Shown here piece by piece: positions 1 to 64,000 of a DNA stretch of 64,000 nt. How positions within the stretch are numbered: position 1 is the stretch's first letter; each line of letters begins with the position of its first letter. Under the pieces are notes generated by a model. It saw nothing but the letters and a program-made list of their open reading frames with translations. It had not been told where the DNA came from and did no database searches. Position numbers and translations under genes: made by a program. This DNA comes from Ampullaceana balthica (lineage: Eukaryota > Mollusca > Gastropoda > Lymnaeidae), in assembly GCA_944989445.1 (NCBI GenBank), contig CALYLW010000424.1, positions 1-64,000 of the forward strand, written 5' to 3'.

Positions 1-739
1 CCATTCTTGCTCCAAAGAATTCAAGTGTCAACAGCATCAATTCTCAAATTCACAATTTTCTACCAGGCATTTCAAAAAACTACAAATCTATTGATACGGT
101 TACAGATCCGGCCCAAGCTGTTTACTATCCAACAGAATTTTTGAATTCATTAGATCCTCCTGGCATGCCATCACATAACTTGGAACTTAAAATCGGAGCT
201 CCTATCATACTTCTGAGAAATTTGGATCCCCCTAAACTATGCAATGGAACACGATTGAGCATCAAGCATCTCTTACCTCATGTAATAGAAGCCACAATTT
301 TGACAGGCTGCGCCAAAGGAGAAGATGTCTTCATCCCAAGAATTCCACTCATACCAACAGATATGCCTTTTGATTTCAAGCGCCTCCAGTTTCCAATCAG
401 GCTTGCATTTGCCATGTCTATCAACAAGGCACAGGGACAGTCTTTAAAAGTGGCAGGCATTGTACTTGAGGAAGCATGCTTTGCCCACGGACAGCTATAT
501 GTGGCATGTTCTAGAGTTGGGTCACCAACAAATCTTTTCATTTTTGCACCAGACGGAAAAACCAAAAATATAGTCTATCGACAAGCCTTAATATAAGCAA
601 TATATAAATTACATGTACTTATTTTTAATTACATTTCAATTTATTTTTTAAATTGTTTTTCAATGAATGAATTGAAATAATTTTTTTTTAAATCTGTTGA
701 CTATTATTTTAATCGTGCGACGCCGGGTAACCCGGCTAG
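1..739 (+). mobile_element. Helitron, 3' portion with terminal hairpin
   Basis: This is the right-hand end of a rolling-circle transposon whose 5' part lies outside the window. It contains the C-terminal helicase (3-596), a short AT-rich tail, then a 7-bp-arm hairpin (722-728 with 730-736, arms GCCGGGT/ACCCGGC) directly joined to CTAG at 736-739, followed by T at 740. A GC-rich hairpin next to a CTRR end and a T flank is the known Helitron 3' signature. An (AT)n tract follows immediately. Confidence 0.85.
3..596 (+). CDS. Helitron PIF1-like helicase, C-terminal part
   Basis: The frame is open from base 3 to a stop at 594-596, so the protein enters the window from the left. The first visible residues, ILAPKNSSV...IN, match the segment of PIF1-type helicases just after the middle of the domain. 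Later come SINKAQGQS (motif V region) and HGQLYVACSRV (motif VI, with the arginine and SR pair typical of PIF1). In Helitrons this helicase is fused behind a Rep nuclease and unwinds DNA during rolling-circle transposition. No lesion is seen in the visible 197 codons. The Helitron hairpin 130 bp downstream argues against a host PIF1 gene. Confidence 0.85.
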   Translation: MLAPKNSSVNSINSQIHNFLPGISKNYKSIDTVTDPAQAVYYPTEFLNSLDPPGMPSHNLELKIGAPIILLRNLDPPKLCNGTRLSIKHLLPHVIEATILTGCAKGEDVFIPRIPLIPTDMPFDFKRLQFPIRLAFAMSINKAQGQSLKVAGIVLEEACFAHGQLYVACSRVGSPTNLFIFAPDGKTKNIVYRQALI

Positions 740-740
740 T

Positions 741-772
741 ATATATATATATATATGTAGTACATGTTTTAC

Positions 773-814
<42 letters not shown>
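741..814. repeat. (AT)n microsatellites
   Basis: Two AT dinucleotide runs, 741-756 and about 775-814, separated by a short spacer. The first begins one base after the Helitron end, consistent with insertion into an AT-rich target. Confidence 0.9.
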
Positions 815-818
<4 letters not shown>

Positions 819-1240
819 ATATTTCATTGAATACTATGAATGTAAAAGGGTCGTTCATTTACATCACTTTGTAATTTGTGTAAGCAAAATTTTTATGAAA
901 ACAAATTTCCTTGCCCATAAACGGATACCTTCAACCAATAAGCGTTTAAAATATTTCCTTAACTGATGCAAAGAAAAAAAGCAGCTAATATTTCAATACT
1001 TCATTTTCATTAATTTTCTTTTACAGTAGTCTAATAACATAGAATGCCCTAACGTTTATTCTTAAGAACCCTACACTGAAAGTTTTTACCTGCTTTTTCT
1101 TCAAAACGACATTGTCCATTAGTACAGCATTACTTTTATTGCTTTAATCACACGATTTGTCGATAAATCTTCATTTTAATGTGATAATGACGTTTTATGT
1201 AAAAATTATATATATATATATATAATTATTTAGTGTGATG
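815..1240. other. AT-rich intergenic DNA
   Basis: No coding signal or recognisable element. A short TA run lies at about 1207-1224, just upstream of the SINE. Confidence 0.6.
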
Positions 1241-1470
1241 GCGGCTGGATAGCGAAGTCAATAGTGCGCTCGCTTCACAAGCTAAGTGGCGTGGGATGTA
1301 GCCCACGTTAAAGCCATAATAATAATGTTGATGAATTAACATCGCTAAAAATTCCCCGCTGGCCTGGAGAGGAGATGGGCGCCGCCAAGGTCTACCAAGC
1401 CCCGAGAAAGTTCTATTGGAAACTTAGAAACCTTTACAACCACGAGGTTATAGGACCAAAAAAAAATATA
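1241..1470 (+). mobile_element. tRNA-Val-like SINE, copy 1
   Basis: The first about 75 bases resemble a tRNA: GGCTGGATAGCGAAGTCAAT (A-box region), an anticodon-loop-like CTTCACAAG with CAC where tRNA-Val has its anticodon, and a degenerate B box GGGATGTAGCCCA. An unrelated body with GGTCTACCAAGCCCCG follows, then a poly-A-like tail from 1458. The same unit recurs at 43487-43697 (-) and 62186-62412 (+). Confidence 0.8.
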
Positions 1471-1479
1471 AAAAAATAG

Positions 1480-2689
1480 TAATATCGTATAAAAAGGCGC
1501 TTTAAAGTCCGTCAATAGTCCTTGCAGACTATGTGGGGCAACTCCGGATAAAAAAAACATTGATTTAAAATTGAACAGAACATACATTCAAACTTTTCTG
1601 TCAAGACTAACAGATGGTTTCTGCTCCCCGTAAAACCTTACTACGCGAAGTATTTTTTCTCAACTTATTTTAATTGTTGAAAAGGTTAAAATGTAAAAGA
1701 GCCCTTGTTTATTTGATGAGTTTTATTTTTTTGGAATATGTTGATGTACCGTTTTGTGTATGTATATGTGTTTATGGGTGTGTTTGCGCTTGCGACTGTG
1801 GGGTAATTGTGTGTGTTTTTGTTGTTAACTTAATGTGAAGAGACTGCTTTTCTTTATGTCTGCTATTGCTTCATCAATTACCCCTCGACACTTATGTTTA
1901 GCGTAATCGTTTAACGACATATATTTAATGTTATGTTGCTTATTGCTATATAATATATGGCCATTTGACTTTCCTATATATATGCTTTAATGATTTTTCT
2001 TATATTGAAAGACATGAATTTGACATTTGAAATTAAGTAAAACGAAATCAAATACTTATAATGTATACTCTGCATAAGTTAGCTTGCACATAAAATAAAC
2101 CAGATTAATAACTAATACATTTTTTAAGGGTAGTATTTTAACAATGTTATTTTAATATGTTTTGATTAAAAAGAAATAAAATGTCGTCCTTTTAATTGCA
2201 TTTGTAAAATTTTTAATGTTGTTCTTAAATTTAAAAATGCATATGTTTGACAATTTTTCAAGGTTTGACAGTTTTTGAGACATTTTGTTTCATCCAATTA
2301 AATAAAAACAATGTATTATATGCTTTCATTAGTTGCATCAAATTACATCAGATTAATACGAAGTAAAATGTATCTTTCTATGTAATTAATAAATATTTTT
2401 TTTATCTTCCCCGAGTGATATATATCCGCCATGTCACTTCGAGACAATATTTAAAACTAAATTAATACATAATACCCACCAGGACTTTAGCAATATTTAT
2501 TGCATAAGTTTAACTATATAAATAGAAAAATGCACAGGGAGCCGATTAAATCATGTGGCAAGTGATTAGTGATGAAAAAAGGCAAAACATTGTAAAGTGT
2601 GAGACTTATTTACCTTAAGTGCTTCAATAGTACACGCGAGTGTAAAGGATAAATTGATTATTGAATTGTTCGTTAGACCGTCGATACGA
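1480..2689. other. AT-rich intergenic DNA, nothing recognised
   Basis: Low-complexity AT-rich sequence with short T/G-rich runs (about 1740-1830). I see no convincing open frame, RNA gene or repeat copy on either strand. Confidence 0.5.
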
Positions 2690-2700
2690 CGAGGACCACT

Positions 2701-3468
2701 CTAGTCATCCGAGGGTTGTCTGTCCCTTCGCAGATGTATGATTAGGCTGATCCTTGCACGGAATGTTCGGGAACAGAAGGGACAAGGGACGAGTGGGACC
2801 TCTCCTGGAGGGTTGACAGCATGGGCCTTTCGGGCTTGCCTCTTCTTTTCTGCGGCGGTGATCCGGTTTGTCTCGCATGACCTGGCACCTTCGTGGATGG
2901 AAGAATGCCAGGTGGATCGGTCCATTGCAGCTCGTTCCCACGTGTCTGGGTTGATGGCAAACGCTTTCATTGAGGCTTTCAGTGTGTATTTGAAGCGTTT
3001 CTTTTGCCCACCGTGGAACCGCTTGCCATACTGGAGCTCACCATAGAAGATTCTCTTTGGCAGTCTCTCGTCTGGCATTCGGACAACGTGCCCTGCCCAG
3101 CGAAGCTCGGTCTGCATCAGGAGGGTGAAGATGCTGGGGAGACCTGCCTTGGTCAGTACCACTGTGTCTGGAATTTTGTTCTGCCACTTTATGCCAAAAA
3201 TCTTCCTGAGGCTTGTTATATGGAAGTGGTTAAGCTTTCTTGCATGGCGCTGATAAACAGTCCAAGTTTCACAAGCATATAGCAGTGTGGGGAGAACCAC
3301 TGCCCTGTACACTTTCAGCTTGGTCTGGATGGTAATGCCACTTCTCTTCCAGACATTAGGGTACAACCTGCCGAAAGTGGAGCTGGCTCTGGCAATTCTG
3401 ACGTTCACTTCATCATCGATGGTGACATTTTGAAACAGTGTGCTGCCTAGGTATGTGAACCGGTGCAC
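2701..3468 (-). pseudogene. LINE RT C-terminal region with zinc-finger-like end
   Basis: A 255-codon frame carrying the thumb/C-terminal region of the same LINE: FTYLGSTL, VLPTLLYACETWTV and LRWAGHVVRM, all hallmark motifs of animal LINE C-termini. It ends in a C2H2-like finger, CPFCSRTF...IIHLRRD, in which I do not see the second histidine. It is out of frame with the RT core upstream. Confidence 0.8.
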
Positions 3469-3506
3469 TGTGTTGAGTCTCTGGCCGTTGACAGTGATGT
3501 TGGGCT

Positions 3507-4754
3507 CTACGTAGGGCCTTCCAGGCGCGGATGATGGAGGACCTCAGTCTTCTTAGTGTTGATTGTCAGACCAAAGTTTGTGCAGGCATTGGAGAACAGG
3601 TTTACACTGCGTTGCATGTCGGCTTCTGAGACAGCGTTGAGGGCACCATCATCAGCAAACAACAGGTCTCTGATGATGTCTGTCATAACCTTGGTTTTTG
3701 CCTGGAGCCTCCGAAGGTTGAACAGCTTGCCATCTGTGCGGTACTTAAGGTTGACACCAACATCCTCGTCTCTGAAGGCCTCTGTCAGCATGGCGGAAAA
3801 CATGAGGCTTAACAGTGTTGGTGCCAGGACGCAGCCCTGCTTGACCCCGTTTGTGACTGGGAAAGGATCAGAAAACTCACCGCTGTCCTGGACTCTGGCC
3901 TGCATGCCCTCATGGAATTGTTGCACTAAGACGATGAATTGCCTTCGGCAACCGTACTTGGCCATGATCTTCCACAGCCCTCTCTGCCAACGGTGTCAAT
4001 AGCTTTGGTCAGGTCGACATATGTGAAGAACAGGTTGAAGTTCTGCTCCTGGCATTGCTCTTGCAGCTGCCTGTCTTTGGTCAAGGTGGACTGTGAGGCG
4101 GTTGAGCAGGATTCTGGCAATGATCTTTCCTGCGATAGAAAGCAGGGATATGCATCTGTGATTGTCACAAGCCTGTCTAATTCCTTTTTGCTTATATAAA
4201 TGTATGATGGTGGCATCTTTGAAGTCCTGGGGGTTCGTCTCTTGCTGCCTTATTAAGATAAAAAGCTGTTCAGAACCAGGTGCTTTGTCACTGGAAAGTA
4301 GATAGATTCCTTTCTGGGTCTCGAGCAAGGTTGATCGGTCATCCAGGGCTTTGTTTGTGGGCACTTGGGGTAGACGATTGATGGCTTTGTCGTTGATTGT
4401 CGAAGGGCGATTAAGAACGTCATCGAAATGTTCGACCCATCTCTCCAAGATCTTCTCTTTTTCTGTGATGAGAGTGTTACAGTCTGCGCTGAGGAGGGGG
4501 TTTGATCCTGAGGGCGTGGGGCCATATACTTCTTTCAAGGCGTCGTAGAAGTTGTTATAGTCACGCCTGTCTGCATAGCCTTGGATCTCGTAAGCTTTGT
4601 TGCCAAGCCAATCGTCCTGCTTCTGAAAGAGCTTCAGTATTGCGTATGTTGTTAAGTGCATCTCTCCTTGCCGTTGACTTGGGGTTATTGAGGTAAGCTT
4701 GGTGAAGGTGGTGTTTCTCATCCAATAACTGCTTGATGTCTTCGGAGTTCTCAT
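3507..4754 (-). pseudogene. LINE reverse transcriptase fragments (frameshifted)
   Basis: The RT domain is spread over frames: 4754-3996 carries SSDKAPG and FKDATIIHLYKQKG plus CISLLSIAGKI; 4216-3926 carries YVDLTKAIDTV (first catalytic Asp region); 3965-3507 carries NGVKQGCVLAPTL and LLFADDGALNA, the FADD catalytic pair. At least two frameshifts separate these pieces. The catalytic aspartates persist but no continuous protein can be read. It is part of the LINE at 2690-5653. Confidence 0.85.
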
Positions 4755-5029
4755 CGAACAAGTCCTTATGTTTCCTGGTCTGGGGCCCCAGGGTCTATGT
4801 AGCTGTGTTGTAAATCAGCTCTATGAGTGATGCCCCGTCTGCCTCCACGCTCTGGTTTCCCGGAGAGGTGGATTTCAAGCACTTTTCCAGAGCATCTACA
4901 AAGGACTGTTTGCAGTTGTCGGTATTCAGTTTGGCAACATTAAGCCGTTTGGGTGCCTTCTTCCCTTGCGGACGTGGTTTAGGCTGAATGCGGATGTCGG
5001 TGCTTGGTGATGATGAGGCGGTGGTCTGT

Positions 5030-5653
5030 TCAGCATTCAGCGCCGCACATGAACTTGGTCACTCGTACATCCTGCCTGTCCCTCTTCCTCACGATGGCGT
5101 AGTCAATAAGATGCCAGTGCTTCGAGCGGGGGTGCATCCATGACTTCTGGTTACGAGTGGGGAGGCGGAAAATTTTGTTGGTGATCAGCAGTTCAAGTTC
5201 AGCGCAGGTCTGGAGTAAACGAAGACCGTTACTGTTACATTGACCCACTCCATGATGACCAAGGACTCCTTCCCAGGCAACGTTGTCCTTGCCAACGCTG
5301 GCGTTGAAGTCACCTAGCAAGATGAGTTTGTCCGCCTTTGGAACGTCGGTAATGACAGTGTGAAGTTCTTCGTAAAACTTTGCCTTTACGTCATCTGGAT
5401 TAGTCATGGTTGGAGCGTAGGCACTGATGATGGTGAGGTGCTTCTTTCCAGCTAGTGGGAGTTTCATGGTCATGAGCCTGTCGTTCACTCCCTTGGGAAG
5501 TCCAGCCAGCTTTCCGACCAGAGTTGTCTTAACTGCAAAGCCAACGCCTGCCTCACGTCTCTCCTCGCTAGGTCTGCCACTCCAGTAGAATGTGTAACCA
5601 GATCCTCTTTCACAGAGCTCTCCTTCTCCCGCGATTATTGACTTACATGACAA
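5030..5653 (-). pseudogene. LINE APE-type endonuclease fragment
   Basis: A 207-codon open piece of the exonuclease-endonuclease-phosphatase fold. Landmarks are IISAYAPT, LLGDFNASVG (conserved DFN of the active site), NSNGLRLLQTC, and SWMHPRSKHWHLIDYAIVR near the end, which holds the conserved W and LIDY. In LINEs this enzyme nicks the target to prime reverse transcription. The N-terminal catalytic residues are absent and the frame does not continue into the reverse transcriptase, so it is a fragment. Confidence 0.85.
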
Positions 5654-6228
5654 GTAAAGATGGTTCAGGGCTTTTGAAAGAAGAAAACGGATAACATATA
5701 GGGGTTATATACAATGGCGTAAGAGTAAGATTAATGGGTAGAACGGTATTTTTTTTATAAGAAGGACAAATGTGTGACTTTTTGAAAGCACTTTTCATTT
5801 GCAGAGTAAAGATTTAATAATATCGCCAAAACCCTGGCTGGCATTGCCTGTATAGCTAAGCCATTGTTAATATGCTTTTGGTAAATTTACGCTAAACCAG
5901 CAGGGTGAATTTTAAGCCCAATCCTTGAGATTCAAAAAGTGTCTTTTAAAGAAATGAGCTCCCATAGCCCCCGCTGCAAAAGGCATCAATATTCACATAC
6001 ATGTTTTCTGGCTCAATAAAATAATATCCGACTCATTCTGACACAAGTTCATACATGGAATGGAGATTCAGTGTATGGTTTGGAGAGCGTGTGCATAGAA
6101 ATAAGGAATAATTTGATGAGCTTTTTAAGTGCCGACGAACTTACTTCTTAAAACAATATTTGGTGTATTTCTATACATGATGGTGGCATGGCACACGCTT
6201 CGGGTAATACCTAGAGAATGGTCTAAGG
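5654..6228. other. Intergenic; contains a dispersed repeat
   Basis: No gene. Positions 5816-5934 match the reverse complement of 60362-60478 (shared blocks around AAACCAGCAGGGT and the TAGCTAAGCCA/TTGCTAAGCTA region), so this is a dispersed repeat of unknown class. Confidence 0.5.
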
Positions 6229-6410
6229 CAGAGGTCCCCAAACATTTTATCGTCGGGGACCAGTAAACGTTTAATAGTTTTTCCGTGGCCCGCTAAGGGG
6301 TGTGGGGAGTCGGATGTTGATTATTTATATTTTAAATTTTAAAAAAAATGTTTCCAAATGCAATGCAGTTAGTCTACACCATAAAATGATTCTAAAGGGA
6401 TTTTAAAATT

Positions 6411-6790
6411 TTAATCTAGAACAATACTAGGTTTAAGACCGTCGTCATTTGCAATGTCCAGGGCTTTTTCTTTCTCTTTCATATATATGCTAGATTCGCC
6501 TGATTTGTTGCAAAATGGGACGTGAATCCATTCGTTACCATTTCGTTGGTCATTTTTGGTTGGGAAGTAGCGCTCTAACTCTTTTAAAAGCAAAGGTTAT
6601 TGAACTTGTACCAACTGGAAAATGAATGCGCAGGCTAAGTCTAAAAATTTGCTGTTTGAAGCATCTCCAAAATACCTACATTTTGGGCACAACTCTAGTT
6701 AGGTTTTAAATGCAGCTACTTTCTCTGCAACTTGAAAACATTTATCATTTTCCCTAAGAGGACAGGTTGAGTTCATTGAACTGGCTGAAC
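6411..6790 (-). pseudogene. hAT transposase C-region fragment
   Basis: The minus strand reads FNELNLSLRENDKCFQ at about 6780, then after stops LLKELERYFPTKNDQRNGNEW and PFCNKSGESS, ending with LDIANDDGLKPS at about 6420. This order matches ZBED5/SCAND3-like hAT proteins (Buster-type). Several in-frame stops make it a pseudogene. An N-terminal piece of the same protein (KKNATTASYVVANHDVKA) remains at about 7560-7490. Confidence 0.75.
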
Positions 6791-7080
6791 ATGACACCCA
6801 TCTAAGCAAGTTTTCAGACACATACCTAATCACTGAAATTGTAGAAATGGCTCTTGTAATTCAAATAATGGATTAGCCTCTGGATGAACATCTTATCTCT
6901 GTGTACAAGAGAAGATATGGCGTCTGCGTCCATCTCCTCCCAAAGCATCACAAACAGGCGCAAATTAAGGTTTGTGCCATGATGTGGTAAATAAATTTAA
7001 CAAAATATATAAGAATTAAGTGCCTTGAACAGTTCTACTACAGTGATGTAGGTTGAAAAAGATAGAGTAGATAGCAAAGT

Positions 7081-7440
7081 ATTATTATTATTATTATTAT
7101 TATATTATCTGTTCACTTATATAGCGCAATACCCCAGCCTACAGCTGGGCTCACAGCTCTTTACAAACATGTTCAACAACTACATAAAACACATTACACT
7201 CTAAATCTTCCTAACATAGTTACATATCCTCATAAACATTCACCAGCTAAAGTACGCACATAAACAATTCATTACGTATTTGTCAATACATGTAGAGTGC
7301 GTACCACGGTGAAATATTAATTCTCAATCTTGTCTCAATATCTTCGGGTTTTTCCTAAATGCTCCTATCACAATGCTAGCCGACACAAGCAAATGTGCTA
7401 CCTTTAACAGCATTCACTCATAGAGGTTCCCGGCAAAATG
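7081..7440. repeat. (ATT)n plus short dispersed repeat
   Basis: An (ATT)n run at 7081-7104 leads into a unit with TATAGCGCAATACCCCAG and CTCACAGCTCTTTACAAA, a layout common in animal dispersed repeats. It splits the transposase remnant, so it was inserted later or is a replacement. Confidence 0.5.
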
Positions 7441-7754
7441 TCTTTATTGGAGGGCAAGATCAATTCTTCAACAATAGTGAATAGTTTTTAGCCTTAACAT
7501 CATGGTTAGCCACCACATAGGATGCTGTGGTGGCATTCTTTTTTATTGATGTGGTGAACCTTAGAAGTTTCTTCTGTCCTTCGTGTTCCCATTGTCTTTG
7601 AAAAGTCGCAGAATTCAACAACAACAACAACAAAAAAATACACCACACAAAATTAAATGGAAATAATTTATAACTTCCTTGGTGGCCCAATACCTTTTAT
7701 TTCACGGACCGGTACCGGTCCGCGGCTCGGGGGTTGGGGACCAGTATTCTAAGG

Positions 7755-8449
7755 TATAAAGGTGTTGAGTGCTAAGAAATGTCACGGTTAAAATGACATA
7801 TATATATAGCATCTTAAACAAAAAATAACACTGTGACAAGCAGGTCTAATTTTTAATAGTTCATTTCATACAGTGGTATTGCAGTGTACTTGTAAAGACA
7901 ATTTTGTTGTTTTTTGTATTTTTTGGTGAATGATAAAATTCACTGAATGGTAGTGATCTTCAAATGCTATATCATTCTTGAAATTTTTAACATCATTCAT
8001 CCTGATTTTAAATCTAATGTATAATTAGTTTATAATTTTAAGTTAAAGTCTAACAGAATAATGCCATCTTACAAGCATTGTTAAATTTGAAAAAATGGCT
8101 ACAAAGAAAAAAAAAGATGCTTTATGAATACAAAGTAAACAATATTTAATTTATTCTGGCTGAGTATTAATTCTTAAACCATCACTTATTTAAGAAACGA
8201 AAACAGCAACGACAACAAATTGAAAAAAAAATCACCGAAGTCATGCCTCATAGGCATATCTTCTATTTATTTAATAGCATATCTTCAATTTTTCTTAGTA
8301 TCACGTAACAGAAACACATCAATCATAATATGTAGAACTAGTCTTAAGTACCGAGAATGCTTTCGTTATATCCACTTGCACATCAGAGCGAACTCCTAGG
8401 CATGCATAAACTCAAGACTTGCTATCGATTCCCCTCGACTTCCCTATCC

Positions 8450-8451
<2 letters not shown>
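7755..8451. other. AT-rich intergenic DNA, nothing recognised
   Basis: No open frame of note, no repeat copy and no RNA gene seen. Confidence 0.5.

Positions 8452-8501
<50 letters not shown>
8452..8501. repeat. (AT)n microsatellite
   Basis: About 25 uninterrupted AT units. Confidence 0.95.
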
Positions 8502-8506
<5 letters not shown>

Positions 8507-8559
8507 CCTCCTTCAACAAATGCCATCTCACGGAGGCGACACATTTCCTAACATTCAAC

Positions 8560-8724
8560 CAGGGCCGGCTTTGGAACATAGGCAAACTAGGCAGCCGGTT
8601 GGGCCTCCGATTCGTAGGGGCCTCGCACATGAATCATGGAAAATGTTTTAATGTTTTTCCTATTATATTTAGGGCCCCCAAATTAACTTCGTCTAGGGCC
8701 TCCAATTCCTTTAGGCTGGCCCTG
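8560..8724. mobile_element. Short MITE, hAT-like ends
   Basis: A 165-bp element with imperfect inverted ends, CAGGGCCGGCTTTGG at the left and CCTTTAGGCTGGCCCTG at the right, and no coding capacity. This end type is common among non-autonomous hAT elements of animals. The 8-bp flanks share only ATTC, so the target duplication is not convincing. Confidence 0.65.
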
Positions 8725-9551
8725 ATTCGAGAACAGTAATTTTCATACCTTTGGCAAGGACATATAATATATGTATATTTGCAAAATATATTTAAACTAA
8801 ATATATATCTCTACATATGTAAACATATATGTGTATTTATCTTTACTTTAAAATAATGGAACTACTGAGATAGGAAAAAACCAAGGCTATAAGGAATCCT
8901 AATGATCTTTAGCGCGGAAAGATTAGAAAGTGATATATTTTGAACTATTTGAATATATTGAATCCGGTACACCCCTGGCTTATTTGGACGCGATCAAAAC
9001 GAAATATACCGTAGCAAGCAGAATATTCTACTGAAGGATTAATCGGAAATCCCCGTTTATTGGAAAACGTCAAAACGGGGAAAAACAAAAATAATGAAAA
9101 TGAAAGAATTTATATATTATGGATGGATTCAGGTTGGTATAAATTAGGTACAATCTTATGATATTAAATTTTTCCTCTGTCCTCAGCGAAACAAAATGAT
9201 CGTTTCTCCTTATTATGATAAACAATCTAGTTTACATGGATTTGAATCCAGAATCACTTTGTATTGGTTTCAACTTTTAAAAAAATTGTGCTTCATATTA
9301 ATTCATTTCCTTAATGAAACTATCATAATTGTTATATTCATATTTAATGACAATGATATGTCATTAAACAATTTTAAATTAGGCCCAGCTGAATTCAGTT
9401 AAAATGAAAAATAGCTACAAAACATTACAGCAAACGTTCCTAAATATCTTTTAAAGTCAAAGCATTCCCATTATACACAGTGAATGACTTGATAGTTTAA
9501 AAGTTTCAATTATCTTTTAGGTAATTTTAAATTTAAAACAGAACAGTAGAG
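8725..9551. other. AT-rich intergenic DNA, nothing recognised
   Basis: The open frame at 9196-9402 is low-complexity and hydrophobic without family resemblance; I do not regard it as a gene. Confidence 0.5.
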
Positions 9552-9773
9552 CAAGGGTCGGGAAACTTTTTGTCTGAGAGAGCCATAAACACCACATATT
9601 TCGAAAAGTAATTCTGTGAGAGCCATACATATTTCTTAAAACTAAAAATTCAAGTAAATGTGTGCGTTTTGTGTAATTTCAACACTAAAAGCACACTATT
9701 TATGGCTCTGAAATCTTTTTTAATAATACTGTCATGCTTTTGCTAAAATATCAATAATGAGTATTACTTACCA

Positions 9774-12116
9774 CTAATGTGACTTATGGTGCTGCATGGA
9801 TTTGCTAATGGCTTTGTAGTCTGGTTGATACGCGTTGAGGTTAAGCTTCATGCAGGCGTTTAAACTTCCATTATTTAACAGTGATCGGTGGTTGTTCTTT
9901 GTGTTCTTTAGCTGTGAGAAAGACTGCTCGCATGCATACGTAGAGCCAAACATTATCAGTACATGCTGCAGTGTGTGGCATGTAGAACAAATCCAAAATA
10001 GAGCTGCCAGATTCATTACTGGAGAATATTCAAAACTGGCTAGAATAACACCATTAGTTAAATCATTAAACCTTGAAACACTAGAGGATAGAAGAACCAA
10101 GAGTAAAGTGGTAATAATACATAACGCAATGAATTATAATTTAGAAATACACCACAATCATAAATTAATACAACCCTCAGGTAGACATAAGGATAAAACA
10201 CCTTCCTATTCCACATGCAAGAACAAACTCATACAAATTCTCGTTCTACCCGTCCGGAATTCGGGCGTGGATGGGTTGCCTGAAGAAACCAGAAAAAACA
10301 ACACTTTATCAAAATGTAAGACTCTAATAAGAATGCAGGACTAGACACAAACCATAGATTAGAGTAGGACGCAATAATCTTCTGTATAGAGGGAACGTTA
10401 ATAACAGATAAGATAAGATAAGATGTGACGGGTAGCACGTTCCAAATTTTGACAATCAGCTTGTCTGCGTGTTGAAGTTTTTTTTCCATTTCTGCCCATT
10501 TGTGTTGGTTCACCAACTCTGCTTGCTGTCATACAAGGCTTTCCAAATCTTCATTCAGTGACTTGAACTTATTCCTCCAAATATCTGAGGCCTTCAGGTC
10601 AGCAGCTTGGATCTCAAAATCTCTAACGGAGACTCCGGGGATGCAACTCAGGTCAGTGCTGTCTACTGCACACTCGTGTGGATGGGTGATGAACTAAAAA
10701 AGACGGGTGTGCTCGCGAAATTCTCCAAAGCGCGTTTTAAATGACTGCATGAGATTGGACGTGAAGCCTGCTAGCTGCTGAATATTAATATGTTCAACAG
10801 GATCACTTGATTTGCACATATCTTTGAACTCTCCCAGTTTTTAAAAGTGTAGTAAACGACCTGTTCCAATGTCGGCGATGAAGAGTTCTAGCTTATTTTC
10901 AAATGCAAACACTGCTTGTTGCAGGGATAAGATTGTATTTCCAACGCTTTGCATTTTCGCATTAAGCTGATTTAGATGTTAAATCATGTCTACGAGATAA
11001 TAAAACTTCAGGAGCAATTCAGTGTCAGCTAACTTGGGATGCTCGATATTTTTCATTTCAAGAAAAGTCCTGATTTCGCTGAGACAAGCCACAAATCGGC
11101 TGAGCACTTTCCCCATTGACAACCAACGCACGTTGCTGTGCAGAAGCAGACAAGGATAATTATTCCCAAACTCATTAAGAAGTGTTTTAAACTGGAGATC
11201 ATTTAATGCTCGGACAACCAGCGACATCACCCCACCAAGCTGCTCGCCACACATCTGAGCACAAAGCGCCTCCTGATGTAGGATGCAATGAAAGCTTAAG
11301 ATGCGTCTGTTTTCATGCTAACAAAGAAGAGCGACAAATCCTCTGTTTTCCCCACGATGCACGGAGTACCATGAGTGCACACCGAAACAAGTTTATCTAT
11401 CGGTAAATTTTTTCTTTAGCGAACTCAGTGAAGGACTCAATAAATCCTGCCCTCTTGTTGTGCCCTTCATAGACAAAACAGCAAGACTTTCCTCATGTAT
11501 GTTTCACCGACAACATGCCTTGCAACCACGCTGAACTGGGATAAATCACTGACGTCTGTTGACTCATCCAAAGAGAGACAGAAAAACGGTACCGCATTTA
11601 TGTTCTTCACTGCATTTCCTCAATTTGATTTGATATCACGATGCTACGATCGTGAACAGTACTTGCGGACAGAGGCATTTCTTTTATCCGTTTAATTATT
11701 TTGTCCTTATTGGAAAAGTCATCAAAAAGTTCATTGGCAACATCCAGAATGAATGCTTTGGCATATTTCCCATCTGTGAATGGCTTTCCGTTTGTCAAAA
11801 TAGCTAAAGCGCCAGCAAAGCTAGCCGAATTCCAGTCACCTTGTTGAGTCCAAACACGGATTTGCTGCTGAACAGCTTGCACTCTTGATAGAAATTCTTG
11901 ACATGCTTTCTTTCTACTGTCTCCCGCGTGATGTTTCAATGCAAATGTAGAATGGCGTGTCTCGAAGTGTCGCTTTACATTTTACCGTTTCATAGACTTA
12001 ATTTTATCACTGCATATTAAACACACCGCAGAACCCGATCTCTCCAAACAGACAAATTCCTCCGTCCATTCCTGCTGAAAAGTACGATACTCATCGTCTT
12101 TCTTGCTTTTAGCCAT
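9774..12116 (-). pseudogene. hAT transposase, GTF2IRD2-like, disrupted
   Basis: From ATG at 12116 the protein opens with a BED-type zinc finger (CLICSDKI ... HFETRH). A TAA at 11984-11982 sits between the cysteine and histidine pairs. The body continues at 11939-11607 (WNSASFAGALAILTNGKPFT, KIIKRIKEMPLSASTVHDRS), 11254-10979 (LHSNVRWLSMGKVLSRF), about 10700-10430, and after the LINE insertion at 9970-9774 (FGSTYACEQSFSQLK), the C-terminal dimerisation motif. This family is the hAT group that gave rise to vertebrate GTF2IRD2. The early stop plus the insertion make it inactive. Confidence 0.8.
9972..10425 (+). mobile_element. LINE 3' end (CR1/jockey-like) with (GATAA)n tail, copy 1
   Basis: A truncated LINE inserted inside the hAT transposase. 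It codes for the extreme RT C-terminus (IQNRAARFITGEYS, SLNLETLEDRRTKSK), then a 3' UTR with AATCTTCTGTATAGAGGGA and a tail of AGATAAGATAAG. The same 3' end is found at 25870-26325 (+), 58235-58320 (- , as a SINE tail) and 63715-63835 (-). Heavy 5' truncation is normal for LINEs. Confidence 0.8.
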
Positions 12117-13459
12117 CTTGTCAAAAAGGTTTCTAAAATTAGTTAGCTTAGAACGCGATTAAAATGAAAGTTTACTTTTTGATCCGACGACAATCTGTTG
12201 TGCGGACCCTTTTAGACATGCAAACATCGTCTGCTATTTTCGAAAGCAATATACACCTACCCCACTTGAACAATGTATTTTTTCCGGTTCGTTTTTAAAA
12301 AAAATTGAGATGCATTTTCTGTTTTTGTCTAGGTGAAAAAGTTATTAAAATGTATCTGTGGTTTTTGTTTGAATATTTCTAGGCCTAACATGGTACATTG
12401 TATACCCTTATAATATTCCACGAAACACAACTATACCAAAAGAGTATATCGATATGTACTATTAGAATTAGTATAAGAATTTTTTTGTTTAAGTATTTAA
12501 CTCCTAGATGATATAAATTAGATTACTATATATTGTATAGAATATGCTGCTACCATATGTGTGGAACGTTGGTACTGGTTGGTAAATAATATAGCTTCAC
12601 TTGTGGTATATAAATTAGTTACAACTTGTACTCGTCTTCTCTCTCGTACTTAAATCTCAAATACAAAGACTTCTGGTACAACTTCTGGACTTTATTGAGA
12701 AATAGTTTGACTCTAAATTAACACTAATCACTTCAGTCGCTCTACCTCTCAATGTCTCTACATCCAACACAACTCTCCGTACCCCTAACCAACACTGTAC
12801 CTCGCGTACCTCCGATTATCCCTCGAGTCCCACAACCAACCACCTTGTCTACCCCTCACAACTGTCCTCCTTAAATGCACGCCCTGTTTGAAGTCCATCA
12901 ATTAATTTGTCCGCCTTCTGAGATCCGTCAATCTTAATCCACCCTAGATTAAGAAGACTTGTTTGCAGGGATGGTTTGACCATGACCCGTGCGTTGTCTT
13001 TGATCTCTGCAACAACTCTGGTGGACACTCCGACCACTCGCAACTAGTACCCCCAGGCCACAAGTTCCGTGGCTGGCATTTTGATATTCCCAATCCAACA
13101 GACTCTACGTTTTGCACATCAAACCCTCCTCGCTCACCAGAAAACGGCTGCCCCTTTTATCTCACTTCTAATGACACGCCACGACCGCTTGCTTGGTCTG
13201 AATGCTAATCTCCGCACTACTCACAACAATTAAACCGCCACAGGACCTCCACAATATATATTTATTTATAAATAGATTTGCAACGAAATAATTATTACTG
13301 ATTGGTTGGTGGGTTAATGGTATCGATCGGATGATTTTAATTTGAAAAAAATAAAATAATGCAGGATAAAAGCGATACTAGTTTAACTCATAAATAAAAT
13401 AAGCGCAGTCATCATGAAGGATATTAGATACTCTAAAAAAAACCTATCTTTGCCATTAG
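12117..13459. other. Region upstream of locus A, no firm feature
   Basis: This should hold the missing first exon and promoter of locus A if they are close, but I cannot identify them. A TATA-like TTTATAAATAG lies at about 13265. An ATG at 13414 is in frame with the first visible exon, yet a splice acceptor at 13459 better explains the exon start. The C-rich stretch 12720-13200 looks repeat-like but matches nothing else in the window. Confidence 0.4.
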
Positions 13460-13690
13460 GACGATTTAATGTGAAACTCGGGCTGCGAGTTGTCCGTGGC
13501 CCCGACTGGTGTTATGGGGATGTATATCAAGAGGGTTTAGTTGGTACTGTCGTAGTAATTGGAGGACAATGTGGGTCAACAGCACCAGAAAGATATGTCG
13601 GTGTTATCTGGGACTCTGGTGATAAAGCCTACTTCAGAGCTGGCAATGGCAACGCCTTTGATCTTCACACGTTTGATACCATTCAATGTG
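13460..13690 (+). CDS. Locus A exon: first MIB/HERC2 domain
   Basis: Acceptor CCATTAG and donor G|GTGAGT. It encodes LGLRVVRGPDWCYGD, LVGTVVVIGG, VGVIWDSGDKAYFRAG and DLHTFDTIQCG, the complete MIB/HERC2 pattern. The length of 231 nt equals the matching exon of locus B (41669-41439), and in both the acceptor lies exactly seven codons before GLRVVRG, counting the split codon. If translation instead began at ATG 13414, 46 extra bases would be coding; the paralogue argues against this. Confidence 0.8.
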
Positions 13691-16600
13691 GTGAGTTCTT
13701 TTGTACGTGAGACTTGTTCCCTAGTCACGACTTGTTCGTTAGATATGACGTGTTTACTACACACGACTTGTTCCCTACACATGACTTGTTCCTTGGACAC
13801 GACTTGTTCCCAAGACGCGACTTGTTCCCAAGACACGACTTGTTCCCTAGACACGACTTGTTCTTCGTACACCATTTGTTCCCTAGACACTACTTAATCC
13901 AAAGACACGACTTGTTCATAGATCTGCTAAGTTTGATTACATTTTAGATAAGACAAAATGCTAAGATTTTTATATAGTATCCCTTTACTAGCTATTACAC
14001 CAGTTATCTCAGGAATATGTGATGCAAAATTGTCCATAGTCTCCAAAGGCGAACAAAATAAAATAGACCAATATTTTTTCATTAGAAATTTGAGGTGTTA
14101 AGATGAACAAAACTGGGATTTTTTTAAAACGAAAATAAATAAAGCAAAAACTGGTTTTGCCCTCATTATTATGCAAGCAATAAAGAAAGTTTGTAATGAA
14201 ATTGGTAAAATTGGACCAGATTACAAATTATTATTTCAGAAAGCGAAAAAATGAGAGAAAAAAATAACATTGAATCTTTATTGACAACAGGAGTCAAGCA
14301 CGAATTCATTACATGCAAAGAATGTGGAGAAAAAGAAATAGCAGGCATCAGATGGAAGTGTACAATTTGTAATTGTACTGATCTGTGTACTTGGTGTTAC
14401 ATGTACGACAAGCATGACATCACACACACTTTCATCAGATATGAGACAGAATTATCTATTGGGTAAGACGTTTTGAAATATGATTACTCGATCAAAAAAG
14501 TTCAAAATAATTTGAAATGCATAAACAAACTTAGAAAATTAAGGTTGTGATTGTAAATGAACTATATTGTCACGGTCGAAATTAAGTCAACTGGAAAGTT
14601 GCATGGTACTTCATTCTGAATAACCGAAAATGTCTAGTCATGCTGTTCGCTTCTATTTTCCAATCTTAACATGACAGGAAATCCTCTATTCTGCAAGCAA
14701 TTTATAAAAATGTTTCATCCACTCCAGGACTCACAATAATAAACCCCAACACCCTGATACTTTTGTGTGCACCCTTACACATATAAACTAAAACATTTTC
14801 ATTTATTAACTAATCTTTTGATCTCCTCATAAATATATACTTTGCAACATGTGTTACTTTTAAATCGCTCTGACGTAGTCTTTTAAAACACTTAAAAGTT
14901 TGAAGCTTTTTAACATAAATATTTAAATAATTAGATAACCGACACGTTAATTTAAGCTTCGATTATATTGGTAAAAATTTCAAAATCTTTTTGACGAATT
15001 ATAAAAAAAATATATAATTTCATTGAAGGAAACTATAAGCGCAAACAGCTGTGTGTGTAGCTTCTTTACTCTTACCGAGACCAAACCCAGCGTCTTTTAG
15101 TCTCTTGCCTATATTTCTCTGCATGTATAGTGTCAGTTACAGTGGCGTAGCGAGGGGGAGCAGGGGGGGGGGCTATTGCCCCGGGCGGCACTTTTCTAGG
15201 GGCGGCAAATTCCTAGTCGTTAATTAGTTTCTTAAAATGAAAATTTTAAAAGCAAGAGGAGTTTTTTAAAATCGAAATTAAAGAAACGCCAAATAAGAAA
15301 TTAATAAAAGAAATAAAGGAACTATCCAAAAGCGCGTGAACGTTTTAAACCGCCAAAACTTCAAACTCCTTATTGGATATAAATTCTTCTGATAATAATA
15401 CTACTGTAATAAAAAAAGAGGCTCAATTGTTATGGGAACGGGACACTGATGTGGTGATAAACTCATTGATTCTTACAATTTGAAGTCCCGGCCCTGTTGT
15501 AAAATAATCGGGGGGGGGGTGCGGCAAATTCCTCGTTGTTAATTAGCCAAATTTTAAAACGTGAAAATAAATATTAATAAAATAAAAGAAAAGGCAAGGT
15601 AAAAAAAAATAAAAAATGAAGAACTATATTAAAATACGAGAGCGCTTCTAATGCCAAAACTCCTCATTCCATTATAAATCTGAAGTCTTCTGATACTGAT
15701 GTTACTGAGCTGGAAAACATAGGGGCTGAAAGTATGACAATAATGTGCTGGAATATATATTTGATTCAAGTTTGATTGTAACGTAAGTGAACTACTGGGA
15801 AAAAATTGTTGGCGTATTAATATGGCTTAATTTAATTTTATCGTCTTCTGTTTTGTGTCTTAAAATTAAAACAAAATTATGGAAACAATTGCTTATCTAG
15901 TTGAATTAAAACTAGGCACAAATAAATACAAAATTTAAGGGCGGAAGGTGGCAAATTCCTCGTTGTTAATTAAATAATTGTTAAAATGTGAGAATATATT
16001 TTAATAAAAGAAAAGAATAGCCAAGATAACTACTCAATATGTACTCAACATTAACAAATATTTTTGCAAATGGAAAGAATCAGAAATTGGATAAAAAAGA
16101 ATTGACAATTAATAAAGACCGACAGTTAGTTGTTGTAAAAGAAAAAACAAAGTGGCAAGAAATTATTGTTAGAAGATTTGAAATTATTAAATCCTGGGGA
16201 AATTGAATGTGACTTTTTGAGATCACAGAGAGGGCAATACTGTTGCGAATAAAGGCAATATTCTGGAACTATATTCATTAGCTTGCAAAGTACGTTCGAG
16301 CACTCCGAAAACATATTGGAAAAGGGGGTAAAAAACTTGTCATCTAAAATTCAAACTGAGCTCATAGCAATTTTAGGAGATACAGTTCACGAAAAATCAT
16401 CTTTCTTCAATAACAAGATACCAAATATCGTTCCATTGTATTTGATAGCTCTTCATATATTTGACATAAGGATAAAAAAGTCCAGTTGTGTGATATGTAA
16501 AGATTGATAATAAAAAAAGTATACGCTGTAGAATCTTTAAATGATTTCATTCAAGCAAAAGTGAATCTGCTTACGACATTTCTGAAATGATTTTGAATAA

Positions 16601-19600
16601 ATGATGCTCTTAAAATAATGGACTGCTCAGGCCCAACGTGTGTTAATACTTCTTAAGGGCTTGAAAGTATACCATAGTTCAACAAACAATCTCATGTCAA
16701 ACTCGTTCAAACAGTTAAACCTAATTTAACATGATACTCCAACTGAAACGAATTCTCCAACTATTTCAGTACATTTGAGCGTTGTTACGCATTCTTTTCC
16801 AAGTCCATACACTGTTGGAAATACCTAATTGCTTCTACAAGCAAGGCATTCAGACTTCAGGATACAAAATAGTGAATATACCATGGAGCCATTTTGAGGT
16901 TACATTGTAAGCTATAGAACTGAAAGATGCAGACAAAAGGCTCAACACACGAACAGACGCAGGAACTTTGCTAGTCACAATGAAATCGTTTTATTGTCAA
17001 AGTTATATTTAAAAAAACGCCGGAAATTCTTCACAAACGTAAAGTGCTCAACAACAAAAAAATAAATAATTCTTAGCAGTGGCTACTCACAGAAAAACTA
17101 ATGGAATAGAATACTTAAGGGATGCTTTGACATTTGATAAAATTTTATGTGGAGACCTCATCACTTTAATCGAACCTTCCAATCAAAGAACAAGAGAGCA
17201 ATTTTTGGTGATCGTAGCAAATATGTATGCACCATATATATGTAGAATATTAGTTAAGAAGAAATTTGGTTTCTTCATAAGATGAGATTAGTGTATAAAT
17301 TCGTGTGAGGCTTTGGCAGTTATATAGAATTTAGAAGACAAACTTGATTTTCGTACACCAGCAAATCTACTGGACTTTGAAAATTTGTATTCAGATTAGA
17401 GTAGTCAAAGTATCCCACATGACATAGACAGGCAAGTAATATTTTCACCACATAAATAGAAAAAAATGAATTCAAGACTAGGTGGTTTATTTAAGTTTAT
17501 AAAGATATTTAGGCTTGAAGTTACCCTGCCTAAAGTAATATAATTAATTCAAACAATGCTTACAACTGTCTTAAGTAATGCAAGGTGTTAAAAAGGCTTG
17601 TCTAAAATTATTTTAATGAAAAATTAATGACGATTAATTACGAATACACCAAAATTGTCAAATCTATTGCTATTTTGGCTATTGAGAATGCCATGGCTGA
17701 AAACATGAAAGATTGGGCCATGGGGAAAACATAAAACTTTAATTTAATTAAAGAAATAAAGCCTTTTTTAACATCAAAATATATAGTGTTTTACTATTAT
17801 ATCCTAAATAAGATTTTTTCACTTTATAGCGTTAACATATTTTACGGGGGAAGGGGGGGAGGCAAATTGGTTTCTGCCCCGGGTGGCACATACCCACGCT
17901 ACGCCGCTGGTCAGTTATCCTTTCTATCTGTATGTATTCAACTCTCCCAACAGTTTATATCCTGCAAACTAGTAAAGATGACAAATATGTGCATATATAA
18001 TCAAGTGATTTATTACAGAGTAAGAGTTCCCCCTCGTTCAGACAGTCAGCATGACAAACGCTTATCATGTGGCATCTTCAAAGGTGCATTTGTCAGTCGT
18101 GGCCAGGACTGGAATGCGAGTGACCAAGATGGTACGTTTTCTTTTCAATTGTAGGTTGCATTAACCGTTATCTTCTTTTATAGTGTACATGTCATCATCA
18201 CAAATATTTTAGAAAATGAAAAATTTTAACAAATGATTATAATGTTCATGAATACAAAATAGTAAGATTAATAATTAAGTTTGAAATGACAAATTATAAA
18301 ACATCTAATTTTTAATTATTTTTTTTTATAAGAAAAAACGAAACATTTCAGATGTCTCTTTTAGCAAGTGGTAACCAATGATAAAATTTATATTAAATTT
18401 TACTACAATCGGTTAGACTGAAAATATGTTTTAATCTGCTTTTAAAGATCTTCTATAAACAACTCCAATTTGATGTAGAGGCTATACCAGTTACTGGGCG
18501 TACCGAAGCGTCACTAGTGTTGGTATCAACCGGGGCGGTAGCTCAAGGTGTCATCCCTTTACAACTTGACCCATAGAACTCCTCCGAGTATTCCAGTGCA
18601 AAATAACGGGAATATACAGAATTTTACATTTTGGTGTCAACCCTTGTGATGGTGTCGCCCGGTACGGTTACGGTTCGCACCCCACGCAGCCCTCTAGTGA
18701 CACCACAGCTTAGCGTAACTTAATAATTAATTTTGTGACGGTGACCCGTAAAATAGCACACAACAAAAGAGCGCGGATGAAGATTGAAGGCGATTGTTCT
18801 AATAGATGCTAATGTTTCACGATGGACTACCAACCAGGTATAGCGCTCTTATGTTAGCGCCCATTTCTCGTCGCTCGTTCATCGTGCGCTCTTTAATGAC
18901 ATGTGACAAAAATTTAAAGAAGGAAAATGTTCCCAACATATGTCACACAAGTCTTGACAACATGCACAGCTAGAATAAAAGCCATTTTATTTATAATTTA
19001 GCCGGAAACAGATATTATAAATTGCCATTGAGATATTGTAAAGTATATTACATGCATAGTCAGTATATCGGATAATTTTGGCATGTAGTTTTGAAGGTGT
19101 CGCATCGGATTAGTGAAAACAACAAAAACTGGTTTTTATCTAGGCAGACAATTTTTGTATATAGCCATACTTTGCAAACAAAGCATCCTATGATAGCGCC
19201 ATAACTCGTTTAACATAGATCGAACGTTTACACGTTTATAATATAATGTGTTAGTCCTTGTAAAATGTAGAAAAAGAATCTTGAATGCGAATCTGATGAT
19301 GTGTAAAGTAATTTAAATTACAAAGAAAATATTTCGTTTTTATTCTTAGAATCCACCATTTGTATTAATGAAAATAGGTGGACCAGGAAAGAAGGGCCAG
19401 GTTATACAGATTTCCAGGTCTGGGAACATCTTAGTGAAGTGGAGTTCGGGCAATAAATACTCATATCGACTGGGATCGAATGGCAAGGTGGATCTGAAAT
19501 TTACTAGTAGCTGCTACGGTAACTTCTACTACAAGTCTCATCTTCCTATCTTGGGTAATTGCAGTGTTCTTAGTACACTGTTGTAAGGTATTTCTTTTTT

Positions 19601-22600
19601 AATGTCTTTGTATTTCCTGTTAAATATTTTAAAAGAAATTAAATTTATATATCGTAGTTAAATTATCCAGAGTTTAAAACAAAATCATTTCTAAATGATC
19701 AACCAAAAATTAGGTTAAGTATTTTTTTCCATCAATGAATTTATCTTACACAGGTAAACTGAGTGATGAACGAATAGGAATGAATTATTTTCAAAAACCT
19801 CACATATCAGTAGAAAGAAGAAAGTTATGTTGTAATAAAAAGAGGGCATTTGCTGTAACAAAGTCCAAAGTAGTAACAATGTATAAGACATAAAACACAA
19901 CACAACAATCTTATGCAACACATAAATAGTCATAGGGATTGAATACAATTATCGTGATCCAAATACGATGCTGTTTTATATCCAATTTGTGTTTCTATTA
20001 TTATTATTATTTTTTATTTAATGGTTTGTTATTAATTTTTTTAATTTTTTTTTGCAATATGTTAAAAATATAATTTTACCCTACAACGTTTTAACAGTTT
20101 AATATAATTAAAACATTATGATTTGTCATAAGAATCATCGGCACACCTGGTACCAGTAAATATTTTACTACTACCACTACCACCAACACTACTACTACTA
20201 CGACGACTATTACTTCTACTACTACTGCAACTACTGCTACTAGTGCTAATACTATTGCTACTACTTCTACTACTACTAATAATAATAATAATAATTGTAG
20301 CAGCAGTAGTAATAACAAAAAAAGCAATAAATACTTTTACGTTTTAGTCGTCAGCTAACCTCGACGATTCCAAAGGGACTAGCCACAAGAGAACACCTTG
20401 GTACCTTGTCGACTATATGAAGAGAAAAAGCAAAAAGGTAAACTCGCAGCATAAGAAAAGCGCTAACTACAGAAAGGGATTGGATTTAAATCAAGATTAC
20501 AAAACTGTGATAAGGGATCTTGAAGAATTAGAAGGTAAGAGATTATCGTATGTGTAAAAATCTAATTATATTTTGCGATATCCGGTACATATCTTCTTGG
20601 TATAAAAAGTTGGCTATATTGATGCAAAATGGGTTGGCGAGTATTTTGTCCCGATCCCTTAGCACAATGATTATATCGTGAACAAAAGTGAATAAATTGT
20701 TTTGCAGATTTTTACGAGTTAAAGATCTTTGTATTCAGCAATTTTTGCCTACAATTTACTTCGTAATCAGCTCTTTATCTTTCCTGTGAGTATTCTACCA
20801 TATGTGGTTCCTTTGATAACAAATGTTTTGCAGTGCCGATATTAGTCCTGTTAGCATGTTGAAAATACTTTTATATTACCCAACATGATTTTAACATAGA
20901 TGTCATCAGTTTTTTTAAACGCTAACGTGTCGATAGAGATTTTAGGTAACTATGTTTAGTCATGCAACATTGTGTCGAACACATTTTAATTTCTTGTATA
21001 TGGACTATATGGGGATGTAAATCGAGATTTTGATACTTCTGGGTGTTTTGAAGCTTCCTGAGTCGAAAAAAAAACAATTTTGCAATCTATCTGTATGTTT
21101 GTTTGTCTGTGTGAGTGTGAAGACGATAGCTTCAGTAACGTTGCAGTCAGGTTTATGAAAATGCATATATAAGTATTAGATTCTATACGTAGGTTTCTAA
21201 TATCTTTTGCGTTATTTCCGGCAACAAGTGCTACTTACCCCGATCCCATTTTAGGTGATATGCAAACCTTAACAGCTTTTTTACGAAGAGAGACAATGTA
21301 GTGTAAAAACTCTTGTAAATGGTAATGTCTGTGTAGTTCACTTTTCAAACAATAATTATTTATTTTTAAAATGTAGTATCCAACAAGAAGTCATCCTCAG
21401 TAAAGAAAAGTTGCTATAAGATAGGAGAAAAAGCCACAATTAATGTTGGATTATCATCGACCAGGAAACTTGAGGATGGACATGGAGGGTTTCCAGAGGA
21501 TATGCTGCTGGTATATATAATATGTTAATATATATCAAAGACATATTGTATGTCTTCAATTTTTTATAAGCTTTTAGCTGTTATAATTTTTTTTTAATGT
21601 TTTAAATATTTTTGCCATTTATTAGTCTTATTATTAATAATTAAACATTTAGTTTTAACTTGCAAGTTTTGAACGCCTTTCGTCCGTTTTAATATTAAAT
21701 GATTAATTTTTTCTTCGAGTTCTTTGCGCTCTGTAAAATACCATACTTCGTTCTACATATTTTAAAAGTCATTTTAATGTACTTCATATTTATTAATATT
21801 AATTAACTTTATTTAATGTCAACATTCTTACTGGCAATCAGAATTTGACTGGAACAATCGTAATGTATTCTACCTATAAAAATGCCAAATGGCTCATCGC
21901 TAAAATTCGCCTATTTTTATCTAGATATCATTTTTTTTTCAAATATACATTGTGTCTCTTCGAGATATATTTGGAACAATATGAAACTAATTCTATTTTT
22001 TGGTAAAACTTTTGGGGGTTGGTCACAAAAGTACAATTATTGGTGATCGCAAATTACCAATTAAACACAAAAATTGCTTTTTGAACTACATCTAAATGAG
22101 GTATATTTTATCCATTATTTACACAAATTGCCATGTAGAAATGAAAAAATGTATAAGGTATAGATAAACATATGATACAGAATAGACATCTAATTGTAAT
22201 TGAATTACATTAAGACGGACATTTGTACCATCCCTCAGTTAAAGTAAAATAGTCTTTAAAAGATAAATATAGTTTGCATTAAAATGTATCGTTACAAATA
22301 AAAGGCAAAGACGTACTGACTGATTGACTGACTGACTCATAACTAATCCTACAAATTTCCGAGTAGGCTAAGTAGAAGCATGTAACTTTAGGAAATCGCA
22401 GCTTAAATGGAACATTGGTCTGGTCTACAATTGAATAGTTTTTTTCTTTCTGCTGTAAAAATAATACTTATAAAAATCTATTTTGAAAATATTTTTTTTA
22501 AAAAGATTTTTAATTCTTTACTTAACATATATAGTCTTTATATTCTGGGAGAATATGTCATGTCTCGATTATTAAAAAGCCATGTATTAAAATGGTTTTG

Positions 22601-23612
22601 TTCATTTTAAAGATTGTATGAATCTTCATTTTTAAAAAAGTATTTAATCTTCTCGATGTTTAAAGAACACTGGACAATTTTATGTTTTTGAAACTAAGAA
22701 CACTTTTTGATGTTTGCACTTTTGTCTAATACACTCATTTAAAATTATATAATGAATGATTTTTTAAAAAGTAATATAATTAAAAACCCATTTTAAGTGA
22801 TAATTTTTTTTTAAGTATACTAAAATTTCATTTACACGTTTTCTTAAAAACATTTCTAGTGCAATAACCAACAATTAATACCTTTGAAAAGACATAATAG
22901 TACTTAAGAAATAAAGAATGCAATTAAAGCAAATGATTTTTGAAAAAAAAATTAACCCATATTACTACACTTTTTTCAGCTTCTTAATAAAATTGAAACA
23001 ACATTTTTCATCAAGGAAAATAAAGACGATGATATCAAACTCGGAGATTCCGGGCCTTACCAATTCAACCCCGAAATTCTCTCTAAGGTAGACGCATATA
23101 TTATCTAAATAACACAGATTGAAATTATATCATTCTATTTAATGTACTTAAAAGTATCATCTATAAAAACATAAGTAAAAGTTTTTGCAAATCAAATTTC
23201 TATGCTACATGACTAAAGTACAACTTTTCGTAAACAATGTATGCAAGATAAAACAAAACTATTAACAGACGACTTAAAATAACGTAGCACATTTTATGTA
23301 TACTTTTTAAAATAGAACATATTACAATGTTTATGCTTAACTTTTAATAGTCACATACGAGTATTTCATGGAGAGTTTTTCTTACAGATGAAATCTGATC
23401 CCGATTTAACAGAGCAGGAAATGACACAAAAGAAAAAAGTTCCTTCTGCAGGTAAAAAGTTCGAATGCACCAGATGCCAGACTCATGATGATTGTGCGGC
23501 ATTCGTACCTTGTGGTCATATTGCCTCTTGTCGGAAATGTTCTAAGATGTTTGTCATATGCCCACTTTGTCGCAAGGAGGTTAAAGGAAGTCTCCGTGTT
23601 TTCATTCCATGA
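13460..23612 (+). CDS. Mind bomb-like E3 ubiquitin ligase, locus A (8 exons seen)
   Basis: Spliced gene; exons 13460-13690, 14240-14462, 18019-18131, 19378-19554, 20355-20534, 21377-21510, 22980-23087, 23388-23612. All introns are GT-AG and all phases agree, giving about 462 residues after a split first codon. Domain order: MIB/HERC2, ZZ finger, second MIB/HERC2, lysine-rich linker, one MIB repeat (SH3-like) and one RING. In Mind bomb ligases the MIB-ZZ-MIB module binds the tails of Notch ligands and the RING recruits E2; those proteins also have a second repeat, ankyrin repeats and further RINGs, all absent here. A substrate-binding ubiquitin ligase is therefore likely, but the target is unknown. 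The 5' exon supplying one base of the first codon is not found. Locus B is its convergent paralogue. Confidence 0.85.
13713..13925 (+). repeat. 18-bp minisatellite in locus A intron 1
   Basis: About eleven to twelve imperfect copies of an 18-bp unit close to ACACGACTTGTTCCCTAG, starting some 20 bp after the exon 1 donor. Because 18 is a multiple of three it produces spurious open frames on both strands; I treat these as artefacts. Confidence 0.9.
14240..14462 (+). CDS. Locus A exon: ZZ zinc finger
   Basis: Acceptor TTATTTCAG, donor GG|GTAAGA. The ZZ finger reads CKECGEK, WKCTICNCTDLCTWCY and KHDITHTF, with all the expected zinc-binding cysteines and two histidines. It is followed by IRYETELSIG, which leads into the second MIB domain. 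It is 54 nt longer than its counterpart in locus B because of a longer N-terminal spacer. Confidence 0.9.
14463..15131. other. Start of locus A intron 2, AT-rich
   Basis: Intron sequence up to the hAT insertion; no feature recognised. Confidence 0.6.
15140..17909 (+). mobile_element. Complete hAT transposon remnant in locus A intron 2
   Basis: Inverted ends CAGTGGCGTAGCGAGGG and (complement of the right end) CAGCGGCGTAGCGTGGG, both followed by a GCCCCGGG-type block. They are flanked by a perfect 8-bp duplication GTCAGTTA at 15132-15139 and 17910-17917. The 2770-bp body holds degraded transposase and three internal copies of a GGCAAATTCCT-CGTTGTTAATTA motif (15203, 15523, 15950). ZMYM1/DUF4371-type hAT is the likely family. 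Confidence 0.9.
16283..16507 (+). pseudogene. hAT transposase fragment (ZMYM1-like)
   Basis: The frame carries ENILEKGVKNLSSKIQTELI and ILGDTVHEK, typical of DUF4371/ZMYM1-like hAT transposases. No continuous frame is left upstream or downstream. It belongs to the element at 15140-17909. Confidence 0.7.
18019..18131 (+). CDS. Locus A exon: start of second MIB/HERC2 domain
   Basis: Acceptor TTATTACAG, donor G|GTACGT. It codes for VRVPPRSDS, then GIFKGAFVSRGQDWN and DQDG, the first half of the second MIB/HERC2 domain. The glycine codon GGA is split between this exon and the ZZ exon. At 113 nt it is the same length as the locus B exon at 35123-35011. Confidence 0.85.
18480..18965 (-). repeat. 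Dispersed repeat with hAT-like MITE ends, copy 1
   Basis: The reverse complement matches 44709-45135: an AACATTTTCC block, a segment with AGAACAATCGCCT, then a MITE-like piece starting GCTGTGGTGTCACTAG and containing ACCGGGCGACACCAT. It lies in intron 3 of locus A. No coding capacity. Confidence 0.7.
19378..19554 (+). CDS. Locus A exon: end of second MIB/HERC2 domain
   Basis: Codes for GGPGKKGQVIQISRSGN, VKWSSGNKYSYRLGSNGKVD and FYYKSHLPILG, the C-terminal half of a MIB/HERC2 domain. Two AGs are possible; the one ending at 19377 keeps frame (GAT GGT GGA across the junction) and gives 177 nt, identical to the locus B exon at 34567-34391. The upstream AG at 19349 would shift the frame. Confidence 0.85.
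20160..20310. repeat. Trinucleotide (ACT/CTA)n tract in locus A intron 4
   Basis: An imperfect CTA/ACT repeat ending in (AAT)n, about 45 bp before the acceptor of the next exon. The long antisense open frame over it is simple-sequence only. Confidence 0.9.
20355..20534 (+). CDS. Locus A exon: basic linker
   Basis: Codes for a charged linker: LDDSKGTSHKRTPWYLVDY, MKRKSKK, then a Glu-rich end LEELE. The first AG (20347) would give an immediate stop; the AG at 20353-20354 restores the frame. Locus B has two different, longer exons here, so this linker is the fast-evolving part of the protein. Confidence 0.75.
21377..21510 (+). CDS. Locus A exon: MIB repeat, first half
   Basis: Acceptor AATGTAG, donor CTG|GTATAT. 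The hallmark IGEKATINVGLSS and KLEDGHGGFPEDM correspond to the GDKV.V.LSV...LQEGHGGW pattern of Mind bomb repeats, which in Drosophila and vertebrate MIB help bind Notch ligand tails. Length 134 nt, the same as 29686-29553 in locus B. Confidence 0.85.
21511..22979. other. Locus A intron 6, AT-rich
   Basis: Holds a short (ACTG/GACT)n run at about 22313-22340 like the one at about 61753-61780. Nothing else recognised; the frame at 22407-22610 is hydrophobic low-complexity sequence. Confidence 0.5.
22980..23087 (+). CDS. Locus A exon: MIB repeat, second half
   Basis: Acceptor TTTTTTCAG, donor AAG|GTAGAC, phase 0 on both sides, 36 codons. It encodes LLNKIETTFFIKENKDDD and ends YQFNPEILSK, matching the closing F.FNP..L segment of MIB repeats. 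Same length (108 nt) as 29109-29002 in locus B. Confidence 0.85.
23388..23612 (+). CDS. Locus A exon: C-terminal RING finger
   Basis: Acceptor TTCTTACAG, phase 0, stop TGA at 23610-23612. A lysine-rich lead (KKKVPSAGKK) precedes the RING: CTRCQTHDDC, VPCGHIASCRKCS and CPLCRKEV, the C3HC4 pattern with the cysteine-histidine order of MIB/IAP-type C-terminal RINGs, then SLRVFIP at the very end. All eight zinc ligands are present, so the RING should fold and bind E2. Confidence 0.9.
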   Translation: MKSDPDLTEQEMTQKKKVPSAGKKFECTRCQTHDDCAAFVPCGHIASCRKCSKMFVICPLCRKEVKGSLRVFIP

Positions 23613-23695
23613 TTTGATAACCTTAAGACTTGATATTTATTTTCATGTTGTCAATCGTATATAAAATTTATATTTTTTCTTCACATTCCTATGTA

Positions 23696-23701
23696 AATAA
23701 A
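23696..23701 (+). promoter_or_regulatory. Polyadenylation signal AATAAA, locus A
   Basis: AATAAA 84 bp after the stop codon of locus A, in an AT-rich 3' UTR; the closest canonical signal. Confidence 0.6.
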
Positions 23702-25384
23702 TAGGTAAAGCTCAAACATAGGAGTTATTTCAAAATAAATTTCCCAGGGTAGATAATATTTCTCTTCATGTAAAAATTAAATCTCAAATAACATTAAAAT
23801 TAAGTCTCCAACAAAATAAAATCGCTTCCCCACAAAAATAATATAATAAATCGCATTTATAATACATTACACATTGGTAACTCAAAACCAAAAGAAGGAA
23901 GCATACTTATTTTTGTAAAAGGCACACGTGTTTCCTTTCAAATTCTTATAACCATACAGAAGATATAAACTCTCGGGAAACACACACTTATAATTTGTTG
24001 TATAATAAGGTGGTGTTTGTATTTTGAACATGCTTATATTTTAAAAAAAGCTACTCCACAGGATTTGTTGTAAAATTAATTTTCTTGAAAAGACTATATA
24101 TGGAGAGATGTGTATGCGCACCCAGAAATACATGTATTGCTCATGGATCAATAGTTTCCATTTTTACTGTAATAAACATATCATAACTTTTCTATTACAG
24201 GCGCTCCTTCTAACTAGAAGATTATCGAATCCAACGCTTATCCAAAGTTTATGTCAACTTTGCAATTTGGTTATAAATTCAAATGTTAATAGGGTTTTGG
24301 TTTTCCTGGTTTTATCAAGCAACCCACAACCCACGTCCGAATACCAAAGTAAAATAATGTTTCAATTTTGAATTCTGATCACACTTTATAAAAGTTTCCC
24401 TTAATAAAACTTAGGTTTTGTTGGACCTTTTTATTACTTCCCTAACATGTAGATATCATTATAAGTTCTCATTTATTATTACTTCTATGTATTTTGCATC
24501 TTTAATTTTAATTTGTTCTAATCCATGAATGAAATATTTTGCATAATTTATGTTTCTTTTTTTTTAAACTCTAAACTGTTTACACTTTTCTAAATTGAAT
24601 GATACACTCATATTAAATTAAAATATATATTAAAATACGATACGAAAAGATAGATGGCTTTAAAAAACGCATTTAATATATGACAATGAAAAATACTAAA
24701 TATTAATATATAGTACATTAAAATGCATTTCGCACTTCACAAATGCGACTCCATGAGCTCTAATTTCCAGGCATTTCAAAATGTGTGACGTCCTTCTGTC
24801 TGCCAAAGACTGTGAATGTATCTTCTTAATTTGCAGCCCTTGGTGAGGACGGTAAGACAATTCCTAAAGTGACAGTCTCTTTTGCATTAAAATAATAATA
24901 ATCATAATCATAATTATTATTTTAAATAAATAAATCTACACAACTTAAGGCATATTCGTTTTTGTTTTAATTGTTATTTATTTATGTGCTTCGTAGAAAT
25001 AATGGGAATTTCAAATTTTCATTACATAATAATTTTATCAAAATATACATCATTTTATTTCTGTATTAGATATATATAAGAAACATGTATCATGTACCAG
25101 GCAAAAAAGTATTTATACAGTTTTTGTGTTTTTTAATATTTATTTTATTTAGTCTTTTGTATAATCTGTTTTTTTTAAAGAACATACTTTAAAATATTAC
25201 TGGACTACTAAGTTTTTTCATTTTAGAATTCAACGTGCAAGCAAAAAATGAGGTTTCTCACACCGCATTTAATTCATATAAATTATGAAAGTAAAAGTAT
25301 CTCATCTGGAAGAAAAACAATTTTTTTTGCCTTTGAATTATTTAATCAAAACAACAATGTAATCAGATAGCAAAGCCTTTTTTT
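23702..25384. other. Intergenic, AT-rich, nothing recognised
   Basis: Space between the convergent loci A and B. Short AATAAT-type runs occur at 24893-24930. No coding or RNA feature is supported; the frame at 24108-24371 has no family resemblance. Confidence 0.5.
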
Positions 25385-25865
25385 TAAAAAGAAAAAACTA
25401 ATAATAAATAGAGGTAGAAAAAGATTTTTTTAAAAAAAGTTTTTAATAGTCCACTTATAAAAATGTGGATTTTAATGATTTTTTTTTACCTATATTTATT
25501 TTACCAAACATCCCATAAGCACCCGCCCAACGTTTTAATACCATGGGGATGAGGTCACTGGATGAACTCCGATGGCACGTGGATGTCAACAATAGCAGAC
25601 GGATACAGATGGTAAATAGAGATAAACTAAAAATGCATTAATTTAATTACGGTACATTCAATCGATCTGAAATTTTCATACAATGCATTGTCATTCAAGG
25701 TCTATGTGTGGTAATATTTTGAGATCTCTAGGTCCATCAGAAGTGGTTAAATTTTACGTTGGCAAATCTGAAAAATTGCGGACATACAGACAGACAAACC
25801 GACACGAAAGCAAGTAAATAAAAACGTTGTAATAAAAACGTTTTAAAAACGTGGTAAAATAGGAA
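25385..25865 (+). repeat. Dispersed repeat with conserved ATGCATTGTC module, copy 1
   Basis: Closely matches 47290-47695 (+) and the reverse complement of 45215-45590: CGCCCAACGTTTTAA, a GCAGACGG block, then GATCTGAAATTTTCATACAA followed by TGCATTGTC, AGAAGTGGTTAAATTTTACG and a GTAATAAAAACG end. No coding capacity. Confidence 0.75.
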
Positions 25866-25869
25866 ACTA

Positions 25870-26325
25870 ATTGGAGTGTGTCTTTCCATGCACCAAAGAA
25901 AACATTGATAAAGTATAACAAAAGTTTAAATAAAAGAGCTATCAGATCCATTACTTGTGAATATTCAAAACTGACAATAGTAACATCATTAAATATAGAT
26001 TTACTACAGGGTAGAAGAACAAAGAGTAAAGTAGTAATAATACATAAGGCAAATAATTCTAACTTAGAAAAACAACACAAAGATAATCTGAATCCAACCT
26101 CAGATAGAATTATGGATGATAACAATTTTCTTACTCCAAGTGCACGATTAAACACAAAATATCGTTCTTACCGTCTGGAATTCAGGCATAGGATGAGTTG
26201 CCTGCTTAAACATGGAAAATCGACTATCAACATTTAAAACTCCAATAAAAAAGACATAAGCCATCTATACACAATAATCTTCTGTATAGAAGGAGCGTCT
26301 GTAATAGATAAGATAATGTGACTTA
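25870..26325 (+). mobile_element. LINE 3' end (CR1/jockey-like), copy 2
   Basis: Codes for RAIRSITCEYSKLTIV and GRRTKSKVVIIHKA, the same RT C-terminus as at 9972-10425. The shared 3' UTR AATCTTCTGTATAGAAGGAG and a short AGATAAGATAA tail follow. It is severely 5'-truncated. Confidence 0.75.
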
Positions 26326-26635
26326 AGTTTGGTATAAGATGATTGAAAAGATAACTATAAATAGTTCAACGCCAATGATGTTAATTGATAAAGTAAACAT
26401 CCAAAAGAATTTGTTTTATTTTTTTAAATAGAAAATTAGTTTGAATTTAACAAAGCTATTTAAATATTCATAAAAATACACAATTTTTTAAAAGTTGGAT
26501 CGACACAAATACATTGCTTGCCGTTGTTAAAAATCTTATTTCGAAATCTGAAAACCATTTTTCAAAAGTAATATTTGAAAAGCTAAGACAATTTAAATTA
26601 AATAATGTTACTTTTACTCAATGAAAGATATTTGA

Positions 26636-26859
26636 CTAAGGAACGAAAATGCGAAAAGAGCTTTTAATGACAGCACGGCAAATAGGGCATGTACCAAAAC
26701 ACTTTGCGCATTTTCTGCAACAAGCCACATGCCCGCAAGGTAAAAGGCTACACAAGCTTCCTTAGTGAGACATATAGTACAATTTGGCCTCACTACTTCA
26801 GGGTTCACTTTTACCTTCTTTGGTATATCATTCTTTTCTGGCTCTAAAATATCTGGAAC
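26636..26859 (-). CDS. Locus B exon: RING finger with 1-nt deletion
   Basis: Acceptor TTTTTCAAG. It reads VPDILEPEKNDIPKK, then CTICLTKEACVAF in frame. The remainder of the RING (PCGHVACCRKCAKC, CPICRAV, then FRIFVP and TAG) lies in the next frame. The break falls at a run of four T on the minus strand (26745-26742); adding one base would give 225 nt, exactly the length of the locus A exon. Taken literally, the RING is lost after its first cysteine pair. Confidence 0.85.
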
Positions 26860-27016
26860 CTTGAAAAAAAAACAAAGACAATGTTCGGAAATATTTCAGA
26901 AAGTAACAGTGTCGCTTATATTATAATATGTATACAATTTTAGAAAATAATATTTTTTATTTTATAGAATAGTTATGTTTGATTTCTACCTTGTAAAATA
27001 TTTATATACATGTATA

Positions 27017-28628
27017 GCAGGCAAAGTGTGAAATTCAGGCATTCTATATAATGCCTAGGCAATGTATAGAGTGCCTGATGGTTTCAGGCAAAGTATGAAA
27101 TGATGGCTATTTCATACATTTCCTAGGCATTCTATAGAATGCCGAGTTGTCGTCAGACAAAGTATGTAATTGGCCTACCCCCGCCATTTTTCCAGCCACT
27201 GATGTTGGTGGTGGTGCTTTGGTCGTTGTTTGATGATGGCGATCGAAGTCTGTGAGTGTTGAACGTTATTGTAAGACAGTGTTAAGCCGGTACGAGGTTT
27301 CACTACCAAATCAAAGACAATATTGCCTAAATTCTTCTCACGATGTCAGTTTATATCATCCGGCTGAGATTCCACAGACGTTCTCCCATAACGTTTCCCC
27401 TTGGATTGCTGTGTGACCATGTCGGAAGAAAATATAGTGCTAGGACAGGAATCACGTCATGTTGACATGCAACGACGATTCTACGATGAGTTATCTAAAG
27501 TAAGAGCCAATGCTGCTAAAAACAGCGTTTTTTTAAACAGAAACTGTTACCAAAAATTGGTGGATGATATGAAAATGGCTAAGACCACCATTAAGCAAGA
27601 ACCACGGGACTATTGGCTGGTGAAACACTATGATGTCATGATGGATGGAAAATAAGAGTAAAATGATCTACCTTGTTAAAGTGAGTGCCATTCTGTTTTA
27701 CGTCACGGAATCCGAGATATACTTCATAAAGCACATTTGGCCATTGGTTATCGAGGACAGTACAGAATGTTGAAAGAACTTTCACCCAAATACAAGAAAG
27801 CTACCCGTCATGATATTGAACTGTGTATTAAATTTATGTGAACCTTGCCAGAAAAAACAAAAAAGTATTTTAAAAAAGGCATTGTTGTCAAGACAATGGC
27901 TTTTTCTGAATGCATCTCTCGTTGTCAGGTAGGTGTTATCGACTTTCAATCACATTCTGATGGGGAATACAATTTTATAATGGTGTATCAAGAACATCCC
28001 ACCAAGTTCGTGGTTCTCAAGGCCCTGACGACAAATATGGCACAAGAAGTAGCATACCAGCTCGTAGAAATATTTACGTTGCTTGGTGCTCCAACGATTC
28101 TACAGTCAAATAACGGCAGGGAATTTGCAAACAATGTGGTAAGCAGCCTAAAGGAATACTGGCCCACCTTGAAGATCGTTCATGGTAACCCGCGCCACAT
28201 ACAAAGCCAGGGGAGCGTCGAAAGAGCTAACTAGGACATCGAATATATGCTGTGTGCTTGTATGCAAGATGAAATAACTGGCCACTGGAGTGAGGGGTTA
28301 CGGTTCGTCCAACTCAAGAAGGACAGAGCTTTTCATTATGGTATTAAAAGATAACCATACAAAGCTCTCTTTGGATGCAGAGCTAAAGTAGGCCTCACAA
28401 CGTAGTCCCTACCTGACGATGTTTTACAAGATGTGGAATCAGAGGAAGACCTCGAAAAAATAATACAGAGCGTACATCATGTGCTTTATTTTGTATCACA
28501 TCCCCTTTAAAATACGTAATTATCAATAGTCTTTTGTTGTGCTCTTTTTACACTTTGCCTAATCGAAATCCGGCATTCTATAGAATGCCTAGACATTCTA
28601 TAGAATGCCTGATTTCACACTTTGCCTG
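27017..28628 (+). mobile_element. KRBA2-like integrase DNA transposon in the last intron of locus B
   Basis: Flanked by inverted repeats of roughly 45 bp beginning CAGGCAAAGTGTGAAAT and containing CAGGCATTCTATA; the right end is the complement, closing ATTTCACACTTTGCCTG. Palindromic CATTCTATAGAATG units recur within both ends. A degraded integrase-type gene lies between. TIR-bearing integrase elements are known as Ginger or IS3EU/IS481EU types; I cannot fix which. No clear target duplication was seen. Confidence 0.75.
27401..28500 (+). pseudogene. DDE integrase-like transposase, degraded
   Basis: The N-terminal part (27401-27655) reads RRFYDELSKVRANAAKN and KQEPRDYWLVKHYDVM. After stops and frame changes the rve-type core at 27845-28234 reads VIDFQSHSDGEYNFIMVYQE, LVEIFTLLGAPTILQSNNGR and HIQSQGSVERAN. 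The first Asp (VID) and the Glu (SVERAN) are kept, but the second expected Asp is Asn (QSNNGREF where relatives have SDNG). A TAG follows at once. This matches KRBA2-like proteins derived from integrase transposons. Confidence 0.75.
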
Positions 28629-28878
28629 TAACATATATATATATTTTTCAATCAATTCAGCTAACTCTAATATAATATTGATCAACTTTATGTTTTACGG
28701 AAATTAAAGATTGCACTTTTGTGTGTGTGTTTTTTTTTGCATCATCAATGTAAACATCTTCAGTTCGTACTCATTACGCAATATGCTAAATAAAATGAAT
28801 AACAGAAAACATTAGTATATAACAAGTTTAACTCCTTCTTTTAACTCGTTAATGATTGTACAAAAAAAATTAGGTAAA

Positions 28879-28973
28879 TGTCGATTTTCTATTCTCCTTA
28901 TGAATAAGTTTAGCTGTTTTGGAAAGGTCGATTTTCTATTCTCCATATGGTTAAGTTTAGCTGTTTTGGAATT
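28879..28973. repeat. 47-bp tandem duplication
   Basis: Two near-identical copies of a unit beginning TCGATTTTCTATTCTCC and ending TTTAGCTGTTTTGGA, about 30 bp downstream of a locus B donor. Confidence 0.85.
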
Positions 28974-29001
28974 TTCCGCACAAAATAAAAGTTGTACAAA
29001 C

Positions 29002-29109
29002 CATATTGAGAGCTTCTGGATGGAACGTGTGTAGCTCACAATCACCAAATTTTACATTCACGTCACCATTTTCATTTATTGAAAGAACTGTTCCAATTTT
29101 ACCAATGTG
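29002..29109 (-). CDS. Locus B exon: MIB repeat, second half
   Basis: Acceptor TTAAAAACAG, donor ATG|GTTTGT. It codes for HIGKIGTVLSINENGDVNVK and LHTFHPEALNM, 36 codons in phase 0. It fits the MIB repeat consensus (G.V..I..DGDV.V.F ... F.P..L) better than the locus A copy does. Confidence 0.85.
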
Positions 29110-29552
29110 CTGTTTTTAAAAGAAATTACCATAATTTACGGCTGTTTTTATTTTGTTTTCCTAATTATACTCCTTTTTGAAATATTAAAAATTTAAATTT
29201 AATTACGTTAAGGCTAATGTAAATAAATGTCATTTATTTCGATCTTATATTGAATTTTTAAAAAACATTTTTTAAATATATTAAAAAAAAATTTTTTGGT
29301 GCTCTTTTTTTGTCTGAACAGTATGTATGTAGTAGAAGTATTTTTATCCATAAATTGAGCTGTAAAAGACATTTAATAAAAAAGTGATAGATCAGATGTC
29401 AAGAAAGAAGTTGGGGAGGGGTGAATATTGACACCAGATTTACATGGAGATATGAGTAAAATAAAAGGGGTAACGTTGAGATGATTAAAAAATAATAAAA
29501 TATGATAGAAAGGTATGAATATAAAAATTATCTATAATAATTTCAAATATAC

Positions 29553-29686
29553 CTGTAACATACTGTTAGGATTTCTTCCGTATCCTTTCTGAAGTCTTGT
29601 GAGTCTAGACAATTCTTCATAAATTTTGACTCTGTCTTGCCTTTTAAAAACGATTGTCTTTTTCGATGCTTGCAAATACCTTTTAT
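29553..29686 (-). CDS. Locus B exon: MIB repeat, first half
   Basis: Acceptor TTTAAATTCAG, donor CAG|GTATAT, 134 nt. It reads KKTIVFKRQDRVKIYEELS and LTRLQKGYGRNPNSMLQ, the first strands and GHGGW-like turn (here GYGRN) of a MIB repeat. Confidence 0.85.
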
Positions 29687-30169
29687 CTGAATTTAAAAAA
29701 AAACCTCCATGCCAAAAACTGGTCAACAATTTTGTATGTGAATATTTGCCAGGAAACTTAAATCAGATAGTTATTGCATTAGAAAACTGTCAAAAGTTGA
29801 TTAATTAGAATATACTTTGGCCGAAACAAGGTTAGTCAGAACAAAAGTACCCAGGAGCTCTCTATAAAAATATACATGGCTTTTTAATTCCCAAATGATA
29901 ATAAAGGAGCTGAATTATTTATTTTGCATTTAGACTTACAAAATGATAGATAAAACACAAAGACAGTGTTATTCATGATTCAAAGCAGCTGTCCCTTGCC
30001 TCGTAAAAGTCTTTTTTTATCATTTAGGTTCAGGATAGTGTTATCAGGCTCATTTTATTACAACAAATATTGGCAGCAGATATATTTTTTTTTCTTGATC
30101 CCTCATTGTAATTTTTTTTTAACTTAAGTTTTCAAATACATCTTTAAAAAAGTAATAAAAACTCGATTA

Positions 30170-30765
30170 AGTATTTAAACGCAATTTCCAACAAAAGAAT
30201 TTCCGATTTTTTTATTCAAGGGAAATCATTCAAGGGAAGTCACACCAATTATAGTGTGTAAATATAATGCGCACCGCGCAATAGTCTAACATTAGCATTC
30301 ACAAAGCGAGAAAAATCCATTAACTATAATTTTAGATTACATTAAAAGTCATTTCAAATTAATAATTTTGAAACTAAACAAAACTAATGCTATCTACAAA
30401 TTGCTGCTAAAATTACGGGAGTCGAACAAAAATCGATTTTTCAAAAATTCCTTCTCCAACATTGTTCTAAATATTATTAGCTATCGTTTGGTATTTGTTT
30501 CAACCTGACAGATGTTATGGTTTGCGAGAAATTGTCAAAATACTGATATTTTTTCGTTTTTTTCCCCCTGAAAATTCAGTAAACCTTTTCGGTAATAGTT
30601 TTGGCCCATGCACGTCCTTGGGACCTCTTTAATATATTTGCAAATGACCCGAACCCTTTATCTGGTATGGTTCAGGAGGAGTTACTATTCAAAGCTCGAA
30701 AAGACTGGCCAGACATTTCAAATAATATAAACGCAATTCCCAAGGGAAATTGAACTAAAAACATA
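30170..30765. mobile_element. MITE-like repeat, copy 1 (locus B intron)
   Basis: Begins TTTAAACGCAATTTCC and ends with ATAAACGCAATTCCCAAGGG, so AACGCAATT recurs at both ends in direct orientation with a short internal inverted GGGAAATTG. About 600 bp, no coding. A diverged copy is at 56075-56768, sharing TTACGGGAGTCGAAC and TATGGTTCAGGAGGAGTT. The superfamily is unknown. Confidence 0.65.
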
Positions 30766-30925
30766 TCAATTGACATTTTTCTTTAAAATTTTCTGAACAT
30801 AATAAAACCACATACACTAACATTAACAGCGGCGTAATAAAAGATTTGATCACAACACTTTGTTTCTGACTTTATATAAGGCTTTAAATTCAAGGTAAGA
30901 CCTACGCCATCATCTTTGAACTCAC

Positions 30926-31133
30926 TTCCTGAACCCCCAAGTTGGTCATTCCGTCTCCTATCTTCCATGTCATTCCGTCTCCTATCTTCCATGTCATTCC
31001 GTCTCATGTCTTCCATGTCATTCCGTCTACTATCTTCCATGTCATTCCGTCTCATATATTTCATGTCATTCAGTCATCTATCTTCATAGTTAATGAAAGA
31101 GTTCCTTCCTCCTGAGTTCATTTGTTCAGAAAC
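30926..31133 (-). CDS. Locus B exon: minisatellite-encoded linker with stop codon
   Basis: Acceptor AATTTCAG, donor GGAA|GTGAGT. It opens VSEQMNSGGRNSFINYEDR and then meets TGA (31076-31074). Beyond the stop the same frame gives RRNDMED repeats and finally QLGGSGSE. The stop is a change in the first unit of the coding repeat. The exon before it plus this one total 276 nt, a multiple of three. Confidence 0.75.
30951..31080 (-). repeat. 24-bp coding minisatellite in locus B
   Basis: Five to six copies of a 24-bp unit (minus strand GGAGACGGAATGACATGGAA plus GATA) encode eight-residue repeats of the type EDRRRNDM. It is absent from locus A, so it arose after the duplication. Confidence 0.9.
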
Positions 31134-31369
31134 CTGAAATTGTTTAATAAAAAATCAAATTAAAAAAATATAATATACCATTTAATTATTGCTGTACAAT
31201 TAAAAGCACGTTTTATCTAGAAAGAAATATTTAAAAATAATAATTCTGTTCCTTTTATATTGCTTGAAATAAATTAACCCCAAGAAGAATGTATACAGGT
31301 ATGTATAAACTGATGTAAGTAATATATCGGTAACCGAAAAAATAGCTAAACGCCTCATCTTAAACTTAC

Positions 31370-31437
31370 TATTGTTTCATCGGTTGAAATTCTAACTCCT
31401 TCAAAGAATGATTCTATTCTATCTTCATTTACTGCAC
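31370..31437 (-). CDS. Locus B exon: short acidic linker
   Basis: Acceptor TTTTTTACAG, donor ATA|GTAAGT. It reads AVNEDRIESFFEG and VRISTDETI; 68 nt, entering in phase 1 and leaving in phase 0. It has no obvious counterpart in locus A. Confidence 0.7.
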
Positions 31438-31678
31438 CTGTAAAAAATAATTGTATGTTCTATAATTTCAATTTTTATAATATGAATGTCCAAAAGATAT
31501 GTTTATTTACAATCCTAATTATTTTGTACTAAAATAATTACATTTACTATATACGTAAGAAAGTTAAAATTAAATCATTTCATTTCTTTCAAACGTTCAC
31601 TTTTATAAATTATTGCCAATAAATCAAGTGACAAATCAATCATTTGAATGAATTCGTAGATACTTGCATAACTTATCG

Positions 31679-31985
31679 CATGTACCGTAATTAAATTATA
31701 TAATTTTTAGATTATTTTATTTATCTATATGTATCATTTCATTTTTTGAGATAGAGTGTGGCGGTGCGTATTATATTGAATGACCTTTCTGTCACGCAAT
31801 AAGGTGCGTATTTTATTGACAACACTTTTTATAAACATATTCCTGATCGGTGCGCATTATATGTTTTACGAAACATCTGCAATTTTGTATTTTTTGGATG
31901 TTCTTGCGCTGCGTATTATAATGAACATTCTTTTAGTTACGTCTCCTACATAAAGGATTTATGGTAAAAAACTAGGTTTTTTACG
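31679..31985. repeat. Helitron-interior repeat, solo copy
   Basis: Same orientation and content as part of the tandem unit inside the Helitron at 36027-37465: GCATGTACCGTAATTAAATT, GGTGCGTATTATATTGAA, CCTGATCGGTGCGCATTATA and TTTTTACGGGTTTG. No Helitron ends are seen here. Confidence 0.75.
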
Positions 31986-32163
31986 GGTTTGTTTTTATTT
32001 GTTTGTTTTTGTGTTGTTGTTTTTTCCCAATTTTCTTTTTACGATTTCAAGTACGTCACACAAGAGTTGTAAATATAATGCCACCAATGGAAGAGGCGTG
32101 TTTAAATTGTTGCATTCTCTTGTGGAGTTTATAAACTAATGAAAAATACATGGCTACCGCTAT

Positions 32164-32535
32164 CGGGCGGTTTAACCGAGGGGTCGGTGAACAGCGGTAT
32201 ATTATCTCATTCGGTGTAAAAAGGGAACTCTTGGGGGTAATGCTGAATCATTGTGGGCATATAAATTCGCTAGAATCCGCTCTTTACTTTATTTTAATGC
32301 ATACAAATTAAACATTGACTTTTAATCATCAAGGTTAAGTTCTTTGTTTTAAAAAAAAATTTAAAAATAATATTTTTAAAATGTATTTTTTTAAAATCCC
32401 TCAATGGACTGTCGGTCATCCTGTAAGAAAGAGGTCGGCGAACAGGGGTAAATTACCCCATATGGGGTCAAAGGGAATTCTTGCGGGTAATCAGACTCAT
32501 TTGGGACATTTAACATCCACTACAATCCACTAAAT
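32164..32535. repeat. Two diverged tandem copies of a ~120-bp repeat
   Basis: Units at 32164-32283 and 32410-32535 share GAGGTCGG(T/C)GAACAG, a TTACCCCAT-like block, AGGGAA(C/T)TCTTG(G/C)GGGTAAT and a closing AATCC(G/A)CT. They lie in a locus B intron. Confidence 0.7.
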
Positions 32536-33385
32536 ATATTAAAATACGTCATGTGTACCGTAATTTGTACGTGTACGCTTCGAACATATGACTACTATTG
32601 AACCAGTTCCTTCCAGAAAATGAATTTTTTAAATTGACAACTATGTAGATTTCTTACCTATGTACTATACGAAGGCACCTAAATCCACCCTACTTTCATT
32701 TATATTGACGCGAGTGACAATAATCTGAATCCACATGATTTGACTGTATCAAGTATCCTTTCTGTGGTATTTAAAATTAATGCCTTAAAAACTGAGCTAA
32801 GAAGAAAAGTTGTTTAACAGTGCTACTCTCGAATTGCGATGTCAAGAATTGATGCATTCAATAAAGTTAATGAGTAATATTATATCTAGAATGGCCAGGG
32901 GCGTTAGACCAAAAAAAAACAACAATCGAGCAATTATATCAAACTTAAAACGTTTATAATTGTATCAAATAGATCCCACCCCCTAAAAAAAATTAAATAA
33001 AATAAAAGATAAATAAATAAATGGATATTCCGCGTCGTTTTGACTTAAAATATCTACACATAGTCCTATTCATATAATTTTTAGACACTAATCATGCTTG
33101 TAAAGCTCACCAGTTGCATTTTAGGGGGGGGGGTATAACGACGCTCCCTCAAATCTCCGCCCGATTCATGTGGGCAGGACCTCGAGTCTGGGGGGGGGGA
33201 GTAATGCACACATAAACTTGTATATTTTGCAGTAATGGGCAAAAAAGTTCGCCGACGGAGCTGCGGCTACATCACAAATGCTTTGATGTCAACATCAAAC
33301 GACAGAGGGTAACAATTTTATATGTTCTCTTGTGGGTTTTCCAACTTAAAGGATTATAATTTGATTTAATTTTCAATTCTTGATA

Positions 33386-33440
33386 GCTTACGCCAACCGG
33401 CGTCCGATGCCCTATGGACCGGTACTTTGAGAAGCACTGA
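33386..33440 (-). repeat. hAT-type terminal repeat remnant
   Basis: The complement reads CAGTGCTTCTCAAAGTACCG, the form of a hAT terminal inverted repeat. No partner end is identified. Confidence 0.45.
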
Positions 33441-33479
33441 TGGTTTAAAAAAAAATATATTAAAAAAAATATTTAAAAA

Positions 33480-33662
33480 ATTAAAAAGTCATTAAATAAA
33501 TTGTAAGCAACCAAATCTACAGTGGAAATTTTATTTAAAGTTACCCTTTTGATGTGACGTCACATTTCTTCAACCCCCCTCCCTCCCCTTCGTCACGCAT
33601 CGTCACAAAAGTGTGACCCCCTCCCCCCCTAGGTGTGTGACGTCATTTATGGACGGCCCCTT
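33480..33662. mobile_element. MITE with paired TGACGTCA blocks, copy 1
   Basis: Contains GATGTGACGTCACATTTC, a C-rich centre, CGTCACAAAAGTGTGACCCC and GTGTGACGTCATTTATGGAC. It matches 39950-40130 in the same orientation, sharing the preceding CATTAAATAAATTGTAAGCA-like lead. Known as an abundant non-coding repeat type in invertebrates; superfamily not assigned. Confidence 0.65.
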
Positions 33663-33689
33663 ATATGAAAATTTGATTAAGCGTTAACT

Positions 33690-34260
33690 ACTGGGTCTTG
33701 ACCAAACTTGGTACATAAATATTTGACAGCCCATTTAAAAAAAAACCAAACAAACTAAATGGCATTGGAAACCTACTTTAAATGTCTACTCCTTCAGGCC
33801 CGGGGACCGTAATTTTTTTTTCCCCATCAACGTTTAAGATTTCATTCCTTATTCGATTGTATAGGATCTTGAAACAAAATTAATTAGGATAAATATTGAA
33901 ATGATCGGGTGTTTTGAACTTAACATCCAGCACCGATAGGGCTCAGTGACCCTTAAAGTCTTTTTCTAATATAAGCTACATAAATATATTTTTTTTCATC
34001 CAATCCCTATCAAACTTTGGTAAGTGGGTGACTACACTTCGGCCTAGAGTTATTTGTAGTTTTAAATACCACTCATGAAGGGTTCGGGGCCAAATGTCGT
34101 TTTTTCCTGATATGAGCTATGCAAAAAGCATTTTAAATATTTTTGCTGAGTTAATGGATGGATCTTGACTTAACTTGGTAAATAAATACTTGTTGGGCTA
34201 TAATACATTTTTATAGGGCATTGATTTCCTAATGTCAATTACTTCGTGACCGTGGGCCCA
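33690..34260. repeat. Degenerate satellite-like array, ~155-bp period
   Basis: About four diverged units, each with a block like GGATCTTGACTTAACTTGGT followed by AAATA(C/T)TTG, a C/G-rich GGGGCC-type stretch and CTAATATGAGCTA (33697, about 33865, about 34007, 34160). It resembles, in a very diverged form, the repeats at 52567-54290. Confidence 0.55.
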
Positions 34261-34390
34261 AAAACTTATTTTCGTAAACTTGTAAGACTTAATCACTGCG
34301 TTTTGATTACAATGTTCCATAAATACTTCAAAAATCAAATTAAAATGCAAAGGGCCATCAACATTAAATGATAATACAAAAAATAAATAC

Positions 34391-34567
34391 CGACAACTGG
34401 AAGATGACTCTTGTAATAGCTGCGCCATACTCTGGGCTCTTTACATTTCAAGTCCACCTTGCCATCCTTTCCAACGCGGTAGTTGTAGGTCAACCCTGAC
34501 CTCCAATTGACGGTGTATTCTCCCCATTTTGATATATGCACCACCTCACCGATATTGCCATCTCCTC
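34391..34567 (-). CDS. Locus B exon: end of second MIB/HERC2 domain
   Basis: Acceptor TTTCTTCAAG, donor CG|GTATTT, 177 nt. It codes for GGDGNIGEVVHISKWGE, TVNWRSGLTYNYRVGKDGKV and YYKSHLPVVG, an intact domain end. Confidence 0.9.
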
Positions 34568-35010
34568 CTTGAAGAAAGTATAGCCATATTTACCGAGATA
34601 TCAATAGCAAATGAGAACATGTTCCGTTTAATGCATAGTATATTATCTTGAGAACTAAAACAAAATCAACAACAAAAAAAAATAATAATAAAAAAGGAAA
34701 CTTTATCTTTAGTAAATTTATACACAGTAACTACAAAATTTAAGAAAAAAATTGACTAGCCATTGTCATTATCATCAGGGGTAAAGTTAAATATTTTTTG
34801 TTTAAGCTTTGCGATTTAACCCAAGAAACTCTATTAGTGTATAACTTTGTGTTATAAAGTATGCAGCAAAAGGGTGCGTCGATATTTAAAAATTACAAAA
34901 TGGGATTTTTAATCTTTGCTCTCAAATCTAGGTAGAATTTAAATTCAGTCCTCTAGGTAATAATTTAAGACATGCTTTATCATGTATAATAGTCTGCCAA
35001 ACCGACTGAC

Positions 35011-35123
35011 CATCTTGGTTTCCTCCACACCAGTCTGGTCCACGCACAACATGCGCGTATTTAAGTAGTCCGAAAGCTGCACGTTTTTCCATCATACTGC
35101 TCCATCGAGAGGGAACTGGGACG
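35011..35123 (-). CDS. Locus B exon: start of second MIB/HERC2 domain
   Basis: Acceptor TGTTTTAG, donor G|GTCAGT, 113 nt. It reads VPVPSRWSSMMEKR and YAHVVRGPDWCGGNQDG, a better consensus match (VVRGPDW..GNQDG) than locus A. Confidence 0.9.
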
Positions 35124-35913
35124 CTAAAACAATGTGTTTCGTATTATGTTATTGGCTTTTCTAGCTTTGAAAAGAAAATGAAAGTGCTTACAGTTATATT
35201 TGTAAAAACAACCCGATTGTTTTTCTTTCTTTTTTCTTCGATTATTTTTATCTTAAAAGTGCTTTGGTTTAATCGGTGTTCGTAAGGTGCTCAACATAAT
35301 TTTACGCTTTAAAATTGACAGAAATTTTAAAACATTTTTTGAACGATTCAAAATGAAGTTTATATTTTAATTTCCGAAAATCTTACATAAAATAAATATA
35401 TATATATGATATATTATAAATGATATATTATATAATTTTCAAAGTTCTTTAAAATAAAACTTTTGAAATTGTCTTTTCTCCTTCTTCTCTACTGTAATTT
35501 CACTTGTTATGTTTATTACTGTAAATAATATATGGAAAGTTCAAACGATACGTCGTTCCCATCCAGATACAAAGAAGAATTATTAAAAAATATAAAAAAA
35601 CACAAGTAAAATCTGTTAAGATTTTAAGAGTCATATTATTGGATTTAGCTTTTCCTATGAAATTTGTTAGTTTAAAAACGTATCTACATTATTATATATT
35701 CGAATTCCTAGTCTATTATTGCTAGATGAGGATATGTTTTATGACTGACTAGCTTTTGCGACAAGGATTAACTTTTTTAAACAAAAATAGTCAGTTAGAG
35801 GTTTGACATTATATTAAAAAGTTTAAGTAACGAAAATTGAAGCGGCATTTAAGTTGTCAATGTTTTAGAATAAAGGAAAATGACAATCTTTTATAAATCT
35901 ATGCACTACATCA

Positions 35914-36020
35914 GTGGTTCTCAACCTTTTTAGGTTCAAGGATCACTTGAAAAATGTGTGTCTTTGTCAAGGATCACTAATAAAGAAAATTGTGCTATTG
36001 CCTTGTTGGAAATTTATATA
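35914..36020 (+). mobile_element. Truncated hAT end
   Basis: Starts CAGTGGTTCTCAACCTTTTT, a hAT terminal repeat type, with AAGGATCACT repeated twice. It is cut off by the Helitron at 36027, which probably inserted into it. Confidence 0.55.
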
Positions 36021-36026
36021 TACCTA

Positions 36027-37465
36027 GACGCCCCGCGGCGTAGCATACGCCGCAGACTTGCTCATGGAGAGTTCTTTTACCCCTTTAATGCACTTTTTTA
36101 GGGCGCCTACGGCGCCGACCTTTTTCAAAATCCCAACTAACTTGTCCTTGCTTGATCAATACGAAATATTAAACTTTCTGAAATGCACACAAAGTATTTT
36201 ATAATAGAGGTTGTTTTTTGATGTTATAATTAATCATCATCAAATCCTCTTTTTAAATCCTTTATATTAACTCGTGGTGTCTGCGGCGGACCTTGCTTGC
36301 TTGCTTGCTTGCTTGCTTGTCGCCAAAACTTTTGATCGATTTTTAACCCACTTGCTCGCAAGATAGCGAGCTGAAATTTTGCAGGCAGTTTTGTACCAAT
36401 AATAAAAACAATGTATCAAAATTTCAGATCGATCGCATGTACCGTAATTAAATTATTGATTTTTTAGATTATTTTATTTATTCCTATGTATCATGCTATT
36501 TTTTGAGATAGAGCGTCGCGGTGCGTATTATATTGAACAACCTTTCTGTCGCGCAATAAGGTGCGTATTTTATTGACAGCTCTTTTTATAAACATATTCC
36601 TGATCGGTGCGCATTATATTAAACACGTTTTACGACACAACTGCAATTTTGTATTTCTGGATGGTCTGGCGCTGCGTATTATAATGAACATTCTTTTAAT
36701 TACTTCTCGTACATAAAGGATTTATAGTCAAAAACTTGGTTTTTTACGGGTTGTTTTTATTAAATCCTTTATATTAACTCGTGGTGTCTGCGGCGGACCT
36801 TGCTTGCTTGCTTGCTTGTCGCCAAAACTTTTGATCGATTTTTAACCCACTTGCTCGCAAGATAGCGAGCTGAAATTTTGCAGGCAGTTTTGTACCGATG
36901 ATAAAAACAATGTATCAAAATTTCAGATCGATCGCATGTACCGTAATTAAATTATTGATTTTTTAGATTATTTTATTTATTCCTATGTATCATGCTATTT
37001 TTTTAGATAGAGCGTCGCGGTGCGTATTATATTGAACAACCTTTCTGTCGCGCAATAAGGTGCGTATTTTATTGACAGCTCTTTTTATAAACATATTCCT
37101 GATCGGTGCGCATTATATTAAACACGTTTTACGACACAACTGCAATTTTGTATTTCTGGATGGTCTGGCGCTGCGTATTATAATGAACATTCTTTTAATT
37201 ACTTCTCGTACATAAAGGATTTATAGTCAAAAACTTGTTTTTTTTACGGGTTTTTCTTATTACATTGTTCCCTTTTTACAAAATTAAAATATCAGCGAAA
37301 TCAACGACGTCATATAATTTCTTTTTACAGCGCATATTTAATTTTCACACCTTTTGATGCATTGGTGCAGTAATTTGGTGCGCTGCTTTCTAAAAGTAGT
37401 ATCTGTTGCACATGCAGATTCTTGTTGATTCAGGGTCCGACCACGAAGAGAATTATATATATAGA
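36027..37465 (-). mobile_element. Non-autonomous Helitron with internal tandem duplication
   Basis: Minus-strand element. The 5' end reads TCTATATATATAATTCTC at 37465, preceded by A. The 3' end has a perfect 8-bp-stem hairpin GCGGCGTA-TGC-TACGCCGC (36053-36035) followed, after a short spacer, by CTAG (36027-36024). The 3' flank is G, not the usual T. It contains two copies of a 507-bp unit and no coding. It sits in a locus B intron, about 195 bp from the ZZ exon. Confidence 0.75.
36255..37262. repeat. 507-bp tandem duplication
   Basis: Two near-identical units start at 36255 and 36762 with AAATCCTTTATATTAACTCG. The first has five to six CTTG/GCTTG repeats near 36292-36318, the second fewer. 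Near identity indicates a recent duplication inside the Helitron. Confidence 0.9.
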
Positions 37466-37658
37466 TAGAAGATTATATTTTTTATATAACGAGTTACTAG
37501 TATACATGTTAGTTTAGTCTTTACTATACTGATATTCTACGATTTGCGTGCTCCCAAAAATATTGAATGGAAACAGATTATAATGGCTTTCTTTTGTAAT
37601 GAACAAATGTCCCTTATTCTTCTGAGAACGACTGCACTACAGTACAACAATAATGTAC

Positions 37659-37827
37659 CCAACAGACAAATGTGTTTCGTATCTGATGAAAGGATGTGAG
37701 GTATCATGCTTGTCAGACATGTAACAATCAGTACACAAGGTAAGGCCGGAACACAGAGAACATTTCCATTTAAAGCCTGTAATCCCTCCTTCTCCACAGT
37801 TGTTGCAGTTGGGAATGTGGAATACAC
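37659..37827 (-). CDS. Locus B exon: ZZ zinc finger
   Basis: Acceptor ATTGACAG, donor GG|GTACAT, 169 nt. It codes for CNNCGEGG, WKCSLCSGLTLCTDCY and KHDTSHPFIRYE, with all cysteine and histidine ligands of the ZZ finger kept. The next residues, THLSVG, lead into the second MIB domain as in locus A. Confidence 0.9.
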
Positions 37828-37926
37828 CTGTCAATATTTAAAGGAGTTGTTTGCATCAATAAAGCGTATGGTCACTTTATTTCTTTAATTTTAATTTGTG
37901 TAGGTCTTCTTTTAAAATAAAGCATA

Positions 37927-38160
37927 CTAGGTACGACCCGCGGCGTAGCATACGCCGCAGACTTGCTAATAGAAAGTGCAAAGAAAGGGGAGAAGAAAGG
38001 ACACAAACAGCAGCATGAAGAAATGGGAACAACGCCCGAGAACGTTAAGACGACCGCCGACGCATTTTTAGTCTGGAGACATGCACACTGCGGTTGAGCC
38101 GCCCTCCATGCACAACCCTGGCATGCCGACCATAAACTGTGATTGAAACATAGTTTTTTT
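37927..38160 (-). mobile_element. Helitron 3' end (minus strand), truncated or undefined 5'
   Basis: CTAG at 37930-37927 with T as 3' flank, preceded by the same GCGGCGTA-TGC-TACGCCGC hairpin (37958-37940). The sequence to the right is not alignable to the other Helitrons here and no TC-type 5' end was found, so the right limit is arbitrary. Confidence 0.65.
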
Positions 38161-38194
38161 AATGTTTTAAAATGTTTTTAGTGAAATATTCTTG

Positions 38195-38197
<3 letters not shown>

Positions 38198-38260
<63 letters not shown>
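38198..38260. repeat. (AT)n microsatellite
   Basis: About 31 AT units followed by CATATACATATATA. Confidence 0.95.
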
Positions 38261-38275
<15 letters not shown>

Positions 38276-38276
<1 letters not shown>

Positions 38277-38710
38277 AGGGCTGGTAACGATTAAATTAAA
38301 TTTAATCGTTAACTTTTGAAAAATTAACGATTAATTTCATGAATTAATAGTTAATTTCGATTAAAGCCTAAAATTAAAATTTAAGACGTTATTAAACTGA
38401 ACACCTCAAGGGACTTAACAAAACAGGTAATTTACATTTTGTTTTGAAAAATAATATTTTGAATTCAATTTTATTTTAGTAAATCCACGTCTACATACAT
38501 TTTTAAATTAAAATAATACGCGGGTGATGTTTGTACATTAAAAATATTTAAATTATGATTAATAATTAATTATTTTTTAATAAATTGAAGAAAACAAATT
38601 ATAAATATTTTCTTAAATTTAAATCTAATTTTTATCGATTAAAATTATGTCCGTCGTTGGTTAATGGATAACATTGTTTTAATCGATATTTAATTCAACT
38701 CATAGTACAC
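38276..38710 (+). repeat. AT-rich MITE-like repeat, copy 1
   Basis: Begins TAGGGCTGGTAACGATTAAA and is rich in TTAACGATTAAT and its complement, so it is internally self-complementary. The copy at 58610-59220 is inverted. It has no coding and probably belongs to a hAT-like MITE family. Confidence 0.6.
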
Positions 38711-39059
38711 GCTAATCGGACATCGGGGCCATACATTTCGTTTTTCATAATATGAGCACAGATTGAAATATCATAGTACATTGAACTCCTAATATCTATT
38801 TTTTCTCGGCCTGGGGACAAATAAAACGAATATAACGAAAGTCCAGTGGACTAATTGGATTTCACCGCAGCTAAGTTTTTTTTATTCTTTCGTTATATTC
38901 GTTTTATTTGTGTACTATTTGTTCGTTGAGGAAGGCTCTTTGCCGTTCGCTGTTTTGTTACGTCCTGGCAGGCTAACTATTACCCTGTTTATATGTTATA
39001 CCCTTACTAATTTAAAAGCCTGGTCGCAGTCTCACCCCCATTATTTTATTTACATAGAA

Positions 39060-39265
39060 ATACAAAGAGATAAACAAAAAATCCATTAATTTAAATACGT
39101 TAAATTTGCTCGATCTGAAATTTGGATGCAATGCATTGTCAGGTGACACAATTCTATGTGCAAAATTTCAGCTCGATAGCATTGCAGGAAGTGGGTCATT
39201 TTTTACTTTTATTTTTATCGCGGGACCGACCCTACCAGAGACCAGACGGTGAGGTTAATATAAGG
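39060..39265. repeat. Helitron-type module with ATGCATTGTC core
   Basis: AATCCATTAATTTAAATACG, GATCTGAAATTTGGATGCAA followed by TGCATTGTC, CAGCTCGATAGCATT, AAGTGGGTCATTTTTTAC, and TTAATATAAGGGATTTAAA at its edge. The same series of blocks is found at 43200-43425. Confidence 0.65.
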
Positions 39266-39572
39266 GATTTAAATGGGATCTTATTAAGCAATGGGATTTT
39301 GGAATGGCCAAAAAAAAGTGTTTGTATTAGGCCTAATATTAATACTTTTTTGCAAATAGTTCAAAATAAGAATATTTATTAAAGCTAGAAATGCCTGTAA
39401 AAATAGAAGTGGTGATGCTTGAAATTCCCATTTTCTAAAAGTATTTGACAGATCAGGCATTGAAGTAACCCCCTTGAAAAATTCTAATTAGTACAACTAC
39501 CAACCATCAACTGTTTTTTTTTCTTTCAGCAACTCTTTTAAATAAAAATCGTAGATTTTTCAGGTACATAGT

Positions 39573-39720
39573 ACAGTGGTATTTCGTTATACGTCTGCTT
39601 TGGTATAAGTCCAACTTGGTATACGTCCTGTTTTGACTCGAAACATTTTGCTTGATATACGACCTTTGTTTGGAATACAAACTTTTTTTTTGGAAAACGA
39701 CCCACGTGCTAGAACTGAAT
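39573..39720 (+). repeat. Tigger-like terminal repeat remnant
   Basis: CAGTGGTATTTCGTTATACG followed by TCTGCTTTGGTATAAGTCC resembles pogo/Tigger ends (CAGTGGTACCTCG type). A matching right end could not be assigned with confidence. Confidence 0.45.
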
Positions 39721-39949
39721 GGGGTCGTTCATAAAGGACATCACGCCATTTGGGTCGATTCCCTGTTCCCTCCTCGTCACAAGACGTCACAGAAAGTTAC
39801 CCCTTCAAATATGACATCACAAAGATTCGCCCCCTCCCCCAATAAAACCCGTAATTCCTATTTGAAAATGAGCAGGTTTCAAATCACTTTGTTGTCATTT
39901 AAGTATGTATTTAGTTTAGTGTAAGGCTGCACTCCAACATAGTAACACG

Positions 39950-40130
39950 CGTGAATACATTTAAAACATCATTAAATAAATTATAAGCAATCAAATATTT
40001 ATTTGTGGATCTTATATTTAAAGTTGCGCGTTTTAATGTGACGTCACAATGTTTAAACACCCCCCCCTCCGGCTCGTCACACATCGTAACAAAAGTGTGA
40101 CCCCCTCCCCCTAGAAACGTGACGTCATTT
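39950..40130. mobile_element. MITE with paired TGACGTCA blocks, copy 2
   Basis: Contains AATGTGACGTCACAATG, a CCCCCCC stretch, GTAACAAAAGTGTGACCCCC and ACGTGACGTCATTTTATAC. Same family and orientation as 33480-33662. Confidence 0.65.
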
Positions 40131-40187
40131 TATACGCGATACTGAGGTGTTTTTGATACGGCAGTTGTGTAATAAAATATTACAGCA

Positions 40188-40943
40188 TCTATATATATAA
40201 TTCACCAAAGCGAGTATGTGTAAATGATCATGACAAATGACCCTCTCTGGGGTCAACTAATCACAGTTAACGGTTGGCAAGCGAAGGAAGTGGAGGGAAA
40301 AGCATGTCTTGAAACCAGCAATGCTTTTTGCCTTCACTTAAGCTGTTCCCTCACAGAGTACATGTATTTCGTAGTGTACTGGTTATTACATCCGCCTGAC
40401 ATGCGGAAGATTTTAGGTGCAAGCCCCAGCGGAAACATTTAAACAAAAAAAGTAATGTTTATGCCCGTTCTTTTCCCCCTTTCTTAGCGAACATAAACAT
40501 TTCGCATTTATTTCACGGAAAAAATCTTGGTTAAATGTTATACCGATTCCTTCATCAATAAACTGTCTGTTTCTATCGGTCACATATTTCTGGGAAAAGA
40601 TCAAATATGACGAAGTTTTTTCTCTCCAACTTGGCTAGATGGCTGTAATATTTGTTTCTCAACATTGGGATAACTTCGGCGACGAGCTCTCCGTTGTTCT
40701 CAGTGACGAAAAAATAGTCATACACTCAGTACATCAATACTTCAGGAGTGTATGGTGGCGAGGCAGAAATTGTCGCGATGTCCGAAATACTTATCAAAAA
40801 TGCTTCGGCGGTCCCCCCAATGTTCACTCGCGTGGTTTCCATTTGTTCGTGCTAATCTTTCTGCCCGTTCTGTCCCATACCCTTTTCTTTGCACTATATA
40901 TGAGTAAGTCTGCGGCATATGCTACACCGCGCGTGGTATCTAG
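40188..40943 (+). mobile_element. Non-autonomous Helitron carrying a tRNA-Val-like sequence
   Basis: The 5' end is TCTATATATATAATTCACC at 40188, preceded by A. The 3' end has a decayed hairpin (40912-40930, GCGGCATA-TGC-TACACCGC) and CTAG at 40940-40943, followed by T. A-to-T flanking fits Helitron insertion. It shares its 5' end type with the Helitron at 36027-37465, but the interior differs and includes a tRNA-like segment. Confidence 0.75.
40364..40436 (+). tRNA. tRNA-Val-like pseudogene (anticodon GAC) inside a Helitron
   Basis: 73 nt with GTAGTGTACTGGTTATTACA (A box and D arm), anticodon arm CCGC-CTGACAT-GCGG giving GAC, and the 3' acceptor-like CGGAAAC of animal tRNA-Val. The B box is degenerate (GGTGCAAGCCC) and the 5' acceptor strand pairs poorly, so it is a pseudogene or SINE head rather than a working tRNA gene. 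Confidence 0.55.
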
Positions 40944-41438
40944 TTAAAATTATTAATGGAAAATATTGGTCAATCATAGATGTACACAAAATTATTTTAA
41001 GTTACAATTATATTTAAATATGTATGTGTAGTGTTCCTAAATGTAATATTTTACATTATGAAGCTATTGATAATTATTTCTAAAAAACTGGACTTTAAAA
41101 GCTTTATAAGGATAAAATATTGTTACAAAATTAATATTTTAAATTCTCCAAGTGCGTTATTGTCTAGTGCGCATATGCCTGGTCACCATATTATATACAG
41201 CTATTTCTTAAAAATGGCTGTTGTCAAAATTTTTATCTTGTAGTAGAGTTTTTGGAAGAATTTTTAAAATCTTCAATATTATGAGTTATTTATATTTTTC
41301 CATACTAATAACCGTTTGGTAAACACAATTAATATTTAAAAAAAAAGAAAATCTAAAAACACAATATATTAAATAAATATTACTTGTATGTATTACGATC
41401 CTGGCTGTGCGGTGTGTTGGTGCGATACATTAACTTAC

Positions 41439-41669
41439 CACATTGAATATTATCATATACGAGTAGGTCATAGGCGTTTTCATAACCAGATCTACAATAC
41501 ATCTTGATTCCGTTATCCCAGAGCACTCCGACAGACTTCGCAGGAGCCACACTTCCACTTCTACCACCAATCTCTACAACCGTGCCAACTAATCCTTCAA
41601 GGATGTTGTCACCGTAATCCCAGTCAGGTCCACGCACTACTCGGAGTCCTAGATATGCATTATTGTAAC
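41439..41669 (-). CDS. Locus B exon: first MIB/HERC2 domain
   Basis: Acceptor TTCCATCAG, donor G|GTAAGT, 231 nt. It reads YNNAYLGLRVVRGPDWDYGD, LVGTVVEIGGRSGSVAPAKS and VGVLWDNGIKMYCRSG, a full domain. The first codon is split, so an upstream exon ending in one coding base must exist beyond 41669. Confidence 0.9.
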
Positions 41670-42489
41670 CTGATGGAATAATGCCAAAATGTTAGTAGTT
41701 AACTTGCGTTTCGGCTGAAATCTATCCACACAAGCAATAGGATACCATTACTTAAATTAAACAAAAAGACAGGAAAAACAACAACAAAAAAAACACAAAA
41801 AAAACTACTTACAATCTTATTTATTTTTAGAGTTAAGCTAAAATGGAAGTAGATTTACAGCAGCGTGAAATATGTAATTATTCCTAATTTTAAATGGTAT
41901 GCTGTCTTCATTATTATTTTTTTTTGTTTTGTTAAAGCTGTTTAAGTAGTTAAATTATGTAGGACAGTTTACAATTTTTGAAATGATTTATACAATTAAA
42001 TTCATTATAATTTAGTGACAGTGTTCTAGCGTTGGTGCCGCAGAAGCTACTAATGCACTAATGATCGTTTCGGCTCCCATCGGTTCGGAGATGTTTTGCT
42101 GTAGTTTGTAACCTTTATTTCATAATATTGTTTAAATCAAAGTATCCACACTGACAACAATGTTGTTTTGACATTCCATAGGTATATACCTATTATGCAC
42201 ATTTTATTTCAAATTATTAACATTTTTTTAAAAACTAATGGACTGAATTTATTGTTTATGAATATTGGTCAACTTACATATTAATACATATGTGACTGTT
42301 TTTTTTGTAACTTTTTACTGAATAATACCATAAAACAATATTTATATCTACGTTATTGAGCATTTGGGTAAACACGTCAGTAGTCTAAGCTGACGTTCAA
42401 AACGTCGACAGGTCCAATCGTCATGTAGTGAAATATCTGGGGTCAAAATGACCCACCACCTCATGTTTTGTTTATTTTTAAACTACTTT
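41670..42489. other. Upstream of locus B, AT-rich, nothing firm
   Basis: No 5' exon or promoter for locus B could be recognised here. Confidence 0.45.
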
Positions 42490-42657
42490 TGAGACCCAAT
42501 AGCTCCAGGCAGGGCACCCGTGGCTCACGTCCTGTTAATGATATTCAATAGCGTGGACAGTGCTATCGTGCCAATTTTTAAAAATCTTTTCTTTATTTAC
42601 TTTGTCCTGTCCTCATTCCTTGGCGGCTTTGCACTTACCGATCATCGTATGCAAATA
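42490..42657. repeat. Dispersed repeat, copy 1 of two
   Basis: AGCTCCAGGCAGGGCAC, ATGATATTCAATAGCGTGGA, TGCTATCGTGC, then TTTGTCCTGTCCT and GGCTTTGCACTTAC. It matches 57354-57515 in the same orientation. It is SINE-sized but I see no tRNA boxes. Confidence 0.65.
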
Positions 42658-42689
42658 AATGTTGAGTAGTTATGTACTAAAGAACAGTG

Positions 42690-43430
42690 TCGTCTCTAGT
42701 GGGATGCGGGAGGGGGGGCGGGCCGCCCCGGGTGACACCATCAGGGGGGTAGACAAACAAAATCTAAAATTTTACTGTGTACGATTTTATGTCAAAAAGA
42801 AAGAGACGACAAATGTTTTTCACTTTAAAAAATTACGAAATGCAATGAAATACGTTAAATGCGAAATCTTATTGATAAAAAAAAACAAACCCGTAAAAAC
42901 AAAGTTTTTGACTATAAATCCCTTATATATGAGACATAACTAACAGTATTGATAATTTCAAACCCTACAAACATTTAAAGACTGAATCTGTCTAACTCAA
43001 CTTTACTTCATAACCCTGGAGGGGGGGGTGGGAGAGGGTGAAAAGTCTGATCACCGATTCGCTTGACCAAGCACAGCGTGACACTTAAAATGTAAACAAA
43101 AGCACGCGGTACTTCGATGGGTCGCCTCAACGCGTCAACTCAAACTTTCACGTGGACAAAAAAACAATAACAAACAGTGAATTTGAATTACATACCTCAT
43201 ATAAGGATAAACTAAAAATGCATTAATTTAATTAAGGTACGTTCGATCGATCTGAAATTGTGATACGATGCATTGTTAGGTGAGACGGGCCCGTGTGCCA
43301 ATTTTCAGCTCGATCGGATCACGGTAAGTGGGTCATTTTTTACTTTTGTTTTTCTGCTCGCCCGCTCATGAGATGACGACAGACAGACAGAGACGGCCGC
43401 GTAGTTAATATAAGGGATTTAAAAATATCA
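42690..43430. repeat. Composite repeat: MITE-like end plus Helitron-type module
   Basis: Starts CAGTGTCGTCTCTAGTGGGA with a GGGTGACACCAT block like the repeats at 18480 and 44709. The stretch 42880-42935 matches, inverted, the ACGGGTTTTT/AAGGATTTATAGTC end of the Helitron unit. 43200-43425 is another ATGCATTGTT module ending at TAATATAAGGGATTT. Confidence 0.6.
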
Positions 43431-43486
43431 GTTCACATGCAATAATAAAACAGTCGAAACAAACTTTTTTCATTTTATTGAGTTCC

Positions 43487-43697
43487 ATAACCTCGTGGTC
43501 GTAGAGGGTTATAATGTTTTCATTAGAACTTTCTGGGGCCTTGGTAGACCCTGGCGCCGCCTTTCTCATCTCCAGGTCAGCGGAGGACTATTTAGCGGTA
43601 GTCATTCTTTAACATTTTTATTGTGGCTTTAACGTGGGCTAGATCCCACGCCCCTCAGCTTGTGAGGCGAGCGCACCATTGACATCGCTATCCAGCC
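43487..43697 (-). mobile_element. tRNA-Val-like SINE, copy 2
   Basis: The complement starts GGCTGGATAGCGATGTCAAT, has CGCCTCACAAGCTGAGGGGC (anticodon-arm-like, CAC) and GGGATCTAGCCCA (B box). The body contains GGTCTACCAAGGCCCC and ends near the CCACGAGGTTA motif shared with copy 1. Confidence 0.8.
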
Positions 43698-43699
43698 TT

Positions 43700-44708
43700 C
43701 AACAAACTACAATAAAACAATTTTAAAAAATAAATAAATAAATAAACTGGAGAAAGAATAAAAAAGGCTGGACATGAAAGAGACGGTGTCTTGTGTTTTA
43801 AATGAAATAAAACCAACTGGGCTTTGACATACCGACCCCATGGAGTAAGCTGGTGAGACGAACCACACCTGACTACTCCTTCTACTACATTGAGGCGGGG
43901 GATACGATTTTTCTCCAAAAAAAAATCAAAAGTTGGGTTTTACTTGTTGTTGTTTTTGTATTTTTAGACGAAAATTATGTATAAAATGTCTTTGAGTTAA
44001 TATTTGTGTTCTATTTATATTAATTAAAGGCGTGTAAACATGCATACTTATGTTAATATAATGTACTCTAGGAAACTTAATTTTTTTTAGCATAGGTGTT
44101 TTTTTTAAAAATAACTTTTAAAAAGAATTTAATTATTTTCACACGAAAACATTTAGGTATTGTTGATTTCGCATAAAACGATTTTGACTGATAGATCGCT
44201 TGATGCGTACGTTCGGCAGCCGAAGTAAAGTTGATTTTGAATGACGCCGATCTGCACTACACCCTTGCAACTGCAGCGACGAATGTTTAACGTTGAGAAA
44301 CATCTGGTCTGACCATTATAAAACATATTATTGAAGATATAAATCTTTTATATTAAAGTATTTTGTCTACAATTCATTATTCCATTTTCTTGCTGGAGTA
44401 AAGGTAAGCAAGTGAATCCCTTTTTAAAATTTTGTTAAAAGAGGGAAAGATAATGAGAATTTACTGGAATTATTTTTTAGTCAAAATGCCACGTTGTACC
44501 TTTTCCGGCTTAAATACTACTTTAATAATGATTGACTTTAATTTCGAAAATTACAAAAGTAAACCAAATTACACTTAGATTTAGGACCCGCTCAAAAATT
44601 AGACGAAATGTTTAAAAAAATAGTAAACGATTTTTAAGTATGACAGACAAGACATAAGTTTTTGAAAAAGTCATTCAATTAATTAATAAACTAATTTTTT
44701 AAGGTCAA
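43700..44708. other. AT-rich intergenic DNA, nothing recognised
   Basis: No open frame with family resemblance and no repeat copy identified. Confidence 0.45.
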
Positions 44709-45135
44709 GGCCTGTCGTACATATGTTGGGAACATTTTCCTTCCTTAAATTGTTGTCATGTGTCATTACAGAGCGCACGATGAAAGAGCGACGAAAAATG
44801 CGTGCAAACATAACTGCGCTATGCATCGTTTGTAGTCCATCTTGAAACATTAGCATCTTTTAGAACAATCGCCTCCAAACTTTATCTGCTCTCTTTTTTT
44901 GTGTACTATTTTACGAATCGCCGTCACGAAATTAATTAGTAAGATACACTAAGCTGTGGCGTCAATGGGGGTGCGAGGGGCGCGGACCACACCGGGTGAC
45001 ACCATGACAAGGGGTGACACCAAAATTTAAAATAATGTATGTTCCCGTTATTTGGCACTGAATGACTTGAATGAGTTCTATGAGTTAAGTCGTTATGGGG
45101 TGACACAATAAGCTAACGCACCGAATGACATCAAC
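44709..45135 (+). repeat. Dispersed repeat with hAT-like MITE ends, copy 2
   Basis: Inverse copy of 18480-18965, including GTTGGGAACATTTTCCTTCC, AGAACAATCGCCTCCAA, GCTGTGGCGTCAATGGGG and CACCGGGTGACACCATG. Confidence 0.7.
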
Positions 45136-45214
45136 CTCAGATACGCCTCTGCTAAAGAATACTAAACTATTAAATCGATGAAATAAACTGTGTTCTAAAA
45201 AACATCTTAGACGC

Positions 45215-45870
45215 ATATTACCACGTTTTTATTGACCCGCTTTCGTTCCTGTCTCTCTGTCTGTCCCAAAATTTCAAATTTGCCAACGTAAAATTAAACC
45301 ACTTTTAATTATCCTAGATATCTCAAAATTTTACCACAGATAGATCTTGGATGACAATGCATTATATCAAATTTTCAGATCGGTCGAATATACCATAATT
45401 AAAGTAATACATTTTTTTAGTTATCTCTTTATAAGCATCTCTATCCGTCTGCTATTGTTTACATTCACATGCCGAGTTCACCCCGTGACCTTATCCCCGT
45501 GGTATTATAACGTTGGGCGAGCGCTGATGATGTGTTTGGTAAAATAATTAGAGGTAAAAAAAAAGATGTTTAAAAACCACGTTGTTTTAAGTGGACTAAA
45601 GAAAGAAAATAAATAGAGGTAAAAAAGGATTTTTAAAAACCAATTTTTTATAAGTATACTAAAAAGAAGAAAATAATTTAAAACTTATAAGTTCAAGTAC
45701 TTTGATTTAATATGACTAAAAAAGTAGGGCTGGCGCTTATGACGTTTTACATATGCTGTTCACTCATGATCTCACTTACAGATCCCTCTTATGCCTTCTA
45801 AATTATAAATCTTTAATTTTTATACCAACATCCGCCCAAAGTTTTTAGTCATATATTTGTTTGTCAATAT
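45215..45870. repeat. Dispersed repeats in head-to-head arrangement
   Basis: 45215-45590 is the reverse complement of the family at 25385 and 47290. 45548-45870 matches 46990-47170 (AAATTATAAATCTTTAATTT, GTTTTTAGTCATAT). The two parts face each other, giving a loose palindrome just left of the hAT element. Confidence 0.65.
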
Positions 45871-46739
45871 TTGGATTTTAAAAAATTTTGAAATAGAATG
45901 GTTAAAATTTCTTAAACGTTTACTAAATTATAATGAGGGGCCCTCAGCTCTAACAGAATGAAAAATATAATTTTAATGCCCTATAGCAGTGGTCCCCAAC
46001 CTGGGGATGTGCGTGGTGGTCCGCGAGCAAAGGAACATTAAATTATTTACATTTTTTCTTAAAGTGGTGTATTTCTCTAGGGATTGTGCGTCTTTCCATA
46101 CACAAGATGGAAAAGCTTGTTACCCGTTTTGGCGGCACCTCGTCCAAAGAACACCAATGACACATTAGCGCAGAGCGGACAATCGCCTACAATCAATCTT
46201 TACGCTCTCATGTCGGCGCTCTTATGTCGGCATTCTTATCACGGAACTTTTATGTATGCGCTCTTTTGTGTTGCGTGATTTGGATGGGTCGCCCATGTTG
46301 GCAAGCTGATCAACTTTACTACTTCTATTTCCATTTTTTCCTATTTCGTTTTTGTGTTCCTAAATTTCATTGATATCTCATCAACGAAGGTATTCGAAAA
46401 TGTCTTCTAGTGACGTTATCGTTATTATTCCAAGAGTGTTACTTGAATCAAAAACAGCTATAAAGTAAGTTTAAATTATTTAATTCATTTTTATGCTTTA
46501 AGTTTTAAATAAGTTCTTAGACTTATAGTGTCAATGAAATTCACATGTTAAGAAAAACAACATTGTGGGAACGGCGAGTGAACAAAGGCATTTTTGATAT
46601 GTTTCAAACATTAGCGGGGATTCTAGGCGAGACTGAGCTGAGCACTCTTTGTCCCAGTTGGCGCACGATCACCTGCCTTTGCTTTAAAAAGAGTTTGATC
46701 GCTACTCCCAAGCACAAAAGACCCAAGAACTGGTAGGGA

Positions 46740-46930
46740 ATGGATCCGTGACCCATTTGTCAACAAACCAGGCAAATCTAGCATGACTGTGCAAGAAGAA
46801 GTTGAACTGCATCAGTTTACAAATGACGGTGGCCTTAAAACTACGTTCGAGAAAACAACTCTTTCAGTCTTCTGAATAAAAATCATGGCGGAATATCTTG
46901 AGATTGCCACCAAAGCAATTAAATCCATAT
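46740..46930 (+). pseudogene. hAT transposase C-region fragment (ZBED5-like)
   Basis: Reads IRDPFVNKPGKSSMTVQEEV, ELHQFTNDGGLKTTFEK, then after a frame slip IKIMAEYLEIATKAIKSI and IREKLGF. The same protein family and segment is found, more decayed, at 6411-6790. No full frame remains. Confidence 0.75.
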
Positions 46931-46984
46931 TGCCATCTATCCGTGAGAAGCTGGGTTTTCTGCAGTGACAGCAACGAAGACAAA

Positions 46985-47695
46985 GCAGCGGAATAAATAT
47001 AAGTAAAAAAAAAGATTTTAAAAAACCACGTTTTTATAAACGGACTAAAAACGGGTGCTTATGAGGATTAACATATGCAGCTCACTCATACTTTCACTTA
47101 TAGATTTCTCCTTTGCCTTCTAAATTATAAATCTTTAATTTTTATACCAATTACCCACCCCACGTTTTTAGTCATATTAAATTAAAGTACTTGAACTTAT
47201 AAGTTTTAAATTATTTTCTTCTTTTTAGTCCGCTTATAAAAACGTGGTTTTTAAAAATCTTTTTTTTAACTTATATTTATTGTATTCTTTTGTGGACTAC
47301 ACTTATATCAACCTGGTTTTTAAAAATATTTTTTTACCCCTATTTATTTTACCAAACAACTCACAAGCGCCCGCCCAACGTTTTAAAAACATTGTGATAT
47401 TGTCACGGGGTGAACTCACGGATGTCAACAAAAGCAGACGGTATAGATGCTTATATATAGACTATAGATAAACTAAAAAGCTCATTAATTTAATAACGAT
47501 ACATTCAATCAATCTGAAATTTTGATACAATGCATTGTCATCCAAGATCTATCTGTGGTAAAATTTTCAGATCTCTAGAGGACCATCAGAAGTGGTTCAA
47601 TTTTACGTTGGCAGATTTGGAAAAATCTTGGACAAACCAACAAACCAACAAATGGGAACGAAAGCGAGTTAATAAAAACGTGGTAATAAAAAGGA
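46985..47695. repeat. Repeat nested in the hAT element
   Basis: 46985-47290 matches the 45548-45870 family; 47290-47695 matches 25385-25865 (CGCCCAACGTTTTAA, CAATCTGAAATTTTGATACA, AAGTGGTTCAATTTTACG, GGTAATAAAAAGG). It separates transposase remnants, so it was inserted after the hAT. Confidence 0.7.
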
Positions 47696-48112
47696 CAAAA
47701 GCAGCACACTTCGGGTGTCATTGCCTCCCATTAGCCCCAGATGGAATAATCTCTTTGCAGAGAAACAAGCTCAGGGTTCTCATTGATATAACATCCTAAT
47801 AAATTAAAATATTAAATAATGTTTATTTCACGTTTTCTGTAACTGTATAATATTTTGAAGGCAAGTTTAAGTACAATTAAATTAAAACTATAAAATCAAT
47901 ACAATCTAAAATACCTGTATAGACAATCAACGCAGCCGCACACTTCCCCCACCCCCCAACACATTCCCCACCCACCCTTACCCACCCCCCCCCCGGTTAG
48001 TGAGCCGCGTTAAAATTATCAAACTTTTAATGGTCCGTGGCGTTAAAATGGTTTGGGGACCACTGCCCTATAGTCTTTTATTATAGGCAATAACGATTTT
48101 ATATTCAAAGTT

Positions 48113-49417
48113 TTGTCGAAATGCGGAGCAGAACCGTTTGTCAGAAAGGCACAGCTCTTATTACAACTACAGCCTGTGCCCCCCGCCTACGCAGTTATCT
48201 GGATCCTGGACGCATTGGAGGGGCGTGCCCGCCAGGAAGTGTTCGATCGGGCACCTGACGAGATAAACACCCCTGAGAAACTGCTACGTTTCATAATACA
48301 AAGATGGGGTGAGCAGAGAGACATCACCACCCCTACTCAACGCTTGATGAGAGAGGACCTCTCTGACGTCGCCGACCCTGCCCAGCCTCTGACAGTACCA
48401 CCTCCAGATCTCACATTTACATACCTTACGCCACACCTACTGGCCTACATCAACCAGCAGGTCGCGGCTGTGGAAGATAGGCTCCACCTCTCCATACAAC
48501 AGCACCGAGGGGACATGGACGCTAACGGTGTCCACTTTCCACCAGCACCCAGACATACAAAGTCAAACAAGCGGAGATCCCGTCACCGACAAAAGGTATG
48601 TCTGTGGTGTGATAGAAAGGGCCATGTTGAGGTTGAGTGCCATGCTAAGAGGAAATACCTCGCTCACCACCACGACTCACCTCAATTCAGGACAACCCCA
48701 GGTCTACCTGGTTACCAGGAAACTGTGGCACAGACAGCGTCACCCTGTGCACCCCGCCAAGATGGCAGGAACCTGGTGACCAGTCACAACACACATAACT
48801 GTCAGCACCCAACACGGAAGCCAAATCGTGTGTGGCGCAACAGGTCACCTCATACACCGAGGTGCAGTGTAGACACGCATTGTTATACGGCCTGCCACGT
48901 AGAGATCAAAGAACGGTCAACCAAGCGCCGAAACCCCTTGACTCGGTGGGGATTTTACAGTGGATCTCAAACTCAAGAGATCCCACTACGCAACAAGACA
49001 ACCCAGCGGAGAGATTGCCTTCAGCGTCGATTACCTACAGAGGAGGGCTGCAAGGCAAAACATGTGCCTGTGCCGCCAGCTGTCTACCGTAAAGAAATCA
49101 CAAGGGATTCTCACAAAGACCCTATTCGAACCAGGAGACAGGGTTACCGGCCTAGGAAGAAACCCCCGACGGCAGATAAAAACTCCAACAGCTCTACACC
49201 AGCGTGCACGGTGTTGAGAGAGCCTGCCACGGCCAAACGGGGTCAAGACAGTGATGACCTGGGTCGTGGATCCAAAGGTCAAACGGGTGTGACCACAACA
49301 CACCACGACCACGCGCCTAGGTTCACGCTCACTCATCAGGTCAGCAACAAACCAGAGGACACGGCGCCACCAGAAGACCCTGGCTATGACGCTGACCACG
49401 CAAGAGATGGACAGTAG
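48113..49417 (+). CDS. Retrotransposon Gag-like protein with CCHC knuckle
   Basis: A 434-codon frame; the first three codons are flanking DNA. The capsid-like part runs VRKAQLLLQLQPVPPAYAV and ALEGRARQEVFDRAPDEI, then LRFIIQRWGEQR. After a basic stretch (KRRSRHRQK) there is one zinc knuckle CLWCDRKGHVEVEC, fitting C-x2-C-x4-H-x4-C, the RNA-binding motif of retroelement Gag. The second half is basic and Pro/Thr-rich without recognised domains. Element 2 has a second copy. It is a transposon gene, not a host gene. Confidence 0.8.
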   Translation: MSKCGAEPFVRKAQLLLQLQPVPPAYAVIWILDALEGRARQEVFDRAPDEINTPEKLLRFIIQRWGEQRDITTPTQRLMREDLSDVADPAQPLTVPPPDLTFTYLTPHLLAYINQQVAAVEDRLHLSIQQHRGDMDANGVHFPPAPRHTKSNKRRSRHRQKVCLWCDRKGHVEVECHAKRKYLAHHHDSPQFRTTPGLPGYQETVAQTASPCAPRQDGRNLVTSHNTHNCQHPTRKPNRVWRNRSPHTPRCSVDTHCYTACHVEIKERSTKRRNPLTRWGFYSGSQTQEIPLRNKTTQRRDCLQRRLPTEEGCKAKHVPVPPAVYRKEITRDSHKDPIRTRRQGYRPRKKPPTADKNSNSSTPACTVLREPATAKRGQDSDDLGRGSKGQTGVTTTHHDHAPRFTLTHQVSNKPEDTAPPEDPGYDADHARDGQ

Positions 49418-50110
49418 GACAGGTCACAGGCGGGATAAGGCAACCTCCACAAGCCAAGCCACGAAGATCACTTATGCTGCGGTCTTTAAACAACGATGTC
49501 GCGACAACCTAGCGAGATTAAGTCAATGACGTTTAGATGTTTTTGTTTCAATATCATATTTATGTACTGTTATTTTAGATATACATATTTGTAATAACAT
49601 ATATTCTTAATCACAGAAAATTACTTAGGTACGTTACTAAGAGAAACGTATCCCCTATGAGTGTATATATGTATATATGTATTACATACTATATAATAGT
49701 ATATATTATATTTTACCAGCGAGGGCGCTGGCATTCAGGGGCCTGTGGAAACTGTAGCCGTCTGCTAGAGTTAAACCCCAGTAGTCCGTCACTGCAGGTT
49801 CACTCCAGCCCTCGATGTGACTGGAGTTCGACACGCCAGCGGGCCAGTAACACTGTCCCTTGTCTGTATGAGAGATTGTAAGAATGTGGTAGTGTGCACA
49901 CCCACACAGCGCCGCACCATGTGCACCGCACCGAGATGCACTAGCTGGTATGGGAGGAGAAAGGAAATAGAGAGAAGAAAAGACAGTTGAGTGTGCCAAG
50001 GACAGCTGTTCCATTTGTATTATTGTTGTAAATAAAACTGTTGTATATCCTTGCCGGGTGAATTGAACTTTATTATTATTTTTAATTAACTTAGCCACCA
50101 CTCGGCTACA
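48122..50110 (+). mobile_element. Gag-only LTR retrotransposon 1, 5'-truncated
   Basis: Homology to element 2 begins at 48122, inside gag, so the 5' LTR, primer site and gag start are lost. It contains gag to 49417, an A/T-rich 3' segment, a purine-rich stretch ending GGAAAC, and the 3' LTR (49753-50110). No protease, reverse transcriptase or integrase is present, so it needed proteins from another element. Confidence 0.8.
49753..50110 (+). repeat. LTR A (3' LTR of element 1)
   Basis: 358 bp, starting TGTAGCC and ending GGCTACA, a 7-bp inverted pair. It is clearly more diverged from LTRs B and C than those are from each other. It contains AATAAAACTG at about 50032, a likely polyadenylation signal. 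Confidence 0.9.
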
Positions 50111-50116
50111 GTTTAC

Positions 50117-50462
50117 TGTAGCCGTCTGCTAGAGTTAAACATCAGCAGTCCGCCTTAGTGACTGGAGTTCACCACGCCAGCGGGCCAGTAATACACTGCC
50201 CCTGGTCTGTGTGAGATGTTGATTAAGAATGTGGTAGTGTGCACACCCACACAGCTGCACACCCACACAGCGCCGCACCATGTGCACCGCACCGAGATGC
50301 ACTGGGAAGGAGAGAGAGAATGACAGTTTGATGCGCGAGAGAGAAGGAAGTGTGCAGGGACAGCTGTTCCATTTTGGGGTGAAATAAAACTGTTTGATAT
50401 CCTAGCCCAGTGAATTGGACTTTGTTATTGTGTTAAATTAACTTAGCCACCACACGGCTACA
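50117..50462 (+). repeat. LTR B (5' LTR of element 2)
   Basis: 346 bp, TGTAGCC...GGCTACA, with GAAATAAAACTG at about 50382 as a probable polyadenylation signal. Confidence 0.92.
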
Positions 50463-50485
50463 GTTTGGCGTCGTCGGCAGGATTC
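50463..50485 (+). promoter_or_regulatory. Primer-binding site candidate
   Basis: Right after LTR B: GTT then TGGCGTCGTCGGCAGGATT. Starting with TGG three bases after the LTR is standard for a tRNA primer site. I cannot name the tRNA. Confidence 0.65.
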
Positions 50486-50541
50486 ACTTGAGGTAGGGAT
50501 ATCAGTGTTATAACTACAACAGTCTTTTCAATCCGAAAAGA

Positions 50542-51896
50542 ATGGAACAAGTAGAGCAGTTCACTCGTCTGCCCGAGCTACCTAGGTTCACGGGTGAGAG
50601 CGGAGCAGAACCGTTTGTCAGAAAGGCACAGCTCTTATTACAATTACAGCCTGTGCCCCCCTGCCTACGCAGTTATCTGGATCCTGGACGCATTGGAGGG
50701 GCGTGCCCGCCAGGAAGTGTTCGATCGGGCACCTGACGAGATAAACACCCCTGAGAAACTGCTACGTTTCATAATACAAAGATGGGGTGAGCAGAGAGAC
50801 GTCACCACCCCTACTCAACGCTCGATGAGAGAGGACCTCTCTGACTTCGCCGACCCTGCCCAGCCTCTGAAAGCACCGCCTCCAGACCTCACATTCACAC
50901 ACCTTACGCCACACCTACTGGCCTACATCAACCAGCAGGTCGCGGCTGTGGAAGATAGGCTCCACCTCTCCATACAACAGCGCCGAGGGGACATGGACGC
51001 CAACGGTGACCACTGTCCACCAGCACACAGACATCCCAAGTCAAATAAACGGCGATCCCGTCACCGACAAAAGGTATGTCTGTGGTGTGATAGAAAGGGC
51101 CATGTTGAGGTTGAGTGCCGTGCTAAGAGGAAATACCTCACTCACCACCACGACTCACCTCCATTCATGACAACCCCAGATCTACCTGGCTACCAGGAAA
51201 CTGTGGCTCAGACAGTGTCACCTTGTGCACCACAGAAAGATGGTAAGGACCGAGCAACCAAACTCAACACACATATCTGGCAGCAACCAACACGGAAGCC
51301 ACCTCGTGTGAGGCGCAACAGGTCACCTCATACACCGAGGCCCCGTGAGGACATGCACTGTGGTACGGCCTGCCGCGGCGAAATCAAGGAACGGCAAATC
51401 AAGCGCCGTAACAATTTGACCCAGTGGGGATTCAACAGCCCTAACCTCGCCAGAACGGTGTTTAGAGAGCCTGTCATTGTCGCCGAACAGGGGTCAAGAC
51501 AGAGATGATTTGGGTCGCAGATCCAAAGGTCAAACTGGTGTGACCTCAACACACCATGACCGCACACCCAAGCACACGCAGACTCATCAGTTCAGCAACA
51601 AGCCAGAGGGCACGGCTCCCCCAGAAGACCCCGGCTATGACACGGACCACGCAAGAAAGGGACAGGTCACGGCCGGGATAAGGCAACCTCCGCAAGCCAA
51701 GCCTCGAAGGTCCCTTATGCTGCAGTCCTCAATCCGTGACAAGGAGGTTTTCATCGTTTCTACAGTGCGACCCAGAGACAATCGACCCGATGCAGGGATA
51801 AACTTACCACTCCCGGTTGAACCGCGCAGATCAGCACGTATTGCTGAACGCGCAGACATTGACAAGTTGAGACATCCCCCAGAAAGAGACAAGTGA
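50542..51896 (+). pseudogene. Gag of element 2, two frameshifts
   Basis: Starts at ATG 50542 (MEQVEQFTRLPELPRFTGES). The frame breaks after QLQPVPP, where a C-run differs from element 1 by one base, continues in the next frame (50594-51508, with the same CCHC knuckle CLWCDRKGHVEVEC), and breaks again near 51490. The end (51477-51896) extends further than in element 1, with RRSARIAERADIDKL at the C-terminus. The broken frame in such a young copy fits an element mobilised in trans. Confidence 0.8.
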
Positions 51897-52202
51897 CCAA
51901 ACGTTGAAGGGACGTTTTTTTAAACAAATTGACTTCTGTTGTTGTTGTTTTTACTTTAGTAGAAATATGGTGTTGTGGTTATTTGTTAATGGTGATTTGT
52001 GACATGAATGGTCCTGATAGTGTGCATTTTAAAAAAAAAGTCTAATTATGGTGCCTATGTACTAATTAAATGTGATACATAACATATATTGTTAATCACA
52101 GAAAATTACTTAGGTACGGTACTAAGAGAAACGTATCCCCTATATATGTACTACATACTATAAATTATATTGTAGTATTTTACCAGCGAGGGCGCTGGCA
52201 TT

Positions 52203-52219
52203 CAGGGGCCTGGGGAAAC
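52203..52219 (+). promoter_or_regulatory. Polypurine tract before LTR C
   Basis: CAGGGGCCTGGGGAAAC directly before TGTAGCC; the equivalent before LTR A differs slightly. It is the likely plus-strand primer. Confidence 0.6.
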
Positions 52220-52566
52220 TGTAGCCGTCTGCTAGAGTTACACATCAGCAGTCCGCCTTAGTGACTGGAGTTCACCACGCCAGAGGGCCAGTAATACACT
52301 GCCCCTGGTCTGTGTGAGATGTTGATTAAGAATGTGGTAGTGTGCACACCCACACAGCTGCACAGCCCACACAGCGCCGCACCATGTGCACCGCACCGAG
52401 ATGCACTGGGAAGGAGAGAGAGAATGACAGTTTGATGCGCGAGAGAGAAGGAAGTGTGCAGGGACAGCTGTTCCATTTTGGGGTGAATTAAAACTGTTTG
52501 ATATCCTAGCCCAGTGAATTGGACTTTGTTATTGTGTTAAATTAACTTAGCCACCACACGGCTACA
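52220..52566 (+). repeat. LTR C (3' LTR of element 2)
   Basis: 347 bp, nearly identical to LTR B; differences seen include AGTTACACA for AGTTAAACA, CAGAGGGCC for CAGCGGGCC, one inserted base in the CACAGC run and GAATTAAAA for GAAATAAAA. Confidence 0.92.
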
Positions 52567-52716
52567 TATAGCTCATATTAGGAAAAAAATTATTTGGAGC
52601 CCCGGCCCACAAGAGTGTCAATTTAAATAATTGTTTCGCAACTTCCCAAAGTTTCATGCTTCTTCGTGCACAGGAAGATGGAGAATTAGCGTTGATTCAG
52701 TTTTATATAGCCCATA

Positions 52717-53487
52717 CAGTAATACCTCGAGATACGAGTTTAATTCGTTCCTTAACCTTGCTGGTATTTCAATTTGCTATTATCTCAAAGCAATTTTCCC
52801 CATTGAAATTATTTGAAATGCCATTAATCGTTCAAGCCCTAAAAATTTGCTACGCCTAATTGTTTTTTGTTACGTGTTTTTGAATAAGAAAAATGTATTT
52901 ATACATGACAAATATCGTATAAAAACATAATAAAAGAGAATGTAAAGCAACCAAAAAAAACTGGTTTTATAAAGTATACATACATATTTGTATTTTGGTC
53001 ACTTAAATGTAACTTACACACAACTTAAATGCTATTGTATGCTTAATTTTAGTCACTGTTTTTATCTTCACTGGTCTTTGCCTTTTTCACCGGATTCACA
53101 GTCCAAGGAGGTTTTTTTTCTTCCTCCCTTTCAGGATTCAGCGGAAATGAGTTAGGTAAGTGTCATTAAATAGCTCCGATGCACGACCAGTTGTAACTTT
53201 TTCGGGGTGTTTCTTTTCCACTAACTGTGAAACTCTCTCCCACATTCCCAAGATCCCTTTTATCTCACTTGTAGAGATAACCTCCTCCACCTCATGCTCT
53301 TGCTCAAAACGAATTTCTCGGAGAACCCCCGAATGCTCCTGCGACTGTAACTCTTGTAATTCCTCGGTCGTCAGTTCCCTAGAGTGCTCGTATCTCAAAT
53401 TTCGCTTTTATTTCAAAACAAAACTTCGTTCGTCCGACAGCTCGTATCTCAAATAACTCGTATGTTAGGGCACTCAAGGTACCACTG
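52717..53487 (-). mobile_element. Internally deleted Tigger (pogo) transposon
   Basis: Ends CAGTAATACCTCGAGATACG and the complement of GGTACCACTG (right), flanked by TA at 52715-52716 and 53488-53489, the pogo/Tigger target duplication. Both arms contain the complementary CTCGTATCTCAA/GAGATACGAG motifs. Only the transposase tail is kept. Confidence 0.85.
53138..53400 (-). pseudogene. Tigger transposase C-terminal fragment
   Basis: The minus strand reads ELTTEELQELQSQEHSGVL, VEEVISTSEIKGILGMWERV and LVEKKHPEKV, then ELFNDTYLTHFR, matching the C-terminal region of TIGD1-like transposases, which lies after the DDE core. The DNA-binding and catalytic domains are deleted. Confidence 0.75.
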
Positions 53488-53764
53488 TATTAGGAAAAAA
53501 CTCTTTTGGGCTCCCGGATCCCCATGAGAGTGAATTTTGGAGATTTAATGAAAAGTCTGTTATATATAGCTCATATAAGGAAAAATCTATTTTTGGGCCT
53601 ACGTCCCCCCGTGAAAGATAATTTTATATTTTATCCGCCTTTTGCCATCGCGGGACGGTACTCAACAACTTCTCAAAGTTTCATGCTTCTACCTACACGG
53701 GAAGTTTTAGAATTAGTGATGAGTCTGTTTTATATAAGAAAAAAAAACTACATTTGGTTCCCTG

Positions 53765-53957
53765 CCAATGTTCCCTCTAAGTTTCGTTAGTTCGTGTGCT
53801 TCTAGAAAAAAAATAGTTTGCAAAGTTGCGCACCCTCCATTTTGCGTGTAATATTTTACAAAATTTGCTGCGTGATAATTCTAAACTGCTGCGCGGCGTG
53901 AGTCAGATATCTGCGCGGCAGCGCAACCACGCAGCATAAAGGGAACATTGGTCCCAC
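53765..53957. mobile_element. Short MITE with CAATGTTCCCT ends
   Basis: Inverted ends CCAATGTTCCCTCTAAG and CATAAAGGGAACATTGG around a GC-rich centre with CTGCGCGGC-type motifs. About 190 bp, non-coding, hAT-like, inserted in the satellite array. Confidence 0.75.
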
Positions 53958-54290
53958 CCCTCCCCACCCCGAGGAGTGATAAATTAAATATTATTTTTGC
54001 CTGTTACCAACGCAGGAGTGTACTAAACAACTTCCTAAAGTTTCATGCTTCTACCTACACGGGAAGATGGAACATTAGTGTTGATTCGGCTTCATATAAC
54101 CCATATTAGGAAAAAAAGTTTTTGGGCCCCCGGCCCCCCATGAGTGTGAATTTTAAAATTCTTTGTCACCAATTATCGTTGCGAGATGGTACTCAACAAC
54201 TTCCCAAAGTTTCATGCTTCTACCTACACGGGATTGTGGAGAATTAGTGATGTGTGAGTGAGTCGGGGCTTTGCCTTTTTTAGTATAAAA

Positions 54291-56074
54291 ATAGTATAGA
54301 TTATTTTTTGCAAGGAAAGTAACGTGCTTGACTTGACGCTCAGTTGCTGCCACACCGCAGATGCACATAAATCTTTTCAATGAATTCTGAGTAATGCGAG
54401 GGGTGAGCTATTAATTGGTGTTGGTTGTAAGGAAGAAAATGAATATGTAATCATCAAAGAAAGGCACAGATCTACTGAATGTTTATTAAAAAAAACTTTA
54501 TTTATTAAAAAAACATAATAACATTAATAAACAAAAATAAATTAACTGAGTTGCAATCGCGCTTGGTAGAAATAGGAAACAAACAATATATAAGAAATGT
54601 CCATAGATAAAAAATATTAAGTAAAGTCCAAATAATTTCAAATAAATTTAAACATCAGATTGATTTATTCGACCAACCATATTTGTAAACTTAATTTTGA
54701 TTTGTATGAAATTTAATATCTTTAATGTTGAATTGACTCCACGCTAGAACTAACTGTAATTTAATTTGAAATCGCATCGACATTTTATACATATTTTAAT
54801 TCAAGAAATTACGTGGCATGTTTCATGGAGTTAAGGAAATGCCGTCCCACACAGAGCTGTTTCTAGGGCTGGGGAAGATGGTGTAGAAACGGTGGGGTTA
54901 ATGACATGATGTCATACGCAATACGTAATGCAGGAAATTACATTTTATGTTAAGCCTATATCATGATTTCGAAAATAGAGACTGCATTTATTACGTCTAT
55001 TTTAGTCGATTTCGGACATCAAATGAAAGTAATGACGTCACACTTAGCGCCAAACAATAAATGTATTAATTTACAAACACACTGCACGGAGCTCTCAAAA
55101 CTTATAAATAAACACACCTTGACGGCCTTATTAGATGAAAATGTCAGCAAATACGGGAATAAATTTTGTTCCAATATTTTTTGAAGTTTTCAGTACGGAA
55201 ATAATTTTAAAAATAAATAATAAATAAATTTGTTAATCGGTTTCGGAAATTCAAAACCGATAATCGGATTTCCGATTATAATTATCGTTTAACATCCTTA
55301 ATTGTAATCAACAAAAGAGGTATTAAAAGTAATTACAAAAATATATCCTACCAACCTTCATCCATGTTTAATCCATGCAATGGTTTCATTTTCAGATTGT
55401 TTTTTTTTCTAATGCCAAGAAAGCAACACTAAGAGGGATTTCCGATATTACGTATTAAATCCGAGCACGTCATATTTTGCTCAATCTATCCAAGGGCAGA
55501 CTTTTAAAGTTAATGTATGAATCTTCACATCAACTCCTCCAAATATAAATATGATTTTTTAAAACTAATTAAAAAGTAGGAAAATAAAACAATGTTAAAT
55601 TGCATACCAGTTTTTCCCTCTGCCCGTTCTGTGGACTAAACATTAAAGACACTCGTTTAAATAATGTGAACACATCTAAACGATTTGGTTTCCATAATCG
55701 TAAAATAATTTTTTTTAAATGTATCAAATTGTAACTTGTTATGTATCGCTATTACAATTAAACGCTCTATAGTCTATTTAAATTTAATGTAAATGTTAAA
55801 ATGTAAAATACAAGGTGAATTTTATTTGAATTGTGTGTAAAAAAAGTCAATTTCATATCAATTTAATTAATATATACTATATACCCCTTATTGCAATTAC
55901 TATAAGAATCCCTTTTTTATTAAAAAAAAATAATTGACTAAATATATAATACAAAATCAGTTGAGGTATATAACATAATTTATGGATATCGTGATAATTC
56001 ATTGTTTAAAATGAAACAACCTAAACACTCGACGATTTCTATGAAATGAAACAAGTAATAAAAACAGAAATCAG
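54291..56074. other. AT-rich intergenic DNA
   Basis: No gene. A palindromic stretch at about 55230-55300 (AACCGATAATCGGATTTCCG followed by ATTATAATTATCG) looks like the end of a MITE. The frame at 54963-55184 has no family resemblance. Confidence 0.45.
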
Positions 56075-56768
56075 TATTTAAACGCAATTTCAAACTAAGA
56101 ATTTCTGTTATTTTCATTCAAGGGACATCATTCTAGATTACATTAAAAGACATTTTAAATCAATATTTCTGAAATTAAAAAGACGATAAAAAAATTGCTA
56201 TTAATCGCTCACTGTCGCACATCTTCTCTATGACGTCATATCCCATCACGCTACGTCACACCAAGAATGTGTCAATATAATGTGCAACGCGCAACAGTCT
56301 AATATTAGCATTCACTAAGCGGGAAAAACCCATTAACTATAATCCTAAGTAACGTAAAAAGCAATTTTAAATCAATTCTGCAAACAAACCAAACAATTAC
56401 TATCTAAAAATTGCTGCTACACTTACGGGAGTCGAACGATGAGAGATTTTTCAAAAATTCATTCTTCAACATTGTTCTAAAATATTATTAGCTATCGTAT
56501 TGCGTTTGTTTCAATCCGATAGATGTTGTGGTTGGCGAGAAATTGACAAAATACTGATATTTGCTGTTTTTTTAAACAGAAAACCCAGTAAACCTTTTCA
56601 GTATTTTGTTTTTGCCCGTGCTCATCCATGGGACCTCCTTAACATATTTTCAAAAGACCCGAACCCCTATCTGGTATGGTTCAGGAGGAGTTGCATGATC
56701 AAGCTCCAACATACAGCACAGACATTTCAAATATATAAACGCATTTTTCCCATGGGGAAATTGCGTTA
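56075..56768. mobile_element. MITE-like repeat, copy 2
   Basis: Begins TTTAAACGCAATTTC and ends near TAAACGCATTTTTCCCATGG, with GGGGAAATTGCG at the edge. It is collinear with 30170-30765 and has an extra about 90-bp segment (CGCACATCTTCTCTATGACG). Confidence 0.65.
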
Positions 56769-57353
56769 AAGATCTTGAGCGCGTCTTATGGACAACATAT
56801 TAAGAACTCAATCAAATTTGAAGAAATATGAAAATAATAATTTTTTGCCCCATAAACATGTTCGAACAGACATCAAAGATATCATAGAAAATTAACGTTT
56901 AATTCAAGCTTGCATTCAGGCCCCTGTTGACATCGTTTACATCGATCATTTTAAAGTAGTTTGTCTTTCCACTGTGAGTGACACTGAATCATCTAATAAT
57001 ATTATTTTCTTTAAAACGTATCTTACACACTTAGTGCAACTTATTTTTTTAATGTTTCAAATTTTTAGAAGCTAATTAACAATGAGGGGGAAAACTTTTT
57101 GCGATTCAAGAATAAGTAAAATATAAATAGTAATAAAATATCAAATTTTATATAAACATGTATTAATATGTAAATCTCTTTTATGGGAGATTATAATTCC
57201 GGAATTTAAAAAAAAAGAACTTTTTAAAAACGTTATTAACGTTATTTATAGATCTCTATTTGAAGTTTGAGTTGACCTGGCTTCTACGGTAGCTGTTTGG
57301 GAGATCTCGATGTTTTCCCTCTTTTTGAATTACAACAATGTTTGCGCTCAGCT
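56769..57353. other. AT-rich intergenic DNA, nothing recognised
   Basis: No coding or repeat feature supported. Confidence 0.5.
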
Positions 57354-57515
57354 AAGCTCCAAGCAGGGCACACGTGCACATGGCCCACTTCCTCTAAATG
57401 ATATTCAATAGCGTGGACAATGCTATCGTGCTAAGATTGTTTTTCCATTATTTACTTTGTCTTGTCCTGATGTCTTGGTGGCTTTGCACTTACTGATCGC
57501 CGTTTGCAATTAAGT
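57354..57515. repeat. Dispersed repeat, copy 2 of two
   Basis: Same family as 42490-42657: AGCTCCAAGCAGGGCACACG, ATGATATTCAATAGCGTGGA and GGTGGCTTTGCACTTAC. Confidence 0.65.
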
Positions 57516-57879
57516 CATCGTAAAAGGTGCGGCCCCACTTCTGAGTCTTTCCTCCATGTCTCCTGAGATGGTTTATGTCAAGGGTCTGACTTGTCTGCCT
57601 CTTTTTTACGCTCACCGTTGCAAAATGCCTGTTAAGAATTCGGCACACTTGTATCTGTGGCTACGGGGCCTGTAATCGTTTGCAAGGGGCTTGGATTTTT
57701 CGTTTTCCCCCATACCAGAAATAGAGTCAATCAGTTGTCATACCCTTCTGCAATCTGCCAGGTTAAGTTTTCCGCATGAACCAACCAACTCTTCCTTCTT
57801 TGCCTTCAACGTTTACTCGTGTACTTCGACTGTTAGTTTGTTCTAGGCGGCTCAAGCTGCCACCATTTTAAGTTAATCT

Positions 57880-58130
57880 TAACAAACCTTTTCCGTGCCT
57901 TCTTCCGTTCACAGACAAGCTTTCTGTTCCAGCACGGTCTGAACTTGCAGTGTTTGCAAATTTTTGCTATGGCCGTCCTCGCCATATAAAAAATTAACAC
58001 TCACGAGGTCATTGTAGGCATTCTCAATAGCCTTAGGATTCTCTGGGTTCTCAGATAAACCCGCGAGCGTGCCTTCGATACCTTCACGGAATTTCCTCCA
58101 GCCGGCTTTGCGAACAACCAATGTCTCCTT
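57880..58130 (-). pseudogene. Possible LINE linker fragment
   Basis: A 70-codon minus frame, KAGWRKFREGIEGTLAGL...NAYNDLVSVNFLYG, followed by KLVCERKKARKRF-like sequence in another frame. The pattern is reminiscent of the segment between endonuclease and RT in LINEs, but no diagnostic motif is present. Confidence 0.35.
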
Positions 58131-58234
58131 GCGAAACGTGCCTTCACCAACTCAATATCTTTAATTATTAGGATGGGTCTAAGGTCGCTTCCGGCAATAC
58201 TCTTCAGCCCGTCTTCGCCACTAGCTCAGCTGAG

Positions 58235-58545
58235 ACTAGGGTGATATCTTCTTGTCTTGTCTTATCTATACAGACGCTCCTTCTATACAGAAGATTAATG
58301 CGTCCACAGACCATGCCGGTGTGTTGGCAAGTGATGCAGCGTTCACAGGCCACGGCTATAAGGGTCCACGCATTACCCAGCCACCTTTATTTCCCTAACT
58401 AGTGTTAGGTACCCATTCGGAGCTGGGTGAACTCAGGGACGCCCTAGGCTTCAGGAACAAATCCTTGCCTTCACATGAATTCGAACCCGTGGATTATAGA
58501 TCTGGGCGCGAGTGTGCACTGTTGCCGGTATGCAATAATGTTTGG
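58235..58545 (-). mobile_element. tRNA-derived SINE with LINE-type tail
   Basis: On the minus strand a tRNA-like head (CGGCAACAGTGCACACTCG, then B box GGTTCGAATTC at 58487-58477) is followed by a central part with CACCCAGCTCCGAATGGGTA. The tail, AATCTTCTGTATAGAAGGAG plus GATAAGACAAG, matches the 3' UTR and (GATAA)n of the LINE copies at 10370, 26270 and 63715. Confidence 0.7.
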
Positions 58546-58609
58546 CCACTATTCTTTTCCTACAACCTTATTAAGCTAGTAGAGAGTTTGAAGCTATAAT
58601 TATACAAAT

Positions 58610-59220
58610 GTATTAATGCTGCGGCAATTAACGATTATTTTATCGATTAATCTTTGAAACGTTTATCGATTAAATATCGATTGAAATAATTGTAATTGAT
58701 ACAAATTTGATAACAATTTAAGTACCCGGTAAATATTTATAATATTTTTTTAAAATTTATTAAAACATATTTAAATTTTATTAACAATTTATATATATAT
58801 TTTTAACGTACAAACTTCTCCCGCCTATTATTATAATTTGTTAAATTTATGTAGACGTGGACTGAATAAAATAAAATTTACTTAAAAATATTATTTTTAA
58901 AAAATAATGTCAATTACCTGTTTTTGTTACTTCCCTTGAGATGTTCATTTTAATGACGTCATAATTTTAAATTTTTGGCTTTAATCGAAATTAACGATTA
59001 ATTGATGAAATTAATAGTTAATTTTAATGACGTCATAATTTTAATTTTTTTGCTTTAATCGAAATTAACGATTAATTGATGAAATTTATAGTTAATTTTA
59101 ATGACGTCATAATTTTAAATTTTTGGCTTTAATCGAAATTAACGATTAATTGATGAAATTAATAGTTTATTTTTCAAAAGTTAAAGATTAAATTTAAATT
59201 AATTGTTAGCAACCCTAATA
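58610..59220 (-). repeat. AT-rich MITE-like repeat, copy 2
   Basis: Inverse copy of the 38276-38710 family, its edge reading (complement) TTAGGGTTGCTAACAATTAA. It contains a 74-bp tandem triplication. Confidence 0.65.
58951..59172. repeat. 74-bp tandem triplication containing TGACGTCA
   Basis: Units start at 58951, 59025 and 59099 with TAATGACGTCATAATTTT and continue GCTTTAATCGAAATTAACGA. The copies are nearly identical. Confidence 0.9.
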
Positions 59221-61792
59221 TATATATATACGAGCACAATGCCCGTGCTATGCTACGGGGTACGATGAAAATAACTTTATTTGGTTTTGAGTCACAAATT
59301 CCCCGTAAAAATGAGTGTAAAAGCATCAGGAAATTAGGGTAGTGATAAAGTAAACCCCTTCTTTATAAAAATCACGATATGTGAGTCCAGATAATAGAGA
59401 GTATGATGAATTTAAATATTACCATCCAATTTTTGTTTTTCTTCTTTAATAACGCTTGCTTTTCTCTTTATACTCTACCAGAATAACAAAGGTCCTGAAC
59501 AGGGGCAAGGCACAATTTCTTTTCACATGAATCAAAAAATGAAAACAATATCTTTCCATATGATTCTTTTGGTTCTAGGAAAAGCTCTCCAGAACACCCA
59601 TTCCATTTTATAGTCTAAGCATGAAATTAGTTTAAGACGAATAGGATATTTTTTAACCAGATAATATTTATAGGAATATGTATGCCTAGTGGAGAGTGGA
59701 AAATAGGTCCTATTGGTTTTAAAAAACACATTTTCTTTTCACGTGAATAATAACATAAAAACACATTTTTTTCCTTTGTTAAAATTCTGAGCGATTGATT
59801 TTCTAATAAATTATGTCATTTTAAGTGACTTCCCACTCTTTTCTTCTAGAAATAACAAATAAATAAACTGGCAGGTTCCACAATAACGGATTATTTTTCT
59901 TTGTATTTTTATTTAAGCTTTTTTTTCATTGTAGCTTTTTTTAGCTTGTAAAATGACATTTATTTTTTCGCCAGAACACGCACTTTTTGAAGCTAGAACC
60001 TATATATAAGTCGTAATACCCGCGTTATGTCTTTACACTAAATATATGTACAATGTAAACCTTAAAGAACAGTACAGTTTATATCCGATGTGTGTGCCAC
60101 GCAACCACATTGTTCTAGAAATCTAACTATTTTTAAATGAATGTTTTAGGTTTCGTGAGCTATTAAATACCTTTCTTAGTATTACTTTTTTCATTGCAAA
60201 AGCTCTCCAAAACATTATTTCTACTTCAAGACTAAGTATGACCTTAGTCAAACGAATATGATATTTTATTTAATGAGCCATATATTATTTATGTGAATAT
60301 TGAAGCTTAAGTAATGTGTATATGGGGTTTATTTGTTTTATAGAAACATTTTAATCGCAAGGTTTGATCTTAAACTTTACCCTGCTGGTTTAGTTTAATT
60401 TATGCAAAAAAGTATAAAAACAGTTGCTAAGCTATAGTGTTTATGCCACCCAGGGTTTGACGATATTAATGACTCCTACCCCGACCAATAAAAGGTACCT
60501 TTCAAAAGGTCAGAAAGCTGCCACTCAATATAAAAATAACTGTTCAACTTATTACCCACATTCTTAGGTCCGTGCATATAACTCATATATAAAATCTTTT
60601 TTCGTCTTTAACAGTAAAGATATTTTTCAATTCATCTATTTCTTTGGGGCAGTTTATGGATCAATCGTACCAGAAAAAAATCACGTAAACCATTAAAGCA
60701 CCGAAAGAAAATAAATCTCCATCTAAAAAACATTGGCATTGCCTTTGATCACTAAAATTCCGTTCCCTGTACATTATTTTATTTATAAATTTAATTTACC
60801 CATCACGTTTAGCTTAAATTATTCAAAAAGAATATTAACAGTGGCTAAGCTATAGTGTAAGGTTGGTATCTGGTTTTACTCATGTGCCTTCTATCTCTAA
60901 TGCATAGAAAAAATTATTAGTATTTGATTATTTATAGCAATCTTTTTAAATGTCAAATACATAAACTAAATTTAAGCATATATAAGGATATAACTAAAAA
61001 GTGGTAAAATGATACTGTGTATTTTATAATAAAGAAAATAATAGTATATAAATATTGTTAAAATATTACACTTAAGAAAACTGTGACTATGGTTTGTAAA
61101 CCAAACGTAAGGTAGATTAACGTTTATCATAAATGTAGACATCTGGAGAAATTTCAAAGCAAATCTATTTTTCGAACGGCTGGATTAAATACAAATACAT
61201 GAAGAAAACATTTTAAAGATGTAATTATTAATTATTTAATTTAAAAAAAAAGATATACGTAGTCTTGTTAGATGCGCAACAAATAAACCGTTCCATCACA
61301 TTTAGTTGACAACAAAAACAAAAAGAAAGAACACACACACACTCACTGATTCACACACAACAGAAAAAAAAAGAAAACAAATACACTCACTGATTCACAC
61401 ACGTGCATGCGCATACTTATACACACATACAATGGGATATTAACATAAAAAATCACATTATAATAACCATTGCTCTTTTTACATTGTTTCCTTTTTACAA
61501 ATTAATATGATTTAAGTATACACACATACAGCGGGATATTAACATAAAAATCACACTAAAATTACCACGGCTCTTTTTACTTTGTTTCCTTTTTACAAAT
61601 TAATATGAGCTCAAACTAATACGTTAATTCACAATATTTTATGGCGAGAAACGCCTTCTTGTTAATCTCGAGACCAAAATGTTTATTATTTTATGTCGCA
61701 ATTTTCAATAATTTATTTTATTATCGGGAGTTACCCCGCATAGGGGCTTCACACTGACTGACTGACTTACTGACTGACGGACGCGCTTAGGC
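59221..61792. other. AT-rich region with dispersed repeat pieces
   Basis: No gene. 60362-60478 matches 5816-5934 inverted, and 60805-60885 repeats part of it (GTGGCTAAGCTATAGTGT). 61321-61410 is CA-rich. The left border (GAGCACAATGCCCGTGCTAT) can form a hairpin and might be a Helitron-like end, but no CTRR end is present. Confidence 0.45.
61418..61612. repeat. ~97-bp tandem duplication
   Basis: Two copies starting TATACACACATACA(A/G) at about 61418 and 61515, both with GGGATATTAACATAAAAA and TTTCCTTTTTACAAATTAAT. Confidence 0.85.
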
Positions 61793-61923
61793 CAGTGGCG
61801 GATTTAGCTATAGGGCAGGGGTGGCGGCTTGCGTGCCCCTGTTGGGTCTAAAATGGCGCCCCCTAAAGCCCTAAAGACGCCCTCGATGAACACTAAAAAG
61901 GTGTCACTAGAGCAGAAAAAAGA

Positions 61924-63690
61924 TTGCTAAACACGAAACTTCTAATCAACACCAAACTGCTTGCTAAATATCGTATTTCAAATGATGAAACTGTAATATC
62001 TGGCTTAAATCAATTACTCGCATCTGAATTATCGGCGACAATTGATAAAGAAGTTAAGTCTGCACAATTATTTTATTTAATTATTGATTCAACCATTGAT
62101 ATATCTAGAATTGATCATATGTCAGTTTCTTTACGTTAATTTTTTTTTAAATCAGGACATGTTGTGGAAAGATTTATAGGCTTTTATGGATAGCGAAGTC
62201 AATAGTGCGCTCGCCCCACAAGCTGAGGGGCGTGAGATCTAGCCCACGTTAAAGCCACAATAAAAATGGAATGACTAACGCTAAGAAAGTCCTCCGCTGA
62301 CCTGGAAGGGAGATGGGGCGCCCACCAAGGTCTACCAAGCCCCGCCCCTAGTAAGTTCTAATGGAAACATTAGGACCCCATACGACCACCGGTTATGGGA
62401 CTTTAAAAAAAAATGCTACCGCATTTGCTGAGAATATTTTAACGGAACTACAAAAGCGAAAGATTGATTTCACACTCTGTCGAGGACAGGCATACTCTGG
62501 ATTAAGAGTGGCCTTCAAACTCAAATAAAGAAACTTTCACCCAATTGTTGTGACCATGTTTTGAATTTGGCTACTATGGAAGCAGTGTCTGTAAACAGTG
62601 ATGTACAATTGTTTTTTGGCACAGCTTTAAGGTTGTATGCATTCCTTACGTCTAGTTTACCGCGTCTACATACTCATAAAGAATACCAGAAATCTCAAAA
62701 TGAATCAACAGTCTGAAACGACTTTCTGATACAAGATGTGCAAGCCGTAAGCATGCAGTTCATGCAGTTGTTGGCTATTATAGCCACACTGGATTCAGGG
62801 GAATCAACAGAATATAAAGGAAATGTCAGAGCAGAAGCTATGTGACTTTCTGTTTTAATAACAAAATATTCTTCTGTTTTTCTGATGCTATGTGTACATA
62901 AGTTATCTTCGTGTCATCAAACTACTTGCAACGCCTTTGCAAAATAATTGATCGATGTTGGAAGAAATAAGTTTGTTGAAATGAGAAGCGATGAAGCTTT
63001 TGAAATTCTGAATGTAGATGTCAAATCATTTATTAACGAAAATTGTTCCAAACTAGATGTTAAAACAGAATTTAAAGAAAAGCGAATAAGAATAGCAAAA
63101 AGAAAAGCATGGCAGGCGAACTTAGCAGAGATAAAATGGCTGATGATCCAACTACACTCTTTAAATCCGAAACGTACTTCACTATCATGGATACACTTGT
63201 AACACAAATAGATGATCGATTTAATGACTTTTGGAGCACAGTTACTTATTTCTATTGTATTGATCCATCACAAATGTCGGAAGAAAATAAAGATTATTTT
63301 CAAAGTGTATGCAAAATTTACAAACACAACATTAACCTTGAAGAAGCAATCGTAGAATATGATACCTTCAAAGATTTGTATGCTGTGATTTCGTTTATTA
63401 ATATCTAGTGAACTACAACTTAAAAAGGTTCAGATATTGTTGACTGAAAAACAAATGGCATCAGGTCTCCCTAATTTGTCAATACTTTATAAAATTTACT
63501 TTACTCTTCCTGTTAGCAGTGCTACTGCTGAAAGAAGTTTCAGTAGATTGAAACCTATCAAAAAAATTTTGCGCTCAACAATGACAAACAATCTGGATTG
63601 ACATTAATTCCAATTGAACGTGATCTAGCTGAGAACGTTGACTTTGAATCACAGATAAATCGTTTTGCTTCAATGAAATCCCGTAGATAG
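61924..63690 (+). pseudogene. ZMYM1-like hAT transposase, disrupted
   Basis: Pieces in order: LLAKYRISNDETVISGLNQL and SAQLFYLIIDSTIDISRIDH (61924-62139, with the DSTxD motif of the catalytic region), the SINE, KKLSPNCCDHVLNLA (about 62530), RIRIAKRKAWQANLAEI (62948-63202), FNDFWSTVTYFYCIDP (63109-63408), and the dimerisation region LPVSSATAERSFSRLKPIKK (about 63505-63570). Several stops and frame changes separate them. Confidence 0.8.
62186..62412 (+). mobile_element. tRNA-Val-like SINE, copy 3
   Basis: TGGATAGCGAAGTCAATAGT, CGCCCCACAAGCTGAGGGGC, GGGATCTAGCCCA-like (here GAGATCTAGCCCA), then GGTCTACCAAGCCCCGCCCC and a final A-run. It lacks the first few bases present in copy 1 and splits the hAT transposase. 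Confidence 0.8.
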
Positions 63691-63714
63691 CAATTTATTT
63701 AGGGCTCACGGCTC

Positions 63715-63835
63715 TTTATTATCTTATCTTATATTATCTTATCTGTTACAGACGCTCCTTCTATACAGAAGAATATTGCGTCCTATGCTTATCCATGGTT
63801 TGTGTTTAATCCTGGATTCTTGATAGAGTTTTAAA
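63715..63835 (-). mobile_element. LINE 3' end with (GATAA)n tail, copy 3
   Basis: The complement reads AAACACAAACCATGGATAAG, GGACGCAATATTCTTCTGTA and TAGAAGGAGCGTCTGTAACA, then GATAAGATAATATAAGATAA, matching the 3' UTR at 10330-10425. Confidence 0.8.
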
Positions 63836-64000
63836 TGTTTATTTAAGGAACTTAAAATCATTGTTTGTGTAAAGTTCATTGATTTTCCCAAAGTTTGATG
63901 CTCAAACTTCCAATGAAAAATTATTCTTTTAAATTCTGAAGTAAATTGATTAGTTTATTTATAAGTATAATATTATTAGCACTCTTTGTGTGTGTGTGTT
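63836..64000. other. Window end; (GT)n start
   Basis: AT-rich DNA ending in a GT run (63986-64000) that continues beyond the window. Confidence 0.6.

Follow-up and report, generated by a model that had tools for sequence, protein, structure and literature searches.

The two loci that face each other in the stretch of Ampullaceana balthica DNA analysed here (the window, 64,000 nt of contig CALYLW010000424.1, or C424) raise the question of whether they are the two arms of an inverted duplication and whether both still encode working ubiquitin ligases. Mind bomb proteins are known mostly as Notch-ligand ligases, and the MIB-ZZ-MIB region is their substrate-binding module. We consider it fairly probable that the two loci, A and B, are old paralogues of a MIB2-derived family of RING E3 ligases that expanded in freshwater pulmonate snails, that their lineage lost a second cassette, and that A retains a weak RING and B is decaying or gives a RING-less product.

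Splice-signal models gave seven exons for each locus (see the table below), with the same entry and exit phases in A and B from E1 to E6 (1-1, 1-2, 2-1, 1-1, 1-0 and 0-0) and convergent last exons terminating at 23612 (A) and 26636 (B). These sites are predictions from the genomic sequence, and automatic splice scoring favoured alternatives for E2, E3, E4 and E7 of A, for E1 and E3 of a third copy, C, and for E1 and E4 of the model M1 and E7 of M2; there the sites matching the homologues were retained, so those exon lengths rest on comparison and not on score. According to Pfam, two MIB_HERC2 domains flank a ZZ finger in both loci, all above the cut-offs, and one SH3_15 unit (the Mind bomb repeat) is present in each (26.8 bits in A and 45.2 in B; cut-off 24). 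A RING was recognised only in A (PF13920, 35.1 bits, cut-off 27), that of B not being recognised as assembled, and the scan of both seven-exon models found no ankyrin family. Residues 6-312 of A align to the MIB1 structure 4xi6 (E 1.4e-56), bearing out the kinship with Mind bomb that had been proposed. The solved RINGs closest to that of A, C-terminal tail included, are those of the IAPs (BIRC2, BIRC3 and XIAP), although IAPs have BIR domains and Pfam found none in the A model. The common plan of A and B, as predicted, is thus MIB-ZZ-MIB, SH3_15 and a C-terminal IAP-like RING exon, without ankyrin repeats and with MIB2-type exons.

The splice models and Pfam agree with the original prediction that the facing loci share domain order, phases and exon lengths. 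Its domain list (MIB-ZZ-MIB-RING) was right in what it named but overlooked the SH3_15 encoded by the 134- and 108-nt exons, and the lengths given for the last exon, 225/224, were correct but their difference is a 1-nt frameshift in the RING of B. The absence of shared intron sequence also holds: at E 1e-3, the only two non-exon matches between the loci (10080-10416 with 26003-26316 on the opposite strand, and 44 nt at 18620-18662 with 42771-42728) both fall outside the span from the first to the last exon of B.

Predicted exons of loci A and B (window coordinates)
Feature	Length (nt)	Position	Strand	Basis	Remark
A start exon	10	9123..9132	+	pattern match	ATGGATTCAG, M-D-S-G; outside the interval originally described
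A E1, first MIB_HERC2	231	13460..13690	+	splice model, PF06701 genome search, Pfam	
A E2, ZZ zinc finger	172	14291..14462	+	splice model, Pfam	
A E3, second MIB part 1	113	18019..18131	+	splice model, Pfam	
A E4, second MIB part 2	177	19378..19554	+	splice model, PF06701 genome search, Pfam	
A linker L1		19754..~19869	+	probable exon	3' end uncertain (19809, 19854, 19869 or 19872)
A linker L2	187	20348..20534	+	probable exon	
A E5, SH3_15 part 1	134	21377..21510	+	splice model, Pfam	
A E6, SH3_15 part 2	108	22980..23087	+	splice model, Pfam, comparison with relatives	
A E7, C3HC4 RING and stop	225	23388..23612	+	splice model, Pfam	Arg codon 23472-23474
B E1, first MIB_HERC2	231	41439..41669	-	splice model, PF06701 genome search	no in-frame ATG
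B E2, ZZ	169	37659..37827	-	splice model, Pfam	
B E3, second MIB part 1	113	35011..35123	-	splice model, Pfam	
B E4, second MIB part 2	177	34391..34567	-	splice model, PF06701 genome search, Pfam	
B linker L1	68	31370..31437	-	probable exon	
B linker L2	208	30926..31133	-	probable exon	in-frame TGA 31074-31076, 24-nt repeat
B E5, SH3_15 part 1	134	29553..29686	-	splice model, Pfam	
B E6, SH3_15 part 2	108	29002..29109	-	splice model, Pfam	
B E7, RING exon	224	26636..26859	-	splice model, comparison with A and C	frameshifted

Two further linker exons, L1 and L2, are probable between E4 and E5 of each locus, and by eye they are similar to the linker of the Lymnaea stagnalis protein P0126. The short start exon of A has a weak donor (GTTGGT), but the same ATGGATTCAG was matched in copy C at 86102-86093, the surroundings of both can be aligned (152 columns, 71%, E 1.6e-8), and P0121 of L. 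stagnalis begins MESG-RSN. With this exon and the two linkers, A is open on the predicted exons from 9123 to 23612, giving 470, 485, 490 or 491 codons according to which L1 donor is used. In the case of B, a pattern search between 41.7 and 73.4 kb recognised no such start exon. Two tandem arrays lie close to these exons, one of 24 bp (5.9 copies, 30945-31085) inside L2 of B, with RRNDMED-like units beside the TGA, and one of 18 bp (11.5 copies, 13711-13917) starting about 20 nt past the E1 donor of A.

The exon pattern itself is older than A and B. A gene on contig C166 of the same genome has exons of 231, 172, 113, 195, 137 and 111 nt with the phases of A and B, and we take it as MIB2 because it has two SH3_15 units, ankyrin-like exons downstream (by eye) and a short end branch (0.036) in the first-exon tree. 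MIB-ZZ-MIB followed by SH3_15 is therefore common to this gene and to A and B, which differ from it in having a single SH3_15, no ankyrins, extra linker exons and an E4 of 177 nt. The MIB1 copy, on C504, also has MIB-ZZ-MIB plus the repeat (as in PDB 4xi6, 4xi7 and 4xib), but its introns cut the second MIB domain elsewhere and it has two SH3_15. As MIB2 already has these lengths and phases, the lengths of E1, E3 and the E2 of A, together with the phases, are inherited. Judging from the gene models, the equal exon lengths of A and B are not due to chance; nevertheless, most of them are present in MIB2 and in other copies and so they are not the sign of an A-B duplication that had been seen in them. 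The 177-nt E4 is common to A, B and C, as opposed to 192-198 nt in four modelled modules of contig C10, and on this comparison it marks the three copies as a subgroup.

The suggestion that two copies in so short a stretch belong to a larger local family was well founded. The PF06701 profile gave 68 exon matches genome-wide, and reading the flanks identified 33 first-MIB exons, those of MIB2 and MIB1 and another 31 that belong to the short family and lie on C424, C35 and C10. We assigned the latter manually from their flanks to three types: 13 are type I, 14 type II and four type III (A, B, C and C35:40k). Type I exons contain an ATG in 12 of 13 cases (the exception is C10:987k), and type II exons are internal and follow a linker, which has an in-frame ATG in three of the 14 (C35:99k, C424:94k and C10:2685k). 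Every one of the 13 type I exons has a type II exon as the next one, an arrangement reached in none of 100000 shuffles of 30 labels (A was omitted, being on the other strand). Along C35 and C10 the order is I-E4-II-E4-(SH3_15)-RING, and the SH3_15 (five) and RING (eight) matches listed for the main clusters of these contigs all lie after a type II exon and before the next type I. On this evidence most copies of the family form predicted two-module genes. For some of these genes there is no RING match among the 59 listed in the genome, many of which lie on contigs that have no MIB exon, and in the model for C10:987-998 kb the first two cysteines are missing from the RING exon. The RING exon at C2528:23331-23540, on a contig with no listed MIB_HERC2 match, shares 47% identity with that of A over almost its whole length.

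In contrast to the two-module genes, A, B and C have one MIB-ZZ-MIB module each. Copy C lies at 85-73 kb of C424, and no further MIB exon was found from 42 to 80 kb, a stretch in which 75001-80000 reads N; a coding exon considered in a 5-kb open stretch of C was discarded as an artefact of these 5000 N. Upstream of C, the modules at about 94.2-91.4 kb (type II) and 120.9-113 kb (type I) have in-frame stops in E1, and the 121-91 kb region is probably a decayed two-module gene.

The relatives in other species are all predicted proteins and come mainly from freshwater snails. The joined two-module model found its best matches in Lymnaea stagnalis, Biomphalaria, Bulinus and Physella, and predicted MIB2-like or uncharacterised proteins of L. 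stagnalis, Biomphalaria glabrata, Bulinus truncatus and Physella acuta belong to the same family as A and B, many of them with two modules. Ankyrin families occur in 93 of the 120 matches listed (of 992), and the other 27 comprise 24 from these snails plus P0024 (Frankliniella), P0025 (Amblyomma) and P0051. Four MIB and two ZZ domains were found in six of ten proteins scanned (P0001, P0003, P0004, P0008, P0016 and P0017, the last without SH3_15), the others having four and one (P0010), three and two (P0005), three and one (P0020) or two and one (P0027). A second scan of ten proteins found four MIB and two ZZ in P0002, P0009, P0018 and P0024, and a ZZ alone in P0025. As P0024 (four MIB, two ZZ and an SH2) comes, if the source name is right, from the thrips Frankliniella occidentalis, the initial view that only snails have the two-module form was abandoned. 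Of nine two-module proteins of L. stagnalis that were compared, five match an adjacent I-II pair (P0001, P0006, P0009, P0018 and P0019), and the other four (P0002, P0007, P0012 and P0015) do not. P0002 has one SH3_15 stretch between the modules and another after both, suggesting that the duplicated piece was not always E1-E4. P0123 and P0127 are further single-module relatives, without ankyrins. P0121 is single-module too, and its model has just the first half of SH3_15; the gene model of P0122 has no RING. Among the papers listed by literature searches there was no account of these snail genes, and neither "mib" nor "mind bomb" occurs in the main text of PMC8861042 and PMC5440852.

The trees bear on whether A and B arose directly from one another. 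In the four-exon tree (35 rows and 233 columns; P0017 and P0023 were dropped for having no usable module and the decayed C424 modules were left out), A, B and C group with the snail first modules (99/98) and form a clade with P0121 and P0122 (97/91), so A and B do not belong to unrelated clades. Within it B pairs with P0122 (99/91), C pairs with P0121 (100/98) and A joins the latter two (93/88); P0027 is placed among the second modules in spite of being single-module. These pairings, together with an A-B Ks of 2.1 over E1-E4, near saturation, agree with the old split originally proposed. That this split was a direct local inverted duplication, as was also proposed, would fit two adjacent, convergent loci with equal exon lengths, and it draws some support from the first-exon tree (33 rows, 72 columns), where A and B are weakly paired (85/70) and types II (84/80) and III (87/92) each lie on one side of a branch, III being closer to I. 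The C-terminal tree (11 rows, 169 columns) is poorly resolved, with most forks open, and neither its pairing of A with P0126 (77/81) is decisive nor does it reject A+B (p-AU 0.07). However, the AU test on the binding module rejects an A+B clade (p 0.019), the four-exon tree joins A to C and B to P0122, and most of the exon lengths come from MIB2, all of which makes a direct inverted duplication very unlikely.

It could also be argued that A and B are the final modules of longer genes, with their 5' modules elsewhere or lost, given that E1 of B has no in-frame ATG and that two modules are the usual number in the other genes of the family. We regard this as extremely improbable, because P0121 is single-module with its own MESG start, A and C have a start exon with common flanks, and all three copies nest with first and not with second modules. 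A version in which A and B were orphan third modules of three-module genes, prompted by the missing ATGs and the gene order, was ruled out by the P0121 start and the start exon of A and C. Being single-module and nested among first modules, A, B and C have probably lost the second module. The reading of A and B as old paralogues of a two-module family would then involve an ancestor that duplicated the MIB-ZZ-MIB cassette and a subgroup, A/B/C, that later lost the second one; the cassette of four exons is of phase 1 at both ends, so it could be duplicated or lost in frame.

Regarding activity, neither RING looks competent. E7 of B lacks one base relative to A and C, within or adjoining 26739-26748, and its reading frame breaks down ahead of the histidine ligand; skipping L1 and L2 would keep the frame and avoid the TGA, but the RING would still be shifted. 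The RING of A has its zinc ligands complete but reads C-T-R-C, with Arg before the second Cys, where Ile or Val is found in all 113 RINGs recognised by pattern among 135 proteins, as well as in C, M2 and four further RING exons of the genome (including one from C2528, a contig that has no MIB exons); BIRC3 (3eb5) has Val at the aligned position. We take this residue to be E2-facing, as Ile26 of BRCA1 and its equivalents in similar RINGs, and the RING of A probably recruits E2 poorly. It might be that A and B nonetheless both work fully as short E3 ligases of the Mind bomb type, the Arg of A and the frameshift of B being tolerated changes or assembly errors. The lesion of B falls within or adjoins a T run, where an assembly error is possible, A is open throughout on its predicted exons with a RING above the Pfam cut-off, and Ka/Ks is about 0.2 over E1-E4, though with Ks near or beyond saturation. 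Against this, B carries in addition the TGA in L2 and no start exon was recognised for it, the SH3_15 of A deviates from its relatives at conserved positions, and Ka between A and C reaches its highest values in E6 (0.47) and E7 (0.60), compared with 0.21-0.39 in E1-E4. Moreover, the module end branches of the four-exon tree are long in B (0.38), P0122 (0.37) and A (0.30) compared with C (0.16) and P0121 (0.14), and those of the C-terminal tree are 0.71 in B, 0.68 in P0122, 0.60 in A, 0.40 in P0121, 0.35 in C and 0.08 in P0126. Full function of both thus seems rather unlikely, and for B the likeliest reading is that of a gene in decay or the source of a RING-less product.

A quite unlikely possibility is that A and B are retained as catalytically dead Mind bomb decoys, which would have kept the substrate-binding module and lost the RING by different routes: the change from Ile/Val to Arg in A and the frameshift in B, whose L. 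stagnalis counterpart P0122 is also RING-less in its gene model. Such decoys would rival the active two-module ligases in binding the same tails of membrane proteins.

In MIB1, according to PMC11887331, the MZM and REP parts bind two boxes in the tails of Notch ligands, and most of the activity in flies resides in MZM. By homology, the module and SH3_15 of the snail proteins may bind peptides of a membrane-protein tail and the RING may recruit an E2, so that members of the family would be expected to bind peptide tails and, if their RING is intact, to ubiquitylate. Returning to the family of old paralogues that we favour, its ankyrin-less arrays with duplicated modules and the single-module derivatives with damaged RINGs would form a natural series in which to ask what the module binds, whether two modules act together and whether a ligase can change into a decoy. 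Furthermore, Biomphalaria and Bulinus carry relatives of these genes and are hosts of human blood flukes, which makes a possible role in immunity or development worth testing.

Finally, the window contains several other elements. A transposon-like insert occupies 27003-28643 in the last intron of B, with terminal inverted repeats (27003-27034 and 28612-28643, 84%) and an open frame at 27842-28231 that is integrase-like by eye and has no Pfam match. LINE-like fragments on the minus strand extend over 3510-5704, where a reverse transcriptase is matched at 3510-3995 and the endonuclease matches, at 5033-5704, stay below the cut-off. A GC-rich block at 48001-52566 (0.51 at 48-52 kb) contains repeated segments of 83-100% identity and has long frames without Pfam match.
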